Positions 1-64,000 of a stretch of 64,000 nucleotides of DNA are shown here, piece after piece. A model generated the notes under the pieces. It was not told where the DNA came from and made no database searches. It worked only from the letters and a program-made list of their open reading frames with translations. Numbering within the stretch: the first letter of the stretch is position 1; each line of letters opens with the position of its first letter. The stretch is taken from positions 62,001 to 126,000 of the forward strand of contig NZ_REFV01000007.1 in the NCBI RefSeq assembly GCF_003688895.1, written 5' to 3'. Source of the DNA: Dokdonia sinensis. GTDB lineage: Bacteria > Bacteroidota > Bacteroidia > Flavobacteriales > Flavobacteriaceae. The translations under genes and the position numbers were made by a program.

Positions 1-647
1 ACTGCAACAGTGTCCTTCTCACAATAAATGATAATTCTATCGATGTCTTTGTCTTCGTAAAAGACCTTTCTTACTTGGCTACCGTCTATATCATCTTTAG
101 GTGAAGGAATTCCTAAAATTTTGGTCATTAATTTGAGCGAAGTATAATGTTTATAGTCACCAAACTTCCACAAATCCAGCGTATCAATATGTGGGATCTC
201 CCAAGGTTTCTTGCCAAAAAGATTAAGCTTTATGGGTAAGGATATCCCATTTATGACCATTCTTCTTGCGATGTACGGGAAGTCAAACTCTTTACCATTA
301 TGCGCACACAACAAGTGGTTGCGATGGTTAAAATGAGTCTCCAGTAGATTTTTAAATTCTTGGAGCAACGAGCGTTCTTCTCCGTGATAAGAAGTTGTTC
401 TAAAACTCCTACCATCACCACCATTTGTAAAGTATCCTACAGAGATACAGACTATTTTCCCAAACTCCGCCCAGATTCCAGCACGCTCATAATAATCTTC
501 TGGCGTAAATTCATCTTTGCGCAGGTATTTAGTTTTATCTGCGTACAATTGTTTTTCCGTATCGTCCAGCGCATCAAATTGTTCGTGCTGAGGTACGGTC
601 TCTATATCGAGAAATAATATATTCTCAAGTTGTAGTCGGTCTATCAT
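1..647 (-). CDS. 3'-5' exonuclease, PolB-associated type (3' part cut by window edge)
   Basis: Partial gene: the start codon is at 647-645 and the frame stays open to base 1, so the C-terminus lies outside the window. It looks like the PF10108-type predicted 3'-5' exonuclease of the DEDD superfamily. Motifs visible are an N-terminal LFLDIETV (Exo I, D-x-E), a central CAHNGKEFDFPYIARR (Exo II with the conserved N/D) and a late IIYCEKDTVAV segment (Exo III, Y-C-x-x-D). The family is expected to remove nucleotides from DNA or RNA 3' ends using two metal ions. The ATG overlaps the TGA of the upstream DUF4153 gene by four bases, so the two are probably co-transcribed. The family call is firm; the biological substrate is unknown. 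Confidence 0.85.
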   Translation of the reverse strand, partial: MIDRLQLENILFLDIETVPQHEQFDALDDTEKQLYADKTKYLRKDEFTPEDYYERAGIWAEFGKIVCISVGYFTNGGDGRSFRTTSYHGEERSLLQEFKNLLETHFNHRNHLLCAHNGKEFDFPYIARRMVINGISLPIKLNLFGKKPWEIPHIDTLDLWKFGDYKHYTSLKLMTKILGIPSPKDDIDGSQVRKVFYEDKDIDRIIIYCEKDTVA

Positions 648-2410
648 TTATTGAGTTTAAAAAGTACCATAACGTTACAATATGCCACTTGAAATTGAGT
701 GTCCTCCTTTACGAGTTCTAGTTGTTTGAAATAAACTTTTACAGCGATACTGTCATTGTTTCCTGTGGCATAAATAAGCTCACTATCAAACGAACCATTA
801 TTACCCCCGTTCTTACGCAACTCAGCCGTTACGGTGTCTAATGAGATACTAAGGACCTGCTCTTGATCTTTTGTGACTTGAATAGCATTGGAATTTTCTT
901 CTAATGAAAAGCGATACCCTTGTATGATGTTTTCTGGATTATTATGTCGCTGTTGCTTATTGAGATACAAGTCCTTTATATAATCGTATCCAGAAACCAC
1001 GTATGCATTTGCCTCGTCATTATAGTAGGCTAGTCGCTCTGGATTTTGGTTATAAAGAGAGATTTTCAGTCCCAAACTGTCTAAAATCTTATCTCCCATA
1101 TTCCAACTTCTAGCATCAGGAAACGCTACTTTGGGGTTGTATCCTAAAGTGCTTTCGGTTTTATCTAATGTATTTCGGTCAGAGAGATATCTTGTTATGG
1201 AAACAAAGCGATCAGCGGTTTCACGAGATAATGTGGTGGAGTCCGCTTTCGCGAAAGCGTTATAAACCTCCTCAAACTGCTCCAGCTGACTGCGCTCCGA
1301 AACCGAAAACGCTCCCCAAAATCCAAAAGAACCCACCATTGCCATCACCGCCAAAGCCATAGGTAAAAATCGCAACTGTTGCTTCCTGCTGAAAATTAAG
1401 TAAAGCGTCGCTCCTGTGATAAAAACGGCTATGAGTACTAGAAAATATCGCGCCTCTGTCACACCATAATCCGCAATCCGCCTGTATATGGCAACGTAAA
1501 ATAGAAATAATAACGGGAGCATCGCCCAGTAAAACGCTGGTTGAAATTTCCGAATGAGTCGTGATGAATGACTCAGTCGCACAGGATGAATGATAATCTG
1601 AATGATAAAAAGTAAGGTCGCAAGCGCAATAATAAGGTAGCTTACCCAGCCCTTTGGCAATTCCCAAAGCGCCAAAATTTTAATAGCATAAGCATACAAA
1701 ATAACAACATAAAGTCCCGCCAGCGGGATCAAAATAAACTTTACAAAAACCTCAACAGGCTTATGAAATTCCATCCGAATATCGTGCTGGATTTCTTTTG
1801 GAAAATCGGACAGGTAAACCCAAGTGTTTACAATCCCCAAACAAATAATAAAGAGTTGAAAATAACGTATCCCGTCTATATCTATTTCAAACAGAAACTG
1901 TACAGCGAGCATCGCCAGTACAAGTCCCAAATATAATACACCAGAAAATAGAGCGCTCCGAGCAATCGCAATAATAATATTACTTAGGTAATTCCAGTAC
2001 GCCTTAGGGTGCCATACGGTTATAAATGGTGCAAAAAATAGTGCGAGATGCCCAGCGATAAAGTATAATGTCCACCTAATATACGGCGTATCATCCGTAT
2101 CAAAACGACCTACTTCATATTCTGGAAGCGTAAAATATAAAGCTATAAGCAGTCCTATAACAACAATCTTAATCCACCAAAGTGTTTTTTTCTTGAACTG
2201 CTCAATGTAGAATTGCGCTCCTATGAGCCAACTAATTCCCAGCACAAAAATCAAAATAAGATTGCCGTGTCGCTCAAAAGCACGCTCGCCTGGATCAACC
2301 AGAATAATGGTGATAACCGCACTTACGATTGCCCAAACCAGCGTAAACGGGAAACGTTTAAATGCCTCCGTGGCTTTTCTGGAGAACTCTGATAGTGAGA
2401 ATAATTTCAT
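644..2410 (-). CDS. DUF4153 multi-pass membrane protein
   Basis: 588 residues. The N-terminal two thirds is a series of roughly ten to twelve hydrophobic segments (from about residue 22 to residue 375), followed by a soluble C-terminal third. This architecture and the opening segment match DUF4153 proteins common in Flavobacteriaceae; function is unknown. Just after the last membrane span the protein reads NAFAKADS, encoded by a copy of the window-wide palindrome at 1245-1258. It overlaps the downstream exonuclease gene by ATGA. About 50 AT-rich bases separate it from the next minus-strand gene upstream (stop at 2464), so it may start its own transcript. Confidence 0.82.
   Translation of the reverse strand: MKLFSLSEFSRKATEAFKRFPFTLVWAIVSAVITIILVDPGERAFERHGNLILIFVLGISWLIGAQFYIEQFKKKTLWWIKIVVIGLLIALYFTLPEYEVGRFDTDDTPYIRWTLYFIAGHLALFFAPFITVWHPKAYWNYLSNIIIAIARSALFSGVLYLGLVLAMLAVQFLFEIDIDGIRYFQLFIICLGIVNTWVYLSDFPKEIQHDIRMEFHKPVEVFVKFILIPLAGLYVVILYAYAIKILALWELPKGWVSYLIIALATLLFIIQIIIHPVRLSHSSRLIRKFQPAFYWAMLPLLFLFYVAIYRRIADYGVTEARYFLVLIAVFITGATLYLIFSRKQQLRFLPMALAVMAMVGSFGFWGAFSVSERSQLEQFEEVYNAFAKADSTTLSRETADRFVSITRYLSDRNTLDKTESTLGYNPKVAFPDARSWNMGDKILDSLGLKISLYNQNPERLAYYNDEANAYVVSGYDYIKDLYLNKQQRHNNPENIIQGYRFSLEENSNAIQVTKDQEQVLSISLDTVTAELRKNGGNNGSFDSELIYATGNNDSIAVKVYFKQLELVKEDTQFQVAYCNVMVLFKLNK
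1245..1258. repeat. GCTTTCGCGAAAGC palindrome, copy 1 (coding, AFAKA frame)
   Basis: Perfect 14-base palindrome inside the DUF4153 gene, read as AFAKA just after the last transmembrane segment. Confidence 0.97.
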
Positions 2411-2463
2411 ATAACATCAAGAATGTTAAATGAAAATACAACAAAAAAATGAAGTTCATTTGC

Positions 2464-3612
2464 TCATCGAGTGTTGCCGAGCATCTCATACCCTGCATCT
2501 ATGTAATCATAAAAGTCTTTTGTAAACGATTTACCATCAACCCAAGCGCCTCGCTGATGTCCTAAACGCACAATTATCACATTGTCTTCTGGGATTGTAA
2601 TAACGTATTGTCCGAGGATGCCTCGCATTACAAAAATCTCCTTATTACGATGATTGCTCAACCAGAAACCATAGCCATAATCATCATCTGCAGGGAAACG
2701 TGGTCGGATGCTTCTTACTACAAAAGTGGAATCTAGTAGTTGAGTTCCATTCCATTTTCCGTGGTCTTTATACAGCTTTCCGAAGCGGGCAAAATCTCTT
2801 GCATTGCTCGCAATACAGCAATATGTTTTTGCAAGTCTGTTATCTTCATCGTCCAGTTGCCACAATGCAGGTTGCTCCATTCCCATAGGTTTCCAGAAAC
2901 TTTCTGAGAGGTACTGCGCCAGTGGTTTCCCAGTTGCTTTCTGAACAACCATTCCCAGCAATTGTGTGTTTCCAGATAAGTATTTTACACGCTGTCCAGG
3001 GGTTTCGGTTACTTTTTGATTAAGGATAGTTTCAGCAAGATCGTCGTCGTAATAGGCTCTTGCCGTCACGCTAAAAGGGCTTTTATAACTCTCTTCCCAA
3101 TCTAGCCCAGAGGACATAGAAGAAAGGTCTCCTACCGTAGTTGTCGCACCCTCGTACTGCTCATAAAAATCTCCAAGTGGCTGGTCGATACTTTTAATAG
3201 CTCCCTGCATAATGGCTTTTCCGAGCATTGCACTCGTGATACTTTTTGCCATTGAGAAGGAATTCGTTTGGGAAGTTGCGCTGTAACCCTCTGCATATTT
3301 CTCGTAAAAGATGCTGTCATTTTTAATGATAAGATAAGCTACGGTACCTAGTGCCTCATTAATTTCGGTTAACTGTTTAGTGGGCTCAGCGGTATTGTAG
3401 TCTTTGTGTTTGGGCCACAGCTGCGCAGTTCCATTATCAATAGTATCATTTTCGAAATATTTGTGATCGTCTATAAAAGCTGTGGTGTGACCCGTCATAT
3501 AAACGACACGCACTCCCTTTAGTATATACTCATAATCAGTAATATATAGTGCGATAACTATAATGACCAGCAGCCCGATGAGCCCTTTAAAAAAACCTTT
3601 GATGTATTTCAT
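2464..3612 (-). CDS. Class C beta-lactamase-fold serine hydrolase
   Basis: 382 residues from the ATG at 3612. An N-terminal membrane anchor (about residues 10-24) is followed by a periplasmic serine hydrolase domain of the beta-lactamase/DD-peptidase/NylB group. The nucleophile motif is S120-M-A-K123 (SxxK) and a YLSGN segment is the likely YxN-type motif. A longer reading frame exists upstream, but it would run antiparallel-in-frame through the ogt gene; the MKYIKGFF start followed directly by a hydrophobic segment is far more convincing. The substrate (peptide, amide, ester or beta-lactam) cannot be read from sequence. It lies downstream of ogt on the same strand, with palindrome copy 2 in the 79-base gap. 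Confidence 0.85.
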   Translation of the reverse strand: MKYIKGFFKGLIGLLVIIVIALYITDYEYILKGVRVVYMTGHTTAFIDDHKYFENDTIDNGTAQLWPKHKDYNTAEPTKQLTEINEALGTVAYLIIKNDSIFYEKYAEGYSATSQTNSFSMAKSITSAMLGKAIMQGAIKSIDQPLGDFYEQYEGATTTVGDLSSMSSGLDWEESYKSPFSVTARAYYDDDLAETILNQKVTETPGQRVKYLSGNTQLLGMVVQKATGKPLAQYLSESFWKPMGMEQPALWQLDDEDNRLAKTYCCIASNARDFARFGKLYKDHGKWNGTQLLDSTFVVRSIRPRFPADDDYGYGFWLSNHRNKEIFVMRGILGQYVITIPEDNVIIVRLGHQRGAWVDGKSFTKDFYDYIDAGYEMLGNTR

Positions 3613-3649
3613 ATTGATTGCTTTATTGCGATAAAAATAGGATAAGTAC

Positions 3650-3663
3650 GCTTTCGCGAAAGC
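3650..3663. repeat. GCTTTCGCGAAAGC palindrome, copy 2 (intergenic)
   Basis: Perfect copy between ogt and the serine hydrolase gene, flanked to give an 18-base palindrome ACGCTTTCGCGAAAGCGT. In RNA it would lie in the leader of the hydrolase gene. Confidence 0.97.
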
Positions 3664-3691
3664 GTAAAAACTCCCCTTAACCCTTGTTAAC

Positions 3692-4165
3692 TCAAAATAA
3701 TGTTCCTTGCGTGACGGGACTCTCGTGTTCCAGCAACCATTGCTTCCTGTGCAATCCGCCGGCATATCCCGTAAGCGCCCCATCGCTCCCGATAACACGA
3801 TGACAGGGAATTGCAATAGAAATAGGATTGCGACCGTTTGCACTCGCAGCTGCTCGTATCACTTTCGGGTCGCCCAGTTGCTTTGCCATATCGAGGTAGG
3901 TGGTTGTCTTCCCAAAAGGTATTTCTCTTAACTCCTCCCATACCTTCTTTTGAAAATCTGTCCCTTGTGGATTCTGTAAAAATGAAAATGTGGTTCTCTC
4001 CTTCTTAAAGTATTCCTTGAGTTGGCGCACGGCATCCTCAAGTACTTCTGGAATGACAGTAGTTTCAGGATGATTGTCGTCCATAAATGTGATAGCGGTA
4101 ACCCCTTGTGTGTCTCCTTGGACTTTGAGGCTGCCTATGGGAGAGTTTAAATATGCAATTTCCAT
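3692..4165 (-). CDS. ogt: Methylated-DNA-[protein]-cysteine S-methyltransferase
   Basis: 157 residues, the usual size for Ogt. It repairs O6-alkylguanine (and O4-alkylthymine) by irreversible transfer of the alkyl group to an active-site cysteine. The active-site signature IPCHRVIGS is present with Cys121, preceded by the helix-turn-helix region with R104-A-A-A (the Arg-finger segment) and followed by GYAGGLHRKQWLLEHE, which matches the family. Single domain with no Ada N-domain. The start MEIAYLNSPIG is typical of the family and is followed upstream by 113 non-coding bases shared with the divergent hybrid kinase gene. Confidence 0.95.
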   Translation of the reverse strand: MEIAYLNSPIGSLKVQGDTQGVTAITFMDDNHPETTVIPEVLEDAVRQLKEYFKKERTTFSFLQNPQGTDFQKKVWEELREIPFGKTTTYLDMAKQLGDPKVIRAAASANGRNPISIAIPCHRVIGSDGALTGYAGGLHRKQWLLEHESPVTQGTLF

Positions 4166-4222
4166 AGGTTAAAAATACTATATAAACGATTGCGTACAAC
4201 TTCTGGGTTAATCCTGCGTTTT

Positions 4223-4253
4223 TTGGTTATCATAGTTGGAATCACTAGATTTG
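4223..4253 (+). promoter_or_regulatory. Bacteroidota-type promoter of the hybrid kinase gene
   Basis: TTTTG ending at 4225 (-33 type) and TAGATTTG at 4246-4253 (-7 type, TAnnTTTG) with a 20-base spacer, 25 bases before the ATG at 4279. This is a close match to the flavobacterial consensus. Confidence 0.6.
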
Positions 4254-4278
4254 ATATGCCCCCTAGATTCGTTTTTAT

Positions 4279-6513
4279 ATGAAGCATAACTTGCTTATTA
4301 TCATTTTTTTACTGTGCTTCACCAGCGCATTAAAAACCACCGCTCAGCAACGAACCATATCAAAAGATTCGTTAGAATCACTTAGCGATATAATCATCGA
4401 CCATCGAGATGATCTAGACTATAAAGGAGCTATTGAAACGGCAGCGCTCCTCATTTCAAATGCCAAAGATTCTAAACAAAAATTCTATGAGTTTCTGGGT
4501 TATGACCAACTGGGAACAATCTATACCGAGCTTAAAGACACGCTTCAAGCACGGTTAAGTTACGAAAAAGCCTTAGGAATTGCTCGTGAGACAAAGGCAG
4601 ATAGTCTTTTGTCCTGGTCTTATGTCAGTCTAGGAAATGTAGAGTCAGACCAAAAGGAAAATTACCAGAAAGGAATCGACTATTATGAAAAGAGTATTGC
4701 CATAAATGATGCAAATAATAAGCAGAATCAAAACTTAATTCCTTATCTAAACATAGGGTGGACCTACCTAGATGAAAATCAAGAGGATAAAGCACTTTAT
4801 TTTTTACTTAAGGCAAAAAATCTAGCCACACAGGATACTTTAAATTATAGAACACAGGTAAATGTCAAGACATTATTAGGTCGTTATAACATAAAAAAAG
4901 GAAACTATACGCTTGCTGATGAACTTCTTAATGAAGCCGCAACACTCGTAGAGAAGTATAATTGTGTATACGAGGGTTCAGAAGTATATCGCTACTATGC
5001 ACAATTGGAAGAAGCGCGCGGAAACTACAAAAAAGCATATAGCTATCTCAAAAAGAATAAAGAACTAGACGCTCGCATTTACGAGTCTGATAAATTAAGC
5101 GAAATACAGATAGCAAGTGCACAATTTAAGATAGAGCAATATGAGCGTACCATCGCTACCGCAGAGAAGGAAAGTCAGTTTGCTGAAGAGCTTGTAAAAA
5201 AATCTAAACAACTCAATTACATTTTTATTGCCGCATCTCTTATTCTTCTGGGAGCTTTGATAGGAATTTACTTTGCCTTTAAATCTCGTAAAAAATACAT
5301 AAAACGCTTACACGAGAAAAACAACCAGCTTATGGCAGCAAAGGACAGCGCAGAGCGCTTGTCTAAATTAAAAACCCAGTTCTTCTCTACAGTAAGTCAT
5401 GAGTTACGCACTCCACTTTATGGAGTAATAGGAATAGCCTCTATCCTTCTAGAAGATAATACCATCAAAACACACCAAGATGATTTGAAGTCATTAAAAT
5501 TTTCGGCAGATTATCTTCTCGCACTTATTAATGATGTTCTTCTCATTAATAAGATGGATGCAAATGGAATTAAATTGGAGCACACCCCTTTCCGACTAAG
5601 TACACTTACTAAAAGTATAACCCGTTCTTTTGAGTTTAGTCTAGAGCAGAATAAGAACAAAATACATCTTGCTATAGATAAAAATGTCCCGAATAAACTT
5701 ATAGGCGACTCCGTACGGCTTTCTCAAATTCTTATGAATTTAATAGGGAACGCCATAAAATTTAACGAAAACGGAAATATTTGGGTGAACATAGACTTGA
5801 TAGATAAAACCCCTTCTGGACTATATCGTACACAATTTACTGTAAAGGATGACGGTATTGGGATTCCGGCTAGCAAGCATCAGAGTATTTTTGAAGAATT
5901 CTCACAAGTAGAAAACCGAAACTACAACTATCAGGGAACAGGTTTAGGATTACCCATTGTAAAAAAGCTGCTAACACTACACGATAGTGAGATAAATCTA
6001 GATAGTTCTGTGGGTAAAGGTTCAACCTTTTCATTTATTCTGAACTTAGAAGCAGATGCATCTGTAAATATGGAAGTCCATATGGGCGCGCCATTGCAGG
6101 ATTTAGAAAATCATACCATACACTCTTTAAAAACAGTTCATATTCTAGTTGTAGATGACAATCGTATCAATCAAAAAATCACTCAAAAAATCTTAGAAAA
6201 GCGCAAGTTTAAATGTAGTCTTGCAAATGATGGTGAGGAGGCCATAGCCCTTGTTCAAGAGCAGAACTACGACCTTATTTTAATGGACATTCATATGCCT
6301 AAAATAGATGGGATCCAAGCTACAAAGGTTATAAGAAAGTTTGATAAAACTACTCCTATTGTTGCTCTTACAGCGGTTGAGATGGATGAGATGCGCGCTA
6401 CGATTATGAATTCTGGAATGAACGATATTATACTCAAGCCCTACGATATCTCACAATTCCTCACAATTATATTGAGAAATCTTAATGCCGCTTTCGCGAA
6501 AGCGGACTCCTAA
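4279..6513 (+). CDS. TPR-containing hybrid sensor histidine kinase/response regulator
   Basis: 744 residues. Order: signal peptide (about 1-22), periplasmic tetratricopeptide repeats (about 40-280), one transmembrane helix (about 314-335), a short coiled coil, HisKA with phospho-acceptor His374 in FSTVSHELRTPLYG, HATPase_c (N box MNLIGNAIKFNENG, G boxes DDGIGIPAS and GTGLGLPIVKKL), then a C-terminal receiver domain with the acidic pair in VVDDN, phospho-acceptor Asp670 in LILMDIHMP and Lys in ILKPYD. It should autophosphorylate and pass phosphate to its own receiver; there is no DNA-binding output domain, so a further relay partner is likely. The last residues NAAFAKADS come from a palindrome copy. 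Its stop codon directly abuts the convergent stop of the DinB gene. Confidence 0.92.
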   Translation: MKHNLLIIIFLLCFTSALKTTAQQRTISKDSLESLSDIIIDHRDDLDYKGAIETAALLISNAKDSKQKFYEFLGYDQLGTIYTELKDTLQARLSYEKALGIARETKADSLLSWSYVSLGNVESDQKENYQKGIDYYEKSIAINDANNKQNQNLIPYLNIGWTYLDENQEDKALYFLLKAKNLATQDTLNYRTQVNVKTLLGRYNIKKGNYTLADELLNEAATLVEKYNCVYEGSEVYRYYAQLEEARGNYKKAYSYLKKNKELDARIYESDKLSEIQIASAQFKIEQYERTIATAEKESQFAEELVKKSKQLNYIFIAASLILLGALIGIYFAFKSRKKYIKRLHEKNNQLMAAKDSAERLSKLKTQFFSTVSHELRTPLYGVIGIASILLEDNTIKTHQDDLKSLKFSADYLLALINDVLLINKMDANGIKLEHTPFRLSTLTKSITRSFEFSLEQNKNKIHLAIDKNVPNKLIGDSVRLSQILMNLIGNAIKFNENGNIWVNIDLIDKTPSGLYRTQFTVKDDGIGIPASKHQSIFEEFSQVENRNYNYQGTGLGLPIVKKLLTLHDSEINLDSSVGKGSTFSFILNLEADASVNMEVHMGAPLQDLENHTIHSLKTVHILVVDDNRINQKITQKILEKRKFKCSLANDGEEAIALVQEQNYDLILMDIHMPKIDGIQATKVIRKFDKTTPIVALTAVEMDEMRATIMNSGMNDIILKPYDISQFLTIILRNLNAAFAKADS
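6490..6503. repeat. GCTTTCGCGAAAGC palindrome, copy 3 (coding, AFAKA frame)
   Basis: Perfect copy overlapping the last codons of the hybrid kinase gene, ending eight bases before the end of the stop codon at 6511-6513. In RNA it would form a stem exactly at the 3' end of the transcript. Confidence 0.97.
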
Positions 6514-7017
6514 TCACCACCCGCTATAACTGGGAGGTTCAATTTCATTCAAGTTTAAATAAACTATGAGTTGTCCCCTGTGATGAGAAAGATGATCGTG
6601 TAATAAATTGAGGATTTGGAGTTTTGATTTAGGTCCAGCAAAGAAGTCGACTGTAGTCTTAAAATCAGCTTCTGGAGTATTTTCAATCGCTACTCTTGCC
6701 GAAGCAAATGCTCTTTTCAAGTTTTCCAGTATCTGATCCTTCTTAGTCCCAGAAGTGGCCGAATCAATTTTTGAGGCGTTAAAGTACTTTGAACTCAGCC
6801 AGCTTATATTTCCCTGAATATGTTCTAGTTGTTCATTAAAAGTCATTTGCCTTTCAGTAGGTCTAAAATCATACCCATCAGCTGGCATAGCCTCAGCAAT
6901 TTCAATAAGATAATCCCTTGAATTGTCCCATTTCTCCAGAAACGCTCCTTTAAAATTATCTTGTTGTCCCGCTGCAGACAAGGATACGCATAGTAAAAGT
7001 AGAAATATCTTATTCAT
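6514..7017 (-). CDS. DinB-superfamily protein with signal peptide
   Basis: 167 residues from the start MNKIFLLLL. A Sec signal peptide (about 1-18, ending SAAGQQ) precedes a four-helix DinB/YfiT-type domain. The expected metal-binding histidines are seen in EQLEHIQGNISWL and in the C-terminal HDHLSHHRGQLIVYL segment. DinB-like proteins are metal-dependent thiol transferases in some cases, but most are uncharacterised; the signal peptide suggests a periplasmic role. The ATG overlaps the stop of the upstream CNNM gene (ATGAATAA), indicating translational coupling. An ATG seven codons upstream would place the signal peptide less well. Confidence 0.82.
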   Translation of the reverse strand: MNKIFLLLLCVSLSAAGQQDNFKGAFLEKWDNSRDYLIEIAEAMPADGYDFRPTERQMTFNEQLEHIQGNISWLSSKYFNASKIDSATSGTKKDQILENLKRAFASARVAIENTPEADFKTTVDFFAGPKSKLQILNLLHDHLSHHRGQLIVYLNLNEIEPPSYSGW

Positions 7018-8116
7018 TCGTATCAGCTTCATTTTCATCTATTAATCCGAGATCCTTAGCACGTTTTTTCCAGTTTCTACGGGCCAGCGTTTGTAGATCT
7101 GCAACGCTATCACTTTCGTCCATAATCTCTAAGCCCAATAAGGTTTCAATAACATCCTCCATCGTTACAAGACCGCTTACAGTACCGTATTCATCTACCA
7201 CAAGTGCTACGTGGTTTTTTGTAGAAACCAGTTTGTCAAATAAATCTGGGATAGGAAGCGACCTACTTGTAATCATAATAGGACGTTCTATCTCCTTTAA
7301 CGTTCTATCGTGATTGTCCAGCGCCATTTCTCTAAAAACCTCATTTTTAAGAACAATCCCGGTAATATGATCGCGCGTCCCTTCAAAAATTGGAATACGT
7401 GAAAAGCGTAAGCTTTGGTTCTCGGCAAAGAAATCTCCCATTGTCATCGTCGCATCTGCCATTTTAATAACAGTACGTGGGGTCATAATATCTTTTGTGA
7501 GCACCTCTTTAAACGTTAGAAGATTGTTGAGAATTTTAGATTCACTTTCTTCAAAAACACCTTCGTCCCCCGCGATCTGAGCCATTGCCGTAAAATCCTC
7601 ACGACTTAAGACACTCTCGTGGTGACCACCGCCACCTACCATTTTTGTAAAGAGTTGTAACAACCATAAAACGCCTGTATACTTTAGGACGAGAACCATA
7701 ATCTTTAATGTTTTTGCAGAGAAGTTTGCAAGTTGCTTCCAAAACTTTGCACCTATCGTTTTAGGGATAATCTCACTGGCAATCAAGATAAGTAACGTCA
7801 TTAACGCCGAAACAAAACCAAGAAAATTAATTTCTGTAAATCCTAGATTGATGACAAACTCTGGATACAAATCTGCCGCCACGGTCCCTACCATCATAGC
7901 GCCCACGGTATGCGCGAGTGTATTGAGTGTGAGGATAGCGATGAGTGGTTTGTCTACATCTTTTTTAAGTAATTCGAGAGTATCGGCATACGATTTACCT
8001 TCCCCTTTTTTAATATTAATAAACGTGGGCGTGACACTTAAAAGTACCGCTTCAAGTATGGAACAGAGAAAAGAAAAGAATATCGAGATGGTTGCCCAGA
8101 ATAGGAGTTGACCCAT
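7010..8116 (-). CDS. CNNM/hemolysin-C-family membrane protein with CBS pair
   Basis: 368 residues. The N-terminal DUF21/CNNM transmembrane domain (about 1-165; three to four hydrophobic segments, with SEIIPKTIGAKF as the family hallmark) is followed by a tandem CBS module (about 195-335; MTPRTVIKM and VVDEYGTVSGLVTMEDVIETLLG). The CorC_HlyC C-terminal domain is absent, making this the short form. Members export or exchange divalent cations, chiefly Mg2+, with CBS domains sensing nucleotides. It is the first gene of a pair with the DinB protein. The upstream leader carries a near-copy of the palindrome at 8198. Confidence 0.88.
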   Translation of the reverse strand: MGQLLFWATISIFFSFLCSILEAVLLSVTPTFINIKKGEGKSYADTLELLKKDVDKPLIAILTLNTLAHTVGAMMVGTVAADLYPEFVINLGFTEINFLGFVSALMTLLILIASEIIPKTIGAKFWKQLANFSAKTLKIMVLVLKYTGVLWLLQLFTKMVGGGGHHESVLSREDFTAMAQIAGDEGVFEESESKILNNLLTFKEVLTKDIMTPRTVIKMADATMTMGDFFAENQSLRFSRIPIFEGTRDHITGIVLKNEVFREMALDNHDRTLKEIERPIMITSRSLPIPDLFDKLVSTKNHVALVVDEYGTVSGLVTMEDVIETLLGLEIMDESDSVADLQTLARRNWKKRAKDLGLIDENEADTNE

Positions 8117-8197
8117 AATATTTTTTTTGATTTCTGTAAATGTATGGAAAATGCTGTGATGCTCGAATGCAATTCACAGGAGTTTAATGTTGAGTGC

Positions 8198-8211
8198 GCT
8201 TTCGCGAAAAC
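8198..8211. repeat. Palindrome near-copy GCTTTCGCGAAAAC (intergenic)
   Basis: One base differs from the 14-mer (the second-last G is A). Located about 80 bases upstream of the CNNM start and 34 bases before the DUF3291 gene on the same strand. Confidence 0.85.
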
Positions 8212-8244
8212 GTGTTCCGTATTTGTTTCGGGAGTGTAAAAAAA

Positions 8245-8694
8245 CTATTCAGGCCTTTCAAAAATCTGTCTAAAAGTAAAACCCTGCTCACTAGCTCCGT
8301 GCTCTTCGAGATAATCTAAACGTTTAATCGCCTCTTTTTCTGAAGGGAACTGTCCAGCCTCGATCCACCAAAGCACATAATGAGCCGTCCCATATTTCTG
8401 GAACCACTCCTTTTGTCTTTTTATAAATTCAGAATGAAAGGTCTTGTATGTAAAGTTCCTGAGCGATGCTACATCTTCCCAAACTGAAATATTAATGAGC
8501 ACTTGCTCATCATTTAATACATTAGGCTCTTTGGGTGCTTCTGTATCTATGCTATCTCTCCAGATAAAGCCGGGGGATGTTTCTGCAAGCTCATTAACCC
8601 GATCAGTATTGTCCCGAAAGTCCTTCATTTCTGGATCATCTATAGATAGACCTTTCATTCTCGCTACATTTATCTGTGCAAGTTGGTACTTCAT
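8245..8694 (-). CDS. DUF3291 domain-containing protein
   Basis: 149 residues, single-domain, no signal peptide. The opening MKYQLAQINVARMK, the FIWRDS segment near residue 45, the ISVWEDVASLRNFTYKT segment and the KYGTAHYVLWWIEAGQFPSEKEA segment match DUF3291, a dimeric ferredoxin-like alpha/beta-barrel family related to antibiotic-biosynthesis monooxygenase-fold proteins. No enzymatic activity is established, and no cofactor site can be read. It stands alone on the minus strand between two palindrome copies. Confidence 0.85.
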   Translation of the reverse strand: MKYQLAQINVARMKGLSIDDPEMKDFRDNTDRVNELAETSPGFIWRDSIDTEAPKEPNVLNDEQVLINISVWEDVASLRNFTYKTFHSEFIKRQKEWFQKYGTAHYVLWWIEAGQFPSEKEAIKRLDYLEEHGASEQGFTFRQIFERPE

Positions 8695-8755
8695 CGGGCT
8701 TAATTATTTTGTGAAAGATAGAAGTTTAATCGATAAAAAGTATAGTTTAAGGTAC

Positions 8756-8769
8756 GCTTTCGCGAAAGC
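8756..8769. repeat. GCTTTCGCGAAAGC palindrome, copy 4 (intergenic)
   Basis: Perfect copy 61 bases upstream of the DUF3291 start, in the divergent region shared with the XRE regulator gene. Confidence 0.97.
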
Positions 8770-8866
8770 GAACTTCTCCCTAAACGTTGTCATTACTAAA
8801 GTGACGGGCAAATGTCGGGTTAAATTCATCTGTAAAACTGAAACAGAATGAAATCCTACCCTACTA

Positions 8867-8894
8867 TTGTACTGTAGAACTTCTTGTAAATTTG
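8867..8894 (+). promoter_or_regulatory. Candidate promoter of the XRE regulator gene
   Basis: TTG at 8867-8869 and TAAATTTG at 8887-8894 (TAnnTTTG) separated by 17 bases; the ATG follows 28 bases later at 8923. Confidence 0.5.
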
Positions 8895-8922
8895 ACACAC
8901 ATCATTACAAGGCAAAACAATT

Positions 8923-9747
8923 ATGATGAAACAACCACAATTAGGACAAAAGATTTTAGAACTGCGCCAGCTCAAGGGTCTGACGCAGGAAGAACTTGTA
9001 GAACAATGTAACATCTCCGTGCGCACTATACAGCGTATAGAAGCTGGTGAGACTATGCCACGCGTCTATACGATTAAGACCATACTTTCGGCCTTAGATC
9101 GTGATCTGGATGATTTACAACAAGACTCAATTTTTGAGACAAAAGTAAAAGAAGCTATGCTTCTAGAAATAGATGAAAGTAAAGATGTCTCCTTTATTTT
9201 AAAGAATCTACATATAGGATGGATTACTGGTATTTTAAGTATGATCGCTTTTATATTTCAATTTATTGAGGACAGCTACTTTATAGCACAAGGAGATTAT
9301 TACTTCGGAGGGTTATTCTACATCATTTTAGGTGTAGTATCTATTATACTTTTTGCATTGCATATGCGTGCGTTTATTTTGATAGGAGAATTATTTAAGA
9401 GTTACTTATTAAAGGTTACATCAATACTGTTCATATCAATTAATACGCTATTAATATTGTATGTTATCATTGATTTGAACTTTGATTATATGCCACAAGG
9501 AGCTTACGCTATTATATTTTGCGTTTTTTATGGCTTGGCTTATGGTTTCTTTGGCTATGCGCTATTAAAATTGAGAAATCTGGGTCAGTTGCCTAAAGCC
9601 GCCGGGATAATCCAAATGATAATAGGCGGTATGTTCCTAACAGTACTATTTTCTATTGTTGCTGCTCCTGCAAGTATTCTCATACAAGGATTGAATGTGG
9701 CAATTATTTTAAAAGTTTATGAGGTAGTTAAAAAGCAGCTCAGTTAA
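8923..9747 (+). CDS. XRE-family regulator with C-terminal membrane domain
   Basis: 274 residues. Residues about 8-62 form a Cro/C1-type helix-turn-helix (LRQLKGLTQEELVEQCNISVRTIQRIEAGETMPR), a typical Bacteroidota variant. The C-terminal half contains about five hydrophobic helices (from about residue 98 onward), so the DNA-binding head is probably tethered to the inner membrane. Membrane-anchored XRE proteins of this layout are common in Flavobacteriaceae but uncharacterised; the signal sensed and the target promoter are unknown. It has its own promoter. The next gene, a patatin, is in the same direction 57 bases downstream. Confidence 0.85.
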   Translation: MMKQPQLGQKILELRQLKGLTQEELVEQCNISVRTIQRIEAGETMPRVYTIKTILSALDRDLDDLQQDSIFETKVKEAMLLEIDESKDVSFILKNLHIGWITGILSMIAFIFQFIEDSYFIAQGDYYFGGLFYIILGVVSIILFALHMRAFILIGELFKSYLLKVTSILFISINTLLILYVIIDLNFDYMPQGAYAIIFCVFYGLAYGFFGYALLKLRNLGQLPKAAGIIQMIIGGMFLTVLFSIVAAPASILIQGLNVAIILKVYEVVKKQLS

Positions 9748-9804
9748 CTCCTAGTTTATTTTGAGACCATTTTAGGGTTTTCTAAATCGTCTTATATTTA
9801 TACT

Positions 9805-10566
9805 ATGATTATAGGTTTAGCATTATCTGGTGGTGGCGCAAAGGGAATTGCACACGCAGGTCTCATAAAATATTTGAAAGAAAAGAATATTAAGATACGA
9901 GCTGTGTCTGGAACTAGCTCTGGTGCGCTCGTGGCCGCACTCTTTGCGGCTGGAAATGATGCAGAAAAGATATATGAGTTTTTTAAAACACCCAACCTCT
10001 TTGATGTAAAGAAATATGCCTTCGGTAGACCTGGTTTGATACGTTCTGAGGTTTTTGAAGCGCACATAAAAAAATACATTCTAGAAGATAGCTTTGAATC
10101 CCTCAAAATACCATTAAAAATTACTGCAGTAAATATTAACTCTACAAAACTTAAAGTGTTTTCGCAAGGCGAACTTTATAAGCCTCTTCTAGCAAGCGCA
10201 GCTTTTCCAGGTTTATTCACCCCCGTTGTAATAGACGACGAGACCTATGTCGACGGTGGAGTTATCAATAATTTTCCTGTAGACCTACTTGATGATTGCG
10301 ACTATCGCATAGGTTGTTATGTAAATCAAGTAGAAAAACTGGGATCAAAGTCCTTAAAACGTTCCTATGACGTTGCGGGTAGAGCTTATGCAATAAGTCA
10401 GTACTCTAAGGATGCCAGTAAATTTCACCTTGCAGATGTTCTTGTAGAACCACAAGAACTTTACCACTACGGTCTTTTTTCGTTTAAATCATTAGAACGT
10501 ATGATGGAGTTAGGGTATCAGGCAGCAACGATTTCATTAAAAGACGAATCTACTTTTCTCAAGTAA
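9805..10566 (+). CDS. Patatin-like phospholipase family protein
   Basis: 253 residues, a single cytoplasmic patatin domain with no signal peptide. The oxyanion-hole glycine run GGGAKG is at 9-14, the nucleophile elbow GTSSG at 36-40 with catalytic Ser38, and the dyad aspartate is Asp150 in VDGG. These features define the Ser-Asp patatin lipases (RssA/YchK-like size class), which hydrolyse acyl esters of phospholipids. A TATATTTA element lies just before the start. It converges with YraN across a 26-base gap. Confidence 0.92.
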   Translation: MIIGLALSGGGAKGIAHAGLIKYLKEKNIKIRAVSGTSSGALVAALFAAGNDAEKIYEFFKTPNLFDVKKYAFGRPGLIRSEVFEAHIKKYILEDSFESLKIPLKITAVNINSTKLKVFSQGELYKPLLASAAFPGLFTPVVIDDETYVDGGVINNFPVDLLDDCDYRIGCYVNQVEKLGSKSLKRSYDVAGRAYAISQYSKDASKFHLADVLVEPQELYHYGLFSFKSLERMMELGYQAATISLKDESTFLK

Positions 10567-10592
10567 AAAAGTATAGAAGTGCGTTGGGAATA

Positions 10593-10952
10593 TTAAAAAA
10601 AGTAAAAAGCATCCTCAAAATGTTGTAGCCGCTCTTCCTTAGAATTTTTAAGCACTCCGATAATATCAAATCGTACCTCAACATCGAGATCGTTTTCTTG
10701 GATGTAGGCATCTGCCACTTTTACGATGGTTTTTTGCTTGCCTTGACTGACAAAACTCTGCGGATCGCCAAAGAAATCTGAGTTACGCGCTTTTACCTCT
10801 ACAATCACCAGGATTCCCTGCTCCTTCTGACAAATAATATCAATTTCTATTTTCCCAAAAAACCAATTACGCTCGAGAATGGTATACCCTTGCTTAATTA
10901 AATGCAGGGTTGCCAGTTCTTCGCCATATTCTCCTAGTTCTTTTGGGGTCAT
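10593..10952 (-). CDS. YraN/UPF0102 family nuclease-fold protein
   Basis: 119 residues from MTPKELGEYGEELA, the canonical YraN start. The restriction-endonuclease-like core is visible: E in GEYGEELA, then GKIEIDIIC with the catalytic-type Asp, and VIVEVKARN (E-x-K). The YraN family is presumed to act on branched or recombination DNA, but the activity is not proven here. A longer frame upstream exists but would overlap the LD-carboxypeptidase gene by over 30 codons with low-quality sequence, so it is not used. It follows that gene on the same strand with an 82-base gap. Confidence 0.9.
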   Translation of the reverse strand: MTPKELGEYGEELATLHLIKQGYTILERNWFFGKIEIDIICQKEQGILVIVEVKARNSDFFGDPQSFVSQGKQKTIVKVADAYIQENDLDVEVRFDIIGVLKNSKEERLQHFEDAFYFF

Positions 10953-11034
10953 TAATTTTTGGGTTTCTAATATGCCAATCACAGTAGCGGAATTAATTCT
11001 ACCTCTATGATGATTACCATAATTGTTATTATTC

Positions 11035-11934
11035 TTACAAATACTGCAAAGACACCTTCGAGTCATCAATATTTATCTCCACCTCACTCCCCAAAACAAG
11101 CGCTCTGTTATCATCTACGTGTCCAGCAGGAAAATCAAAGGCTACGGGAAAAGTACATTCCTTTACAGCATCCATCACAATTTGTTGCGCGGTCTTGCCA
11201 AAGGGAATGCGGTTATCGTGCATTTTTGTCATTCCTCCCACAACCATTCCAGCGCAATGGTCTAGCATTCCGTTGCGTTTTAGGTTTACCACCATTCGGT
11301 CTATATGGTAGAGGTATTCGTCCAGGTCTTCGATAAAAAGTATTTTCCCACTAGTGTCCAGACTACTGCTGCTTCCGCAAAGGCTGTATAGGATGGAAAG
11401 GTTTCCGCCTACGAGCTCGCCTTTGGCTGTGCCAGGGCGATTTAAGGAGTTTGTGGTGTTGTAAGTAAAGTCAGGTTTCTTGCCAAATAGTGATTGTTTT
11501 AGGGACGCTTTCGCGAAAGCGGTATTATCCTCAACACTTACAGGCATTGTAGCGTGTATTGTTTTGAACCCAATCTTGTGAACGTGGCTGTGCAATACCG
11601 TCACGTCAGAGTAACCCACAATCCATTTAGGATATTTTACAAATTTGTAAAAATCTAGTTGGTCTATAATACGCACCGTTCCATATCCTCCCCGCGCGCA
11701 CCAAATCGCTTTAATATCGGGGTTATCCAGCATCGTTTGAAAGTCTTGAGCTCTCTGGTAATCTGTGCCCGCATACTGATTGTCTTCCAGACCTATGGTT
11801 TTTCCTACCACGGGAACAAGCCCCCAACTTTTAAGAAGTTGTATCCCCTCATCCAGTTCATCAAGAGAAATTTTACGTGCCGTAGCAACCAAACCGACTT
11901 TATCGCCGTATTTAAGAAAAGGAGGTGTAACCAT
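11035..11934 (-). CDS. LD-carboxypeptidase (peptidase S66)
   Basis: 299 residues, usual for the S66 family, which cleaves the L-Lys(or DAP)-D-Ala bond of tetrapeptides during murein recycling. Nucleophile Ser109 sits in GYSDVT; the catalytic Glu is expected in LFIEDLDEYLYHIDRM, and the His is in FDFPAGHVDDN. No signal peptide, consistent with cytoplasmic recycling enzymes. A surface insertion-like segment NTAFAKASLK (about residues 137-146) is encoded by palindrome copy 5. The gene is upstream of YraN on the same strand. Confidence 0.92.
   Translation of the reverse strand: MVTPPFLKYGDKVGLVATARKISLDELDEGIQLLKSWGLVPVVGKTIGLEDNQYAGTDYQRAQDFQTMLDNPDIKAIWCARGGYGTVRIIDQLDFYKFVKYPKWIVGYSDVTVLHSHVHKIGFKTIHATMPVSVEDNTAFAKASLKQSLFGKKPDFTYNTTNSLNRPGTAKGELVGGNLSILYSLCGSSSSLDTSGKILFIEDLDEYLYHIDRMVVNLKRNGMLDHCAGMVVGGMTKMHDNRIPFGKTAQQIVMDAVKECTFPVAFDFPAGHVDDNRALVLGSEVEINIDDSKVSLQYL
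11507..11520. repeat. GCTTTCGCGAAAGC palindrome, copy 5 (coding, AFAKA frame)
   Basis: Perfect copy in the LD-carboxypeptidase gene, encoding residues 139-143. Confidence 0.97.
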
Positions 11935-12057
11935 ACATCGTTTTTAAATGTCTCAATGTACTAAAAATTAAACTTTTTAGTTTTAAAGTAGTCATAGTTA
12001 ATATATTGTTAATGCGGGAAGATTGTTTTATATTGAACCGCACCTAATCAATACCTT

Positions 12058-13515
12058 ATGGAAATTCTTACTTCTTGCAACACAGCTTCCATCGCACCTT
12101 TTGTTCCGACAGGATCTAATGAGTGGGATGTTGTTAAGGCAAAGCACGTGTATAGGCGCGTGGGTTTTGGCGCTTCTCAAGCTCAAATTAATATCGCGCT
12201 GTCAAGCTCGCCTTCTGCATTTATAGATGCGATCATAGATGAGGCAATCGCCGCTGCAAATTCTCCAGTTCCTGAATGGGCAAACTGGTCTTTTCAGGAT
12301 TATAATGACTATGACTTGGAAGCTGGTGAACAGAATACATACATCTACAGACAAACAGCAAACTATATTAAGGATTCTGGTCTTAAGGGGCGTCTTTCAC
12401 TTTTCTGGCATAATCATTTTGTGACAGAAAAAGAAGTGTATAATCACCCGCCATACGCATATCAATACTGGAATTTATTAGAGACTTATGCTTTGGGTAA
12501 TTTTAGGGAATTTACCAGGGTGATAGGTGTAAGTAATGCTATGTTGCTGTATCTCAATGGTTTTGAGAATTCAAAATTTAGCCCTAATGAAAACTATGCT
12601 CGCGAACTTTATGAGCTATTTACATTAGGGGAGAACAATGGTTACACACAGGAAGATATCGTTGAAACATCCAGAGCGCTTACAGGTTATAATCAATGGG
12701 ATGACTACGGCGCACAGATTAATTTTAACCCTAATAACTTTGACGATACTGAAAAAACTATTTTCGGGCAGACGAGTAACTTTGATTATGATGGGGTGAT
12801 TGATTTACTTTTTGAAGAAAAGTCAGATCTCATTGCCACCTTTATATGTACAAAACTGTACACCTTTTTTGTAAGTCGTGATACTAATGAGGCGATTATA
12901 CAAGAAATGGCTTCTACATTTATTACAAATGACTTTGAGATTGTTCCGGTCTTGCGTCAGCTCTTAAAAAGCGAACATTTTTTTGATACAGACGCTACGG
13001 GACTCATTGTAAAAAGCCCGTTTGATATGACTTCAATCTATCTTAACGAACTAGGATTTACATACGAGACACCCGAAGAAGATTACACGGATTTTATCGT
13101 ATATCTAAACGCAAACTTAGGTCAAGAAATTTACGAACCTACGGACGTAGCTGGTTGGCAAGGTGATCGAGATTGGATTAATACGAGTACTCTAACGGGA
13201 AGGTGGCTCAGTATGGAGTATCTTACTTGGCCTATGTGGAACGAAGATGAGGAGCAGTTTAGAGAATTTGCTAGAGACCTTACTAATAATAGTGCAGACC
13301 CTGCATTTATCACAAAAGAAATTATAGATTTCTTCCTTTCTAAACCTTTGTACACAGAGGCAGATTACGATATAGCGACAACAGTATTTAAATGGGAAGT
13401 ACCAGAAAATTATTATGAGGATGGCACTTGGAATCTTGATTGGGGCTCTGCGGCCTATCAAGTGTTGCTCTTGATGCATCATATTTTTAGAATGCCCGAA
13501 TTTCAACTTAAATAA
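12058..13515 (+). CDS. DUF1800 domain-containing protein
   Basis: 485 residues, no obvious signal peptide. The family signature is clear: KHVYRRVGFGAS near the N-terminus, SLFWHNHFVTE, NENYARELYELFTLG, and the DVAGWQGDRDWINTSTLTGRW segment near residue 365. DUF1800 proteins are almost always encoded next to a DUF1501 protein, as here with an eight-base gap, and both are thought to act together, probably outside the cytoplasm, in an unknown process. Lack of a signal peptide while the partner carries a Tat-like signal raises the possibility of hitchhiker export (inference). Confidence 0.88.
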   Translation: MEILTSCNTASIAPFVPTGSNEWDVVKAKHVYRRVGFGASQAQINIALSSSPSAFIDAIIDEAIAAANSPVPEWANWSFQDYNDYDLEAGEQNTYIYRQTANYIKDSGLKGRLSLFWHNHFVTEKEVYNHPPYAYQYWNLLETYALGNFREFTRVIGVSNAMLLYLNGFENSKFSPNENYARELYELFTLGENNGYTQEDIVETSRALTGYNQWDDYGAQINFNPNNFDDTEKTIFGQTSNFDYDGVIDLLFEEKSDLIATFICTKLYTFFVSRDTNEAIIQEMASTFITNDFEIVPVLRQLLKSEHFFDTDATGLIVKSPFDMTSIYLNELGFTYETPEEDYTDFIVYLNANLGQEIYEPTDVAGWQGDRDWINTSTLTGRWLSMEYLTWPMWNEDEEQFREFARDLTNNSADPAFITKEIIDFFLSKPLYTEADYDIATTVFKWEVPENYYEDGTWNLDWGSAAYQVLLLMHHIFRMPEFQLK

Positions 13516-13523
13516 GAAGAGCT

Positions 13524-15173
13524 ATGTGCAATCACGATCATAAGAATAAAAAACGCGCAGCGGCTATTAAGAAAGGAATCAGTCCCTCCGCCAAAATTAC
13601 AGATGACCATCACGATGAAGAACACAGCTCCTGGAATAGACGTAGTTTTTTAAGAGCTCTGGGGCTTGTAGGAGGAGGTAGCATCGCCTTGGGAGGTTCT
13701 AATCTTACAGCATCATCGCCATCTAGAATGACCGCCGCTCTCGCAAATGCAGCAAGTGAGGATAGGGTACTTGTTCTAGTAAGACTCAAAGGAGGAAACG
13801 ATGGACTCAATACAATCGTTCCTATTTACGACTATGATTTTTATGCTGGAAACAGACCTTCTGTAAGACATCAAGAAAATTCTTTATATCAGTTAAATTC
13901 AGACTTCGGAATACCTCCATCTATGCAGCCCTTGCAATCTTTATGGGGAGAAGGTGCTATGAAAGTGATACACGGAGTAGGGTATCCAGACCAGAATCTT
14001 TCACACTTTAGGAGTTCAGACATATGGGCGAGTGGGCAGTCTATAGAAGTGGAGGATACAGGAGTCTTAGGACGCTATTTTGAAGGACTGTATCCAGATT
14101 TTTTGATCTCACCACCAGAAATCCCTCCGGCAATACAGATAGGAAGTATAGGTAACTTAATATTTGATGGTGCAGAAAGTAGTTACGCCTTTTCTGTAGC
14201 AGACCCGCAGCAGTTATCTAGTATTGCCGAAAACGGTGTCATACACGATGTGACAGACGTCCCTGGTTGCACCTTTGGTGAGCAGCTGGAGTTTATGCGG
14301 GGAATTACAAATACGACATTTACGTATGCAGGTGTCATAAATGAGGCGTATGAAGCTGCAACAAATGCGGTAGAATATCAGAATCAATCCTTAGGTAGGC
14401 AGCTTGCTATAGTCGCCCGTATGATAAAAGGTGGATTAGGCACTAAAGTGTATCTGGTAACCCTAGGCGGTTTTGACACACATGCAAATCAGGTAGAGGT
14501 TCATAACAACCGTATGAATCAGGTTGCGCAAGGAATGAAAGATTTTTATGAAGATCTGGCAGCATCTGGAATGCAAGATAAAGTGATGTCTATGACCTTT
14601 TCAGAATTTGGACGTCGCATAGAAGAAAATGGCTCTAATGGTACAGATCACGGAGCCGCGTCACCAGTAATGGTTTTCGGAGATGGACTACAGGGTAATG
14701 GTTTTGTGGGATCACATCCAGATCTTCAGAATCCAGATGCTAATGGTAATTTACAGTTCGGCACAGATTTTAGAAGTGTGTACGCTACGATGATGAAAGA
14801 GTGGCTTTGTATAGACGGTGGAACTGTAGATGAGCTATTATTCGGTGATTATGAAACGGTAGATCTGGGCTTTAGTTGCGATTCTTTAGGGGTCACAGAT
14901 TTAGGGCAACGTGATACTTTTCAGCATTTTGGGACGTATAGCAATGGGCGCACTTATCTAGAATTTACAATGCCTACCACTGCAAAAGTAGATATCACAC
15001 TCTTTAATATACTTGGACAACCCGTGGGAACATTAAGTAACGACTTCCTAATGGAAGGTCCCTATAAAATTGATGTTCAAGAGCAAATTAAAAAACGTCT
15101 TTTTACGGGACAGTATATTTACCAGATAAGCTTTGCTGGTCGTAAGTACAGCAAGAGTATCCTTATACGGTAA
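13524..15173 (+). CDS. DUF1501 protein with Tat-like signal and T9SS sorting domain
   Basis: 549 residues. A twin-arginine motif N-R39-R40-S-F-L-R followed by a hydrophobic stretch ending near residue 70 suggests Tat export of a folded protein. The DUF1501 core (sulfatase-like/alkaline phosphatase-type fold in related families) spans about 75-460 with LVRLKGGNDGLNTIVP, GGFDTHANQ and FSEFGRRIEENGSNGTDHG. The last ~80 residues form a type A T9SS C-terminal sorting domain ending in GRKYSKSILIR. Its DUF1800 partner is immediately upstream. Likely surface-attached or released; substrate unknown. Confidence 0.88.
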   Translation: MCNHDHKNKKRAAAIKKGISPSAKITDDHHDEEHSSWNRRSFLRALGLVGGGSIALGGSNLTASSPSRMTAALANAASEDRVLVLVRLKGGNDGLNTIVPIYDYDFYAGNRPSVRHQENSLYQLNSDFGIPPSMQPLQSLWGEGAMKVIHGVGYPDQNLSHFRSSDIWASGQSIEVEDTGVLGRYFEGLYPDFLISPPEIPPAIQIGSIGNLIFDGAESSYAFSVADPQQLSSIAENGVIHDVTDVPGCTFGEQLEFMRGITNTTFTYAGVINEAYEAATNAVEYQNQSLGRQLAIVARMIKGGLGTKVYLVTLGGFDTHANQVEVHNNRMNQVAQGMKDFYEDLAASGMQDKVMSMTFSEFGRRIEENGSNGTDHGAASPVMVFGDGLQGNGFVGSHPDLQNPDANGNLQFGTDFRSVYATMMKEWLCIDGGTVDELLFGDYETVDLGFSCDSLGVTDLGQRDTFQHFGTYSNGRTYLEFTMPTTAKVDITLFNILGQPVGTLSNDFLMEGPYKIDVQEQIKKRLFTGQYIYQISFAGRKYSKSILIR

Positions 15174-15191
15174 AATACATAGCCGTTTGAG

Positions 15192-15228
15192 AAAGCCGCA
15201 ATACTAAAAGGGTGTTGTGGCTTTTTTT
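15192..15228 (+). terminator. Rho-independent terminator of the DUF1800/DUF1501 operon
   Basis: Ten-base stem (AAAGCCGCAA pairing with TTGTGGCTTT, one G-U pair) with a short loop, running into a T-tract, 19 bases after the DUF1501 stop. Confidence 0.75.
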
Positions 15229-15249
15229 GCGCGATGATTTATTTTTTAC

Positions 15250-15263
15250 GCTTTCGCGAAAGC
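15250..15263. repeat. GCTTTCGCGAAAGC palindrome, copy 6 (intergenic)
   Basis: Perfect copy directly behind the terminator of the DUF1800/DUF1501 operon. Confidence 0.97.
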
Positions 15264-15529
15264 GGTACCAACATCATCCTCAATTCATATTTTAAATTTT
15301 CAAAATGCCAAGTAGTTATACCTTTAAGGCGCAATGTACATAAGGTCTTAAACGTTTGAATACATTTCTGCTTTTGGAAAAGCCTATTCAAAACCCATCT
15401 TTTGTAAGCTAAAGATTAGGCCTTTTATTACAGATATTATAAAGACCTTTAGGTCTGATCATAGATTCGATTTCAATTCCCATTTCTTCACCTTGAAATC
15501 CCTATTTTTGTGGCTTCAAAATTCAAGAA
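15264..15529 (+). promoter_or_regulatory. Non-coding leader/promoter region of metG
   Basis: Together with the terminator and palindrome this makes a 356-base gap without a gene. It holds a TATTTTTG box at 15503-15510 (TAnnTTTG, 19 bases before the ATG, with no good -33 partner) and a small inverted repeat AGACCT-TT-AGGTCT at 15443-15456. No T-box or other known riboswitch could be recognised by eye. Confidence 0.35.
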
Positions 15530-17626
15530 ATGTCACAACGTTATACGATTACTGCTGCCCTTCCATACACAAATGGACCCATACATATAGGTCATCTTGC
15601 TGGGGTTTACGTGCCAGCAGATATTTATGCCAGATACCAGCGCCTGCAAGGGGCAGACGTAGCCTTTATTTGCGGAAGCGATGAGCACGGTGTGCCCATT
15701 ACCATTAAGGCAAAAAAAGAGGGGATAACACCACAGCAGGTTGTAGATAGATATCACGCAATTATCAAGCAGTCCTTTATAGATTTTGGAATCACCTTTG
15801 ATAATTACTCACGTACGAGTGCAAAAGTTCACCACGACACGGCGAGTGAGTTTTTTAAGAATATGTATGATCAGGGGAAATTTCTTGAGGAGACAAACGA
15901 GCAATTATATGATGCAGAGGCAAACCAGTTTCTGGCAGATCGATTTGTGACAGGAACTTGTCCTAAGTGTGGTTTTGAAGAAGCATACGGCGATCAGTGC
16001 GAGAATTGTGGTACGTCTCACAACGCTACAGATCTTATCAACCCTAAAAGTGCCATTACCGGAGCGGTACCTACGCTTAAAGAAACCAAACATTGGTTTT
16101 TACCCTTAGATCAATACAATGACTTCTTTAAAAAGTGGATCATAAAGGGACACAAAAAAGATTGGAAAACAAACGTTTACGGACAATGCAAATCGTGGAT
16201 AGACGACGGCCTGCGCCCGCGCGCTGTAACTCGTGACCTTGATTGGGGAATTCCTGTTCCAGTTGAGGGAGCAGAAAGTAAGGTACTTTACGTTTGGTTT
16301 GACGCACCTATAGGCTACATTTCTTCTACAAAAGAGTGGGCAGCTAGAGAAGGCAAGGAATGGGAACCGTATTGGAAGGATGAAAACACAAAGTTGCTTC
16401 ATTTTATCGGGAAGGATAATATTGTCTTTCATTGTTTGATTTTTCCTGCAATGCTCAAAGGACACGGCGAGTATATTTTACCAGATAACGTTCCAGCAAA
16501 CGAATTTTTAAATCTTGAAGGTCGCAAACTTTCTACGTCTAAGAACTGGGCGGTGTGGTTGCACGAGTATCTAGAGGATTTTCCCGGTCAGCAGGATGTA
16601 TTGCGATATACCCTTACTGCAAATGCTCCAGAAACTAAAGATAATGACTTTACGTGGGCAGACTTCCAGTTGCGTAATAATAGTGAGCTCGTAGCTATTT
16701 TTGGTAATTTTATTAATCGAGTGACGGTACTTACTCATAAATATTATGATGGGGCTGTACCAGAGCCTAGGGAGTTTAATAACGTGGACAAGGAAACGCT
16801 ACAAACAATGCGTGCTTACCCTTCGGTAATAGGCAGCTCAATTGAGAAATACCGCTTTCGCGAAAGCCAAACAGAGCTCATCAACCTCGCCCGCTTAGGA
16901 AACAAATACCTAGCCGATGAGGAGCCTTGGAAGACCATAAAAACAGACGAAGCCCGCACCAAAACTGTAATGTACGTAGCACTTCAAATTGCTGCCGCAC
17001 TCGCCGTTTTGAGTGAACCATTATTACCGCATACGAGTGAAAAATTGAAAGGTATACTGAATTTAACTCCAAGCGATGGCGCGGAGTCTCTTGTGTGGGG
17101 CGAGGTCGCTACCCGAGAAGCCCTCTTAGATAAAAATCATGTGATCAACACATCTCAACTCCTCTTCTCAAAAATAGAAGACGACCAAATTCAGAAACAA
17201 TTGGACAAACTAGAAGCGAGTAAAATTGCAAACGACCTCTCGGCTACGCTCGAGGTGCAGGAGGTCGCCCCGCAGAAAGAGACCATCACCTTTGATGACT
17301 TTACAAAACTCGATATGCGCGTAGGCACCATCATCGAGGCTGAGAAAATGGCAAAGACTAAAAAGCTTCTTATCCTAAAAGTAGACACAGGCATAGACAC
17401 AAGAACTATAGTCTCTGGCATCGCCGAAAGTTTTACACCCGAAGAAGTGGTAGGAAAGCAAGTAACGGTACTTGTAAATCTTGCTCCTCGCGCATTGCGC
17501 GGTGTGGAAAGCGAGGGGATGATACTGATGACGGAGGATGCTAGTGGGAAGTTGGTTTTTGTGAATCCTGACACCGCGGCTACGCTCGGTGCAGGTGGGG
17601 TTGGGAACGGGAGCGTGATAAGTTAG
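15530..17626 (+). CDS. metG: Methionine-tRNA ligase
   Basis: 698 residues, the long MetG1 form. Charges initiator and elongator tRNA-Met with methionine using ATP. HIGH motif at 19-22, zinc knuckle with CPKC and CENC (about residues 144-160), KMSKS variant K333-L-S-T-S, an anticodon-binding helical domain (about 390-560) and a C-terminal EMAP/Trbp111-type tRNA-binding domain (about 595-698; [28 protein letters not shown]). The palindrome at 16854 encodes R442-F-R-E-S446, where related MetRS enzymes, from memory, have a similar RFRE sequence, so the repeat fits without an indel. Monocistronic or leading into the downstream secreted-protein genes (19-base gap). Confidence 0.97.
16854..16867. 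repeat. GCTTTCGCGAAAGC palindrome, copy 7 (coding, FRES frame)
   Basis: Perfect copy inside metG in the anticodon-binding domain, read as R-FRES. Confidence 0.97.
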
Positions 17627-17645
17627 AAATACTCAAATCATAATA

Positions 17646-19096
17646 ATGAAAAAATCAATTCAATTCATTGCATTGCTTATTTGTGCGTTCAGTTACGGTC
17701 AAGGTGTTTATCACAAAATCTCCTTAACAAATAAAAAATCAGGTACCGCTTTAGAAAATGTACATCTAGTTCTGCACGATGATTCTGGTAGCTTTTCGGT
17801 GTTTGCAGAAGAACCTAAAACTACCTATGGATACCTATACAATGCGGATAAGGAATTACAATCCCAACTTGTTTCAGAGGGTTTAAAAAGAAAATACAAA
17901 GAAATCATTGGTCAAGCCGTAAGTCAAGGTCAAGTGAGACTTGTTCAGAAAAATAGTAAAGGAAATAAGTTTGCGAGCATACTTTATAATTTTAACAACG
18001 ATACGACCCAAGAGGTAGAATATGACCTCGACCTACGCCGCCAGGTATTCCTGCAGAGTTATAGCCGAGGAGCTCACTGTTATGTCTTTACGATTTTAAA
18101 AGACTCAAATTTGATAAGGAAGTGGATATTTCATGTGGACGGAACTGTTGCTACGGAGGATATAGATTTGGCAGAGGAGCTTAATAGAAATTCAGTTAAA
18201 TCTCTTGACATTTATAAACTAATGCAAGAATCACAAGGGTTTAACTCCGATATTTCTTTAGCAAAAATTGAGAATAACCTTCCCAATACATTGGAAATTA
18301 CCACCGAGCAAAATAAAATGTTCGAATACAATGAGGGATTTTATTGGACACTTGACGAGGATGAAAGCTACACAGTTCTATTTGACTTTAAGTTACCTTA
18401 CTTGCAACCTAGTTTACGCTTCATAAAGAAACCAGCACCTTTAGACAATTCTAAGAACAACCCTACAAATTCCTATGTGATAGGAGATAAAATTGCACAA
18501 CTTGTCTCTAACAGTTCGATGATGCACCTTGTGATTAAAAATCTTGAGACCCTAGAAGAGGTTCAGCATTTTAAACTTGAAAAAGATGACCCTATAACCT
18601 TCAAAAATTCCCCCATTTTACAAGAGGGTTCTGTTTATAGTTTTGGTGCAACTAGAAAAATGGAGAAAACATCAAAGTTCTTAAGGAAAATTGCTCAGAT
18701 AAAAATGGCATATCCCTGTTTAGAACTAAATATGGTTATCGTATGACTGTAGGCGGTGTTCGTCCTCAAGGCGGTGGAGGCGGTATGATGATGCCAGGAT
18801 TTGGTGGGCTTCCCATTGCTACAGTAGGAGCAGTCACAATGAGTTTCAATCCAGCATCATTTGCTTATGGTTCCTATGGAGCAACTGGCTCAACTCGAAT
18901 TGAGAGTATGTTTGACGGAGATTTTAATCACATTGACGGGGAAGTCGTCGATAACATTTTTGATAGGATAGACCGTCATACCGAAAGACTAAGAAAATTT
19001 GCAGATAATATTTTTTTGAAAGATGGGAAGGTTCTATTTGGGAATTATGACCCCCGCATTAAGGAATACACGCTGTATTCTTTTGAGAACGATTAA
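17646..19096 (+). pseudogene. Frameshifted secreted paralogue of unknown function
   Basis: Two frames that together make one protein of the family seen at 21289 and 22853. The first (17646-18746) starts with a signal peptide (MKKSIQFIALLICAFSYGQ) and matches the family up to KFLRK, then runs into an unrelated tail and a stop at 18746. The homologous continuation is in the next frame: the stretch through KNGISLF and YGYRMTVGGV (from about 18700, continuing to 19096) lines up with the part of the 22853 protein that follows its own FLRK. A one-base loss around the A-rich 18686-18705 stretch explains this. It could be a true pseudogene, a phase-variable A tract or a sequencing error. A Gly/Met-rich hydrophobic segment follows the break, as in the intact paralogue. 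Function unknown. Confidence 0.75.
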
Positions 19097-19108
19097 ATAC
19101 AATAGCGA

Positions 19109-21235
19109 ATGAATAGTTCCGTCTTTATTGCTGAACAAAGTACAATTTCCATTGAAAAAGTCAAAAACACCCTATCCCTCCTCGCACAAGACTGCACCCT
19201 TCCCTTTATCGCACGTTATCGTAAAGAAGCCACTGGCGGTCTGGATGAAGTCGAAATAGGTAAAATCATCGAACTTAAAGAACAGTTTGAAGCTTTAGAA
19301 AAGCGTAAAAAAGCAATCCTTAAATCACTCGAAGAGCAAGAAGTTTTAACTCCTGAGTTTAAAGCAAAAATAGAAGATACGCAAGACCTAACCACCCTCG
19401 AAGACCTTTACCTACCCTATAAAAAGAAACGCCAGACCAAAGCCGAGACAGCCCGCAAAAACGGACTAGAGCCACTTGCCAAAATCATAATGGCACAAAA
19501 CGCCACAGATGTAGAAGGCCTCGCACAACGCTATACAAACGACGAAGTCCCGGATGCAGAAAGCGCCTTTGAAGGCGCAAGACACATTATTGCAGAGTGG
19601 CTTAACGAGCGCACGGACATACGCAACAACATCAGGCGCCAACTCACACGTCACGCCCTTATAGAAACCAAAGTCGTAAAGAAAAAAGCTACAGGGGAGA
19701 AAGCACAGAAGTTCAGAGATTATTTCGACTTTTCGGAGCCGTTGAGTCGTTGTCCTTCCCACAGATTACTCGCTATTCTCAGAGCTGAAAATGAAGGGTT
19801 CATACGTGTAAAAATTATCATAGATGATGACCGAGCACTCGATATGATAGCCCGTAAAATCATAAAATCCAATAATGACTGCGCCGGCCAAATAGAACTC
19901 GCTATAAAAGACGCCTACAAGCGCTTACTTCTACCAGCATTATCTAACGAGACCCTCACTGAAGCAAAACAAAAAGCAGATGAGACGGCCATCGCCGTAT
20001 TTGCAAAAAATCTCAAGCAACTTCTGCTCGGTTCACCACTGGGAGAGAAACGCATACTAGCGATTGACCCTGGTTTCCGCACGGGGTGTAAGGTGGTTTG
20101 TCTGGATGCTCAGGGGCAATTACTACACAATGAGACCATATATCTACATCCTCCTAAGAGTGATGAAAAAGGAACCATAAAAAAGATTTCCAGTCTTACA
20201 GATGCTTATAAAATCGAAGCTATCGCTATAGGAAATGGTACCGCCTCCCGCGAGACAGAACGGCTCATAAAACGCGTTCATTTTAAAAATCCCATTGAGG
20301 TTTTTGTGGTGAGCGAGGCTGGCGCATCCATTTACAGCGCCAGCAAGATTGCCCGCGACGAGTTTCCTAATTACGATGTGACCGTGCGTGGCGCTGTCTC
20401 CATAGGTCGTAGATTACAGGACCCGCTGGCAGAGCTGGTGAAAATAGATGCAAAGTCCTTAGGCGTAGGACAATATCAACACGATGTGGACCAGACCGCC
20501 CTTAAGAAAAGTCTTGACCAGACGGTAGAGCTCTGTGTGAATGCCGTGGGTGTAAATGTAAACACCGCAAGTGCTCCGTTACTGAGCTATGTTTCGGGAA
20601 TAGGAGAAAAATTGGCAGAGAGTGTTGTACGCTTTCGCGAAAGCGAAGGACCCTTCATCACCCGTCACGACATTAAAAATGTTCCACGTTTGGGAGCGAA
20701 AGCTTTTGAACAATCGGCTGGGTTTTTACGGATTAAGAATGGCACAAACCCGCTGGATGATTCGTCGGTGCATCCTGAACGCTACGCACTTGTCCAAAAA
20801 ATAGCCAAAGACCAAAAAACTTCCGTGCAGGAATTGATAGGAAATACTAAAAATCTCAAAGACATAGACCTCAACAACTATGTCACTGAAGAGGTAGGTC
20901 TTCCAACCCTTAAAGATATTATCGCCGAGTTAGAAAAACCAGGTTTAGACATACGAGAAAAAGCAAAAATTTTCACCTTTAATCAAAACATCCGAACGAT
21001 AGAAGATGTGCAACCCGGACAATTATTACCTGGTATTGTGAATAATGTGACAGCCTTTGGCGCATTTGTAGATATTGGTATTAAAGAAAGTGGTCTCATA
21101 CATATCTCAAACCTGGCAGATGGATTTGTGAGCGATGTAAATACCCACGTAAGCTTACAACAACAAGTGATTGTAAAAGTGCTAGAAGTGGATATAAAAC
21201 GGAAGCGGATACAATTGAAATTAGAGAAGGTATAA
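19109..21235 (+). CDS. tex: Tex-family S1 RNA-binding transcription accessory protein
   Basis: 708 residues. Tex is a conserved cytoplasmic nucleic-acid-binding protein linked to transcription and RNA processing. Order: N-terminal helical region (1-190; PFIARYRKEATGGLDEV is the family signature), YqgF/RNase H-like domain (about 320-440, beginning ILAIDPGFRTGCK), helix-hairpin-helix repeats (about 490-560) and a C-terminal S1 domain (about 638-708). Residues 508-512 RFRES come from a palindrome copy and sit at a position where Tex proteins usually have a basic/acidic turn before NGPF-type sequence. Starts 12 bases after the frameshifted gene. Confidence 0.95.
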   Translation: MNSSVFIAEQSTISIEKVKNTLSLLAQDCTLPFIARYRKEATGGLDEVEIGKIIELKEQFEALEKRKKAILKSLEEQEVLTPEFKAKIEDTQDLTTLEDLYLPYKKKRQTKAETARKNGLEPLAKIIMAQNATDVEGLAQRYTNDEVPDAESAFEGARHIIAEWLNERTDIRNNIRRQLTRHALIETKVVKKKATGEKAQKFRDYFDFSEPLSRCPSHRLLAILRAENEGFIRVKIIIDDDRALDMIARKIIKSNNDCAGQIELAIKDAYKRLLLPALSNETLTEAKQKADETAIAVFAKNLKQLLLGSPLGEKRILAIDPGFRTGCKVVCLDAQGQLLHNETIYLHPPKSDEKGTIKKISSLTDAYKIEAIAIGNGTASRETERLIKRVHFKNPIEVFVVSEAGASIYSASKIARDEFPNYDVTVRGAVSIGRRLQDPLAELVKIDAKSLGVGQYQHDVDQTALKKSLDQTVELCVNAVGVNVNTASAPLLSYVSGIGEKLAESVVRFRESEGPFITRHDIKNVPRLGAKAFEQSAGFLRIKNGTNPLDDSSVHPERYALVQKIAKDQKTSVQELIGNTKNLKDIDLNNYVTEEVGLPTLKDIIAELEKPGLDIREKAKIFTFNQNIRTIEDVQPGQLLPGIVNNVTAFGAFVDIGIKESGLIHISNLADGFVSDVNTHVSLQQQVIVKVLEVDIKRKRIQLKLEKV
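20631..20644. repeat. GCTTTCGCGAAAGC palindrome, copy 8 (coding, FRES frame)
   Basis: Perfect copy in the helix-hairpin-helix region of tex. Confidence 0.97.
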
Positions 21236-21288
21236 GCTGGTATTTAGTGTTTTCTTGAGTTTAAAATATTCACTATTATTGTTAGGCT

Positions 21289-22755
21289 ATGAAATATCTA
21301 TTATTACCTATACTCTTAACACTCACAAGCGTGAGTGTTTCCCAAGAAAAACTTATCGACATTAAACTTGCTTCTCGCAGTGATAACAACCCGATAATCG
21401 ATTATTCTTTTGAGGGTTATGATGAAAAAACAGGCGAACTAGGGTTATTTCTTTTTAGGATAAAAAGCGTTGAAGCCGTTTTACTGGACAGCTCTTTGAA
21501 AACTATTAAAAGCACTTTTATAGACACTTACGATAGCGTTCAAAAAGTATTTCTAGCGAGCCAGATCTCAGATAAAAAAGCTATACTTTGGTTTACAGAT
21601 AACAGCCTAAAGGTATTTAAAGCGCTCACCTTTGATTTTGTGAGCAAGAAAATGAGCATTGAGATTGTCGATTTAAAATTCAAAAAAGAGACTTTTCTAG
21701 GAGCTTATAACGAGCAGGGAAAGACCTATTTTATCTCTGTAAAAGATAAATCTTCTGTTATCCTTGTGCGCACAGTAACGGGTAATGAAGTGATTGCCAT
21801 AAATGAGGTGGCAATTCGCCCCAAGGCATTTAAAGGGTATAAAAATAAAAGTGTAGACCTATATGAACTCGTTTCTCCCGCTGAGGTCATAAGTAATAAA
21901 CATCATTATTATCTTTTTGAAACTGCAAATCCCACAAAATTATATCCCGACACAAACGGATTTAAACTTACGGTAGATGAAAATGATTCTTTCACGTATC
22001 TCATAGATGTAAATACAAACGACTATTCAAAAAAAATTAAAGTTTTTCGGAAGGCTGACCTCTTTTTATCAGGGACGCTAGCAGAGACTAATTCGCTTTT
22101 ACATAACTATAAGATTACCACGGTTGCCTCAAACAATTTTGTAGCAAAGTTTAAAATATATGATGCGCTAGGTGCCGCGCTTATTAATGAATTTGAGTAT
22201 ACTTACGATGAACCAAAAACTAGAAATACCGCGTTTGTATCGAGTTATAACTTTGATTTTATTTCATCCTTCAGAGTAGATCGGGTGTACGACACATTGT
22301 CTACACTATATACACGCGGTTTTGAAAAGTGGAGCACCACAAGAGGGATACAAAACCCTTCTATCGGAGTAGGTTCAATAGGCAGACAGGATCTTATAAC
22401 CCGAGTAGGATTATACCACGATGGAGAAGCTGGGATTACTCTGGGTTTAAGTCGTTTCCCGCAAGATGTAAGTAAAGACAAAATCGCTCCATCTATAAAG
22501 ACAGAATTACAAATACTTAAAACCATCCAAGGAGGCTTGTTGAGAATTAGACCCTTTATGGCCACAACTTTTGAACTTTCTAACCCTAAGAGCCCTCGCA
22601 ATATTTACCCCATCGATAAAAACCATCTTGTAAAGAAAATGCTGCTCGATCGTAAATTTAGGGGGCAAGAATTCAACCTTATGGCAGGCGATAGGCAATT
22701 ATTGGGAATTATTAATGAAGAGACAGATACATATCAACTGTATGCCTTTGACTAA
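21289..22755 (+). CDS. Secreted protein of unknown function, paralogue 2
   Basis: 488 residues with a Sec signal peptide (about 1-19, ending SVSQ). I do not recognise the family. It shares layout with the proteins at 17646 and 22853: repeated beta-rich units alternating short hydrophobic strands and charged turns, a central KLYPDTNGFKLTVDENDSFTYLID segment matching KLYPQDDKVRITLDMRRTYTFIID of paralogue 3, and a C-terminal segment ending TDTYQLYAFD comparable to NTINLYRFKN. The repeated strand-turn pattern would suit a beta-propeller, which is inference. No T9SS sorting domain. A TTG/TATTATTG pair at 21255-21281 could be its promoter, with almost no leader. Confidence 0.75.
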   Translation: MKYLLLPILLTLTSVSVSQEKLIDIKLASRSDNNPIIDYSFEGYDEKTGELGLFLFRIKSVEAVLLDSSLKTIKSTFIDTYDSVQKVFLASQISDKKAILWFTDNSLKVFKALTFDFVSKKMSIEIVDLKFKKETFLGAYNEQGKTYFISVKDKSSVILVRTVTGNEVIAINEVAIRPKAFKGYKNKSVDLYELVSPAEVISNKHHYYLFETANPTKLYPDTNGFKLTVDENDSFTYLIDVNTNDYSKKIKVFRKADLFLSGTLAETNSLLHNYKITTVASNNFVAKFKIYDALGAALINEFEYTYDEPKTRNTAFVSSYNFDFISSFRVDRVYDTLSTLYTRGFEKWSTTRGIQNPSIGVGSIGRQDLITRVGLYHDGEAGITLGLSRFPQDVSKDKIAPSIKTELQILKTIQGGLLRIRPFMATTFELSNPKSPRNIYPIDKNHLVKKMLLDRKFRGQEFNLMAGDRQLLGIINEETDTYQLYAFD

Positions 22756-22817
22756 CAACACATAGCTCACGCATTTTTTAAAGCGCCCGTATTCTTGTTA
22801 CACTAATAATTATATAA

Positions 22818-22831
22818 GCTTCTGCGAAAGC
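22818..22831. repeat. Degenerate palindrome copy GCTTCTGCGAAAGC (intergenic)
   Basis: Two bases differ in the left arm; it is no longer fully palindromic. Placed 22 bases before the start of paralogue 3. May be a decaying copy. Confidence 0.6.
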
Positions 22832-22852
22832 GTATTTAAGATTTATACATTT

Positions 22853-24310
22853 ATGAGAACACAGATTGTCGCTATTTTCTTGTTATTCTTGAGCACATTA
22901 ATTTTTGGTCAGGAAAAAGTCTTTGAGTTTGAAAATAAACTTAAAATAGGTACTAGGAAAATTAATATACTTTATACCAATTCAAATTCTGAGGGAGAAA
23001 GCCTATTTCTTATTCCAGATAGCGGTAAAATCGCAACCTATCTATATTCAGAAAATTTTGAACCTGTAGGCCAGGGGTTGCTTATCGACAATGTTTTGTA
23101 CAAGTATCCCCAAATATCAAGTTTTATAGGTACTGGAAAAAAGCGTACAATTTTCCTTCGGAAAGCAAATAACAAAAAATGGGGAGCCGTCTTTTTAGAT
23201 TTTGATAACAGGAGCGTACGTCAAGTTGATTTGGATTTTAAACATAAGGGCGAAAATTTTATAAACGAATTTAGTCGCAATGGCTTTCATTATGTAGTTG
23301 CCTTATTGCGTAATAGTTCTACGTTTAGAATGTATCGTTTTGACCAAAACGGAGACATCACTCACACAGATTACAATCTCTCCTCAACAAATTTTACTCC
23401 CAAGAAACGTAGAAGTGGAGATTTAAGTGATATTATAGAACCGCAAAGGGAAAACTTTAAGACTAATGTTGTGGAGGAAGGTACGCCTTTGGCGCTCAAC
23501 ACCGTAAACGAGGTTATAAAGCTGTACCCACAAGATGATAAAGTACGTATCACTCTCGATATGAGACGCACGTACACCTTTATCATCGATTTATTTTTGG
23601 AATCAAATAAGTCCGAAGTGCATATCATAGAACGCCCCAGCTTAAGAGATCCGTCCAGTATGGAAAAGACCAATAGCTTCCTGCAAGGTGACCATCTTTT
23701 CAGTTTTAAAACTTCGTACGATGAGTTGTTATTTGCTATCATTGACTTAAAATCCAAAAATGTTTTAAAAGAAATTAGAGTTGATGAAAAGGAACACATC
23801 TCTTTCTCAAATACACCCATAATTCAAGAAGGAGGTGCTCTAGATGATTACAGGGAACTCGATAGAACACGGCAGTTTCTGAGAAAAACTGTTTCATCTA
23901 ACCCCGCGGTGGCGGTCCTTAAAAACGGAGATGATTATGTAGTAACCCTCGGAGCATCTCAAGAGATCGAGTCACCAGGAGTCCTGATCGTAAGCTCCTC
24001 GGTGGGTGGAGCGATAGGGGCCGGAATTGTTATTGGAATAGGTAACGCTGTTTTTGGCAATTATCTTAATTATACCCGTACTAAAACTGCCCGTATACAA
24101 ACAATTCTTAATAGAGAATATGATCATTTAAAAGGAGCCATCGTTCCTGTGAATATTTTTGACCGTATCCAAGCATTCGAATTAGAATTAGATGAGGAAT
24201 ATGGTAACGATAAAGGAGCAACAACGCTATTTAAAAATGGAGATGATTTTATCTTGGGGTTTTATCACCGTACACTCAATACAATAAATTTATACCGCTT
24301 CAAAAACTAA
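22853..24310 (+). CDS. Secreted protein of unknown function, paralogue 3
   Basis: 485 residues, signal peptide about 1-20 (ending LIFGQEK). Same unknown family as the two preceding genes; this is the intact copy that allows the frameshift in the first to be recognised. A glycine-rich hydrophobic segment (about residues 377-402, SSSVGGAIGAGIVIGIGNAV) may insert in a membrane. The C-terminus FILGFYHRTLNTINLYRFKN mirrors the ends of the other two. Retention of three copies around tex and metG suggests local duplication with strong divergence. No enzymatic motif visible. Confidence 0.75.
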   Translation: MRTQIVAIFLLFLSTLIFGQEKVFEFENKLKIGTRKINILYTNSNSEGESLFLIPDSGKIATYLYSENFEPVGQGLLIDNVLYKYPQISSFIGTGKKRTIFLRKANNKKWGAVFLDFDNRSVRQVDLDFKHKGENFINEFSRNGFHYVVALLRNSSTFRMYRFDQNGDITHTDYNLSSTNFTPKKRRSGDLSDIIEPQRENFKTNVVEEGTPLALNTVNEVIKLYPQDDKVRITLDMRRTYTFIIDLFLESNKSEVHIIERPSLRDPSSMEKTNSFLQGDHLFSFKTSYDELLFAIIDLKSKNVLKEIRVDEKEHISFSNTPIIQEGGALDDYRELDRTRQFLRKTVSSNPAVAVLKNGDDYVVTLGASQEIESPGVLIVSSSVGGAIGAGIVIGIGNAVFGNYLNYTRTKTARIQTILNREYDHLKGAIVPVNIFDRIQAFELELDEEYGNDKGATTLFKNGDDFILGFYHRTLNTINLYRFKN

Positions 24311-24346
24311 TCCTTCGCAAGGATTTCGGTATTACCGCTTTTTTTT
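24309..24346 (+). terminator. Two-hairpin terminator between convergent genes
   Basis: AATCCTT-CGC-AAGGATT (24309-24325) then CGGT-ATT-ACCG followed by eight Ts (24327-24346). The second hairpin overlaps the last codons of the convergent helicase gene. Confidence 0.6.
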
Positions 24347-26815
24347 ACCCGTTTTCTTCGTCAGAATCGCGGTCATCCTTTTGATTCGATCTGCTAGTTT
24401 CTCACTACTCAACTTTTCGCGTAAGCGGTCAGTAATAATAGGGAAGGATAGGGGAGTTGCCTGCTCGCATTGTTTCCAAACGATTTCTTGCGTGGCGATG
24501 CGTTCTAATGATTCTTGCAGTCTTCCTTCTTCCAGAGAATGTTCAAAGGTCTCTGTAAACGCCTGTTGAAATAACAGATTGTCCGGCTCATAATCCCGAA
24601 ACACATCAAAAAACAGCTGGCTACTACTTTGCAAATGTTTCTGCTTAAGTTGTTTGTTAGGGAAACCCGTAAAAACCAATCCAGAAATCACCGCGATATC
24701 GCGAAATTTTCGGCGCGCCATTTCGGTTGCATTTAGACTTTTCTGGAGGTCATCGTGCATATATTCCACCGTAAATAAATTATTGTCTAAAACAGATTGT
24801 ATATCAATCGGTTTATCGGACAGTAATTCAAACCCATAATCGTTAAAGGCAAGTGAGAAGGTAATCGGGTCCAGCAGACTCACACGATATCCCAACAAAC
24901 TCCCCATCGCCTCGTGTACAAAACGACCCTCAAACGGGTAAAAGACGTGATGATAACCTTCTCGGGTTTTAAAGGTTTCTATCAAAAATTGGTCAGCTCC
25001 CGGCACAATGCTTTCCACTTTCTGCCGGCGGAAAATATGTTCTAGGGCGTTGATTTCGGGGCTTCGCTTTCGCGAAAGCAAATTCCCCGTATACAACTCC
25101 TCCCGTAACAGTTGCGACATCTGGCTGCTTAAGGTCAAGCGACCACCCATCCACGAGGGGACTTTATTGGTCTTTTTTGTGCTATTGCGCACGTGCACTT
25201 CCATATTTTTAATGCGAATGAACTCTAGATTTCTACCGGCAAACGTAAACACATCGCCACGCGTAAGCTTGCTGATGAAGAACTCCTCTATCATCCCGAT
25301 GTATCCGCCTTTTTGGTATTTGACCATCAGACTGGCATCGCTCACGATGGTTCCTATTTGTAGACGATGACGCATCGCGACCATTCTAGAATTGACTTTA
25401 AAACGGCCATCTTCTAGAACTTCAACTTTTTTATACTCGTCGTAGGCCTGTAGGGATTGCGCGCCCATTGAGATAAAATTGAGGAGCCATTGCCACTGGT
25501 CTTTTGTCATCGCCTGAAAACAAAAGGTGCTCTGCACCTCAGGCCAAATTTCCTCGGGCAAAAACCCATCAGATACTGCAAGCGTCGTGAGATACTGAAT
25601 GAGGACATCAAAACTGTTGAGGTAGGGAATCCTATCTTCCACCGTATTTTCTTTTACCGCGCGTTGCAACGCACTGGCCTCGACCAGCTCAATAGCGTGG
25701 GTGGGTAAGAAATAAATTACACTTTCTTTTCCAGGGCTGTGTCCCGAACGTCCCGCGCGCTGTAAGAAACGCGCAACACCCTTCGGCCCACCTATTTGCA
25801 CGATGGTCTCTACGGGTGCAAAATCTACTCCCAAGTCCAATGATGAGGTGCACACAACTGCTTTTAAGGTTTCGTTGCGTATGGCGCCTTCTACCCAAGT
25901 GCGCGTTTCCTTATTGATACTCCCGTGGTGCATCGCAATCTCCCCCGCATACTCAGGATGCGCCGCAAGAATTTTCTGAAACCAAATCTCGCACTGACTT
26001 CGCGTGTTTGTAAAGAGTAGCGTCGTTTTACTATTGTTTATGATGGGCACAACATATTCCAGCAGGTGTATCCCCAGATGACCCCGCCACGGAAACGTTT
26101 CCATCTCATCAGGAATGATGGATTTTACAGTTATTTTTTTGTTGATGTTTGCTTTGATAGTTACGCTTTCGCGAAAAGCGCTACTCGTAGGTCCCAATAA
26201 TACTTCCCGAGCCTGTTCCAAATTCCCAATAGTTGCCGATATCCCCCAAATTCTTAAATCTTTGGCTACCGTTTTGAGTCGGCTTAAGGCGAGTTCCATC
26301 TGTACACCGCGCTTGGTGCCCAGAAGTTCGTGCCACTCATCAATGACAATGGCAGAACAATCTTTAAACACTTTATCATATCCTTTAGAAGCCAACAGCA
26401 ACATCAGACTTTCTGGTGTTGTTATCAAAAGGTCGGGCATCGACCGTTTTTGTTTTGCCCGCTCCGATTGAGAAGTATCTCCAGTTCGAATCCCCACCGT
26501 CATCTGCGTGCCCAAATCCTCTGTAATACGATTGGCCGAAAGTTCAATTTCATTAGAGAGCGCACGTAAGGGGGTTATCCAAATAGCCTTTAGACCCTTT
26601 TTGTGTTTGGTTTTATAATCCGGATTTTGCTTGATGTAGTTGAGCACAATGGGAAACCAAAGTGCATACGTCTTACCACTACCCGTCGGTGCATTGAGTA
26701 ACCCATTTTTACCCGCAAGAAATGCCTTCCACGTTTGTTTTTGGAAGGGGAAGGGTTTCCAGTTTTGAGACTGGAACCAAGTTTCAGCGATATGTAGGAG
26801 TTCTTTTTGGGTCAT
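24332..26815 (-). CDS. Ligase-associated DNA damage response DEXH-box helicase (Lhr-like)
   Basis: 827 residues from MTQKELLHIAETWF. Superfamily 2 helicase: Walker A APTGSGKT (about 42-49), motif II DEWH in VIDEWHELLG, motif III SATIGN, motif VI GRSGHSPG, then winged-helix and Lhr-core C-terminal domains. It is the helicase partner of the ligase-associated repair set (MBL exonuclease and ATP ligase at 27363-30052, same strand), thought to process damaged DNA together. A further-upstream ATG would add nine residues of poor quality that overlap a REP-like sequence. Contains a perfect palindrome (25066, read LSRKR) and a variant with one extra A (26165). Confidence 0.92.
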   Translation of the reverse strand: MTQKELLHIAETWFQSQNWKPFPFQKQTWKAFLAGKNGLLNAPTGSGKTYALWFPIVLNYIKQNPDYKTKHKKGLKAIWITPLRALSNEIELSANRITEDLGTQMTVGIRTGDTSQSERAKQKRSMPDLLITTPESLMLLLASKGYDKVFKDCSAIVIDEWHELLGTKRGVQMELALSRLKTVAKDLRIWGISATIGNLEQAREVLLGPTSSAFRESVTIKANINKKITVKSIIPDEMETFPWRGHLGIHLLEYVVPIINNSKTTLLFTNTRSQCEIWFQKILAAHPEYAGEIAMHHGSINKETRTWVEGAIRNETLKAVVCTSSLDLGVDFAPVETIVQIGGPKGVARFLQRAGRSGHSPGKESVIYFLPTHAIELVEASALQRAVKENTVEDRIPYLNSFDVLIQYLTTLAVSDGFLPEEIWPEVQSTFCFQAMTKDQWQWLLNFISMGAQSLQAYDEYKKVEVLEDGRFKVNSRMVAMRHRLQIGTIVSDASLMVKYQKGGYIGMIEEFFISKLTRGDVFTFAGRNLEFIRIKNMEVHVRNSTKKTNKVPSWMGGRLTLSSQMSQLLREELYTGNLLSRKRSPEINALEHIFRRQKVESIVPGADQFLIETFKTREGYHHVFYPFEGRFVHEAMGSLLGYRVSLLDPITFSLAFNDYGFELLSDKPIDIQSVLDNNLFTVEYMHDDLQKSLNATEMARRKFRDIAVISGLVFTGFPNKQLKQKHLQSSSQLFFDVFRDYEPDNLLFQQAFTETFEHSLEEGRLQESLERIATQEIVWKQCEQATPLSFPIITDRLREKLSSEKLADRIKRMTAILTKKTGKKKR
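25066..25079. repeat. GCTTTCGCGAAAGC palindrome, copy 9 (coding, LSRK frame)
   Basis: Perfect copy in the helicase gene; unlike most coding copies, it reads LSRKR on the gene strand. Confidence 0.97.
26165..26179. repeat. Palindrome variant with one extra A (coding)
   Basis: GCTTTCGCGAAAAGC, a 15-base form inside the helicase gene; the inserted A shifts the right half of the site relative to the reading frame. Confidence 0.8.
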
Positions 26816-26830
26816 AAGCAAGCGAGCAAC

Positions 26831-26949
26831 AATTGCGAGCAAAGCGAAGCAATCTGTGCGGATTTAATACCTACTAAACCAAACACACCCCACGCAACAG
26901 TAAGCACGTAAAATAATTGCGAGCGTAGCAAAGCAATCAGTACAGATTT
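26831..26949. repeat. Pair of REP-like ATTGC...GCAAT elements
   Basis: Two imperfect direct copies, 26831-26865 and 26915-26949, 84 bases apart. Each has AATTGCGAGC, a variable six bases, AAGCAATC and then a GATTT end; ATTGC and GCAAT can pair as a stem. This form resembles a widespread class of interspersed repeats with ATTGCGAG...GAAGCAAT, recognised from memory. They lie between the GIY-YIG gene and the helicase gene. Confidence 0.7.
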
Positions 26950-26966
26950 GGAATTAAACACACCTC

Positions 26967-27311
26967 CTACCATATCTCCTCAATATAAAATAATTCCGAG
27001 TGTAACGACGGCACCTCTCCAAGCGAAGCGAAGGAACCAGCCAAATCCTTCCACTCAGGATTCCTACTATTGATTAATTTTTCTTTACGCTTTCTATTCC
27101 CTGCTTTGAGTTGTTTTTCTCTTGCTAGCGCTTCTTTCCACGTGTCAAACACTTCGTAGTACATCAAATTATAGCAATTATATTGAGCACTAAAGGACTT
27201 GGGATAAAACTTAGTTTTGTGCTGAAATATTCTTTTTCTCATATCACTCGTTGCTCCTACATAAAGAACTGTTTTGTTTTTGTTCGTTAGGATGTAGGTG
27301 TAATAGGGCAT
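26967..27311 (-). CDS. GIY-YIG nuclease family protein (UvrC/URI type)
   Basis: 114 residues from MPYYTYILTN. Small single-domain GIY-YIG protein: YTYIL and VLYVGATSD form the GIY/YIG strands, with the expected Arg in MRKRIFQHK and Glu in KEALAREKQLKAGNRKRKEKLI. Typical of stand-alone proteins of this class, often multicopy in Bacteroidota and of unknown role. The C-terminal ~25 residues (GSFASLGEVPSLHSE) look like translated intergenic-repeat sequence, so the original gene may have ended near NPEWKDL. It interrupts the order ligase-helicase of the repair operon and is flanked by the REP-like pair. Confidence 0.85.
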   Translation of the reverse strand: MPYYTYILTNKNKTVLYVGATSDMRKRIFQHKTKFYPKSFSAQYNCYNLMYYEVFDTWKEALAREKQLKAGNRKRKEKLINSRNPEWKDLAGSFASLGEVPSLHSELFYIEEIW

Positions 27312-27362
27312 TTGTTTACTCTTTTGTGAGTTTATTTTTCTCACTCTTGTGCGGTGATTTGG

Positions 27363-29027
27363 CTATTGCTTCTTGGATTTCTTTTGTTTTGTGGTTGGGA
27401 GAGATTCCTTCTCCTTTTGCCCTTCGGGCAAATTGCTCGGAATTAGTAACCTCAAATCCTCCAGCGTATTAGCCTCCTCAATCTTCTTATCCTGTCGCCA
27501 TCTCAAAATTCTAGGAAATCGCGTAGCAATTCCACTCTTATGTCTTTTTGATAATGCAATCCCCTCAAAAGCAATTTCAAAAACGTGATGCGGAGTCACA
27601 CTGCGCACGGGGCCGAAACGTTCCAACGTATTTTTCTTAATCCAAGCATCTACTTTTCGGAACTCGGCGTCGGTAAGGCCTGAGTACGCTTTCGCGAAAG
27701 TCACTAGCTCGGTCTTATCCTCATTCCACAAGCCGAAGGTATAGTCTGTAAATAAATTGCTTCGCCTTCCGTGACCTCGCATAGCGTAGGTGAGTACGGC
27801 GTCTATAGTGAGCGGGTCTACTTTCCACTTCCACCAGTCGCCTTTTTTTCGGCCTACGCGGTAGGGGCTATCCTTTCTTTTAATCATCAAACCTTCAGAG
27901 CGCATTTCTCTACTTCGGTCACGCTCGGTTGCCATAGCCTCCCAGCTGTCAAATTCCATTGTTTCTGAAATGCCTATTGGCAGATCTTTATCTGTAATAT
28001 TGCTATATACCGATTCTAAAATATTTCTACGTTTCGCGAAAGCGGTCTCACGTATATCTTCTCCTTCCCATTCTAAAATATCGTAGGCTTTAATAATCAC
28101 GGGTACATCCTTGAGCATCTTTTTGCTCACCGTCTTCCGACCGATGCGCGCTTGCAAATCATTAAAAGTGCCTATCTGCCCGTCATAAAATGGTAACAAC
28201 TCGCCATCGATTACGGTGCCGTCTGGAATGTGCTCCTTTAAGATTTCCAGCTCGGGATATTTGTTGGTCACAAGTTCTTCCCCACGGCTCCAAATAAAGA
28301 TTTCTCCGTTCCGGAAAATAGTTTGAGAGCGTATGCCGTCCCATTTGTGTTCGGCGAGGAAGTCGTTTACATTGCCCAATTCGCTAGCATCATCTTCGAT
28401 CGCGTAGGCTAGAAAAAAGGGATAGGGTCTGGAAAATTCTTGACTCGCATCTTCCTCGATAACAAGGTCGTGAAAGTTAACCGTCTTTGGGTCCCAGTTG
28501 CCCATCAGTTTATAGGCAAGTTCGTCTTCATCAATTTGGGTTGCTTGTGAGAGCGCACGGGTCATCAATTTCTGACTCACCCCGATGCGGAAACCCCCTG
28601 TAATTAATTTTGTAAAAACGAAACGTTCATAATAATTGAGATTTGCCCAATTATCAAAAAGATATTCTTTTTTTTCTTCATCACTTTTTCGCTTGAGCGC
28701 AATCATCTCCTCAAGAAACTGGGTGAGCGATTTTTCAGAAGAGTTTGTAGCGGTTGGGATGACAAGCGCTATGGTTTCGGCAAGGTCACCCACGATATGA
28801 TAGCTCTCTTCAAACAACCAGAGCGGAATGTTTGCGAGTTCGCTCGCCCACTCGCGCAATAAAGTTGTATTCACAGGTCGTGGCGGGCGACGATGCGAGA
28901 GTATTGCAATCGTCCATACCTTGTCATCATCTGGAGCCTCTTGAAAATAGTGCGCAAGGGCTTTTACCTTTTCGTTAGTTTTATTTGTGGAGTCTAGGGT
29001 TTTTATGAGGGAGGCAAATAGTTTCAT
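27363..29027 (-). CDS. ATP-dependent DNA ligase (ligase-associated DNA damage response)
   Basis: 554 residues. Adenylation domain with nucleophile Lys228 in AEHKWDGIRSQ (motif I KxDG), motif III-type DGELLPFYDG, motif IV/V EGLMIKRKDSPY and KGDWWKWKVD, preceded by an N-terminal DNA-binding domain (1-200) and followed by an OB-fold domain (about 420-520). Seals DNA nicks using ATP. The Lys-rich C-terminus is not conserved. The ATG overlaps the stop of the upstream exonuclease gene (ATGA), showing a tight operon. Contains two imperfect palindrome copies (27688, read TFAKA; 28030, read AFAKR). Confidence 0.95.
   Translation of the reverse strand: MKLFASLIKTLDSTNKTNEKVKALAHYFQEAPDDDKVWTIAILSHRRPPRPVNTTLLREWASELANIPLWLFEESYHIVGDLAETIALVIPTATNSSEKSLTQFLEEMIALKRKSDEEKKEYLFDNWANLNYYERFVFTKLITGGFRIGVSQKLMTRALSQATQIDEDELAYKLMGNWDPKTVNFHDLVIEEDASQEFSRPYPFFLAYAIEDDASELGNVNDFLAEHKWDGIRSQTIFRNGEIFIWSRGEELVTNKYPELEILKEHIPDGTVIDGELLPFYDGQIGTFNDLQARIGRKTVSKKMLKDVPVIIKAYDILEWEGEDIRETAFAKRRNILESVYSNITDKDLPIGISETMEFDSWEAMATERDRSREMRSEGLMIKRKDSPYRVGRKKGDWWKWKVDPLTIDAVLTYAMRGHGRRSNLFTDYTFGLWNEDKTELVTFAKAYSGLTDAEFRKVDAWIKKNTLERFGPVRSVTPHHVFEIAFEGIALSKRHKSGIATRFPRILRWRQDKKIEEANTLEDLRLLIPSNLPEGQKEKESLPTTKQKKSKKQ
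27688..27701. repeat. Palindrome near-copy GCTTTCGCGAAAGT (coding)
   Basis: Last base changed; inside the ligase gene and read as TFAKA on the gene strand. Confidence 0.88.
28030..28043. repeat. Palindrome variant with one base lost (coding)
   Basis: ACGTTTCGCGAAAGCG instead of ACGCTTTCGCGAAAGCG; in the ligase gene, read AFAKR. Core TTTCGCGAAAGC at 28032-28043 is intact. Confidence 0.8.
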
Positions 29028-30052
29028 ACGGCGGTTTCCTCCTCTTCTTTTTTGGTGTCCATTTCTGCAAGTTCACCTTCATATTGCGTTTCTTCAGTTC
29101 TGGCATCATACCCAATACTCCGAAGGTATCTTGAGAAAATATCAGTATATCCGTGGGTGCAGATTATTTTCTCAGCGCCTGTGGCTTCTATGCTTTCTAA
29201 TAAAGCTGGCCAGTCACAATGGTCGCTCATTACAAAACCTTTATCTATCGCCCTGCGACGACGGGCACCTCTAAAGGTCATCCAGCCACTGGCACTAGCA
29301 GTCACATAGGGCACCATTTTTCTAATCCACGTACTGCCGTGGGCACTGGGTGGGGCGAGGACGATGCTTCCTTTAAAGTCGGCTTTTGGGGTGTCTCTGG
29401 TTATCAATTCGGTGGCGGGCATATCCATCATTGGGCGCAGGACTTCGGTCATTTTTTCTATCGCTCCGTGGGTCATTATTTTGCCAATGCTGGGATCTAG
29501 ATGTTTTAAAAGTCGCTGTGCTTTTCCTAAGCTGTAGGCAAACAGTACAGAGCATTTCCCTTCGGCTTTGTTTTGCGCCCACCAGGTGTTGATGTCGTGC
29601 ATAACTTCGGCTTGCGGGGTCCATTTAAAGGCAGGAAGGCCGAAGGTACATTCGGTTATGAATGTGTTACATTTTACAGGTTCGTAGGGTTCAGAAATGC
29701 CATCAATTTCGGTTTTGTAGTCGCCAGTAAATACCCATACTTCACCTTTGTGCTCTACTCGTATTTGACTGGAGCCGGGAATGTGTCCTGCGGGGTGAAA
29801 GGTGAATTTTACGTTGTTTATGTTTACGCTTTCGCGAAAGCGTACTCCTGAAACATTTATATCTCCTAGACGATGTGAAATGATAGGCACATTGCTCTCG
29901 TGGGTGATGTATTGTTTGTGTCCCCACCGGCTGTGGTCTGCGTGGCCGTGGGTAATGAGGGCTTTATCCACAGGCTTCCACGGGTCGAGATAGACCTTTG
30001 CGGGTGGGCAGTAAATGCCTTTATCTGTAAATTCTAGGAGTGGTTTTTTCAA
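29024..30052 (-). CDS. Ligase-associated DNA exonuclease, metallo-beta-lactamase fold
   Basis: 342 residues. MBL/beta-CASP-type nuclease related to SNM1/Artemis: metal-binding HGHADH at 35-40, further histidine in FHPAGHIPGSSQIR and the Asp in VFTGDYKTE. First gene of the four-gene minus-strand operon exonuclease-ligase-GIY-YIG-helicase; the known set also includes a PdeM-like phosphoesterase, which is not visible here. Residues 71-75 RFRES come from a palindrome copy. No promoter could be assigned in the 195-base gap upstream, which is shared divergently with the lipoprotein gene at 30257. Confidence 0.93.
   Translation of the reverse strand: MKKPLLEFTDKGIYCPPAKVYLDPWKPVDKALITHGHADHSRWGHKQYITHESNVPIISHRLGDINVSGVRFRESVNINNVKFTFHPAGHIPGSSQIRVEHKGEVWVFTGDYKTEIDGISEPYEPVKCNTFITECTFGLPAFKWTPQAEVMHDINTWWAQNKAEGKCSVLFAYSLGKAQRLLKHLDPSIGKIMTHGAIEKMTEVLRPMMDMPATELITRDTPKADFKGSIVLAPPSAHGSTWIRKMVPYVTASASGWMTFRGARRRRAIDKGFVMSDHCDWPALLESIEATGAEKIICTHGYTDIFSRYLRSIGYDARTEETQYEGELAEMDTKKEEEETAV
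29828..29841. repeat. GCTTTCGCGAAAGC palindrome, copy 10 (coding, FRES frame)
   Basis: Perfect copy near the 5' end of the exonuclease gene; with flanks it is an 18-base palindrome. Confidence 0.97.
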
Positions 30053-30212
30053 GCTGGATTTTTCTTTTTCAGCTTAAAGATACGCGTGGGGAGATTATAA
30101 ATTTGATGTCTTAAGAGAACTTTAGAACTAATGTAAGGGGTAAATACGTCCACCAACACTACACATTATTATGCGAAACTGACATTTTGTACCCAAATGA
30201 GAAAGGCACAGA

Positions 30213-30243
30213 TTTTGTTTTTTTAAGTGCAATATTAAATTTA
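30213..30243 (+). promoter_or_regulatory. Candidate promoter of the lipoprotein gene at 30257
   Basis: TTTTG at 30213-30217 and TAAATTTA at 30236-30243 (one base off TAnnTTTG), 18-base spacer. The leader is short. Confidence 0.35.
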
Positions 30244-30256
30244 AAAATTGTTCAAG

Positions 30257-30802
30257 ATGAAGAGATTAATCATATTTCTATCGACAGCAATTTTGGCTGT
30301 CAGTTGTCAGGCGCAGGAAGAATCTTCTCAGGATTTTGCGCATAGAGAAACACAAAAAGATTCGGTAAAACCAAAAGGGCAATGGCGTGTGAATAGAGAA
30401 GTAGATGAGCACGGAAATATCGTGCGCTATGACTCCATTTATTCTTGGTCTTCTTCGGGTAACAACCTGGCCGAACTACAAGAAATAAACCCCGATAGCC
30501 TTATGGCACAGATGCGCGAGCGTATGCGCAGTTCCTTTGGGATGATGGGAGGTGACCCCTTTGCAGGTTTTTTTGAAGAGGACTCTGAGCAAGGTAATCC
30601 ATTTATGGACGACTTTTTTAACAATGATCCGTTTGAGAGTTTTCCCAATATGGATGCCATAAGAAAACGTATGGAGGCAATGATGCAACGTCATAGTGAA
30701 GCGCCCGGTTTTGGTAGACCGTGGATACCCGCCGAACCCGAAAAAGCTAAGGAACCAGCTGGTGGGAAAACCGAAAAAACTACTTGGAAGCACACCATTT
30801 AA
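30257..30802 (+). CDS. Small lipoprotein of unknown function
   Basis: 181 residues from MKRLIIFLS. A lipobox L-A-V-S-C ends at Cys17, so the protein is probably lipidated. The remainder is low-complexity, rich in Asp/Glu, Met, Phe and Pro (GNPFMDDFFNNDPFESFPNM and repeats of this kind), with no recognisable domain. It lies directly upstream of the cbpA-like gene but a strong terminator separates them, so joint transcription is unlikely. Confidence 0.7.
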   Translation: MKRLIIFLSTAILAVSCQAQEESSQDFAHRETQKDSVKPKGQWRVNREVDEHGNIVRYDSIYSWSSSGNNLAELQEINPDSLMAQMRERMRSSFGMMGGDPFAGFFEEDSEQGNPFMDDFFNNDPFESFPNMDAIRKRMEAMMQRHSEAPGFGRPWIPAEPEKAKEPAGGKTEKTTWKHTI

Positions 30803-30805
30803 ATT

Positions 30806-30835
30806 AAATCCCATCTTAAAAGATGGGATTTTTTT
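30806..30835 (+). terminator. Rho-independent terminator
   Basis: AATCCCATCTT / AAGATGGGATT type stem with a tiny AAA loop running into a T-tract, directly behind the lipoprotein gene. Confidence 0.85.
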
Positions 30836-30890
30836 AACACCCACATTTAGGTTCATTTAGTTACTTTATTAAAGAAAGAACAACCTGATA

Positions 30891-31805
30891 ATGGAATATA
30901 TAGACTACTATAAAACGCTAGGCATTCCCAAAACGGCTTCTGATAAGGAAATCAAGAAGGCGTATCGGAAGCTCGCGCGAAAATACCACCCCGACGTAAA
31001 CCCCAATGACAAGGAAGCCGAACGTAAGTTTAAGGAGATAAATGAGGCAAATGAAGTTTTGAGCAATCCAGAAAATCGTAAAAAATATGACGAGTACGGA
31101 AAAGACTGGAAACACGCAGAGGAGTTTGAAAAAGCAAAGCGTTCTGGTGCCTATCGCCAAGGAGGCGGAGATCCTTTTGGAAGAGGTCGTACGTATACAC
31201 AGACAGATTTTGGGGGAGAGGATTTTTCAGATTTTTTCAGTTCGATGTTTGGAGGCGCTTCGGGAGGAGGTTTCCACTCAAGACAGGCACAGTTTAGAGG
31301 GCAGGATTATAATGCAGAGCTTAAGCTCAATCTAACGGATGTTTATACTTCCCAGAAACAAACGCTCACTATAAACGGAAAGAACATCAGACTCACCATC
31401 CCCGCAGGTGTTGAGGACGGACAAACCATAAAAATTTCTGGATATGGTGGCGAAGGGACAAATGGAGGGCCAAAAGGAGATTTATACATCACCTTTAAAA
31501 TTTTGAACAACACGGCCTTTAAGAGAGATAGGGCAAACCTTTACAAGGATGTGGACTTAGATATGATTACTGCTGTACTTGGAGGGGAAATCACAGTTGA
31601 TACCTTTAACAGCAAGGTAAAACTCAAAGTGAAGCCCGAAACCCAATCTGGCACCCAGGTCAAACTAAAGGGTAAAGGCTTCCCGAAATACAAACAGGAA
31701 AACAATCACGGCGACCTTTATATTACTTACAAGGTAAAAACTCCGACCAATCTTTCTGCCCAACAAAAGGCCCTGTTTAAACAAATTGCAGACTTAAATA
31801 AATAG
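30891..31805 (+). CDS. cbpA: DnaJ/CbpA-family co-chaperone
   Basis: 304 residues. J-domain 1-68 with HPD at 33-35, a Gly/Phe-rich linker (about 90-125, GGGFHSR), and the C-terminal DnaJ substrate-binding domains (about 130-300) without the zinc-finger cysteines, which defines the type II/CbpA class. It stimulates DnaK ATPase. The following gene, two bases downstream of its stop, encodes the CbpM-type modulator, confirming the CbpA assignment. Confidence 0.93.
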
Positions 31806-31807
31806 CT

Positions 31808-32086
31808 ATGAGTACAACATATATTAAGATAACGGATTTTTGCGGTAGCCACGGCATCGAGACAACGTATGTAGAGCGTCTTCAAGATTACGGACTCATA
31901 AGCTTGCACGACCGTGAGTTCATTCAGCACGAGGAACTTCCCAGAGTAGAAAAAATCATCAGGCTCAATCGGGAGATGGATATTAATTTTGAGGGGATAG
32001 ACGTAATTCTCAATTTGCTAGAACGCATAGAAAAACTGGACACCGACGTACAAAAATTACGTAATAGACTGAATTTATACGAATAG
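31808..32086 (+). CDS. cbpM: CbpM-type chaperone modulator (MerR-like)
   Basis: 92 residues. N-terminal MerR-like helix-turn-helix region (ITDFCGSHGIETTYVERLQDYGLI) followed by a coiled coil (LNLLERIEKLDTDVQKLRNRLNLYE). CbpM proteins bind the J-domain of CbpA and hold it inactive. Co-operonic with cbpA with a two-base gap; small size and position are exactly as in other species. Confidence 0.9.
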   Translation: MSTTYIKITDFCGSHGIETTYVERLQDYGLISLHDREFIQHEELPRVEKIIRLNREMDINFEGIDVILNLLERIEKLDTDVQKLRNRLNLYE

Positions 32087-32111
32087 TAGCAGCATAAATG
32101 ATATTGAAAAG

Positions 32112-32142
32112 AAAAGGTCAACCTTATTGGGTTGACCTTTTT
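32112..32142 (+). terminator. Terminator of the cbpA-cbpM operon
   Basis: AAAAGGTCAACC / GGTTGACCTTTTT with a small TTATT loop; nearly symmetric, so it may serve the convergent T9SS gene too. Confidence 0.88.
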
Positions 32143-32144
32143 CT

Positions 32145-32158
32145 GCTTTCGCGAAAGC
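32145..32158. repeat. GCTTTCGCGAAAGC palindrome, copy 11 (intergenic)
   Basis: Perfect copy placed two bases after the terminator T-tract, between convergent genes. Confidence 0.97.
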
Positions 32159-32181
32159 GAAATACGCATCATTAAATTCTA

Positions 32182-34713
32182 CTATCGAACAACCAGTTTT
32201 TTTGTAACCTCGACACCTTCTATTTGCATTTTGAGCAAGTAAATTCCCGCCGAAACTGAAGATAGGTCTACTGCAGATGATAAGCTTCCATCTGTTACTT
32301 TAGAAGAAAGCACACGTTTTCCTGTGATGTCATATACATTAATTTCAGTAACGAGACTGTTACCAGCGCTTCTCCATTGCAGATTAAAAATACCATTAGA
32401 TGGATTAGGGAAAATACGCAGACTGTTGCTTGAAAATGAATCTACAGATAGTGCTTCTTGAGGTATAGCACTCTGCCAAATTCCTCTTCCGTAAGTCCCT
32501 GCCGTTATATTCCCATCTGTATAGTTTATCTCTAGATCACGTACGGTAACATTAGGCAATCCATTATCAAATGGAGTCCAATCTTCTGTCACATCATCAT
32601 ATCTCCAGACACCTATGCTTGTTCCTAAAAAGAGTGGATTATCAGAGTGGTTATTTTGGTTTTTAATAACAAGTTTTGGAATATTAGGTAAAGAGCCTGT
32701 GATGTCGTCTATGTCATCTACTTCACTAATATCATCATCATCTAGGGTGATTTTAAAAACTCTACCATTAGCACCTCTTGTAGTCACATATAGAATGCGA
32801 TTATCTTCTCCGTCTACATCAACCCAGGTAATATCGCTTGAGAAGGATGTTGCTAGGGTTGTGAAACTCGTTCCGCCATTTACACTCTGGCGCAAGGTAT
32901 TGCTATAAGCGACGTACATAATATCATCGTCACTAGGATCAAGAGCCATATGCTTAACGGTTCCACCTGCTGCAACTGTGCTAGAGAGACGAGACCAAGA
33001 AAGGGTTACGGGATTAAATTCCCATATGCTTCGATATGCTCCAATAACACGGCCGTCCTTAGAATAGCCAAGAGGTGTAATCCAGTCACCACTATCAGGA
33101 CCGTTTGGGAAACCATTTGTTGCTAGTGAAGCACCACCATCCTCTGTTATGTAAGGCCCGCCACCGCCTTGAATAAGACCAGTCATTTTATTTGAGTCCT
33201 GCGGGTCAATGACCACATTCATTCCATCTGCTCCGTAAAAGTTATGCCATTGATTGTTTGATCGACCATAACCTCCATTATCCTGAAGTCCTCCCGCAAT
33301 AATTTGCGAGTCATCTTTTGCGACATCAATTCTATAAAACTGACCGATTGCTAGATTTTCTGTAAGGTCGGTAAAAACAACTCCGTTATTTTCTGAAACA
33401 TAAATCCCACCGTCACTACCACAATATAGTTTCCCGTTAATGTATCGGAGGTTGTGAATATCTGCGTGTGTATATGAGGGCTGCTCGGGAGAACTCCAAT
33501 TATTTATCCGGACAAAAGAGGCTCCAGAATTTGTAGATCTCCACACATTTAGGACTCCAGTAAAAATAATATTCTCATCTGTATCAGAAACGGCGAAAGC
33601 AAAGTCATACCAGGATTGTGAAGACCCATCAAACACTCCTGGATCACCATTACTTGTTAGGGTAAAGGTTTCTCCTGCATCTGTAGATTTATAAATTCCT
33701 TTAAATTGATTATTACCGTTTGCAGCAAAAATATAGACTACATCAGGATTTGCAGGTGTTACGTCTATCGTGAGTCTGTTTACGGCTCCATTCGGAGTTC
33801 CGTCTGTGCGCAAAGACCAAGTGTCACCACCATCTACAGACTTATAAAATCTATTAGAAGATACACAGTACAATATATCAGGATTACCTGGTTGTACGCG
33901 CATATCTCTTATGTTTCCAGAGCGAACTAATGTCCAGTCGTCACCACCGTTAGTCGTTTTATAAACACCGCTAGAGGAAGAAGTCCATAAAATATTACTA
34001 TCTGTTGGGTGAATAAAAATCTCATTAAAAGAAAGCGGAGAATTTGTTTCATTAAGTCCGGTAAAGTCCCAGGTTTCTCCACCATCTAAAGATTTTAAAA
34101 CTCCAACCCCATCACTATCTCCAGCATCATCATCTCCAGTTCCTATGTATATTATATTAGAATCATTTGGGTCTACCATAATAGCAGAAACTCCTATTTG
34201 TGGTAAATCATCCGTAAGTGGTTCCCAATTTGTCCCCGCATCTGTAGACTTCCATAGACCACCATTAGGGGCACCTACATAAAGAATATCATCATTGTTA
34301 GGATCTACTGCCATAGCATTTACACGTCCTTGACCTGGAGACCAAGAGCCTGTTTCTAAATGACTTAAAGGGCCCACGGACTGCCAGTCGCCACTATCTT
34401 CTCGATTAATGCGCATAGACACTTTATCCCTCCAGCCCTGAAGTTGCTGTTGACTTGTCATTAACGTTCCATCTGGATTAAGGAAATTCTGATTAATGGA
34501 TTCCCACCGTTTAAAAGGTTTATAACCACTTCCTTTTACAGTTTCATCTTTATCTGCCCAATACGCATAAAAAGCTTCTTGAATATCTTGAAATTTTGCC
34601 GCTCTTGGATTTTCAGCAAAGGATTCCATCCACGGGGCGTCTGTTCCTATTTGTGCAAAAGCGCTTCCTGCGACTGCGCAAAATGTTAGTGTGAGGAGAG
34701 TTTTTTTAATCAT
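32182..34713 (-). CDS. VPS10/BNR-repeat secreted protein with T9SS sorting domain
   Basis: 843 residues from MIKKTLLTLTF with a Sec signal peptide (about 1-20, ending SAFAQ). Multiple BNR/sortilin-type units (S-x-D-x-G-x-x-W, e.g. STDAGTNWEPL, SLDGGETWDF, TTNGGDDWTL, SVDGGDTWSL) predict a ten-bladed-type beta-propeller across about 130-740. The last ~75 residues are a type A T9SS sorting domain (FPNPSNGIFNLQW ... KKLVVR). Expected to be exported across the outer membrane and anchored or released. A possible protease or glycan-binding role cannot be specified. A TATATTTG promoter element lies upstream at 34741-34748. Confidence 0.88.
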   Translation of the reverse strand: MIKKTLLTLTFCAVAGSAFAQIGTDAPWMESFAENPRAAKFQDIQEAFYAYWADKDETVKGSGYKPFKRWESINQNFLNPDGTLMTSQQQLQGWRDKVSMRINREDSGDWQSVGPLSHLETGSWSPGQGRVNAMAVDPNNDDILYVGAPNGGLWKSTDAGTNWEPLTDDLPQIGVSAIMVDPNDSNIIYIGTGDDDAGDSDGVGVLKSLDGGETWDFTGLNETNSPLSFNEIFIHPTDSNILWTSSSSGVYKTTNGGDDWTLVRSGNIRDMRVQPGNPDILYCVSSNRFYKSVDGGDTWSLRTDGTPNGAVNRLTIDVTPANPDVVYIFAANGNNQFKGIYKSTDAGETFTLTSNGDPGVFDGSSQSWYDFAFAVSDTDENIIFTGVLNVWRSTNSGASFVRINNWSSPEQPSYTHADIHNLRYINGKLYCGSDGGIYVSENNGVVFTDLTENLAIGQFYRIDVAKDDSQIIAGGLQDNGGYGRSNNQWHNFYGADGMNVVIDPQDSNKMTGLIQGGGGPYITEDGGASLATNGFPNGPDSGDWITPLGYSKDGRVIGAYRSIWEFNPVTLSWSRLSSTVAAGGTVKHMALDPSDDDIMYVAYSNTLRQSVNGGTSFTTLATSFSSDITWVDVDGEDNRILYVTTRGANGRVFKITLDDDDISEVDDIDDITGSLPNIPKLVIKNQNNHSDNPLFLGTSIGVWRYDDVTEDWTPFDNGLPNVTVRDLEINYTDGNITAGTYGRGIWQSAIPQEALSVDSFSSNSLRIFPNPSNGIFNLQWRSAGNSLVTEINVYDITGKRVLSSKVTDGSLSSAVDLSSVSAGIYLLKMQIEGVEVTKKLVVR

Positions 34714-34740
34714 ATTGTAGGATTTATTTAAAATGGAAAA

Positions 34741-34748
34741 CAAATATA
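34741..34748 (-). promoter_or_regulatory. -7 promoter element of the VPS10-like gene
   Basis: TATATTTG on the minus strand, 28 bases upstream of the ATG at 34713; the -33 region has TTTC rather than TTTG. Confidence 0.45.
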
Positions 34749-34859
34749 AGAGCCGAACGGCGGAAATCATAGGAAATTCTTAATAAATGAGGGATTACAA
34801 TGAGATTAATACTTAGAAAAAGGTATAAGGCTTGTTTAGTTGATAAATTCTCAACTGTT

Positions 34860-35375
34860 TTAGTTGTCATTTCTCATTTTCTCCATCTGCTTACGGTCCC
34901 AATCTGCTTTCATTACTGTTAGGGCAGAGACATTTTCATTAGGAACTGCGATGGAAAGCACGTAGTGCTGGACCTTCCAAGTGTTACCAGTTTTCTTCAT
35001 TACTCCAGAGCCTCTACAGATTCCCATTTGTGTGTCTAAATGTTCGTCGAACCACGCTGTTTCTCCATCTATATCAAGATAGATATTACGCTCTAAAGTT
35101 GAGAAAGACCAAGCTTTACCTTTATCAAAATAGGGCTTTGAGAAAGCCTTGAATTCTTGTATTTGCCAGTTTTCTGTAGCATCAGTGCCCAGAAAGACAG
35201 CATCTTCGGTCATTAGTCCAAAATAGGCGTCAAAGTCTGCACCTGCGGCAGCCTTGTGCCAGGCCTCTAGGGAAGTGTCAATGGATTTTTTAGGATCAAC
35301 TACGGTACTACTTTTCTGAGCAGAACAACTTATAAGTGTTATGAATAAAAAGCAAATAGAAAATGTATAGCGCAT
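34860..35375 (-). CDS. SnoaL/DUF4440-type NTF2-fold lipoprotein
   Basis: 171 residues. Lipobox L-I-S-C at about residue 17 (FITLISCSAQ) suggests a lipoprotein. The mature part has the cone-shaped NTF2 fold pattern: an N-terminal helix (SLEAWHKAAAGADFDAYF), GLMTEDAVFLG, then KPYFDKG and three long strands (WFDEHLDTQMG, GSGVMKKTGNTWKVQHYVLS). Such proteins are often described as DUF4440 nuclear-transport-factor-2-like; ligand unknown. Downstream neighbour of the lipoprotein at 35401 on the same strand with a 25-base gap. Confidence 0.8.
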   Translation of the reverse strand: MRYTFSICFLFITLISCSAQKSSTVVDPKKSIDTSLEAWHKAAAGADFDAYFGLMTEDAVFLGTDATENWQIQEFKAFSKPYFDKGKAWSFSTLERNIYLDIDGETAWFDEHLDTQMGICRGSGVMKKTGNTWKVQHYVLSIAVPNENVSALTVMKADWDRKQMEKMRNDN

Positions 35376-35400
35376 CTTGTTTTTTTGTCAAGATACAAAA

Positions 35401-36042
35401 TCAATAATTTTCAGAAAGGGATAAAGATGGTCTACTCGTAGGAGTTGTTTCATTGATGTCTCGTGCATCTTGTTCTTCCTGCTCCTCACGTAGCTCTTCT
35501 AGCATTTGTTCTATGCTTTTTGCATAGCGCTCATTCATCTGTAATCTTAAGTCTTGGAATGCGTTGTGCAGTTCAATGAGCTGTACCTCGATGGCATTTA
35601 TATCTATAGATTCTTTAAGAAGGAGGTCATTTAAAATTTTAATTTTAGTTTCTATAACCAGTACACGAGCATTTACGGCAGGTGGCTGTTTTATTGCTAC
35701 GGGCATAGAGATATTATCTTCTTCGGCTTGTTCCTTTTTGTCAAAAAGCGCTCTCGCATTTGCCATCTCTTCCTTGAGGTCGCCCAGATTAATATCCTTT
35801 GTTTTGAGAAGTATCTTCTCCAGGCTGGTGTATAATGTCCAATTTTTAGAAGAATCTGACGCCTTTTGAGTGAGTCGTAACTCTGGCTTTAATCGATCAA
35901 TTACATTTATAGAAAGTGTGTCCACCGCCGCGGTATCTTCGGCAACAACTTCGGTGGTTTGATTTGTGTCACCACAAGCTATAAATAGCGAGGAGGCGAT
36001 GAAACCTAGGCACAATAAGAATAGGTAAAAGGGCGTCTTCAT
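35401..36042 (-). CDS. Coiled-coil lipoprotein of unknown function
   Basis: 213 residues from MKTPFYLFLL. Lipobox L-F-I-A-C near residue 20. The mature protein is acidic and mostly helical with probable coiled coils (EIKLNDLLL-type heptads and RYAKSIEQMLEELREEQEEQ). No family recognised. A start 22 codons upstream would read through non-coding sequence before the signal peptide and is rejected. Probably the first gene of a two-lipoprotein transcript. Confidence 0.7.
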   Translation of the reverse strand: MKTPFYLFLLCLGFIASSLFIACGDTNQTTEVVAEDTAAVDTLSINVIDRLKPELRLTQKASDSSKNWTLYTSLEKILLKTKDINLGDLKEEMANARALFDKKEQAEEDNISMPVAIKQPPAVNARVLVIETKIKILNDLLLKESIDINAIEVQLIELHNAFQDLRLQMNERYAKSIEQMLEELREEQEEQDARDINETTPTSRPSLSLSENY

Positions 36043-36064
36043 TAAGGCAAAAGTATGTGAATCT

Positions 36065-36098
36065 GTTTGAGAACAAAAAGGTTTTATGATTATGTTTG
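36065..36098 (+). promoter_or_regulatory. Candidate promoter of the threonine dehydrogenase-like gene
   Basis: TTTG at 36065-36068 and TATGTTTG at 36091-36098 (perfect TAnnTTTG) with a 22-base spacer. It would give an ~80-base leader that contains palindrome copy 12. Confidence 0.5.
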
Positions 36099-36148
36099 CA
36101 GTACGCAATCGTTATCGTAGTGACGGATGTTTTAAAGATACTTTTTAC

Positions 36149-36162
36149 GCTTTCGCGAAAGC
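36149..36162. repeat. GCTTTCGCGAAAGC palindrome, copy 12 (intergenic, 5' leader)
   Basis: Perfect copy, with flanks an 18-base palindrome; 24 bases before the ATG of the SDR gene at 36186. Confidence 0.97.
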
Positions 36163-36185
36163 GTACTTAACCCCACACAAGCTTT

Positions 36186-37136
36186 ATGAAATCAAGAATA
36201 CTTATTATAGGCGCCTGCGGGCAAATAGGGACGGAACTCACGATGAAACTCCGCGAGCGTTTTGGAGAAGATAAAGTGGTAGCAAGTGACATACGCGAGG
36301 GAAACGATGAACTTATGGCGAGTGGGCATTTTGAAACTCTGGATGCAACAGATTTTAAAGCGGTCGAAGATGTAATTTTTAGATACAAAGTAGACACCGT
36401 TTATCTTATGGCAGCAATGTTAAGCGCAATTGCCGAGCGTTTTCCTGCAAAGGCGTGGCATCTCAATATGACCTCGCTATTTAACGTACTTAATCTTGCC
36501 AAAGAAAATAAAATCAAGAAACTGTTCTGGCCATCAAGTATAGCCGTTTTTGGACCCACCACTCCCGCCGAAAATACGCCTCAAACCACTGTTATGGAAC
36601 CTACCACAGTATATGGAATTTCTAAACAAACGGGGGAACGATGGTGCGAGTATTACTTTAATAAATTTGGTGTGGACGTGCGCAGTATACGTTATCCTGG
36701 TCTCATAAGCTATACCACGGAGCCTGGAGGAGGTACCACAGATTATGCGGTAGATATTTACCATCGCGCCTTAAAGCACGGCCAGTATCGTTGCTTTTTA
36801 AAGGAAGGAACAATACTTCCTATGATGTATATGGATGATGCCATACGGGCAACAATAAGTATTATGGATGCAGAAGAAGAGGAGATAAAAATACGCTCTT
36901 CTTACAATCTTGCAGGAGTAAGTTATGCGCCAGAAGATGTGACTGCGAGTATCAAAAAACATATTCCTGATTTTGAAATAAGCTATGACATAGATTTCCG
37001 TCAGGAAATTGCAGACAGCTGGCCTAACTCCATAGATGATTCTCGAGCGAGGGAAGATTGGGGCTGGAAACACAAGTTTGGACTTGATGAGATGACCGCT
37101 ATAATGCTGGAAAACCTCCAGCCAAAATATAATTGA
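36186..37136 (+). CDS. NAD-dependent epimerase/dehydratase-family L-threonine 3-dehydrogenase
   Basis: 316 residues, extended SDR fold. NAD-binding GACGQIG at 9-15 with an acidic residue after the second strand (SDIREG), active-site Tyr143-x-x-x-Lys147 in YGISKQTGE, and the C-terminal YNLAGVSYAPEDVTASIKKH segment. The whole pattern matches the short-chain L-threonine dehydrogenase group known from Flavobacterium, which oxidises threonine to 2-amino-3-oxobutyrate, rather than UDP-glucose epimerase. The convergent gene ends two bases from its stop. Confidence 0.8.
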   Translation: MKSRILIIGACGQIGTELTMKLRERFGEDKVVASDIREGNDELMASGHFETLDATDFKAVEDVIFRYKVDTVYLMAAMLSAIAERFPAKAWHLNMTSLFNVLNLAKENKIKKLFWPSSIAVFGPTTPAENTPQTTVMEPTTVYGISKQTGERWCEYYFNKFGVDVRSIRYPGLISYTTEPGGGTTDYAVDIYHRALKHGQYRCFLKEGTILPMMYMDDAIRATISIMDAEEEEIKIRSSYNLAGVSYAPEDVTASIKKHIPDFEISYDIDFRQEIADSWPNSIDDSRAREDWGWKHKFGLDEMTAIMLENLQPKYN

Positions 37137-37138
37137 TC

Positions 37139-38281
37139 TTAATCTTGAGTCACCAGAACTTCTTGATTTTTTGAATCAAATCCCCAACGTATCCCTAGGA
37201 TAGAAATCAAATCATTAGTGTCTCCAAAATTGTTTCCAAAAGATCCCACTAGATCTATCTTCTTTGTAAGCACATAACGTATGTTGCCCACAGATCTAAA
37301 ATCATCCAGATCACCACTGCGTTTTACATACTCGTATCCAATAAATAATTTATTGAATTGAAGCTCTGCTTTTAGTCCGATGTCCAGTGCATTAAACGCC
37401 GTGTTTCCTATCTCATCCTCGAGATAGCGCACAAAGCCAAAGGCGTTGAGGTAATTCCTGTTATCTAAACTGCGACCTATGGGAATCGTAGCCGTTGCTG
37501 TAGCCCAAATGCCGTAACGACTATTACCGTCTCCTTCTTCATAGTTGTCATTATAAAATCTTTTATTGTAGGCCGCAGCAACGTCAAGTGCAAAAAGTGG
37601 TTTAAGCTCTAGTGTCTCGAGAATGTTTGCTGCGGTGGCAGGTCTTTCAGCGGTGAGTTCTGGGAGTCTTTGGTTGTAGTAGATTTTAAATTGTTCTGCA
37701 TATTCTAATGGATTAGCACGTTCTAACTCCTCATTGCCAAACTCATCTTTTATCTGCTTTTTTAAGTCAAATAAATCGTTTATTGCTCGATATCCTTCGG
37801 CAAAGCGGGCGATATCTTGCGCGTGTTTGATTTCTATGAGTGTCGTTCTTGCTCCAAAGGAAATATTGGTAATCGAGTCTTGATTTTTTACGTGAGCAAA
37901 GGAAACCACCAGATTTACCAGCGGATTAAATCCTTTGTTTTCTAGTCCTGAGCCGTCGGCAGTTGGTCGCAATCCTTTTAGGTCAAAGTAAGAGAGTTTC
38001 TTGGGCTTTGTCATCCAAAACGGGGCAAACTCCACCGCGATATTATCAAAGGCGTTTCCGTCAAAATTCTGCAATAGTTCTACGGCAAATGCTTTGGGCG
38101 TGGCGGGCCTTTCGATAATGGAGGGTGCTTCGTCCAGCAATACGAAAGCGGGTGAATTAGGTAAAGCAAGATTTTCTAAAGGGACAGCAAAGGGTTCTTG
38201 TTGCGCTTTCGCGCCCGCCTGTCCGTCCGGCAGGAAAGCAGAATAAAAAAGCAATATCAAACAGAGCGTTAGCAATCGCAT
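37139..38281 (-). CDS. Outer-membrane beta-barrel-like protein with repeat insertion in its signal peptide
   Basis: 380 residues. A signal peptide (1-27) is followed by alternating hydrophobic strands, and the C-terminal half reads like a small outer-membrane barrel (GIWATATATIPIG, LKAELQFNKLFIGYEYV, ISILGIRWGF). No named family recognised. The signal peptide reads YSAF-LPDGQAG-AKAQQ: seven codons (LPDGQAG) split the AFAKA peptide that an intact palindrome would encode. Without them the end of the signal would be SAFAKAQQ, a plausible cleavage region. The upstream gene on the same strand ends one base before its ATG, so they are co-transcribed. Confidence 0.7.
   Translation of the reverse strand: MRLLTLCLILLFYSAFLPDGQAGAKAQQEPFAVPLENLALPNSPAFVLLDEAPSIIERPATPKAFAVELLQNFDGNAFDNIAVEFAPFWMTKPKKLSYFDLKGLRPTADGSGLENKGFNPLVNLVVSFAHVKNQDSITNISFGARTTLIEIKHAQDIARFAEGYRAINDLFDLKKQIKDEFGNEELERANPLEYAEQFKIYYNQRLPELTAERPATAANILETLELKPLFALDVAAAYNKRFYNDNYEEGDGNSRYGIWATATATIPIGRSLDNRNYLNAFGFVRYLEDEIGNTAFNALDIGLKAELQFNKLFIGYEYVKRSGDLDDFRSVGNIRYVLTKKIDLVGSFGNNFGDTNDLISILGIRWGFDSKNQEVLVTQD
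38205..38239. repeat. Palindrome interrupted by a 21-base second repeat (coding)
   Basis: GCTTTCGCG (38205-38213) and AAAGC (38235-38239) rebuild the exact 14-mer when the 21 bases between them, CCCGCCTGTCCGTCCGGCAGG without its last base and similar, are removed. The insert has CCTG..CC/GG.CAGG symmetry and keeps the frame. Confidence 0.85.
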
Positions 38282-38282
38282 A

Positions 38283-38663
38283 CTATGAAATTAGGTCTAT
38301 ATATTTTGTGAGAAATAGGTCATCACCTATTCTTATCCATCGGGATTCGTGAAGTCGATACAATTTTTCACCATCTGGACCGCCGTCTAGGTAATAACTA
38401 GAGCGGGTCATTAGGAGCGCCTGTTTTTTCTGAAGTTCCGTAAGCGGACTCAAATCCAGTATCGAGGTAATTTTGAAAGTTTTGCCCTGCAATTCTTTAT
38501 TTATGCCGATAGCCGAAGGAAAAATACTCCCTCCGCTAAAATCTGGAGAGGTCAGAATCTCCGTCCCGTCCACTTCTACATAACTTCTGCCAGGTGCAGG
38601 ACTTACTAATTCTAAGGTCAGAATAACGGGCGTGTTGCTTGTATTTAGCCTATAGGTGCTCAT
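38283..38663 (-). CDS. Small protein of unknown function
   Basis: 126 residues, no signal peptide or membrane segment. Beta-rich with a YVEVDGTEILTSPDFSGGSIFPSAIGI segment and an acidic C-terminal part, WIRIGDDLFLTKYIDLIS. No family recognised. It lies one base upstream of the outer-membrane-like gene, so translation may be coupled. About 40 bases upstream begins a region with a half palindrome and a strong hairpin. Confidence 0.6.
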   Translation of the reverse strand: MSTYRLNTSNTPVILTLELVSPAPGRSYVEVDGTEILTSPDFSGGSIFPSAIGINKELQGKTFKITSILDLSPLTELQKKQALLMTRSSYYLDGGPDGEKLYRLHESRWIRIGDDLFLTKYIDLIS

Positions 38664-38739
38664 AAGTTAAAGTTACAGTATTATTTAATATGCTGAACGA
38701 AAGCGTGTTACTTATTGTTTTTATTAAAATAAAGATATC

Positions 38740-38753
38740 GCTTTCGCGAAAGA
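38740..38753. repeat. Palindrome near-copy GCTTTCGCGAAAGA (intergenic)
   Basis: Last base changed to A. Its right arm GAAAG is also the base of the following stem-loop. Confidence 0.85.
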
Positions 38754-38787
38754 AGATAGCAGGGTATTTACCCTATTATCTTCTTTC
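38748..38787. terminator. Strong stem-loop in the divergent region
   Basis: GAAAGAAGATA (38748-38758) pairs with TATCTTCTTTC (38777-38787); GGGTA/TACCC extends the inner stem. There is no clear T-tract, so it could be a terminator or an RNA structure. Part of the ~190 bases between the gene at 38663 and the DUF2256 gene. Confidence 0.45.
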
Positions 38788-38852
38788 AAGAGTTGTTAAG
38801 AGGATTGTAAAGCATTATTTTGTCTAATGAATTATAAATATCTTTGAACATA

Positions 38853-38990
38853 ATGAGTAATCACAAGAAGCAACATTTACCCGAAAAGATTTGTGTCGTC
38901 TGTGAGCGACCTTTCTCGTGGCGCAAAAAATGGGAAAAAAATTGGGATGAAGTAAAGTATTGTAGTGAGCGATGTAGGAGGAGTAGATGA
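38853..38990 (+). CDS. DUF2256 protein (zinc-finger-like, photolyase-associated)
   Basis: 45-residue gene. It reads [20 protein letters not shown] then [20 protein letters not shown] and a basic end. Two Cys pairs (C-V-V-C and Y-C-S-E-R-C) form a treble-clef-like zinc ribbon, and the R-P-F-x-W-R-K-K-W segment is the DUF2256 signature. DUF2256 genes commonly sit beside photolyase/cryptochrome genes, and here the cry-DASH gene follows 78 bases downstream in the same direction. Function unknown; a role as nucleic-acid-binding accessory is plausible. Confidence 0.88.
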
Positions 38991-39068
38991 GCGGGTGAGC
39001 TATGAGTGGTGGATTTTGTGTAATTTTTTAGAGTGTGCTTTGCTCGAATTTAATTTAGTTAAAAAATA

Positions 39069-40358
39069 ATGGATACAGTTTTAGTTTGGTTTAGAAATGA
39101 CTTGCGGGTGGCAGATAATCACTCGCTCAAAAATGCGATCGCAACAGGCAAGCGGGTGATTGGATTTTATTGCTTTGACCCAACTCATTTCGCCGAAACT
39201 GACTTTGGTTTTAAGAAGACTGGCAAGTTCAGAGCACAATTTCTAATTGAAAGCATCACCGATTTAAAATCAAATCTAAAAAAAAGCAATATAGATTTAT
39301 TGCTTTATAACGATGATACCATTGAATCATTAATTGATTTAGTAAAAGAATATAATGTTTCTGAGATATTTTTACAACGAGAATGGACGCAGGAGGAGAA
39401 GAAAACCTTAGATGGAGCAAAGGAATCATTGCCTGAAGTAACCTTTCACGAGAAGTACGACCAGTTCTTATTTCACCCAAAAGATATTCCGTACAAATCG
39501 TCACAAGAAATCCCAAAGGTGTTTACTGAGTTCAGGAAGAAGTGCGAGAAAGAGGCGTCCGTTCGAGAGCTGGGTAAGGATATTGAAGCATTACCAGAAA
39601 ATAATAGGCTTGAAGAAAATAAGACTGCTATCCCATCTCTGGAAGACTTGGGCTTTGAACCTTTTGAACAGGATAGTCGCACCGCATTTCCCTTCAAAGG
39701 TGGAGAAACTTCGGCGATGGAACGGTTACATTCATACTTCTGGGAAACCAAAAATCTGGCACAATATAAACAAACCCGTAACGGACTTGTAGGTAAGGAC
39801 TACAGCTCAAAATTTTCCGCTTGGTTGGGATTGGGTTGTATTTCTGCACGACAGATTTATTGGGAAGTGAAGCGATTTGAGAAGGAGGTCAAAAAGAATC
39901 AAGACACTTACTGGATGATTTTTGAATTGATATGGAGAGATTATTTCAAATATATCTCACTTAAGCACGGAAATAAAATTTTCCAAATAGGAGGAATTCT
40001 AGAAAAGGATTATGACTGGAAAAACAACAATAAAGCATTGCGTGACTGGATTAATGGCAATACGAAATATGATTTTGTGAACGCCAATATGATCGAGCTC
40101 AAAGAAACAGGCTGGATGTCAAACAGAGGCCGTCAGAACGTAGCTAGCTTTTGGGCCAAGGAACAAGAACAAGATTGGCGCGTAGGCGCATCGTATTTTG
40201 AAAGCGTCCTTATAGATTACGACGTACACAGCAATTGGGGCAACTGGATGTATAATGCAGGAGTAGGAAATGATCCGCGAGATAGACGATTTAACATAGA
40301 AAAACAGGCTAATAATTACGACCCGAATAATGAGTTTGTGGATTTATGGCTTGACTAA
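39069..40358 (+). CDS. Cryptochrome DASH
   Basis: 429 residues. N-terminal photolyase alpha/beta domain (VLVWFRNDLRVADNHSLKNA, 5-130) for the antenna and C-terminal FAD-binding helical domain (about 200-420). The DASH signature is clear: TKNLAQYKQTRNGLVGKDYSSKFSAWLGLGCISAR, then ELIWRDYFKY, MSNRGRQNVASFWAK, and the VLIDYDVHSNWGNWMYNAGVGNDPRDRRFN end. Cry-DASH proteins repair CPDs in single-stranded DNA and bind FAD and a folate antenna. First and best preserved of three photolyase-like genes. Its last 33 codons recur at 40452-40550. Confidence 0.93.
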   Translation: MDTVLVWFRNDLRVADNHSLKNAIATGKRVIGFYCFDPTHFAETDFGFKKTGKFRAQFLIESITDLKSNLKKSNIDLLLYNDDTIESLIDLVKEYNVSEIFLQREWTQEEKKTLDGAKESLPEVTFHEKYDQFLFHPKDIPYKSSQEIPKVFTEFRKKCEKEASVRELGKDIEALPENNRLEENKTAIPSLEDLGFEPFEQDSRTAFPFKGGETSAMERLHSYFWETKNLAQYKQTRNGLVGKDYSSKFSAWLGLGCISARQIYWEVKRFEKEVKKNQDTYWMIFELIWRDYFKYISLKHGNKIFQIGGILEKDYDWKNNNKALRDWINGNTKYDFVNANMIELKETGWMSNRGRQNVASFWAKEQEQDWRVGASYFESVLIDYDVHSNWGNWMYNAGVGNDPRDRRFNIEKQANNYDPNNEFVDLWLD

Positions 40359-40384
40359 ATTGTATAAATGGAGAAGGGGTGGTT

Positions 40385-40426
40385 GTTTAAAATTTTTGAG
40401 AGTTTTTCAGCTCGAAAATTTTAAAC
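40385..40426. terminator. Inverted repeat behind the cry-DASH gene
   Basis: GTTTAAAATTTTTGAG (40385-40400) and CTCGAAAATTTTAAAC (40411-40426), 16-base arms with one wobble pair, ten-base loop. No long T-tract; a possible terminator separating the two tails. Confidence 0.5.
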
Positions 40427-40451
40427 TTTCCGTTTCACTCTTTTTAAATCT

Positions 40452-40550
40452 GGAGTAGGGAATGATCCGCGAGATAGACGATTTAACATTGAAAAACAGG
40501 CGGATAATTACGATCCAAATAACGAGTTTGTGGACCTGTGGTTGGAGTGA
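40452..40550 (+). pseudogene. Relic of the 3' end of a second cry-DASH gene
   Basis: 99 bases in frame with a stop (TGA at 40548-40550) translating to the cry-DASH C-terminus GVGNDPRDRRFNIEKQADNY then DPNNEFVDLWLE. By hand count 85 of 99 bases match the end of the intact gene at 40260-40358; differences are mostly at third codon positions. Only the tail remains. This is the mark of an allele that evolved separately, not of a recent tandem duplication. Together with the inverted repeat and the heptamer tract it fills the ~400-base gap between the first two photolyase genes. Confidence 0.85.
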
Positions 40551-40633
40551 AATGAACCAGAACTCGAACTCGAATTTGAAATCGAAAACACTTTACGCCA
40601 TCGTGCTTTTGCAAGAAATATTTTTTCATTTTT

Positions 40634-40754
40634 CCGATAACCGATAACCGATAACCGATAACCGATAACCGATAACCGATAACCGATAACCGATAACCGA
40701 TAACCGATAACCGATAACCGATAACCGATAACCGATAACCGATAACCGATAACC
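40634..40754. repeat. 17-copy heptanucleotide tandem repeat (CCGATAA)n
   Basis: Perfect CCGATAA repeats over 121 bases. On the plus strand they put TAA stops in all three frames; on the minus strand they stay open. The tract ends one base before the TTG start of the Fe-S photolyase gene at 40756, so it fills the 5' leader and any ribosome-binding or promoter spacing region. Confidence 0.97.
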
Positions 40755-40755
40755 A

Positions 40756-42291
40756 TTGAAAACCTTAAGACTCATACTAGGCGACCAGCTCAACCATAAA
40801 CACTCGTGGTATAATGACCCGAATGAAGACATCATCTATTTTATGGCCGAAATGCGCCAAGAAACAGATTACGTAAAACACCATATTCAGAAAGTAGTGG
40901 CTTTTTTTCAGGCGATGCGGGAGTTTTGTGCGTGGCTGGAGGAACGCGATCATAGGGTGATTTATTTTAGACTGGACGATAAAAAGAACGGGCAGGATCT
41001 AACAGAGAACTTGAAGAAACTCATCAAGGAACACGATATTGAAAAGTTTGAATATCAATTACCTGACGAGTATAGACTCGATGAACAGCTTAAAGATTTT
41101 TGCGAGAGCATATCCATCGACACCGAGTCCTTCGATACCGAGCATTTTATGACTACCAGAACAGAGCTCGCCGAATTTTATGAAGGCAAGAAGCAGTTTA
41201 CAATGGAATACTTTTACCGTATGATGCGTAAGAAGTACGACATTATGATGGTAAACGCAAAGGATCCTGAAGGCGGAAAATGGAATTATGATCACAGTAA
41301 CCGTAACAAGTGGAAAGGCGACACGGAGATTCCTCACGAGCGCGGTTTTAGAAAAGACGTTTCTGATATTGTGGATTTGCTCGAAAAGGAAGAAGTAGAA
41401 ACGATGGGGCGGATAGAGGCTAAAAACTTCAGTTGGCCCACGAGTCGGGAGGATGGACTTTCGGTGTTGAATTATTTCTGCAAGAACCTACTGGTACATT
41501 TTGGAGATTTTCAGGATGCGATGGATCCGGAGGAGGCCTACCTCTTTCATAGCAGATTGAGCTTTGCGATGAACAGCAAGTTGCTCTCTCCGCAGGAAGT
41601 GATTGAGACCGTCATAGGCTACTGGCGCGACCATCAGGATGAGATAGACATCAGTCAGGTGGAGGGTTTTGTACGGCAGATTCTAGGCTGGCGGGAATAT
41701 ATGAGAGGGATGTACTGGAGGGAGATGCCCGCTTTCGCGAAAGCAAACCACCTAGAAAACTCAAATAAACTACCCGATTTTTACTGGACGGGCGATACTA
41801 AAATGAACTGCCTAAAATGCAGTATTAATAATAGTCTGGACAACGCTTACGCCCATCACATCCAGCGCCTGATGATTACGGGCAATTATGCCCTACTCAC
41901 GATGTGCGACCCAGATGAGGTGGATGCGTGGTATCTGGGCGTTTACATAGATGCTATCGAGTGGGTGGAGATTACAAATACCCGTGGGATGTCACAATGG
42001 GCAGACGGCGGAAAGATTGCGACAAAACCCTACGTTTCCAGCGGGAGTTACATCAATAAAATGAGTAATTACTGTAAAGGATGCCATTATAAAGTGAGCA
42101 AGAAAACGGGCGAAGACGCGTGTCCGTTCAACAGTTTGTACTGGAATTTTCTGGACGAGAAACGCAGTCATTTTGAGAACAACCAGCGTATGAATATGAT
42201 GCTGAGCTTGCTGGATAAAATGAACAAGGACACCCTCACGGCTCACAAAGAACGTGCGCAAGATATTATAGAAAATCCATCCAATTATTAA
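40756..42291 (+). CDS. Fe-S bacterial cryptochrome/(6-4) photolyase family protein
   Basis: 511 residues. Opens [18 protein letters not shown], the start typical of the deoxyribodipyrimidine photolyase-related (PhrB/CryB, FeS-BCP) family. The four Fe-S ligands are expected in NCLKCS, YCKGCHY and ACPFNSLYW of the C-terminal domain. Known members repair (6-4) photoproducts and carry FAD, a lumazine antenna and a [4Fe-4S] cluster. The start must be the TTG at 40756: an in-frame TAA of the heptamer tract lies six bases upstream, and the next ATG would remove the first beta strand. A palindrome at 41731 encodes AFAKA. The stop at 42289-42291 lies inside the start region of the next photolyase gene. 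Confidence 0.9.
41731..41744. repeat. GCTTTCGCGAAAGC palindrome, copy 13 (coding, AFAKA frame)
   Basis: Perfect copy in the Fe-S photolyase gene; read [12 protein letters not shown]. Confidence 0.97.
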
Positions 42292-42325
42292 GGAGACTGT
42301 CAACATATTATGGTTTAAACGGGAC

Positions 42326-43807
42326 TTGCGCTTGCACGACCATATGCCGTTGTACAATGCACTTAAGGAGGACAAATCATTGTTGTTGCTCTATGTTTTT
42401 GAACCTTCTTTACTCAAGGACAAGCATTACAGCGAGCGACATTTTAATTTCATAAAAGAGTCTTTGCGGGACCTTCAGCAACAGCTTTTTGGGTTTGACG
42501 CAAAGATTTTGATAGTTGAGGGAGAGGTGGTTCCTATTTTTAAGCAATTGCTTGAGTGCATAAAGATTCACACGTTGTTTTCTCATCAAGAAACGGGATT
42601 GCGGATTACGTATGATAGAGATTTGGAATTGGAAGCTTTCGCGAAAGCGTTAAAATCCCAAGGTTCTCCAGATAAATTTGGTTGGGTGGAGTATTGCAAC
42701 AATGGGGTACAACGCGGACTTAGAAACCGCTACGGCTGGTCGCAGGATTGGGAGGCGTTTATGCTGGAAAAGCAATTGCCTTTTGCTCCAAAACAAGGCG
42801 ATTTAGTATCAAAAGGTACGATTGAAGATTTAGAAAGCTACTTTACAATCCCATCGCTCCAAACGCCGAAAGACACTCCGTTCCAAAAAGGAGGAACAGC
42901 AATTGGAAGACGCTATTTACAGTCTTTTTTACACGGAGGACGCCATAAAAATTACAGTAACCACATCAGTAAACCGCTAAAAGCCCGCAAAAGTTGCTCG
43001 CGGATGTCGCCGTATATCGCGTGGGGGAATTTGAGTATTCGGGAAGTGTGGCAAACGGCTAAGGTATTTAGAAACAATAGTTCGGCCACTTCAGGTGTTC
43101 GGGTAAATAAACGCGCCATCGACGGATTTACCTCGCGACTGCGCTGGCAGGCACATTTTATCCAAAAATTTGAGATGGAAGATAGGATGGAGTTTGTTGC
43201 TGTAAACGAAGGGTATCACAACTTGGACAAACCACGTAATGAGAAGCATCAAAAGGCTTGGCGAGAAGGGAAAACTGGATTTCCATTAGTAGATGCTTGT
43301 ATGCGTTGCCTTAACGAGACAGGCTATCTCAATTTTAGAATGCGAGCAATGGTTGTTTCCTTTTTTACCCATAACTTATGGCAACCGTGGCAGGGTTGTT
43401 CGGCGCATCTGGCACAGCAGTTTTTGGATTTTGAGCCTGGAATTCACTATCCGCAGTTGCAGATGCAGGCTGGGGAGACGGGCATTAATACGTTGCGCAT
43501 CTATAACCCAGTAAAAAATAGCGAAGAACACGATCCCGAAGGTGTTTTTATAAAGCAATGGATTCCGGAACTAAATGCAGTTCCCACGGCTTACATTCAC
43601 GAGCCCTGGACGTTGCCACTTCTGGAACAGCAGTTTTGCAATACATTTATAGGAGTGGATTATCCAGAACCCATCATTAAGATGAAGGAAACCGCAAGAA
43701 AGGCTAGTGATATTCTTTGGAAATTAAAAGATAACAATGTGGTGCAACGGGATGCCTTGCGCATTCTGAAACGGCATACGTTAGCAGATAGGAATAATTT
43801 TGATTGA
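42326..43807 (+). CDS. FAD-binding photolyase/cryptochrome family protein
   Basis: At least 493 residues. An alpha/beta antenna domain (about 1-150) and a C-terminal FAD domain with [67 protein letters not shown] and the ending [13 protein letters not shown] are seen. The first canonical start (TTG at 42326) lies inside the conserved first strand: the codons upstream read ILWFKRD immediately before LRLHDH. No ATG, GTG or TTG occurs between it and an in-frame stop at 42269; only ATT at 42287 (overlapping the upstream TAA) or ATA at 42305 (nine bases after AAGGAG) could start a full-length protein. Contains a palindrome read AFAKA (42635). Likely translationally coupled to the Fe-S gene. Confidence 0.85.
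42635..42648. repeat. GCTTTCGCGAAAGC palindrome, copy 14 (coding, AFAKA frame)
   Basis: Perfect copy in the third photolyase gene, read [10 protein letters not shown]. Confidence 0.97.
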
Positions 43808-43836
43808 AATGAAAAAAGAGAGTGGATATGAAGTCT

Positions 43837-43865
43837 GCTTTCGCCTCGTATCCGACGAGCGAGGC
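43837..43865. repeat. Palindrome half-site next to an inverted repeat
   Basis: GCTTTCGC at 43837-43844 (the left half of the 14-mer) merges into GCCTCG...CGAGGC (43843-43848 and 43860-43865). Could be a third interrupted copy whose right half was lost; weak. Confidence 0.35.
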
Positions 43866-43899
43866 ACGAACGAGAGGAATACGATTTTATAAAAAAACT

Positions 43900-44184
43900 A
43901 TGGAAAAAGAATTTACAATAAGAGAACTGGATAGAATCATAGAAATGGCGTGGGAAGACCGCACGACTTTTGATGCAATTGAATACCAATTTGGTATTCC
44001 AGAAAAGGAAGTCATTGAGATTATGCGTCGCGAGATGAAGCCCAGCAGTTTTAGAATGTGGCGCGCACGTGTGCAGGGACGTAGAACAAAGCACGAAGCA
44101 AAACGGAATTTTGGTATAGACGACGCCCGATTTAAGTGTAGTCGCCAAAAACAGATCACGCATAATAAGATTAGTAAGCGGTAG
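43900..44184 (+). CDS. TIGR03643-family small protein
   Basis: 94 residues from MEKEFTIRELDRI. A helix-turn-helix-like opening (IIEMAWEDRTTFDAIEYQFG and IPEKEVIEIMRREMKPSSF) is followed by a basic tail (RVQGRRTKHEAKR). The pattern matches TIGR03643, a small family of unknown function often found beside photolyase genes. A longer frame from 43822 would start inside the half-palindrome/inverted-repeat sequence and is not used. 92 bases after the third photolyase gene; same strand as the whole light island. Probable nucleic-acid binder (inference). Confidence 0.85.
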   Translation: MEKEFTIRELDRIIEMAWEDRTTFDAIEYQFGIPEKEVIEIMRREMKPSSFRMWRARVQGRRTKHEAKRNFGIDDARFKCSRQKQITHNKISKR

Positions 44185-44212
44185 TTGAAGACTGTAGTTT
44201 AATAAAAATAGG

Positions 44213-44232
44213 ATTTCCACCTTCGTGGAAAT
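44213..44232. repeat. REP-like hairpin at the start of the DUF2452 gene
   Basis: ATTTCCAC-CTTC-GTGGAAAT. With GG before and GAC after, it resembles the interspersed GGATTxCCxCCTTCGxGGxAATGAC element class (recognised from memory). The ATG at 44231 belongs to this element. Confidence 0.65.
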
Positions 44233-44239
44233 GACAATT

Positions 44240-44644
44240 ATGACAATTAAGAAAAGACCAGATCAAGTCGTTTATAATGAGAAAAAGGAGCGCTATGATG
44301 CTTCCCTAACACCATACGCCACGAACATAGGCGCCCCAGCCATCGTGACTGATGATGTAACGACTTGGAAAAACTCAAATATAAATAAGGTTAACCATCA
44401 GTTTAAAACCGAATTTGAAGACTTAAAAGCTAAGTATGAGGCAATGATGGAGCAGTTTGAGTACAACAACTTGATATACTCAGCTAAGTTTTCATTTGAG
44501 CCTATTGTGGGTGAAATCTATCACCTCTACCGCTCTAAAAATGGAGAGCCATTTCTCTCCCTTATCTCGCCTGAGGAGTGCAATTGGGACTATGTAGATA
44601 CTTTTAAATTAAATACGGATAAGGTTTGGGGGAAGGTTTCTTGA
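44240..44644 (+). CDS. DUF2452 protein
   Basis: 134 residues from MTIKKRPDQVVYN. DUF2452 signature: VVYNEKKERYDASLTPYATN then IGAPAIVTDDV, a helical stretch (KTEFEDLKAKYEAMMEQFEYNN) and SFEPIVGEIYHLYRSKNGEPFLSLISPEECN. DUF2452 proteins have no known function but frequently co-occur with photolyase and TIGR03643 genes, as here. The ATG at 44231 is inside a REP-like hairpin, so the ATG at 44240, eight bases beyond the hairpin, is preferred. Last gene of the light island; converges with the amide-ligase operon. Confidence 0.82.
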   Translation: MTIKKRPDQVVYNEKKERYDASLTPYATNIGAPAIVTDDVTTWKNSNINKVNHQFKTEFEDLKAKYEAMMEQFEYNNLIYSAKFSFEPIVGEIYHLYRSKNGEPFLSLISPEECNWDYVDTFKLNTDKVWGKVS

Positions 44645-44654
44645 GGGCTTTTTG

Positions 44655-44694
44655 TACGCTTTCTTGCCTACCGGCAGCCAGGTGCGAAAGCGTA
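44655..44694. repeat. Palindrome interrupted by a 20-base second repeat (intergenic)
   Basis: TACGCTTTC (44655-44663) and GCGAAAGCGTA (44684-44694) join exactly to the 20-base palindrome TACGCTTTCGCGAAAGCGTA. The 20-base insert TTGCCTACCGGCAGCCAGGT has its own GCC..ACCGGCAG.. near-symmetry and resembles the insert at 38214-38234. Confidence 0.88.
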
Positions 44695-44701
44695 ATAAAA
44701 T

Positions 44702-45898
44702 CTATTTTTCAAAGAAACTGATGGAGGAGCCTATCCAGCTATCTTCGGTAGCGTAGGATACGTTTATGAGTTCGCCCTTACTCATTCGGGTGAGGTTGAT
44801 TACCGGTTTAAAACAGGCTTCCTCTTTGTTCCAAGTATATAGCATACGCAACTCTACTTTTGAATTTTTGGGCGTGTTTGTTTCTATAACGGAGGCGTAC
44901 TGTACTTTTTTCTGTAAGATGTAATTGTGCTTGTCCTGAATGGCATCTATTGTTTTTTGGTCGGGATGGAGGTTTACACCTTTTCCCGCAAAAGAAAATA
45001 AAGGTTTAAGGACATAATCGGTCAGGTCAATATCTGCTGGAAAGTCGTTGAGGTAATAGGATTCTGGTATGTTCTTGTGCTTGAGCATAGGAACAATACA
45101 CTTAGAAATCATAAAAAACCAATCTGGATGACTTACATATTTTACGTCAAGATCGTCCGTAAGGCTAAAGTTGGCCTTAAAATTTTCGATTCCTTTTAAT
45201 TCGTCTAGAATAACGCGATTGTATATTCTGTTTATGGGCGTTTTTTTTCCGTCTTTGAGGTAGTATAATTTTCTACCTTCTTTAAGCACTTTAGTCATAC
45301 AGACCACTTCTATGCCTAAGGCTTTTCTCGTTGCCCAGAAGTCTATTCGGGTTTTTTGCTTCTCAGGAAAAAGTTCAAGTAGGATGACATTCTCTGGCTT
45401 TTCATCTCCTAAAATGACTTCCTTGAGCTCTTCAAAATAAGTTTCGTCATTCAGTCCAGAGAAGAAATAGTCAAATCCTTCTTGAGGAATGGTAGGATAG
45501 TTTTTCTTAAATGTTTTCCCTAACCACGGCTGATAGAAAAATAGTGTAGGAAAAGCTTGTAGCTCTATAAGTTGAGGTGTGATGCCACCATTTCCATCTT
45601 CACACATCCCAAAATCTATCGCGAGAAATTCTGGCTTATCCATCGGTACGGGACAGCGCAATTCCTTAGGAATAAAACGCTCTCTTATTTCGTCAAAATC
45701 CAGTTTCCATAACTGTTCAATAATGGAGTCGCAAGCTTCAAAAATAGTATCGCTAAGTGCTTTAGGGATAAAAACAGGCGTTTCTGAAATCCGAAATGCT
45801 GTGGGCTCGCCCAAATCTTTTACAGTATCCTCCTTAAGACCTTCGTAGTATTCTTCTTTAAAATTATCGTTAAAGGTCTTCCGGATGCTTGGTATCAT
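44702..45898 (-). CDS. ATP-grasp-like protein of unknown substrate
   Basis: 398 residues, cytoplasmic. Opening ISETPVFIPKALSDTIFEACDSII, AIDFGMCEDGNGGITPQLIELQAFPTLF and the later YVLKPLFSFAGKGVNLHPDQ (ATP-grasp nucleotide-binding loop with KP and GKG) support an ATP-grasp fold, possibly in a circularly permuted arrangement. Last gene of the minus-strand amide-ligase operon, overlapping the GATase1 gene by four bases (ATGA). Expected reaction: ATP-dependent formation of an amide bond between a carboxylate and an amine. Substrate unknown. Confidence 0.72.
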   Translation of the reverse strand: MIPSIRKTFNDNFKEEYYEGLKEDTVKDLGEPTAFRISETPVFIPKALSDTIFEACDSIIEQLWKLDFDEIRERFIPKELRCPVPMDKPEFLAIDFGMCEDGNGGITPQLIELQAFPTLFFYQPWLGKTFKKNYPTIPQEGFDYFFSGLNDETYFEELKEVILGDEKPENVILLELFPEKQKTRIDFWATRKALGIEVVCMTKVLKEGRKLYYLKDGKKTPINRIYNRVILDELKGIENFKANFSLTDDLDVKYVSHPDWFFMISKCIVPMLKHKNIPESYYLNDFPADIDLTDYVLKPLFSFAGKGVNLHPDQKTIDAIQDKHNYILQKKVQYASVIETNTPKNSKVELRMLYTWNKEEACFKPVINLTRMSKGELINVSYATEDSWIGSSISFFEK

Positions 45899-46737
45899 TT
45901 GGTGACGAGTTGAGTTTTATCTTTGGCTTCTGCAGCAAGTTGCAAAAAACGCGGGATAATGGTTTGGTTGGTTTTCATAATCTTATCATCATCGTACAGA
46001 TGATCGATCATATCTTGATATTTTTTCTTGCCGTGCTTCTTGATAACAATCGCCTTTTTATCTTCTTTTAAGAAATAGCGTAGCATTCCTTCGGCATCTG
46101 CCTCAGGGTGAAATTGTGTTCCAAAAATCTCGTGACTAAAGCGTATAGCCATTACTGCACGTTCCAAAGAAACATTAGGGCGTATTTTTTCGCGACAGAG
46201 TACTTTCCCATCTAAGGATTCCAACTTCCATTCTTGGGGGCCTATGACTTGATAATCTCTAGAGTCTACCGCAAAAAATGGGTCTTCCAGACCTTCCAAT
46301 AATACTTCTCGGGTGCCACTCAAGGTTTTATGAATGGGTAAGATCCCAAAAGATGTAGTCCTTCTTTTAGTCACTTTAGCTAGATCCCAATGCCTACAGG
46401 CAAGTTGGAAGGAGTGACAAATCAAAAACAAGTGTTTCTTGCAATGGTGGGTCATATTATAGTGCAAGAAAGTATCAAGAAAATGAAAGAAATGACTCTC
46501 CCAAGCTTCTCCAGAGGCTAGCGGTGAGCCTGGTCCTCCAGAAGACAAGAACATATCGTAGTCTTCTATCTCTGGAATTTCTCCTTTTATACGCACTTCA
46601 AAAACATCGTAGTTTCCTTTAATGCCCTCTTGCGCGAGAAAGTCACCCGCAAGCATTTTTAAACAGCGCATTCCCTCATTGGGCTCGCCAGCATTCATAT
46701 CTAATATTGCTATTTTATAGCTCCTTTCCATCTGCAT
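45895..46737 (-). CDS. Type 1 glutamine amidotransferase (GATase1)
   Basis: 280 residues. Catalytic triad visible: Cys107 in LICHSFQLACRHW, His210 and Glu212 in FGTQFHPEADAEG. The oxyanion region SSGGPGSPL (about 65-73) is also present. GATase1 domains hydrolyse glutamine to give ammonia for a partner enzyme; here the neighbours are ATP-grasp and carboxylate-amine ligases, so a role either in ammonia supply or as a gamma-glutamyl hydrolase is plausible. Overlaps the downstream ATP-grasp gene by ATGA and follows the GCS2 gene by 39 bases. The initiator could also be the second Met at 46731. Confidence 0.87.
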   Translation of the reverse strand: MQMERSYKIAILDMNAGEPNEGMRCLKMLAGDFLAQEGIKGNYDVFEVRIKGEIPEIEDYDMFLSSGGPGSPLASGEAWESHFFHFLDTFLHYNMTHHCKKHLFLICHSFQLACRHWDLAKVTKRRTTSFGILPIHKTLSGTREVLLEGLEDPFFAVDSRDYQVIGPQEWKLESLDGKVLCREKIRPNVSLERAVMAIRFSHEIFGTQFHPEADAEGMLRYFLKEDKKAIVIKKHGKKKYQDMIDHLYDDDKIMKTNQTIIPRFLQLAAEAKDKTQLVTK

Positions 46738-46776
46738 TTCTTTATGCTATTTATATAACGTGCAAAGCTAAGTTAT

Positions 46777-47874
46777 TTAAAGCCCCTTTGCGGTCTGTTG
46801 CACTACATAATCGGCAACTTTTCTCAGGTCTCCAGTGTCTTTGTAGACTTGCAACTGTCTGTCTGCTCCCGCGCCTTGTTCTATCATTTGATATACATAG
46901 TTCACTTCTTTTCGGCATCCTAGTCCATCGACCACATCGTCTATAAATTCCAACAACTCATTCATAAGTTGGTGGAATGGAACTTCTTCTTCCTTACCAA
47001 AATCAATAAGTTTTGCATCAATTCCCCATCGTGCGGCACGCCACTTATTCTCATTGAGGAGTAAACGACGATAGGATTTAAAGGTCTGATTTTTTTGGTG
47101 TAATTTATAAATTTTGGCCACAATACATTGCATTAAAGCCGCAATACATGTCACTTCATCTACCGTCATCACCACATCACAGATACGAAATTCTACCGTT
47201 GGAAAAAATGGATGTAAACGGATGTCCCACCATATCTTTTTCGTGTTGTCCAGACATCTCGTTTTTACCAGAATTTCTACAAACTTGTCATATTCTTGGA
47301 TGCTATTAAAGAACGGAGGAATACCTGTACGTGGAAACTTATCAAAAACCTTAGATCTGTAAGACTTAAAACCCGTATCACGACCTTCCCAAAAAGGAGA
47401 ATTTGTAGATAAGGCATATAAATGTGGCAAGAAATAACGAGCTACGTTCAGAATATCCAGACCTTCTTGTCGGTTAGGAATCGCAACGTGCACGTGCATC
47501 CCAAAAATGAGATTTCCTCTTGCGACATCGCCCATTTCATTTACAATTTCATCATATCGAGGCGCATTTGTTATAAGTTGTTCATCCCAAAGAGAGAATG
47601 GATGCGTTCCCGAGGCGCCCACTTTAAGACCTTCTTCAGCTGCCAGCGCAATAACTTGTTGTCTTAAATAGGAAACTTCGTCACGTGCCTGATTGATGTT
47701 TTCGCACACGTTTGTACCCATCTCTACGATAGACTGGTGCATCTCTTCTTTAATGCGCTCCTGTAAATGTACTTTTCCGCCCTCAATGATTTTTGACATC
47801 TGTGACCTCAATTGCAACGTATCACTATCGAGAATCTGAAATTCTTCCTCTATTCCCAGTGTAAACTTGTGCAT
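46777..47874 (-). CDS. GCS2-type carboxylate-amine ligase (YbdK-like)
   Basis: 365 residues. Matches the glutamate-cysteine ligase type 2/YbdK family: KFTLGIEEEFQILD at the N-terminus, TNVCENINQARDEVSYLRQ, FGMHVHVAIPNRQEGLDILN and WWDIRLHPFFPTVEFRICD. These enzymes join an amino group to a glutamate-like gamma-carboxylate using ATP; YbdK itself is a weak gamma-glutamylcysteine synthetase, and the true product in this operon is not known. A 186-base leader upstream carries a TTTTCGC-TTAAA-GCGAAAA hairpin. Third gene in transcriptional order. Confidence 0.92.
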   Translation of the reverse strand: MHKFTLGIEEEFQILDSDTLQLRSQMSKIIEGGKVHLQERIKEEMHQSIVEMGTNVCENINQARDEVSYLRQQVIALAAEEGLKVGASGTHPFSLWDEQLITNAPRYDEIVNEMGDVARGNLIFGMHVHVAIPNRQEGLDILNVARYFLPHLYALSTNSPFWEGRDTGFKSYRSKVFDKFPRTGIPPFFNSIQEYDKFVEILVKTRCLDNTKKIWWDIRLHPFFPTVEFRICDVVMTVDEVTCIAALMQCIVAKIYKLHQKNQTFKSYRRLLLNENKWRAARWGIDAKLIDFGKEEEVPFHQLMNELLEFIDDVVDGLGCRKEVNYVYQMIEQGAGADRQLQVYKDTGDLRKVADYVVQQTAKGL

Positions 47875-47916
47875 AAACCTCTTCTTATTAATTTTCTAAA
47901 GACGGGTATTTCTTTT

Positions 47917-47935
47917 TTTTCGCTTAAAGCGAAAA
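47917..47935. other. Small inverted repeat in the leader of the GCS2 gene
   Basis: TTTTCGC-TTAAA-GCGAAAA, 43 bases upstream of the GCS2 start. It carries the two arms of the palindrome core separated by TTAAA; function unclear. Confidence 0.3.
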
Positions 47936-48060
47936 CGTAAACCCTATAGGAAAGGTACTTATAATTACCTTTCTGCCTTATATGACATCTGAAACTAAAT
48001 ATTTCAACCGAAAAACTAGGCGCTGTAAACACCTAGCTTCTCTGCTTAATATGTTGTGTT

Positions 48061-49251
48061 CTATTTTTTAGGTGTAGCCTTCTTTACAGTGGCTTTCTTT
48101 GTTGCTGTCTTTTTAGTCGCGACTTTCTTCTCGATGGAGTCTGACTTTGCGGCTGCTTTCGCTTTCACAGTATTAACTTTGATTGCTTTTGGCTTTGCTT
48201 TGGCCGGAGCTTTCTTTTTGGCAATTGGCTCTTTTTTGACAGATTTCTTCGCTTCGGCTGCGGTCTTTAATGTCGTTTTGTTTTTGCGTGCAGGTGCCGG
48301 GGCGATGGCCTCTTTCACGAAAGTGCCCCAAGAGGTATTGTCATGTCCTGCTTTGTGTGCTTTTGCTTTCTCAATAGCATACTTTGCTACGTGCTCCACT
48401 ACCCAGTCAAAGTTTTCCTGACCCACAGAATTTACATCTGCATCTGGTGCAGGATTGCAAAAATCTATTGCATACGGCACTCCGTCACGTATCGCAAATT
48501 CTACGGTATTAAAATCATACCCTAGCGCTTTATTAAGTCTAAGAGTATAATCTTTAATAGTCTTCATCAGTTTAGTGTGCGCAGCTCCCGTAGTTTTAGG
48601 AGTTGTTTCATATCTTAAGTGTGGCTCATTGTCTGGAGCGTAGGGCATAATGTGCACATACTTCTGTCCGATAGAATACACACGGTAGTAATCTTCAAAA
48701 ATGATTTCTTCCTGGAGCATCATCACGAGTTGCTCTGTCTCTGCAAATTTTTCCCAAAGATCTTCAGGGCTTTTTACTTTGTACACATTTTTCCAGCCAC
48801 CACCATCGTGAGGCTTCATAAACGCTGGAAAACCTATATGCTCAAACATATAGTCCCAGTCCAGTGGTGCTTCGAGATTTCTAAAAGAAGTTGCCGTCGT
48901 GTTGTCTGGGCGCTCTTTAGAAGGGAGTAATACTGTTTTTGGGACAGGAACTCCTAACTTGAGTGCAAGCGCGTTATTAAAAAACTTCTCATCTGCACTC
49001 CACCAGAATGGGTTGTTAATGATCGCCGTACCTTGTAATGCAGCGTTTTTTAAATATGCTCTGTAAAAAGGAACCTCTTGAGAAATACGGTCAAAAATGA
49101 CGCTGTATCCATAGTCGATGCCCTGTTGTAACTTATCTATTTTTACCGGCTCTGCGATGATTTTACCTGCTCCCAGTTCATTTACTTTATCTATAAATGC
49201 CCAAGGGAATGTATCTTCCATCCCAAATAATATACCTACTTTCTTTATCAT
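48061..49251 (-). CDS. ATP-grasp protein with histone-H1-like Lys/Ala tail
   Basis: 396 residues. The ATP-grasp core (about 1-300) has the FMKPHDGGGWKNVYKV nucleotide-binding loop (Lys146) and the late metal-binding EFAIRDGVPYAIDFCNPAPDADV (Glu251, Asp263, Asn266). Residues about 318-396 are a tail of Lys, Ala, Thr, Pro and Val in a KKATxKK-type pattern, like bacterial histone H1/HU-tail proteins. This fusion is unusual for a metabolic ligase and may tether the enzyme to nucleic acid or to a polyanion. Second gene of the operon, 27 bases after the esterase gene. Confidence 0.82.
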   Translation of the reverse strand: MIKKVGILFGMEDTFPWAFIDKVNELGAGKIIAEPVKIDKLQQGIDYGYSVIFDRISQEVPFYRAYLKNAALQGTAIINNPFWWSADEKFFNNALALKLGVPVPKTVLLPSKERPDNTTATSFRNLEAPLDWDYMFEHIGFPAFMKPHDGGGWKNVYKVKSPEDLWEKFAETEQLVMMLQEEIIFEDYYRVYSIGQKYVHIMPYAPDNEPHLRYETTPKTTGAAHTKLMKTIKDYTLRLNKALGYDFNTVEFAIRDGVPYAIDFCNPAPDADVNSVGQENFDWVVEHVAKYAIEKAKAHKAGHDNTSWGTFVKEAIAPAPARKNKTTLKTAAEAKKSVKKEPIAKKKAPAKAKPKAIKVNTVKAKAAAKSDSIEKKVATKKTATKKATVKKATPKK

Positions 49252-49278
49252 AATATTGTGTGTTTTGTTGTGGTTGTG

Positions 49279-49992
49279 TTAGTTAAAATATGTGCCTACG
49301 TACTCTGGAAAAACCATTCTCCAGAGCGGCCAGTCGTGAGAAATCCATTGTTTCTCGTCATACCAGTGATCAATGCCCTTTGCATTGAGAATGGCAGACA
49401 TTTCTTTATTGCGTCCCAGACAAATGTCCCAATCTGAAGTGCTCAAAACGATGTGCATATGTTTATATTTCCAGGTCTCTTCGCCGGGCATAAACTCGTT
49501 AGGACAGTTAAAGTAAATGCGCATATCGTCAGATAGTGGCGTCATCGTCCTGATATTAAAGGTGGCACTCATTGCAAAAAGGTGTGAAACAAGATCTGGA
49601 AACCTAAATGCTGTATTTGCCGCGTGATATCCGCCAAAGCTAACTCCAGCCACCGCAACGCGATGGGTGTTGCACTCTTTTTGAAGGAAAGGAATAAACT
49701 CCGTTGCTATAAACTGCATATACAGGTCATAGTTGTGAATTTTTACATCTGTAGGAAGATGCTCATCGTAAAAACTTAGATTATCAATGGTTTCTACATT
49801 GTAAAGCTTTATTTTCCCAGCATCTACAAATTTCATTACGGACTCATTGAGTAAAAAGTCTCTATTCTGAGTATATTCTCCACCAGAAGAAGGGAACATA
49901 AGTACGGGATAGCCCCAGCTTCCTGTAACTTCTACCTTGATGTTTTTACTCAAATTATTTGAGTAATATTCAAAATGATTGGTTTCTGCCAT
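49279..49992 (-). CDS. Alpha/beta-hydrolase esterase, EstD/YbgF-like
   Basis: 237 residues from MAETNHFEYY. No signal peptide. Nucleophile elbow GVSFGG with Ser118; the catalytic His is expected in QWISHDWPLWRMVFPEYV. Family: putative esterase-type alpha/beta hydrolases. First gene of the amide-ligase operon; a TATATTTG -7 element at 49999-50006 is so close that the message could be leaderless, which also argues against a Met three codons further upstream. It could release the product or an activated ester; unproven. Confidence 0.82.
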   Translation of the reverse strand: MAETNHFEYYSNNLSKNIKVEVTGSWGYPVLMFPSSGGEYTQNRDFLLNESVMKFVDAGKIKLYNVETIDNLSFYDEHLPTDVKIHNYDLYMQFIATEFIPFLQKECNTHRVAVAGVSFGGYHAANTAFRFPDLVSHLFAMSATFNIRTMTPLSDDMRIYFNCPNEFMPGEETWKYKHMHIVLSTSDWDICLGRNKEMSAILNAKGIDHWYDEKQWISHDWPLWRMVFPEYVGTYFN

Positions 49993-49998
49993 AAGCGG

Positions 49999-50006
49999 CA
50001 AATATA
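49999..50006 (-). promoter_or_regulatory. -7 element of the amide-ligase operon promoter
   Basis: TATATTTG on the minus strand, six bases from the ATG at 49992. No good -33 TTTG; moderate evidence. Confidence 0.4.
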
Positions 50007-50107
50007 CAGCGTATTAACATTTCTCTTTGTAGGATTAAGAACGATTTAATATTTGGCAAAAAGCAATTTATTTTTCTGTATTGATTTGGTAACTTGCGCG
50101 CCTACTT

Positions 50108-50980
50108 ATGAATGCTCAGAAAATGATTACTGCAAAGGAAAAGCTATTCTCAAAACATCTCAATCGCGAGGTCACCTACCGCTGGGCCGCTCCCGCCGAT
50201 TACAAGACATCTGGACTGCAATATCCCCTTCTATTAATGAATGATGGGCAGGATTACGAGAAGATGAAACTAGCGGCTACGCTGGAAAAATCCTTTACTT
50301 CAGAACATACGGCGCCATTTATTTATATGGGTCTGGAGACTAATGAAAATAGGATGCAGGAGTATGGTCTAGCACATTCGGCAGATTTTAAAGGTCGTGG
50401 GTCTAGGGCAAAGCAGTACACAGCTTTTGTACTCGAAGAGTTTTTGCCTTCTGTAAAAAGAAATTTTCCGCTTTCGCGAAAGCATACCGACTATGTTTAT
50501 TGTGGGATGTCATTAGGTGGTCTTTCTGCTTTTGATATCGTGTATAATAATGCGCACTATTTTGGAAAAGTTGGCGTCTTTAGCGGAAGTTTCTGGTGGC
50601 GCAACAAGGCGTATGTGAAAAACGATATGCACGACAGAAGCCGTATGGTTTTAGACTTGGTCAAAAATAATGTAGCTCCCGCACATCTTAAGTTTTGGTT
50701 CCAGTGTGGCACTTTAGACGAAAAAGCAGACCGCAATAATAACGGAATCATAGATGCCATAGACGATACCCAGGACCTCATAAAGGAATTACGTAAAAAG
50801 CGATATATGTACCCCCGTGATATTGTATATGTAGAGGTGCCCGGAGGCAAGCACGATCTTCCTACGTGGGGAAAGATTTTTCCAGAATTCATCAGTTGGG
50901 CATTTGGAAAGGCAACCACAGCTGAAACTAATGTAAAGTTGAAAAGAAAGGGTGGGGTTTTTACGAGTGGTTTGGAGTAG
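50108..50980 (+). CDS. Putative esterase (alpha/beta hydrolase), divergent from the operon
   Basis: 290 residues, cytoplasmic. Family of putative esterases (EstD/feruloyl-esterase-like fold): YPLLLMNDGQDY, nucleophile GMSLGG with Ser135, acid in QCGTLDEKADRNNNG, and His in VPGGKHDLPTWGKIFPEFISWAF. Residues 122-126 LSRKH are encoded by a palindrome copy. Divergent from the operon by 115 bases, so the two esterases may be co-regulated. An ATG at 50123 is an alternative start. Confidence 0.85.
   Translation: MNAQKMITAKEKLFSKHLNREVTYRWAAPADYKTSGLQYPLLLMNDGQDYEKMKLAATLEKSFTSEHTAPFIYMGLETNENRMQEYGLAHSADFKGRGSRAKQYTAFVLEEFLPSVKRNFPLSRKHTDYVYCGMSLGGLSAFDIVYNNAHYFGKVGVFSGSFWWRNKAYVKNDMHDRSRMVLDLVKNNVAPAHLKFWFQCGTLDEKADRNNNGIIDAIDDTQDLIKELRKKRYMYPRDIVYVEVPGGKHDLPTWGKIFPEFISWAFGKATTAETNVKLKRKGGVFTSGLE
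50470..50483. repeat. GCTTTCGCGAAAGC palindrome, copy 15 (coding, LSRK frame)
   Basis: Perfect copy in the divergent esterase gene. The only perfect copy between 42.7 and 55.8 kb. Confidence 0.97.
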
Positions 50981-51091
50981 TCATTTAAGGCAGTTTATAA
51001 CTACAATTTTACTTTAAAAATAATTTTAGGTTTATCAGGACAGTATTCTATTGTTCTATCTAAAAATGAGCGAAGTTTCCTACCTTTTACA

Positions 51092-51099
51092 TACCTTTG
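51092..51099 (+). promoter_or_regulatory. -7 element of the G8/HYR-like giant gene
   Basis: TACCTTTG (TAnnTTTG), 20 bases before the ATG at 51120. No clear -33 TTTG. Confidence 0.45.
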
Positions 51100-51119
51100 T
51101 TTGTTGTAAATTATTGATT

Positions 51120-54100
51120 ATGAAGAAGTTTTACTTTATCGTTGTTTTCTTGTTTTCTGCTTATCTAACTGCTCAAAATCCAGCAGAAAATTTAATTCCT
51201 ACTAGTGCTGTAACGCATACCGCCACTGCAGACGGAGACTGGTCAGACCCTGCAATCTGGTCGCCATCTTCTGTACCTGGAGAAGGAGCTATTGTTCATA
51301 TTCCGCAGGGAACTTCTGTAGCCTATACTTCTGAAACTTCGCCACATATTTTCGGGATTCGTGTAGATGGAAATTTTACAGTTAGTCAGACCGATGCCGC
51401 AAAGATAACACGATTAGAATTTGATACATTTTATGGTAGTCCAAGTTCGGTCGTCCAGTTTCTAGCAAGTGGTTCTACAGACGGATCTATTGAGATTACC
51501 ATTAACCCCTTTGATATCCTTAATCACGAAAGCACAGTAACGACGGGCGATAATGCTTGGAGCCCCTCGGCGCGAGGGCATTACAATGATGGACTGGACG
51601 TTAATCAAATTGATCGAGAAGTAGTTTTACCTAGGCGCTTTAATACATTTGACGATGCAGTTGCTGCTTATGCTGGGCAATCTCCTTTTAGTGAAACATC
51701 TACCACTTACAATGATGGAATAGGAGTCACAGGAAGATATGAGTGGGATCCTATGCAAATGTCTATTGGGATGATCATCAGAGGAGAATTTGAAGTCATA
51801 GGTCAAGAGAAAACAACTTATGTGCAGCTAGCGCAAGACGCTTTACGTCGTCAAAACAGAGTAGTACTCGCAGAAGCTCCTATGGGTTGGAACGTTGGGG
51901 ACGAAATTCTCATTACAAAAAGTGGAAAACTTGATGCTACTCAAAATGGAACAGAGACATTTATTCTAGATAGTTATGACACTCCTACCACCTTAGTTGC
52001 TACAGATGATCTCGATAGAAATCACGAAGGAACTCCCGATGCCGATTTTACATTACATTGTTATGTGGGTAATCTTTCCAGAAATATTGTTTTCCAATCT
52101 GGCTCTACTCTAAACATTCATCACAGGGGTCATCTTATGATTATGCAGGCAGATGAAAATGTTCAGATAAAAAATGCCCGTTTTAAGGATATGGGTCGTA
52201 CGGATAAGTCGCGGTGGCTAGATGATTCCATATTTAATGAGTGGGTTGAAACAGATATCTTAAAGTCTAAATATTCTCCACTAGGACAAAGTATAGCCAA
52301 CTCTTATAGGCCTAATCCAGAGGATATTACGAATCCTCGAGGGCGTTACTCCATTCACTTACATAAAAATGGTTCTACTCCAGATGATAATTTAATACAA
52401 GTTACCGGCAATGTGGTTTGGGGTAACCCTGGTTGGGGTATTACACATCACGATGCTTATGCAAATGTCTCAGATAATGTTGTATACGATGTAACCGGAG
52501 CAGGAATTGTATCTGAAACTGGGAGTGAAACAGGATTTTGGGATAATAACCTTGTTGTAGATATAAAGAGACGACCTGGCTCAGGCCCTGCCACTGACCC
52601 TTACATAGGTTCTTTGTTTTTTAATGATTATTTATTTAGTGGAGCAGGATTAGCAATGAAAGGGAGAGCAGTAATCTGTAATGACAATGTCATTGCAGAC
52701 GTTGTGCGAGGCATCTCTATTATGAATATGAACCCTAACGTTGGGAGTATAGATCGTGTGGATCCAATACAACTAGCTACGGTAAGACCAAATTTTCTGA
52801 TTGATCAATTTCCTTTGAGCCAGAATGGTTATAGTAAAGAAGGAGACGGGGTAATGCCCGTAGAAGTAGCGCTTGTAATGAACAGAACAACTGTCATATC
52901 CTCTACTCTAGGATTTCGGTCTATAGAACGGGAGATGGGATTAAATCATGAGTCGAGATCTGTATTTGATGGTCTTATACTTTGGGGAACTAAACAAGGC
53001 ATTACAAATACTTATCAAGCGGACTATACCTTTCACGATGTTTTTATTTCTGGAGATAAGTCTAATAGCGGTTCCCCCACAGAAGGGCTATATATGTGGA
53101 AACACTCACACAATCACGTATATGACAATATTAAGTTCAGAGATTTAGATAATGCAATGGTACCCTCAAAATTGGTTTTGAGTGGAAATGGAGAGTATAA
53201 GACTAGAAATAACGGATTTACTCCGTGGATATTCATTGATTTGAAAGTCCAAAACGTTGCCAAATTTTATGAAATTGTAGATGAAGATAATAATGTGAAC
53301 GCTCTCTATCCAGAACACGCAGATAATCCAATATTCTTCACCTCTCAAGATGTGATGATGGATCGAGAGACTACTTTTACCCTGCTTGATGAGGCAAGTA
53401 CAGGATTACCGTATTATGAAATTCCCGGAGATTTACAATTTCCTTTTGCTGCAATAGATTACACAGAAGCTGATCCTGAAATAGCATTTGGGTTTGCTGT
53501 GGATGGTGTTATTACAGATAAATTGGGTACATATAAGTTTGGTACAGAACAGGCGGCTGCTCAAGGATCATTGCGTAATGGTTACCCAGAGCGATTATAT
53601 CAATTTGCCTCTGAAGCTAAGTTTATAGAATACGTAACAGAAAATGGGGTTTATGAGAACCCTAATGATGGATCTCTGTATTTTATAATAAATGAAATTG
53701 TTCCCGACAGACTAACGTCTGTTTATAAGTCATTCCCCATAAGAATTAAAATTATGAATGCTCCCAGTTCAGGAGTTTTTGCAAATCCTCAAACAGAGGC
53801 TGGTTTTGGTTGTGAAGCCGAAGATCAGCTTATCAGTAGAAAGGCTGTTGCCACTCAAAGTAGCACGCAGTCTGGTGTCGTAGTTTCATTTAATGGTGAA
53901 GACTTGCCTGTAGATCCTAATCCTTTTAAAGCAATAGATGGAAATAATAATGCGAGAGATAATGCCCAGTTCTTACAACGTTTTTCTGAAACAGGGGTTC
54001 CAGTAGGTACTTATTCTCTCACAGAGTCTGAAAATCAACCTTGGTATGATTTGGATTTTGGGGAAGAAGCAGAAATCACCTACATAGATATATGGAATAC

Positions 54101-55865
54101 TGTAACCCTCAACGGGCAGGATATCGCACCAACCAATAATGACCTTACGGATTTTCATATTCTACTAGATGACGAATCTTTTGCAGGAAAAGATTTGACG
54201 CAGGCGTTGGCAGATGCTAACTGGTCTTATCATCAAACTACTCCCGTAGGTAGAAAATTATCTCTGGATACTGAGGTGGCTGGAACAAAAGCACGATATA
54301 TGCGTATTCAGAAGGTAGGAGTAAATACGCAATTAAAACTCGCAGAGGTCGAAGTTTTGGGTAGGATGATTACTGACACAACGGCTCCGATGGTTGTAAC
54401 TCAAAACATAATCGTACAATTAGACGAAAATGGTGTCGCGAGTATAGTACCTGATGATGTTGATAACGGAAGTCAAGATGCCTGTGGTATTGATGAAAAG
54501 TCCTTGGATATTACTTCTTTTGACTGCAGTAATGTAGGTAACAATACGGTAACTCTTACAGTCACAGATGTAAATAGTAATGAGTCTACAGCAACGGCAA
54601 TCGTAACGGTAGAGGATAATATTATACCAACGGTCACGACTCAAAATATTACGGTGTCTCTAGATGCTTCTGGAACGGCTACAATAACCGCTGACCAAAT
54701 TGATAATGGGAGCACAGATAATTGTGATATGGATTCTCTTTCCCTTGATATCACAACCTTTGATTGTGATTCCATAGGCGATAATACGGTAACTCTTACA
54801 GTAACAGACGTAAATAATAACGAATCTACAGCAACGGCAATCGTAACGGTAGAAGATAATATTATACCAACGGTCACGACTCAAAATATTACGGTGTCTC
54901 TAGATGCTTCTGGAGCGGCTACAATAACCGCTGACCAAATTGATAATGGGAGCACAGATAATTGTGATATAGATTCACTTTCCCTTGATATCACAACCTT
55001 TGATTGTAATTCGATAGGCGATAATACGGTAACTCTTACAGTCACAGACGTAAATAGTAATGAGTCTACAGCAACGGCAATCGTAACGGTAGAAGATAAT
55101 ATTATACCAACGGTCACGACTCAAAACATTACGGTGTCTCTAGATGCTTCTGGAACGGCTACAATAACCGCTGACCAAATTGATAATGGGAGTACAGATA
55201 ATTGTGATATAGATTCGCTTTCGCTTGATATCACGACCTTTGATTGTGATTCCATAGGCGATAATACGGTAACTCTTACAGTCACAGACGTAAATAGTAA
55301 TGAGTCTACAGCAACGGCAATCGTAACCGTAGAAGACACAATAGCTCCGGAAATAGACTGTCTCGACGACCAGAGTATTGTAATAGACGAAGCCGCCTAT
55401 GAACTACCCGACTATTGGACGAGCGGTCAAGTGACAGCGATAGATAATTGCACCACACCTGTGGTCATAACTTCACAAAGTCCTGCTCCTGGAACAGCTC
55501 TAAATCAAGGTATATATACTATTACCCTAACAGCAGAAGATGATGCAGGACTTATAAGCTCTTGCGCATTTGAACTGGAAGTCGCTTCTACCTTGAGCAT
55601 TGAAACTTCAGAAAACTTGGATAACAATATTCTCTTAACGCCAAACCCTTCTAATAGATTAGTACGAATTGAGTATAAAGGATCCTCAAACCTTGATCAA
55701 ATAAGCATGTACGATATTGCTGGAAGATTAATTCGCAATATTTCACTAAAAGAAAATAGTAAGGTCGCGGAAATCGACGTAAGTAACTTAAGCAACGCAG
55801 TCTACCTAGTCATCATCAAAACGGTAGATGGCGGTATGGCAGTAAAGCGACTTATAAAAAACTAA
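51120..55865 (+). CDS. Large T9SS-secreted G8/beta-helix/discoidin protein with tandem repeats
   Basis: 1581 residues from MKKFYFIVVF. Order: signal peptide (1-19), G8 domain (about 35-190; DGDWSDPAIWSPSSVPGEG), a right-handed beta-helix-type region with short repeats (about 300-760), a discoidin/F5-8 type C-like domain (about 915-1080; IDGNNNARDN, DFGEEAEITYIDIWN), four ~80-residue repeats of about 240 bases each (DNIIPTVTTQNITVSLDASG and similar; three nearly identical), a HYR-like unit, and a type A T9SS sorting domain ending MAVKRLIKN. This suits a surface or released polysaccharide- or matrix-binding protein. The ATG follows a TACCTTTG element; a further Met 23 codons earlier would precede the signal peptide and is rejected. 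Confidence 0.88.
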   Translation: MKKFYFIVVFLFSAYLTAQNPAENLIPTSAVTHTATADGDWSDPAIWSPSSVPGEGAIVHIPQGTSVAYTSETSPHIFGIRVDGNFTVSQTDAAKITRLEFDTFYGSPSSVVQFLASGSTDGSIEITINPFDILNHESTVTTGDNAWSPSARGHYNDGLDVNQIDREVVLPRRFNTFDDAVAAYAGQSPFSETSTTYNDGIGVTGRYEWDPMQMSIGMIIRGEFEVIGQEKTTYVQLAQDALRRQNRVVLAEAPMGWNVGDEILITKSGKLDATQNGTETFILDSYDTPTTLVATDDLDRNHEGTPDADFTLHCYVGNLSRNIVFQSGSTLNIHHRGHLMIMQADENVQIKNARFKDMGRTDKSRWLDDSIFNEWVETDILKSKYSPLGQSIANSYRPNPEDITNPRGRYSIHLHKNGSTPDDNLIQVTGNVVWGNPGWGITHHDAYANVSDNVVYDVTGAGIVSETGSETGFWDNNLVVDIKRRPGSGPATDPYIGSLFFNDYLFSGAGLAMKGRAVICNDNVIADVVRGISIMNMNPNVGSIDRVDPIQLATVRPNFLIDQFPLSQNGYSKEGDGVMPVEVALVMNRTTVISSTLGFRSIEREMGLNHESRSVFDGLILWGTKQGITNTYQADYTFHDVFISGDKSNSGSPTEGLYMWKHSHNHVYDNIKFRDLDNAMVPSKLVLSGNGEYKTRNNGFTPWIFIDLKVQNVAKFYEIVDEDNNVNALYPEHADNPIFFTSQDVMMDRETTFTLLDEASTGLPYYEIPGDLQFPFAAIDYTEADPEIAFGFAVDGVITDKLGTYKFGTEQAAAQGSLRNGYPERLYQFASEAKFIEYVTENGVYENPNDGSLYFIINEIVPDRLTSVYKSFPIRIKIMNAPSSGVFANPQTEAGFGCEAEDQLISRKAVATQSSTQSGVVVSFNGEDLPVDPNPFKAIDGNNNARDNAQFLQRFSETGVPVGTYSLTESENQPWYDLDFGEEAEITYIDIWNTVTLNGQDIAPTNNDLTDFHILLDDESFAGKDLTQALADANWSYHQTTPVGRKLSLDTEVAGTKARYMRIQKVGVNTQLKLAEVEVLGRMITDTTAPMVVTQNIIVQLDENGVASIVPDDVDNGSQDACGIDEKSLDITSFDCSNVGNNTVTLTVTDVNSNESTATAIVTVEDNIIPTVTTQNITVSLDASGTATITADQIDNGSTDNCDMDSLSLDITTFDCDSIGDNTVTLTVTDVNNNESTATAIVTVEDNIIPTVTTQNITVSLDASGAATITADQIDNGSTDNCDIDSLSLDITTFDCNSIGDNTVTLTVTDVNSNESTATAIVTVEDNIIPTVTTQNITVSLDASGTATITADQIDNGSTDNCDIDSLSLDITTFDCDSIGDNTVTLTVTDVNSNESTATAIVTVEDTIAPEIDCLDDQSIVIDEAAYELPDYWTSGQVTAIDNCTTPVVITSQSPAPGTALNQGIYTITLTAEDDAGLISSCAFELEVASTLSIETSENLDNNILLTPNPSNRLVRIEYKGSSNLDQISMYDIAGRLIRNISLKENSKVAEIDVSNLSNAVYLVIIKTVDGGMAVKRLIKN
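54384..55343 (+). repeat. Four 240-base tandem repeats in the giant secreted gene
   Basis: Units at about 54384, 54624, 54864 and 55104, each 240 bases. The last three differ by only a few bases; the first is clearly diverged. Each encodes one ~80-residue beta-sandwich-like unit with conserved acidic residues. Copy number could change by recombination. Confidence 0.92.
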
Positions 55866-55885
55866 AGCGGGATAATATTTTTTCC

Positions 55886-55899
55886 GCTTTCGCGAAAGC
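55886..55899. repeat. GCTTTCGCGAAAGC palindrome, copy 16 (intergenic)
   Basis: Perfect copy 20 bases after the stop of the giant secreted gene, before its terminator. Confidence 0.97.
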
Positions 55900-55904
55900 G
55901 TACT

Positions 55905-55939
55905 CAAAAAGAGGTCTTACGCACTAAGGTCTCTTTTTT
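55905..55939 (+). terminator. Terminator of the giant secreted gene
   Basis: AAAAAGAG.. and ..CTCTTTTTT arms with CTTA/TAAG inner pairs and a T-tract. The remaining ~190 bases to 56126 show no feature I can support. Confidence 0.6.
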
Positions 55940-56126
55940 AATTTTACCGTCTTTTGATGGGTCTTGAAAACAAAGAGGTTTTTCAAAAATTATGAAGATC
56001 AGTATGCTATAAATATAAAGTGTGGAACGTTAAGATACAATTGTACTAGAATTGCAGTAGAAATTACATAAAAGCTATTTTAGCGATTTGACTGTAAAAC
56101 CATACCCCTACAAATAACCCTATTCC

Positions 56127-57872
56127 TTATTGTTTTAGATTTATCGGAAGTCCAATTCCGAAACCAAATCGTAAGTCATCATCGTTGCCATTGGGACTTA
56201 GGCTGAGATCTGTCCGATCAAAAAATGCTTGAAGTACAAGAAGCGGCTTGTCTTTTGTTTTATTTGCAATATTATAAATGATACCTGCCCGTAAAGGTGA
56301 TAATTCTTTATCGGTAACATCTTTTTTTCTACTAAAGTTGATGTATTCATACCCAATATTTCCAAAAAATCCGATGGGTATATTAAAAGGATAAATATAA
56401 GCCTCTATATTGAAGCTATTAGAAGTCCCGTATTCGTAAGTGGCATTACCTGTAAATGCGGTGTTTGTGGCATTCAAAACTATGGGGTTTCCTTCAGCAT
56501 CATTACCTACGGGACTAGTAAAGTTTAAAGTGCTATTGCTGAAGGTTGAGATATTTGATGCTCTAGCCATTGCCGTCGTAGCTCTGGCAAAGGCGCGTCT
56601 TGTTCTAGTCTTACCCCAAGTTATATTGTGACTAAAAAAGATACTCCCACCGTAAATATCTCCCCTTTCATCATTAAACATTTCGTTAAATGTAAGTGTT
56701 GAGTCATAAGTGAACCTTTTAAAACTTTCTCTCTGATAAAAAGGGCTAAAACCGTAAAAGGTTAGATGCTCTATAGTCCAAGAAGATGCGGCTTCCTTTA
56801 ATTCTACGGCTATAATTTTTTGTTCTAGACTCTCTGTAATATACTTGCTTTTATCTGCAAGCTCCTTGCGTATTTTGGATGTGTTATAGGTAGTTTTCCC
56901 TTTGTTATCCTTACCCTTTTCATAGGGTATTTCTTTAAAAGGGCGAACTTTTAACCTATTAAAAGCAACGGCTTGCTGAATATTTATATAAGATTCCGAC
57001 ACGGTGCATATAGTTTTGTTTACTTCCTTTTCTTGCGCCACGTCTGTTTCATTTAGACCTTTTGTAGATCTAGGATCTTCCCCATCACTAGTAGCTTTTT
57101 TTAATAAGTTGTAAAGATTGTAGTAATCAGAATAAGCAGTTTCTACAAGCTCTTCAATTTGATAATGTATAATTTCTTTTGTGTTTTCATTTGGGGTGTA
57201 AAAAGACCAGCCTTTGAGTGTTTTAATATAGTTTACCGTAATTTTTCCCTTTTGCCCACCTTTTTCTTCATCAAAAAAATAAACTCCATTTGTAGATGCA
57301 AGATCTGCTTCAAGAGAGATAATACTACCCAGTCCTTTTCTCAAAAGACCATTTAATTTTATAGAACTTCCTTTTTCATTAAGCGTAGCACTCAGGCCTT
57401 GCTGAGGAGAATTTTCACCTAATATAAGGTAGCTAAAATCTTTACTTATTTTTTGTGCGTACGCCTTAGAACTTATAAGTCCCGTATCATCAGAAAACTC
57501 AATCTCTAGCGCTTGATCTTTGTATGGTCTAGATAGATCAGAAAGATCTTCAGGAATCAAAAAAAAGCTATTCAACTTATCTTTAGAGATTCCTTCTTGA
57601 TTATAAAATTTGTAAGCAATAATTGCTGAGTCTAGAATTTGAGATATCTCTTTCTCTACATCTATAAGTGAAGCTTGTAAGCGTAGTCGTTGCGATTCTT
57701 GAGATATTTTGAGGTTGTTGTACTCTTGGACTTTACTGTTATAATCGTCTTTTTTTATTTTAAAAAGGGCACTTTTAGCCACTAGGTCTATCTGCGCTTG
57801 GGTAAGTATATCAGTTTGCCCTATAATTTGATAACTCATAAAGAAAATAAAAATCAGTATTAGAGGTCTCAT
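56127..57872 (-). CDS. Secreted protein of unknown function, coiled coil plus probable barrel
   Basis: 581 residues. Signal peptide 1-18 (ending IIGQ). An N-terminal coiled coil (about 35-90; QEYNNLKISQESQRLRLQAS), a middle beta-rich domain, and a C-terminal part that reads as an outer-membrane barrel (IYGGSIFFSHNITWG, SNSFNIEAYIYPFNIPIGFFGNIGYEYINF ending LRFGFGIGLPINL). No T9SS domain, no known family. Single gene with ~225 bases upstream, in which no strong promoter was found. Confidence 0.7.
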   Translation of the reverse strand: MRPLILIFIFFMSYQIIGQTDILTQAQIDLVAKSALFKIKKDDYNSKVQEYNNLKISQESQRLRLQASLIDVEKEISQILDSAIIAYKFYNQEGISKDKLNSFFLIPEDLSDLSRPYKDQALEIEFSDDTGLISSKAYAQKISKDFSYLILGENSPQQGLSATLNEKGSSIKLNGLLRKGLGSIISLEADLASTNGVYFFDEEKGGQKGKITVNYIKTLKGWSFYTPNENTKEIIHYQIEELVETAYSDYYNLYNLLKKATSDGEDPRSTKGLNETDVAQEKEVNKTICTVSESYINIQQAVAFNRLKVRPFKEIPYEKGKDNKGKTTYNTSKIRKELADKSKYITESLEQKIIAVELKEAASSWTIEHLTFYGFSPFYQRESFKRFTYDSTLTFNEMFNDERGDIYGGSIFFSHNITWGKTRTRRAFARATTAMARASNISTFSNSTLNFTSPVGNDAEGNPIVLNATNTAFTGNATYEYGTSNSFNIEAYIYPFNIPIGFFGNIGYEYINFSRKKDVTDKELSPLRAGIIYNIANKTKDKPLLVLQAFFDRTDLSLSPNGNDDDLRFGFGIGLPINLKQ

Positions 57873-58098
57873 GAGAAATGGTTTTGGGTGGTTACGTTGT
57901 AAACATAAGAAACAATGAGCTGTAATATGTACCCTATATTGGGTACTTTGGATATAATTTTTCTCCTAATCTTTGCCAGATACATTTAATAAATGCCTCA
58001 AATAACAATTGCACAGCGATGAGTAAAATAGTTTACTAAAAGTTCACAATAAAAAGGAGTTGTGGATCTCTGACTTTAGAAAAGAATGTTGGAATATT

Positions 58099-58464
58099 TT
58101 AATGCTGGTAGCATCTGCCATTTGCACTTTTTGTCTTTCGCTTACATCTATTCCCAGCTTTATTCTGGCCGCTACACCTTACAGCGATAGTCCTCGTAGT
58201 AGATGCTTTTGTAAATGAACTTGTCTTCGATAGATGGTTGTTGTGTGTCTTTTTTGTCACTTTATTGGGTTTACAAACAGCGCAGGCAGTATATCCAAGT
58301 TCTATTGCTTTATGAAGGGCTATAGCGGCCTTCGATCTGTTGAGATAATGACACGTCTCGGTATGATATTTTTCTCCGGTTTTTGTTTTGTAAACAGTTT
58401 GTGCACGTACACTAGTTGCTAGCGAGACAGAGATTACAAACAATAATAGCTGTAAGGTTTTCAT
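58099..58464 (-). CDS. Small secreted protein with Ada-type Cys motif and DUF5763-like tail
   Basis: 121 residues from MKTLQLLLF. Signal peptide (about 1-21, ending VRAQ). Two Cys-rich modules: YHTETCHYLNRSKAAIALHK then AIELGYTACAVCKPNK (resembling the metal-binding N-domain of Ada and the common secreted xxYHxxxC/GYxxCxxC module) and a C-terminal RCSGQNKAGNRCKRKTKSANGRCYQH zinc-binding knuckle of the DUF5763 type. Function unknown. Confidence 0.75.
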   Translation of the reverse strand: MKTLQLLLFVISVSLATSVRAQTVYKTKTGEKYHTETCHYLNRSKAAIALHKAIELGYTACAVCKPNKVTKKTHNNHLSKTSSFTKASTTRTIAVRCSGQNKAGNRCKRKTKSANGRCYQH

Positions 58465-58569
58465 CACAATAGTCTCTTAAAGGTGAAAGCATTTATATGT
58501 TACTTCAATAGGAGAAACTTTGCTTAAGATTAATAGAGGGCGACCGTGCACCCTCTAAAAATCAAAATT

Positions 58570-58646
58570 GGTTCAAAGCCCCTAACAATTGAACCGTAAC
58601 AAGATTAGTATATTCTTTATTACATCTTTTACGGGTTCCCGTAAAG
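58570..58646. promoter_or_regulatory. Two inverted repeats in the ~290-base gap
   Basis: GGTTCAA (58570-58576)/TTGAACC (58589-58595), and an 18-base near-palindrome TTTACGGGTTCCCGTAAA near 58628-58645 whose two halves match except for the central TT. The first could be a terminator, the second an operator of a dimeric regulator; neither is proven. Confidence 0.35.
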
Positions 58647-58758
58647 GATGTGATATACTTGTATCTTCGATTAAAAAATAAGTATAAGTTGTTGTTAGAT
58701 ACATTTTTAATAACTTCAAGCTTAACTGAAATTTAGAATAAATCGCAGAAGCGTAAAA

Positions 58759-59424
58759 TCAAATCAATCCCAAGTCTTTTACAAGCGAGATAAGATGCAC
58801 TCTATTCTGAGCGCCAAATTGCATTTTTAGCCCGTTAATCCGTTTTTCGATGGAGCTTACACCACTTGGAGTAATGTTTAAGGCTTCTAGCTGAGTACTC
58901 ATAGATTGATGTGAGTGTCCTAGAGAGAGTAATTTAAGAAGGCGGATGTCATACGTTGTGATCTCGAGGTCTTGAGTAGGGGAGAGTGCCTGCGATATCG
59001 CTGGAGAGATAAACCTTTTGTCTATAAAAACATCTTGTACCGCTTTTTGCAGATCGCTTAATCCTGTTCTTCCCTTGCCTACATAAGCATCTACCCGTAT
59101 CTCATTGTAAAGATGCCGTATGCGTTGAAACCTATCCTCAACAGAATATATAATTACTTTAAGTTCAGGATGCTCTTTTTTTATTGCTGTTGCAAGTGCA
59201 TCACCAGAAGTAAAGGTCTGTTTACGATAATCTGCCACAAAGGAAAGGTCAGAAATTAAAAGGTCAAAAGGTGCCTTTTTAAGCAGACCTTCCTTAATCT
59301 TAAGATATGCCTCATCACAGTATTGTACTTGGACAATATCATTTATACCCAGTTTCTGCAATAACCCAAGTACACCATCATTTATGCTGCCTAGGTCATC
59401 TGCTATTAAAACTTTGTTGAACAT
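58759..59424 (-). CDS. Response regulator, receiver plus LuxR-type HTH
   Basis: 221 residues. Receiver domain (about 1-125) with acidic residues in VLIADD, phospho-acceptor Asp in LLISDLSF, and K in GKGRTGL; the C-terminal helix-turn-helix (about 150-215; TTYDIRLLKLLSLGHSHQSM and SSIEKRINGLKMQF) is LuxR/NarL-like. The start codon directly abuts the stop of the sensor kinase gene, forming a two-component pair. Target genes unknown. Confidence 0.85.
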   Translation of the reverse strand: MFNKVLIADDLGSINDGVLGLLQKLGINDIVQVQYCDEAYLKIKEGLLKKAPFDLLISDLSFVADYRKQTFTSGDALATAIKKEHPELKVIIYSVEDRFQRIRHLYNEIRVDAYVGKGRTGLSDLQKAVQDVFIDKRFISPAISQALSPTQDLEITTYDIRLLKLLSLGHSHQSMSTQLEALNITPSGVSSIEKRINGLKMQFGAQNRVHLISLVKDLGLI

Positions 59425-61071
59425 TTAAATAGTAATAAGTGCTGTGAAACCTTTGTTAGCTTCGGAGTTAAAAGTAATGGTTCCATTAAGAGCCTCAATA
59501 CGGGTTTCCACATTTTGAAGGCCATTCTTACTTTTGAGCATCCCACCTTCACCATTGTCTTTATACAGAATTGCTATTTTTTTACCAGTTTTTGAAAAAT
59601 CTATAAGGGCAATCCCTGCCTGACTGTGTTTTTTAGTGTTCGTTATGAGCTCTTGTAATACCCTATAAATTGTCATCTTTTTTAAGTCTGATACTTCATC
59701 CCATTGTAGTTGGCCATCATATTTTGTAATAATATTGAGTGTGGGACTTTTGTAACTTAAAAACAAATCGTTGAGCAACTGCCGAAAATCCCCCGCTACA
59801 TTTATCATATTGTTTTCTCTAGAAATATCTCGAGTTTTATTATAAATTCTGTCTAAATCATCCATTAGATAACCTACCTCCGTTGGGCTTGTCTGTAGCT
59901 TAACCATTATCCTATAAATATCGTTAGCCACCTCGTCGTGTACGCGCTTAGAAATTCGAGTTTCGGTGATGTATACTTGCTCTATTTGTTTTTTTCTGTG
60001 CCTTATAATGAGAATAATAAGGAGTGAGGTTGCCGCAATAATAATAAGAATTACGATAAACTGATAGGTTCTCGTTTTTGACTTAGCAACAGCACTTTGG
60101 AGCAGGGCGCGTTCTTTTTCTTCCTTTTCGATATTAAGATTATACTTTGCGCTAGCGTATTTGTTCTCATTAAGCAACTTTGCAATAGCGATACTATCAT
60201 TTAGTTTAAGATAGGCTGTTAGATCAGGATCACTATTTAATGATAACTTATTATAGAGCGCATCTTGCCTATACTGTGCAGAATACTTTTCTGCAACTGT
60301 TAATCCAGAATCTGCATACATTCTTGAGATTTCTTCTTCTCCAAGGTCTTTATAATATTCTGATAAGTGCTTGTAACTAGAATATAAATAGCTTTGTGCT
60401 TTAATTCGTTTTTTAAGACGTAGCGCTATTTTTAAGTTATTAAAACCGTCGGGATTATTGAGTTTTGCCTGAGTAGCTCCCCAATTATCTAAGACAATCG
60501 CCTTAGACAGGGTATCTGTCGTAGTTGTTATCCTTTCATAGGCTAATTTGAAATGAGTGTTGGCATTTGCATAATCTTTTTTTTGAGCATAACTGGCACC
60601 TATATTATTATACAAGTTAGAGCTGTCTTTTGCATTTTCTGCAAAGGCCAGAGCATCCTTAAAACGTCCAATAGCTTCCTGTCTTTTCTCAAGATTATTG
60701 TAGATGATACTTAGGTTTGCATAAGCAGACTTTCTATTAGCCTTTATAGTGGCTGGATCTCCATTATAATTATCCATAGTCTCCAAGGCTTCAACTGCAG
60801 AACTCTCTGCATCATAGTAAGCACCTATTCCCATTTGAGAAATTGTTATCATATTTAAAGCATAAACTAAAGCGGTAGTATCTTGTTCCTGCTTGCTCTC
60901 TTCTTTAACATTTTTGTAGTAGCGATATCCTTCTATGAGATCTTGCGAAGATTGCGGCTTTGTTACTTTCTTGTAGTAATATCCTTCAGTTTTTTCTTGG
61001 CTAAGCAATTTGGTGCTATAGCAAAATATGATAAACAATAAAAAGAGGAATGAATGGGGTCTATTATTCAT
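59425..61071 (-). CDS. TPR-containing sensor histidine kinase (HisKA_3/NarX type)
   Basis: 548 residues. Signal peptide (about 1-25), tetratricopeptide repeats (about 50-320), one transmembrane helix (about 336-358; IVILIIIAATSLLIILII), a short dimerisation region with the phospho-accepting His in RVHDEVANDI (HisKA_3-like), and a HATPase_c domain with ELITNTKKHSQAG and KDNGEGGM. Partner of the response regulator at 58759. A small lipoprotein gene is 33 bases upstream on the same strand, so these three may form one operon. Confidence 0.88.
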   Translation of the reverse strand: MNNRPHSFLFLLFIIFCYSTKLLSQEKTEGYYYKKVTKPQSSQDLIEGYRYYKNVKEESKQEQDTTALVYALNMITISQMGIGAYYDAESSAVEALETMDNYNGDPATIKANRKSAYANLSIIYNNLEKRQEAIGRFKDALAFAENAKDSSNLYNNIGASYAQKKDYANANTHFKLAYERITTTTDTLSKAIVLDNWGATQAKLNNPDGFNNLKIALRLKKRIKAQSYLYSSYKHLSEYYKDLGEEEISRMYADSGLTVAEKYSAQYRQDALYNKLSLNSDPDLTAYLKLNDSIAIAKLLNENKYASAKYNLNIEKEEKERALLQSAVAKSKTRTYQFIVILIIIAATSLLIILIIRHRKKQIEQVYITETRISKRVHDEVANDIYRIMVKLQTSPTEVGYLMDDLDRIYNKTRDISRENNMINVAGDFRQLLNDLFLSYKSPTLNIITKYDGQLQWDEVSDLKKMTIYRVLQELITNTKKHSQAGIALIDFSKTGKKIAILYKDNGEGGMLKSKNGLQNVETRIEALNGTITFNSEANKGFTALITI

Positions 61072-61104
61072 TCCTCTAAAATAGGTATTTCTAGGTTTTA
61101 GATG

Positions 61105-61263
61105 TTAGTTATTAGGAATAGTGTCTCGAGGCGGTGGAGGGATAGGTATCTCCTCCCCGCAACACGCTTGCGGATTAAATCCTTCGTAAGCCTTTTCTGG
61201 TGTACAGGAAAATATTCCTAAAATGAGGAAACTCGTAATGATAATGATATTTAATTTTTGCAT
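61105..61263 (-). CDS. Small lipoprotein in front of the two-component system
   Basis: 52 residues from MQKLNIIIITSF. Lipobox L-G-I-F-S-C at about residue 20 gives a short mature peptide ending PPPPRDTIPNN, with a CC pair. It could be a sensor accessory or a wall-associated peptide. An earlier Met eight codons upstream exists but the lipobox spacing favours 61263. Confidence 0.6.
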   Translation of the reverse strand: MQKLNIIIITSFLILGIFSCTPEKAYEGFNPQACCGEEIPIPPPPRDTIPNN

Positions 61264-61493
61264 TTTGTTTTTCTTTATACTGGACATAGCTGTGGCTATC
61301 CAGATTGTTCATATTGTACTGGACGAAGTGAATCGTGCTTAAAAAATGAAGAGGCGCCGTCTTCGGTCTGAGAAGTAAATGAGCTGTAAAATCAGTGCAA
61401 TACTTCTCTGGAGATAGCATTGATTTATGAGATCATTCCTGAGGCAAATAAAGCACGGAAGAGAAAAAAGAAATGGAAAAGCCGTAGAACTTA

Positions 61494-61524
61494 TATGGAA
61501 AAGAGTTTCCATAAAATTTCCATA
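61494..61524. promoter_or_regulatory. TATGGAAA/TTTCCATA operator-like sites
   Basis: TATGGAAA (61494-61501) and TTTCCATA (61506-61513) form an inverted repeat with a four-base spacer; a third TTTCCATA is at 61517-61524. They sit in the gap between the TCS operon and the gene at 61557. Confidence 0.4.
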
Positions 61525-61556
61525 GGTGAGTAGGTAGGAACTTAGAATTATTGATT

Positions 61557-62264
61557 ATGCATAGGGATATTATTTTATCCGCTTTCGCGAAAGCAAAAAC
61601 AGAAGAATTCAAAAAAACAAGAATAGAGCCTTCCGTAAATAAGGCTTCAAAATGTATTGAAGCTTATATTGCTGATTATAGTACAATTCCTTTTAGTGCA
61701 AGAAGTCTGCGCAATGCTCACAATGATGCATTAGATAAAACCAAAACAGTAAAGATCCTTCAGCCAGATGTGCTAAATGCGTTATGTATGTATCTGGGAT
61801 TTGAGACTTATGCAGATTATATTCGAGAAAGGGAAGCGCATTCACCCGAGGAAAAAGTACAGCAAGAGGATAACGAGTCTAAACAATCTGTTAAGCACTA
61901 TAAGTGGATTGCTCTTTTAGCTTTGGTAATGTTGGTCGGGTCAAGTATTTATTTCTTTTCAAATAAGCAACGATGGATGATCTGGCAAGAAAATCAATAT
62001 GTTGAGGTTCCCTTTGACAGAATAATGCTCAAAGAAGGGAGATTAAAACTTTATAAAGAAGAACGTTTAGATAATTTTAGAAAAGTAGTGCTCACTTGTG
62101 ATACTACATTTTTTACAAAAGCTGGTAATCCTCGGTTTTGGTACGGAAAGAATAACGATAAAGAGTTAGAGTTCTTTACAGATCTAGCTCAACATCCCGA
62201 AACAGGTAAATCATTAAAGCCTATTACCATATATATGATTAAGAAATATTTATGCGCAGAATAA
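61557..62264 (+). CDS. Single-pass membrane protein of unknown function
   Basis: 235 residues from MHRDIILSAFAKAK. A predicted cytoplasmic N-terminal helical part (about 1-110; KKTRIEPSVNKASKCIEAYI), one transmembrane helix (about 120-138; WIALLALVMLVGSSIYFF) and a C-terminal extracytoplasmic domain (about 140-235; TCDTTFFTKAGNPRFWYGKN). No named family recognised. The N-terminal AFAKA is a palindrome copy. The upstream operator-like repeats could belong to this gene or to the TCS. Confidence 0.65.
   Translation: MHRDIILSAFAKAKTEEFKKTRIEPSVNKASKCIEAYIADYSTIPFSARSLRNAHNDALDKTKTVKILQPDVLNALCMYLGFETYADYIREREAHSPEEKVQQEDNESKQSVKHYKWIALLALVMLVGSSIYFFSNKQRWMIWQENQYVEVPFDRIMLKEGRLKLYKEERLDNFRKVVLTCDTTFFTKAGNPRFWYGKNNDKELEFFTDLAQHPETGKSLKPITIYMIKKYLCAE
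61581..61594. repeat. GCTTTCGCGAAAGC palindrome, copy 17 (coding, AFAKA frame)
   Basis: Perfect copy at codons 9-13 of the membrane protein gene; the only perfect copy between 55.9 and 64 kb. Confidence 0.97.
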
Positions 62265-62478
62265 AAAAGTGCCGTCCCAAGTGTTTATAATTTTGAATTT
62301 ATAGAGAGCGCAAACCATTAGGAGCAGAATATAATATTTAATCGGCTCGATTGATAAATAATAAGAAAAAACAGGACTTGCTAGGCTTTACATATGTAGT
62401 AGAAAATATAGAGGAGAAGGTATTGAATCTATTAATAAAGTGTGTGCCCAAATGGATATCTAGAGCGCTTAGATCAGA

Positions 62479-62510
62479 AAAAAAAGTGACCCATCAAAAG
62501 ATAGGTCACT
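62479..62510 (-). terminator. Terminator of the rtcB gene
   Basis: AGTGACC/GGTCACT stem with a T-tract on the minus strand just downstream of the stop. The other ~210 bases of the 62265-62530 gap carry no supported feature. Confidence 0.65.
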
Positions 62511-62530
62511 CCAAAGACAATTATATAATT

Positions 62531-63979
<1,449 letters not shown>

Positions 63980-64000
63980 TTAAAAAGAAGGTCTCATTCC

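Follow-up and report, generated by a model that had tools for sequence, protein, structure and literature searches.

A 14-base palindrome with the core TTTCGCGAAA recurs throughout the genome of Dokdonia sinensis and suggests a DNA recognition signal, acting genome-wide, that has not been described before. The 14-mer is present in 857 copies in the 3.65 Mb genome (~235 per million bases, about one per 4 kb), compared with 0 copies of its reversed control. It is abundant, symmetric, bordered by flanks of a set composition, evenly spaced and conserved in place; in metG it goes with a residue change, and it is present on some phage contigs. We tentatively favour a palindromic self-DNA recognition sequence with a putative symmetric protein reader, probably used in DNA uptake and recombination. 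A search of 5.39 million papers returned no mention of the exact 14-mer, and the titles and opening lines of abstracts listed for its component parts named no such element.

Within the window, that is the whole 64-kb stretch of DNA analysed, there are 23 matches at up to 2 mismatches, whereas 100 dinucleotide-shuffled versions average 0.27. A window scan placed all 17 perfect copies and 6 near-copies exactly where the preliminary description had put them, and the ORF table bears out its division of the perfect copies into 11 inside long ORFs and 6 outside (8756, 15250, 32145, 36149, 55886 and 61581). Here 8756 is counted as intergenic by taking an overlapping 135-aa TTG ORF as spurious, and 61581 is so counted while overlapping the opening codons of TTG ORF 61551-62264(+). 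The copies are as follows, with a point in the strand position where no strand is assigned:

1245..1258 (.), perfect copy in ORF 644-2410(-)
3650..3663 (.), perfect copy extended to ACGC..GCGT, within ORF 2464-3843(-)
6490..6503 (.), perfect copy in histidine-kinase-like ORF 4279-6513(+)
8198..8211 (.), one-armed copy retaining GCTTTCGCGAAA; a hairpin-like insert, CCCGAAACAAATACGGAACACGT, stands in place of the other arm
8756..8769 (.), perfect copy, counted as intergenic; intact in 6/6 alignable species
11507..11520 (.), perfect copy within ORF 11035-11934(-); intact in 6/6 aligned species
15250..15263 (.), perfect intergenic copy upstream of metG
16854..16867 (.), perfect copy in metG, encoding FRES; perfect in 5/6 aligned species
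20631..20644 (.), perfect copy within ORF 19109-21235(+); intact in 5/6 aligned species
22818..22831 (.), weak near-copy and doubtful member, with 2 core mismatches
25066..25079 (.), perfect copy within the ligase-associated helicase ORF, 24332-26842(-); intact in 6/7 aligned species
26165..26178 (.), one-armed copy in the ligase-associated helicase gene
27688..27701 (.), one-armed copy within the ligase ORF, 27363-29027(-)
28030..28043 (.), one-armed copy, also within the ligase gene
29828..29841 (.), perfect copy extended to ACGC..GCGT, within the exonuclease ORF, 29024-30052(-); intact in 7/7 aligned species
32145..32158 (.), perfect intergenic copy
36149..36162 (.), perfect intergenic copy with ACGC..GCGT extension
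38740..38753 (.), one-armed copy; an inverted repeat, GAAGATA..TATCTTC, abuts the core
41731..41744 (.), perfect copy within ORF 40756-42291(+)
42635..42648 (.), perfect copy within a photolyase-like ORF, 42326-43807(+)
50470..50483 (.), perfect copy in ORF 50108-50980(+)
55886..55899 (.), perfect intergenic copy directly after ORF 51051-55865(+)
61581..61594 (.), perfect copy, counted as intergenic, close to where TTG ORF 61551-62264(+) starts

The preliminary description overstated the flanks in saying that many extend to ACGC...GCGT: the resulting 18-mer is found in 3/17 perfect window copies and the shorter CGC...GCG extension in 10/17, the corresponding figures in a 464 kb sample being 27/107 and 83/107. 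It also gave two interrupted copies without coordinates, and the clearest interruption in the window is the insert at 8198. With the exception of 22818, the near-copies (5/6) keep TTTCGCGAAA intact and lack one arm; this, the flank composition rule and the even spacing go beyond the preliminary description.

A complete site consists of the core, one or two GCG arms and ~18 nt of composition-biased flank, C-poor and T/G-rich on the left, G-poor and A/C-rich on the right. Across 472 arms the C content is 7.1% at -18..-2 compared with 18.4% at -70..-46. An apparent sharp flank edge at -19/-20 weakened with more data, C still being ~12% out to -24. The flanks of perfect copies share this composition and no common sequence, and their mutual complementarity is about what composition predicts. 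In an intergenic-only set they are T-rich, more so than GT-rich; in one-armed sites the rule is stronger on the intact side, and in genus g190 it is weak. The core palindrome and one GC arm are kept in 32/32 one-armed sites, found alongside 107 two-armed ones, and the palindromic minimum of the site is 10 bp. Hairpin repeats lie inside or against some copies; they look inserted into the site, not the site into the hairpin.

Copy density elsewhere in the genome does not fall to background, a fall that the preliminary description had named as telling against its idea of a genome-wide system. That idea is upheld by the genomic count, by the 369-905 copies per species in 18/18 species of the genus, by strong conservation and by over-even spacing. 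Across the family, 6 of 397 genomes are motif-rich, and they come from this genus and two others (g11 and g190). Perfect copies outnumber those with one mismatch by 107 to 22 in the 464 kb sample and by 50 to 5 in 220 kb of g11. None of the at least 80 named loci in a MetG scan, which may omit near relatives, contains the 14-mer, nor do these loci show another palindrome of like strength at the thresholds used. A plasmid search with 25 kb of the window gave no match.

In two genera the sites are spaced more evenly than chance would give; in the third the pattern is less distinct. Over 1-400 kb of C1 in this genome the coefficient of variation (CV) is 0.65 compared with 0.98 ± 0.10 in simulations, with 2 gaps below 1 kb where 18 are expected. 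In g11 the CV is 0.40 against ~0.97 simulated, and 0 of 49 gaps fall below 1 kb compared with 10 expected. Full sites in g190 have a CV of 0.82, which is not significantly even (13% of simulations are as low), and 0 gaps below 1 kb compared with 6.4 expected. On the G001 chromosome each of 20 spread stretches (12% of the chromosome) holds 3 to 9 sites, with no visible gradient and a dispersion index of 0.30, so that no clustering near origin or terminus of the parS/Noc/matS type was found. The sites of the ParB family (parS, Noc and KorB) are palindromic, and the parS/Noc half-sites read TTTC...GAAA. Relative to this consensus, the half-sites of our palindrome are 2 bp closer, and unlike parS, Noc and KorB sites its copies number in the hundreds and are evenly spread. 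The longest full-site gap in C1 of this genome (139.9-157.5 kb) contains no phage or transposon domain in the nine ORFs scanned.

Sites occur in genes and in all three intergenic classes. Outside ORFs lie 37/107, compared with ~9% of the sequence; a stricter rule leaves 25 clear intergenic and 66 coding sites. A terminator or promoter role was discarded, as tandem, divergent and convergent intergenic sites number 26/9/6, near the 23.1/10.0/7.9 expected.

The palindrome is held in place by evolution. At orthologous places with ~76% identity the site is perfect in 35/38 site-by-species comparisons, compared with 1.7-3.9% for control 14-mers in the same comparisons, and sites in conserved genes align gap-free to relatives in most pairs shown. 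In metG it is held along with a change of a conserved residue. Ser is found in 15/15 rows that carry the site or its one-base decay, whereas the other 95 rows have Ala or Gly (95/95) and never Ser (0/95). The position reads FREA or FREG in 80/80 of the named relatives listed, compared with FRES here, and the site differs from the relatives by substitution.

Sites are also present on some phage contigs, including ones with an integrase-like or transposase gene. In one phage lineage with an integrase-like gene, at least 3 sites occupy the same places in diverged strains. These contigs were found through the motif and are therefore no unbiased sample; a second viral scan with the extended consensus returned 5 contigs, all among the earlier ones. 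Two Nonlabens phages, whose hosts may or may not be motif-rich, have 0 copies within 2 mismatches.

Genome-wide recognition sequences of this type are known from a small number of bacterial groups, where they shape entire genomes and proteomes. If the palindrome is a self-DNA recognition sequence, each copy would be a two-fold symmetric, double-stranded recognition site of ~50 bp, read by a candidate dimeric or otherwise symmetric protein. The sites would mark the cell's own DNA, with DNA uptake and recombination as the likeliest setting. Fragments carrying a site would be taken in or retained better, and such retention may spread and keep sites until one stands every few kb, producing the even spacing. 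Since the site is strict, the putative binding protein is directly testable by pull-down.

Spacing, conservation and tract-like flanks fit the DNA uptake sequence suggested in the preliminary description; the palindromic core argues against it. Haemophilus influenzae USS and Neisseria DUS are, like our palindrome, reported in about a thousand or more near-exact copies with even spacing, over-represented between genes yet common within them; DUS are conserved in place and USS have AT-tracts beside the core (PMC1939737, PMC7811141, PMC2397512). For known uptake sequences, significant even spacing is cited by Bakkali 2007, where they are described as commoner than expected in non-coding DNA and as non-palindromic (PMC1939737), and AT-tracts are described as flanking the Haemophilus core (PMC7811141). 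In contrast, the sequence studied here has a palindromic core, a two-sided flank rule, a Bacteroidota host and copies on some phages, and stands about once per 4 kb, not once per 1 kb. The phage contigs also tell against uptake, as injected phage DNA needs no uptake signal.

The pilus/secretion ATPase family PF00437 exceeded the cut-off in 3/10 motif-rich and 1/6 motif-poor genomes. That it did not do so in 7/10 motif-rich genomes, unlike in USS/DUS systems, may weigh against an uptake sequence, and pilus-borne receptors of a known kind therefore seem unavailable in most of them. ComEC was found in 16/16 genomes tested and does not discriminate, since the six motif-poor ones have it equally. 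The analysis found no uptake receptor or binding protein, and our literature search found no report of competence in this genus. For Riemerella columbina, of the same family, a preference for its own DNA in transformation is reported, with an uptake sequence given as not established; Flavobacterium johnsoniae is reported there with only part of the pilus set and as not competent (PMC7965970). An uptake sequence here would fall in a phylum described as having self-DNA preference but no established sequence (PMC7965970).

It is possible, if rather unlikely, that the palindrome serves instead as a self mark inside the cell: a ~50 bp palindromic double site every few kb in at least three flavobacterial genera, at which a putative symmetric protein would spare or repair marked DNA, which temperate phages would copy as a pass, and which would be strong enough to change conserved residues. 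A role outside uptake would make it a new chromosomal self mark imitated by phages. The Chi-like version is unlikely in our estimation. Under it, the site would stop or redirect a nuclease at a resected DNA end, recombination would begin immediately 5' of the core, on the strand rich in G and T, and temperate phages would carry sites to escape degradation. Chi sites occur once per few kb in GT-rich surroundings, and the palindrome resembles them in density, in surroundings and as a plausible self mark. On both strands T and G are enriched and C is depleted 5' of the core, coverage is even at about one site every 4 kb, the integrase-like phage lineage keeps its sites (at least 3 at the same places in diverged strains), one-armed sites follow the flank rule more on the intact side, and an AddB-like nuclease family is found in 16/16 genomes. 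However, a Chi site is a short asymmetric sequence recognised on a single strand, a shape lacking in a palindrome whose 10 bp minimum is itself palindromic. The AddB family also occurs in motif-poor genomes, enrichment in intergenic flanks is for T more than for GT, and the phage contigs were motif-selected; the two Nonlabens phages, whose hosts may be motif-poor, are site-free within 2 mismatches. RecA is reported to prefer TGG repeats, which resemble Chi (PMC3763553), in keeping with a Chi-like mark.

The palindrome may also be a nucleoid or repair protein site, as the preliminary description suggested; more specifically, we consider it improbable that it binds a chromosome-organising protein that depends on a site every few kb for its loops or bridges. 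Two-fold symmetry and tract-like flanks would suit a DNA-bending dimer, sites lie evenly round the chromosome with no visible gradient, they occur in genes and all three intergenic classes, and they are conserved. However, bulk architecture does not readily account for an exact sequence kept at such a number of places, and we know of no nucleoid protein of such specificity.

Far less probable is a highly iterated palindrome (HIP) that an orphan DNA methyltransferase would create and maintain, the model put forward by Elhai for cyanobacterial HIP1. The over-representation claimed for such a palindrome in the preliminary description stands, in coding and non-coding DNA alike, and among one-mismatch copies C to T at the core CpG is the most frequent single substitution (7/22). 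Its methylation link is weakened, as the methyltransferase families PF01555 and PF00145 had no match in motif-rich G007, G016 and G256; G003 had only a PF01555 match, below cut-off. HIP1 (GCGATCGC) and the alternate HIPs of cyanobacteria are likewise described as highly iterated palindromes and targets of small-repeat insertion, SDR5 being said to insert into HIP1 (PMC4390886), much as hairpin repeats lie inside some copies here. However, our palindrome spans 14-20 bp against 8 for HIP1, its ~235 copies per million bases are several times fewer than the 1000-2000 reported for HIPs (PMC4390886), and it has long composition-biased flanks, a rule that the available portion of that source does not describe for HIPs (PMC4390886). 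It is scarcely credible that the sites were left by a mobile element or belong to a repeat family such as REP: hairpin repeats do accompany some copies, but they look inserted into the site, the flanks of perfect copies share only composition and no sequence unit, conserved-gene sites align gap-free to relatives in most pairs shown, and the metG site differs by substitution.

As to the kinship of the three rich genera, a quick tree draws them apart and leaves this genus at an unresolved fork; the best named MetG match among the matches listed is Patiriisocius marinus (80%). With site residues cut out of 50 rows, one clade for the three genera was not rejected (p-AU 0.65), and we dropped the idea that they are unrelated; one clade for the Ser rows was rejected (p 3e-6). 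In low-copy genera, copies lie on copper-resistance islands, annotated in G095 and G349, and are read as moved DNA.

The palindrome GCTTTCGCGAAAGC occurs in the window as 17 perfect and six near-copies, as the preliminary description had it, where shuffled sequence yields 0.27 matches at up to two mismatches. Its density does not fall to background elsewhere: the whole Dokdonia sinensis genome (3,647,482 bases in 43 contigs) has 857 copies, a density of one per 4.3 kb; the reversed control word is absent. In 464 kb of this genome (the window plus 1-400 kb of contig C1), 107 copies are perfect, 22 have one mismatch and 29 have two, against fourth-order Markov expectations of 0, 0.5 and 0.9. All 18 species of the genus carry 369 to 905 copies per genome. 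Among 397 genomes from 235 genera of the family, 79 contain at least one copy and only six are motif-rich: D. sinensis (G000) and G002 of the same genus, G027 (578 copies), G256 (664) and G406 (609) of a second genus, g11, and G206 (408) of a third, g190. The remaining 73 have 1 to 19 copies each. In a phylum sample of 394 genomes 22 have a copy, and D. sinensis alone exceeds six.

The sites are also conserved place by place. We compared the window with seven congeneric relatives, 40 kb each around the helicase gene, at 75-79% identity where aligned. Of 38 alignable site-by-species comparisons, which are not independent because the species are kin and in which local alignment may favour conserved places, 35 are perfect, two are one base off and one is four bases off; control 14-mers in the same alignments are unchanged in 1.7 to 3.9%. 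All pairs among the eight species give 481 aligned comparisons, likewise not independent (418 perfect, 10 half, 53 other).

Moreover, the sites are evenly spread. The 90 full, two-armed sites in 1-400 kb of C1 have a spacing CV of 0.65 (random placement 0.98 ± 0.10), with two gaps below 1 kb (18 expected), and the window's 17 a CV of 0.46 (random 0.91). In g11 (G256 C1, 1-220 kb, 50 sites) the CV is 0.40 and 0/49 gaps are below 1 kb (10 expected); in g190 (G206 C1, 1-260 kb, 43 sites) it is 0.82, a value as low being reached in 13% of simulations, and no gap is below 1 kb (6.4 expected). Twenty dispersed 20 kb stretches of the G001 chromosome hold 129 sites, 3 to 9 each (dispersion 0.30), and their site counts have no visible relation to GC skew. 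This even coverage argues that distance to the next site is what counts. The mixture of coding and non-coding sites described earlier extends to the 464 kb, where 70 of the 107 full sites lie within ORFs and 37 outside, in the ~9% of sequence that is non-ORF; this split follows a simple ORF rule, other rules giving 41 intergenic sites, or 66 coding sites and 25 that are clearly intergenic. Coding sites use all three frames (AFAKA 41, LSRK 17, FRES 12), and intergenic sites show no bias toward convergent or divergent gene pairs. DNA damage response and photolyase/cryptochrome genes of the window are as follows (window positions).

24332-30052, helicase, ligase and exonuclease of a ligase-associated DNA damage response set, containing two perfect and three one-armed copies
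39069-40358, DASH-type photolyase/cryptochrome
42326-43807, photolyase-like gene

The ORF between the two photolyase genes (39069-43807) matches no NCBIfam family.

The core TTTCGCGAAA occurs 139 times in the 464 kb, never without a GC arm: 107 have two arms and 32 have one. Of the 107 full sites, 83 extend to CGC...GCG. Beyond the arms C is scarce on the left and G on the right. Across 472 arms of two species, C amounts to 7.1% at -18 to -2, 12% at -24 to -19 and 18.4% at -70 to -46, with T at 39% and G at 26% in -18 to -2; the window's flank positions alone have C in 23/289 and G in 21/289, against 20% each overall. The rule is also seen in 58 clear intergenic sites, and upstream of coding sites C is 3-13% per codon position and frame, as raw values without codon-specific background. 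It is shared by g11, where 83% of arms have T at -10, and is weak in g190. One-armed sites (n = 32) have 1.75 G per 18 nt on the intact side and 2.9 on the lost side (Wilcoxon p 0.013; 3.5 in sequence at large), which suggests that an arm and its flank form one unit. Pairing between the two flanks of a site does not exceed the level predicted by composition. Taken together, the palindrome, its symmetric flanks, the one-armed half forms and the place-by-place conservation argue for a predicted reader protein that recognises double-stranded DNA with two-fold symmetry.

The genome-wide system proposed in the preliminary description is supported by the 857 copies. As to its kind, we tentatively favour an uptake-like self-recognition sequence, at somewhat below an even chance. 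Even spacing, non-coding bias and conservation are shared with known uptake sequences, and AT-tracts aid uptake in Haemophilus, according to PMC1939737, PMC7811141 and PMC2397512; self-DNA is also preferred by a flavobacterial relative for which no such sequence is established (PMC7965970). However, the palindromic form, the distribution of secretion/pilus ATPases and the presence of sites on phages weigh against it. We sought five families in 16 genomes, ten of them motif-rich and six motif-poor, and none tracks the motif. The ATPases (PF00437) exceed the cut-off only in G007, G009, G256 and motif-poor G229, while ComEC (PF03772) and the AddB-type nuclease domain (PF12705) occur in 16/16. The palindrome, the ATPase distribution and the phage sites suit a mark acting inside the cell, for example a signal resembling the recombination hotspot Chi, given that each strand is T/G-rich 5' of the core; we consider such a Chi-like mark rather unlikely. 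A nucleoid site, also raised earlier, is unlikely. A highly iterated palindrome driven by a methyltransferase is very improbable: N4/N6 methyltransferases (PF01555) exceed the cut-off in 2/10 motif-rich genomes and C5 methyltransferases (PF00145) in 5/10, and motif-rich G007, G016 and G256 match neither.

None of the 5.39 million papers searched mentions the exact 14-mer, although subscription journals lay mostly outside this set and the sequence may be in print elsewhere; titles and abstract openings on motif parts, overrepresented Bacteroidetes palindromes and flavobacterial uptake sequences held nothing on GCTTTCGCGAAAGC. The palindrome joins the iterated recognition sequences as one that is palindromic, flanked and from another phylum.

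Phages can carry and keep sites. Viral contigs scanned for the 14-mer gave at least 120 stretches, and among the matches listed 22 of 133 viral sites have flank positions with no more than three C or G. We chose 14 contigs for multiple sites or stretches: twelve are low-GC, with 2-4 sites in the available part and flank C/G fractions of 0.03 to 0.18, and two have fractions of 0.19 and 0.28. One lineage of six contigs encodes portal, protease-like, major head, adaptor and tape measure proteins, an integrase-like gene (E 1.3e-13) and a replication initiator. All six bear sites, of which at least three keep their positions across strains whose tape measure proteins are 83-99% identical; the 14-mer is absent from 30/35 head-protein and 14/19 tape-measure relatives. 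In the tailed phage lineage with the integrase-like gene, at L193, L211, L244, L385-L388 and L420-L423, copies number 3-4 and are spaced, and its head protein shares 45% identity with the one in Cellulophaga phage phi39:1. Another contig, bearing three sites, has transposase and DNA transposition protein genes. Having been found through the motif, these contigs are evidence of carriage and not of its frequency. Two Nonlabens phages, whose host may or may not be motif-rich, have no copy at up to two mismatches in the 35 kb analysed of each.

In motif-poor genera some copies lie on copper-resistance islands (L001-L004, L008, L010-L012; annotated in L003 and L012). By Pfam, the G095 island encodes a CusA-type pump, an outer membrane factor, a multicopper oxidase and a P-type ATPase, and that of G349 is similar. 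The 24 nt flanks are identical in G104 and G118 (L002, L004), with near-identical sites in G229 and G029, so that island DNA seems, from this sharing, to move out of motif-rich hosts. A 933 bp site spacing recurs in G095, G104, G118, G176 and G229 and may be a trace of DNA transfer from donors rich in the motif.

The three rich genera stand apart on a quick MetG tree, but a test on 50 MetG rows does not reject their union in a single clade (p-AU 0.65), so a single origin of the motif system is possible. MetG itself has a site at codon 442, reading FRES. Ser is found in 15/15 rows with the site or its one-base decay (the latter in G003), namely 13 of the window's genus, G206 and G406, and Ala or Gly in all 95 others: 80 named loci among the matches listed (74 Ala, 6 Gly), 13 motif-poor genomes, one duplicating a named row with identical MetG, and two site-less g11 genomes, these last 15 all Ala. 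Many named rows have Ser at the next residue (FREASQ), where an alternative alignment could be drawn; the closest comparisons (FREAQQ; FREALQ versus FRESLN within g11) show a plain Ala to Ser change. The Ser rows as one clade are rejected (p 3e-6, 50 rows), requiring three changes; if the rich genera formed one clade, a single gain would suffice together with a single loss in two g11 species. Under either reading of the tree the residue accompanies the site.

Lastly, the palindrome looks like an insertion target for short hairpin repeats. A search pattern for sites interrupted after GCT has 44 matches in the D. sinensis genome and none for the reversed control; by our reading of the matches, 29 are broken sites and 15 merely precede an intact one. 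Nine of the 29 contain CCTGCC-type palindromes and most others different hairpins of ~20-24 nt. Of 21 CCTGCC-type matches in the 464 kb, both strands counted, 13 adjoin a core. This resembles HIP1 of cyanobacteria, into which SDR5 inserts according to a mention by Elhai in PMC4390886. The hairpin types in or against the palindrome are CCTGCC..GGCAGG, CTGAAA..TTCAG, CCGAA..TTCGG and TTCGACTnCGCTCAG, placed there above chance, with these examples.

G000:C1:180361-180397, one of the 29 places
window 8198, hairpin at the palindrome
window 38740, hairpin at the palindrome
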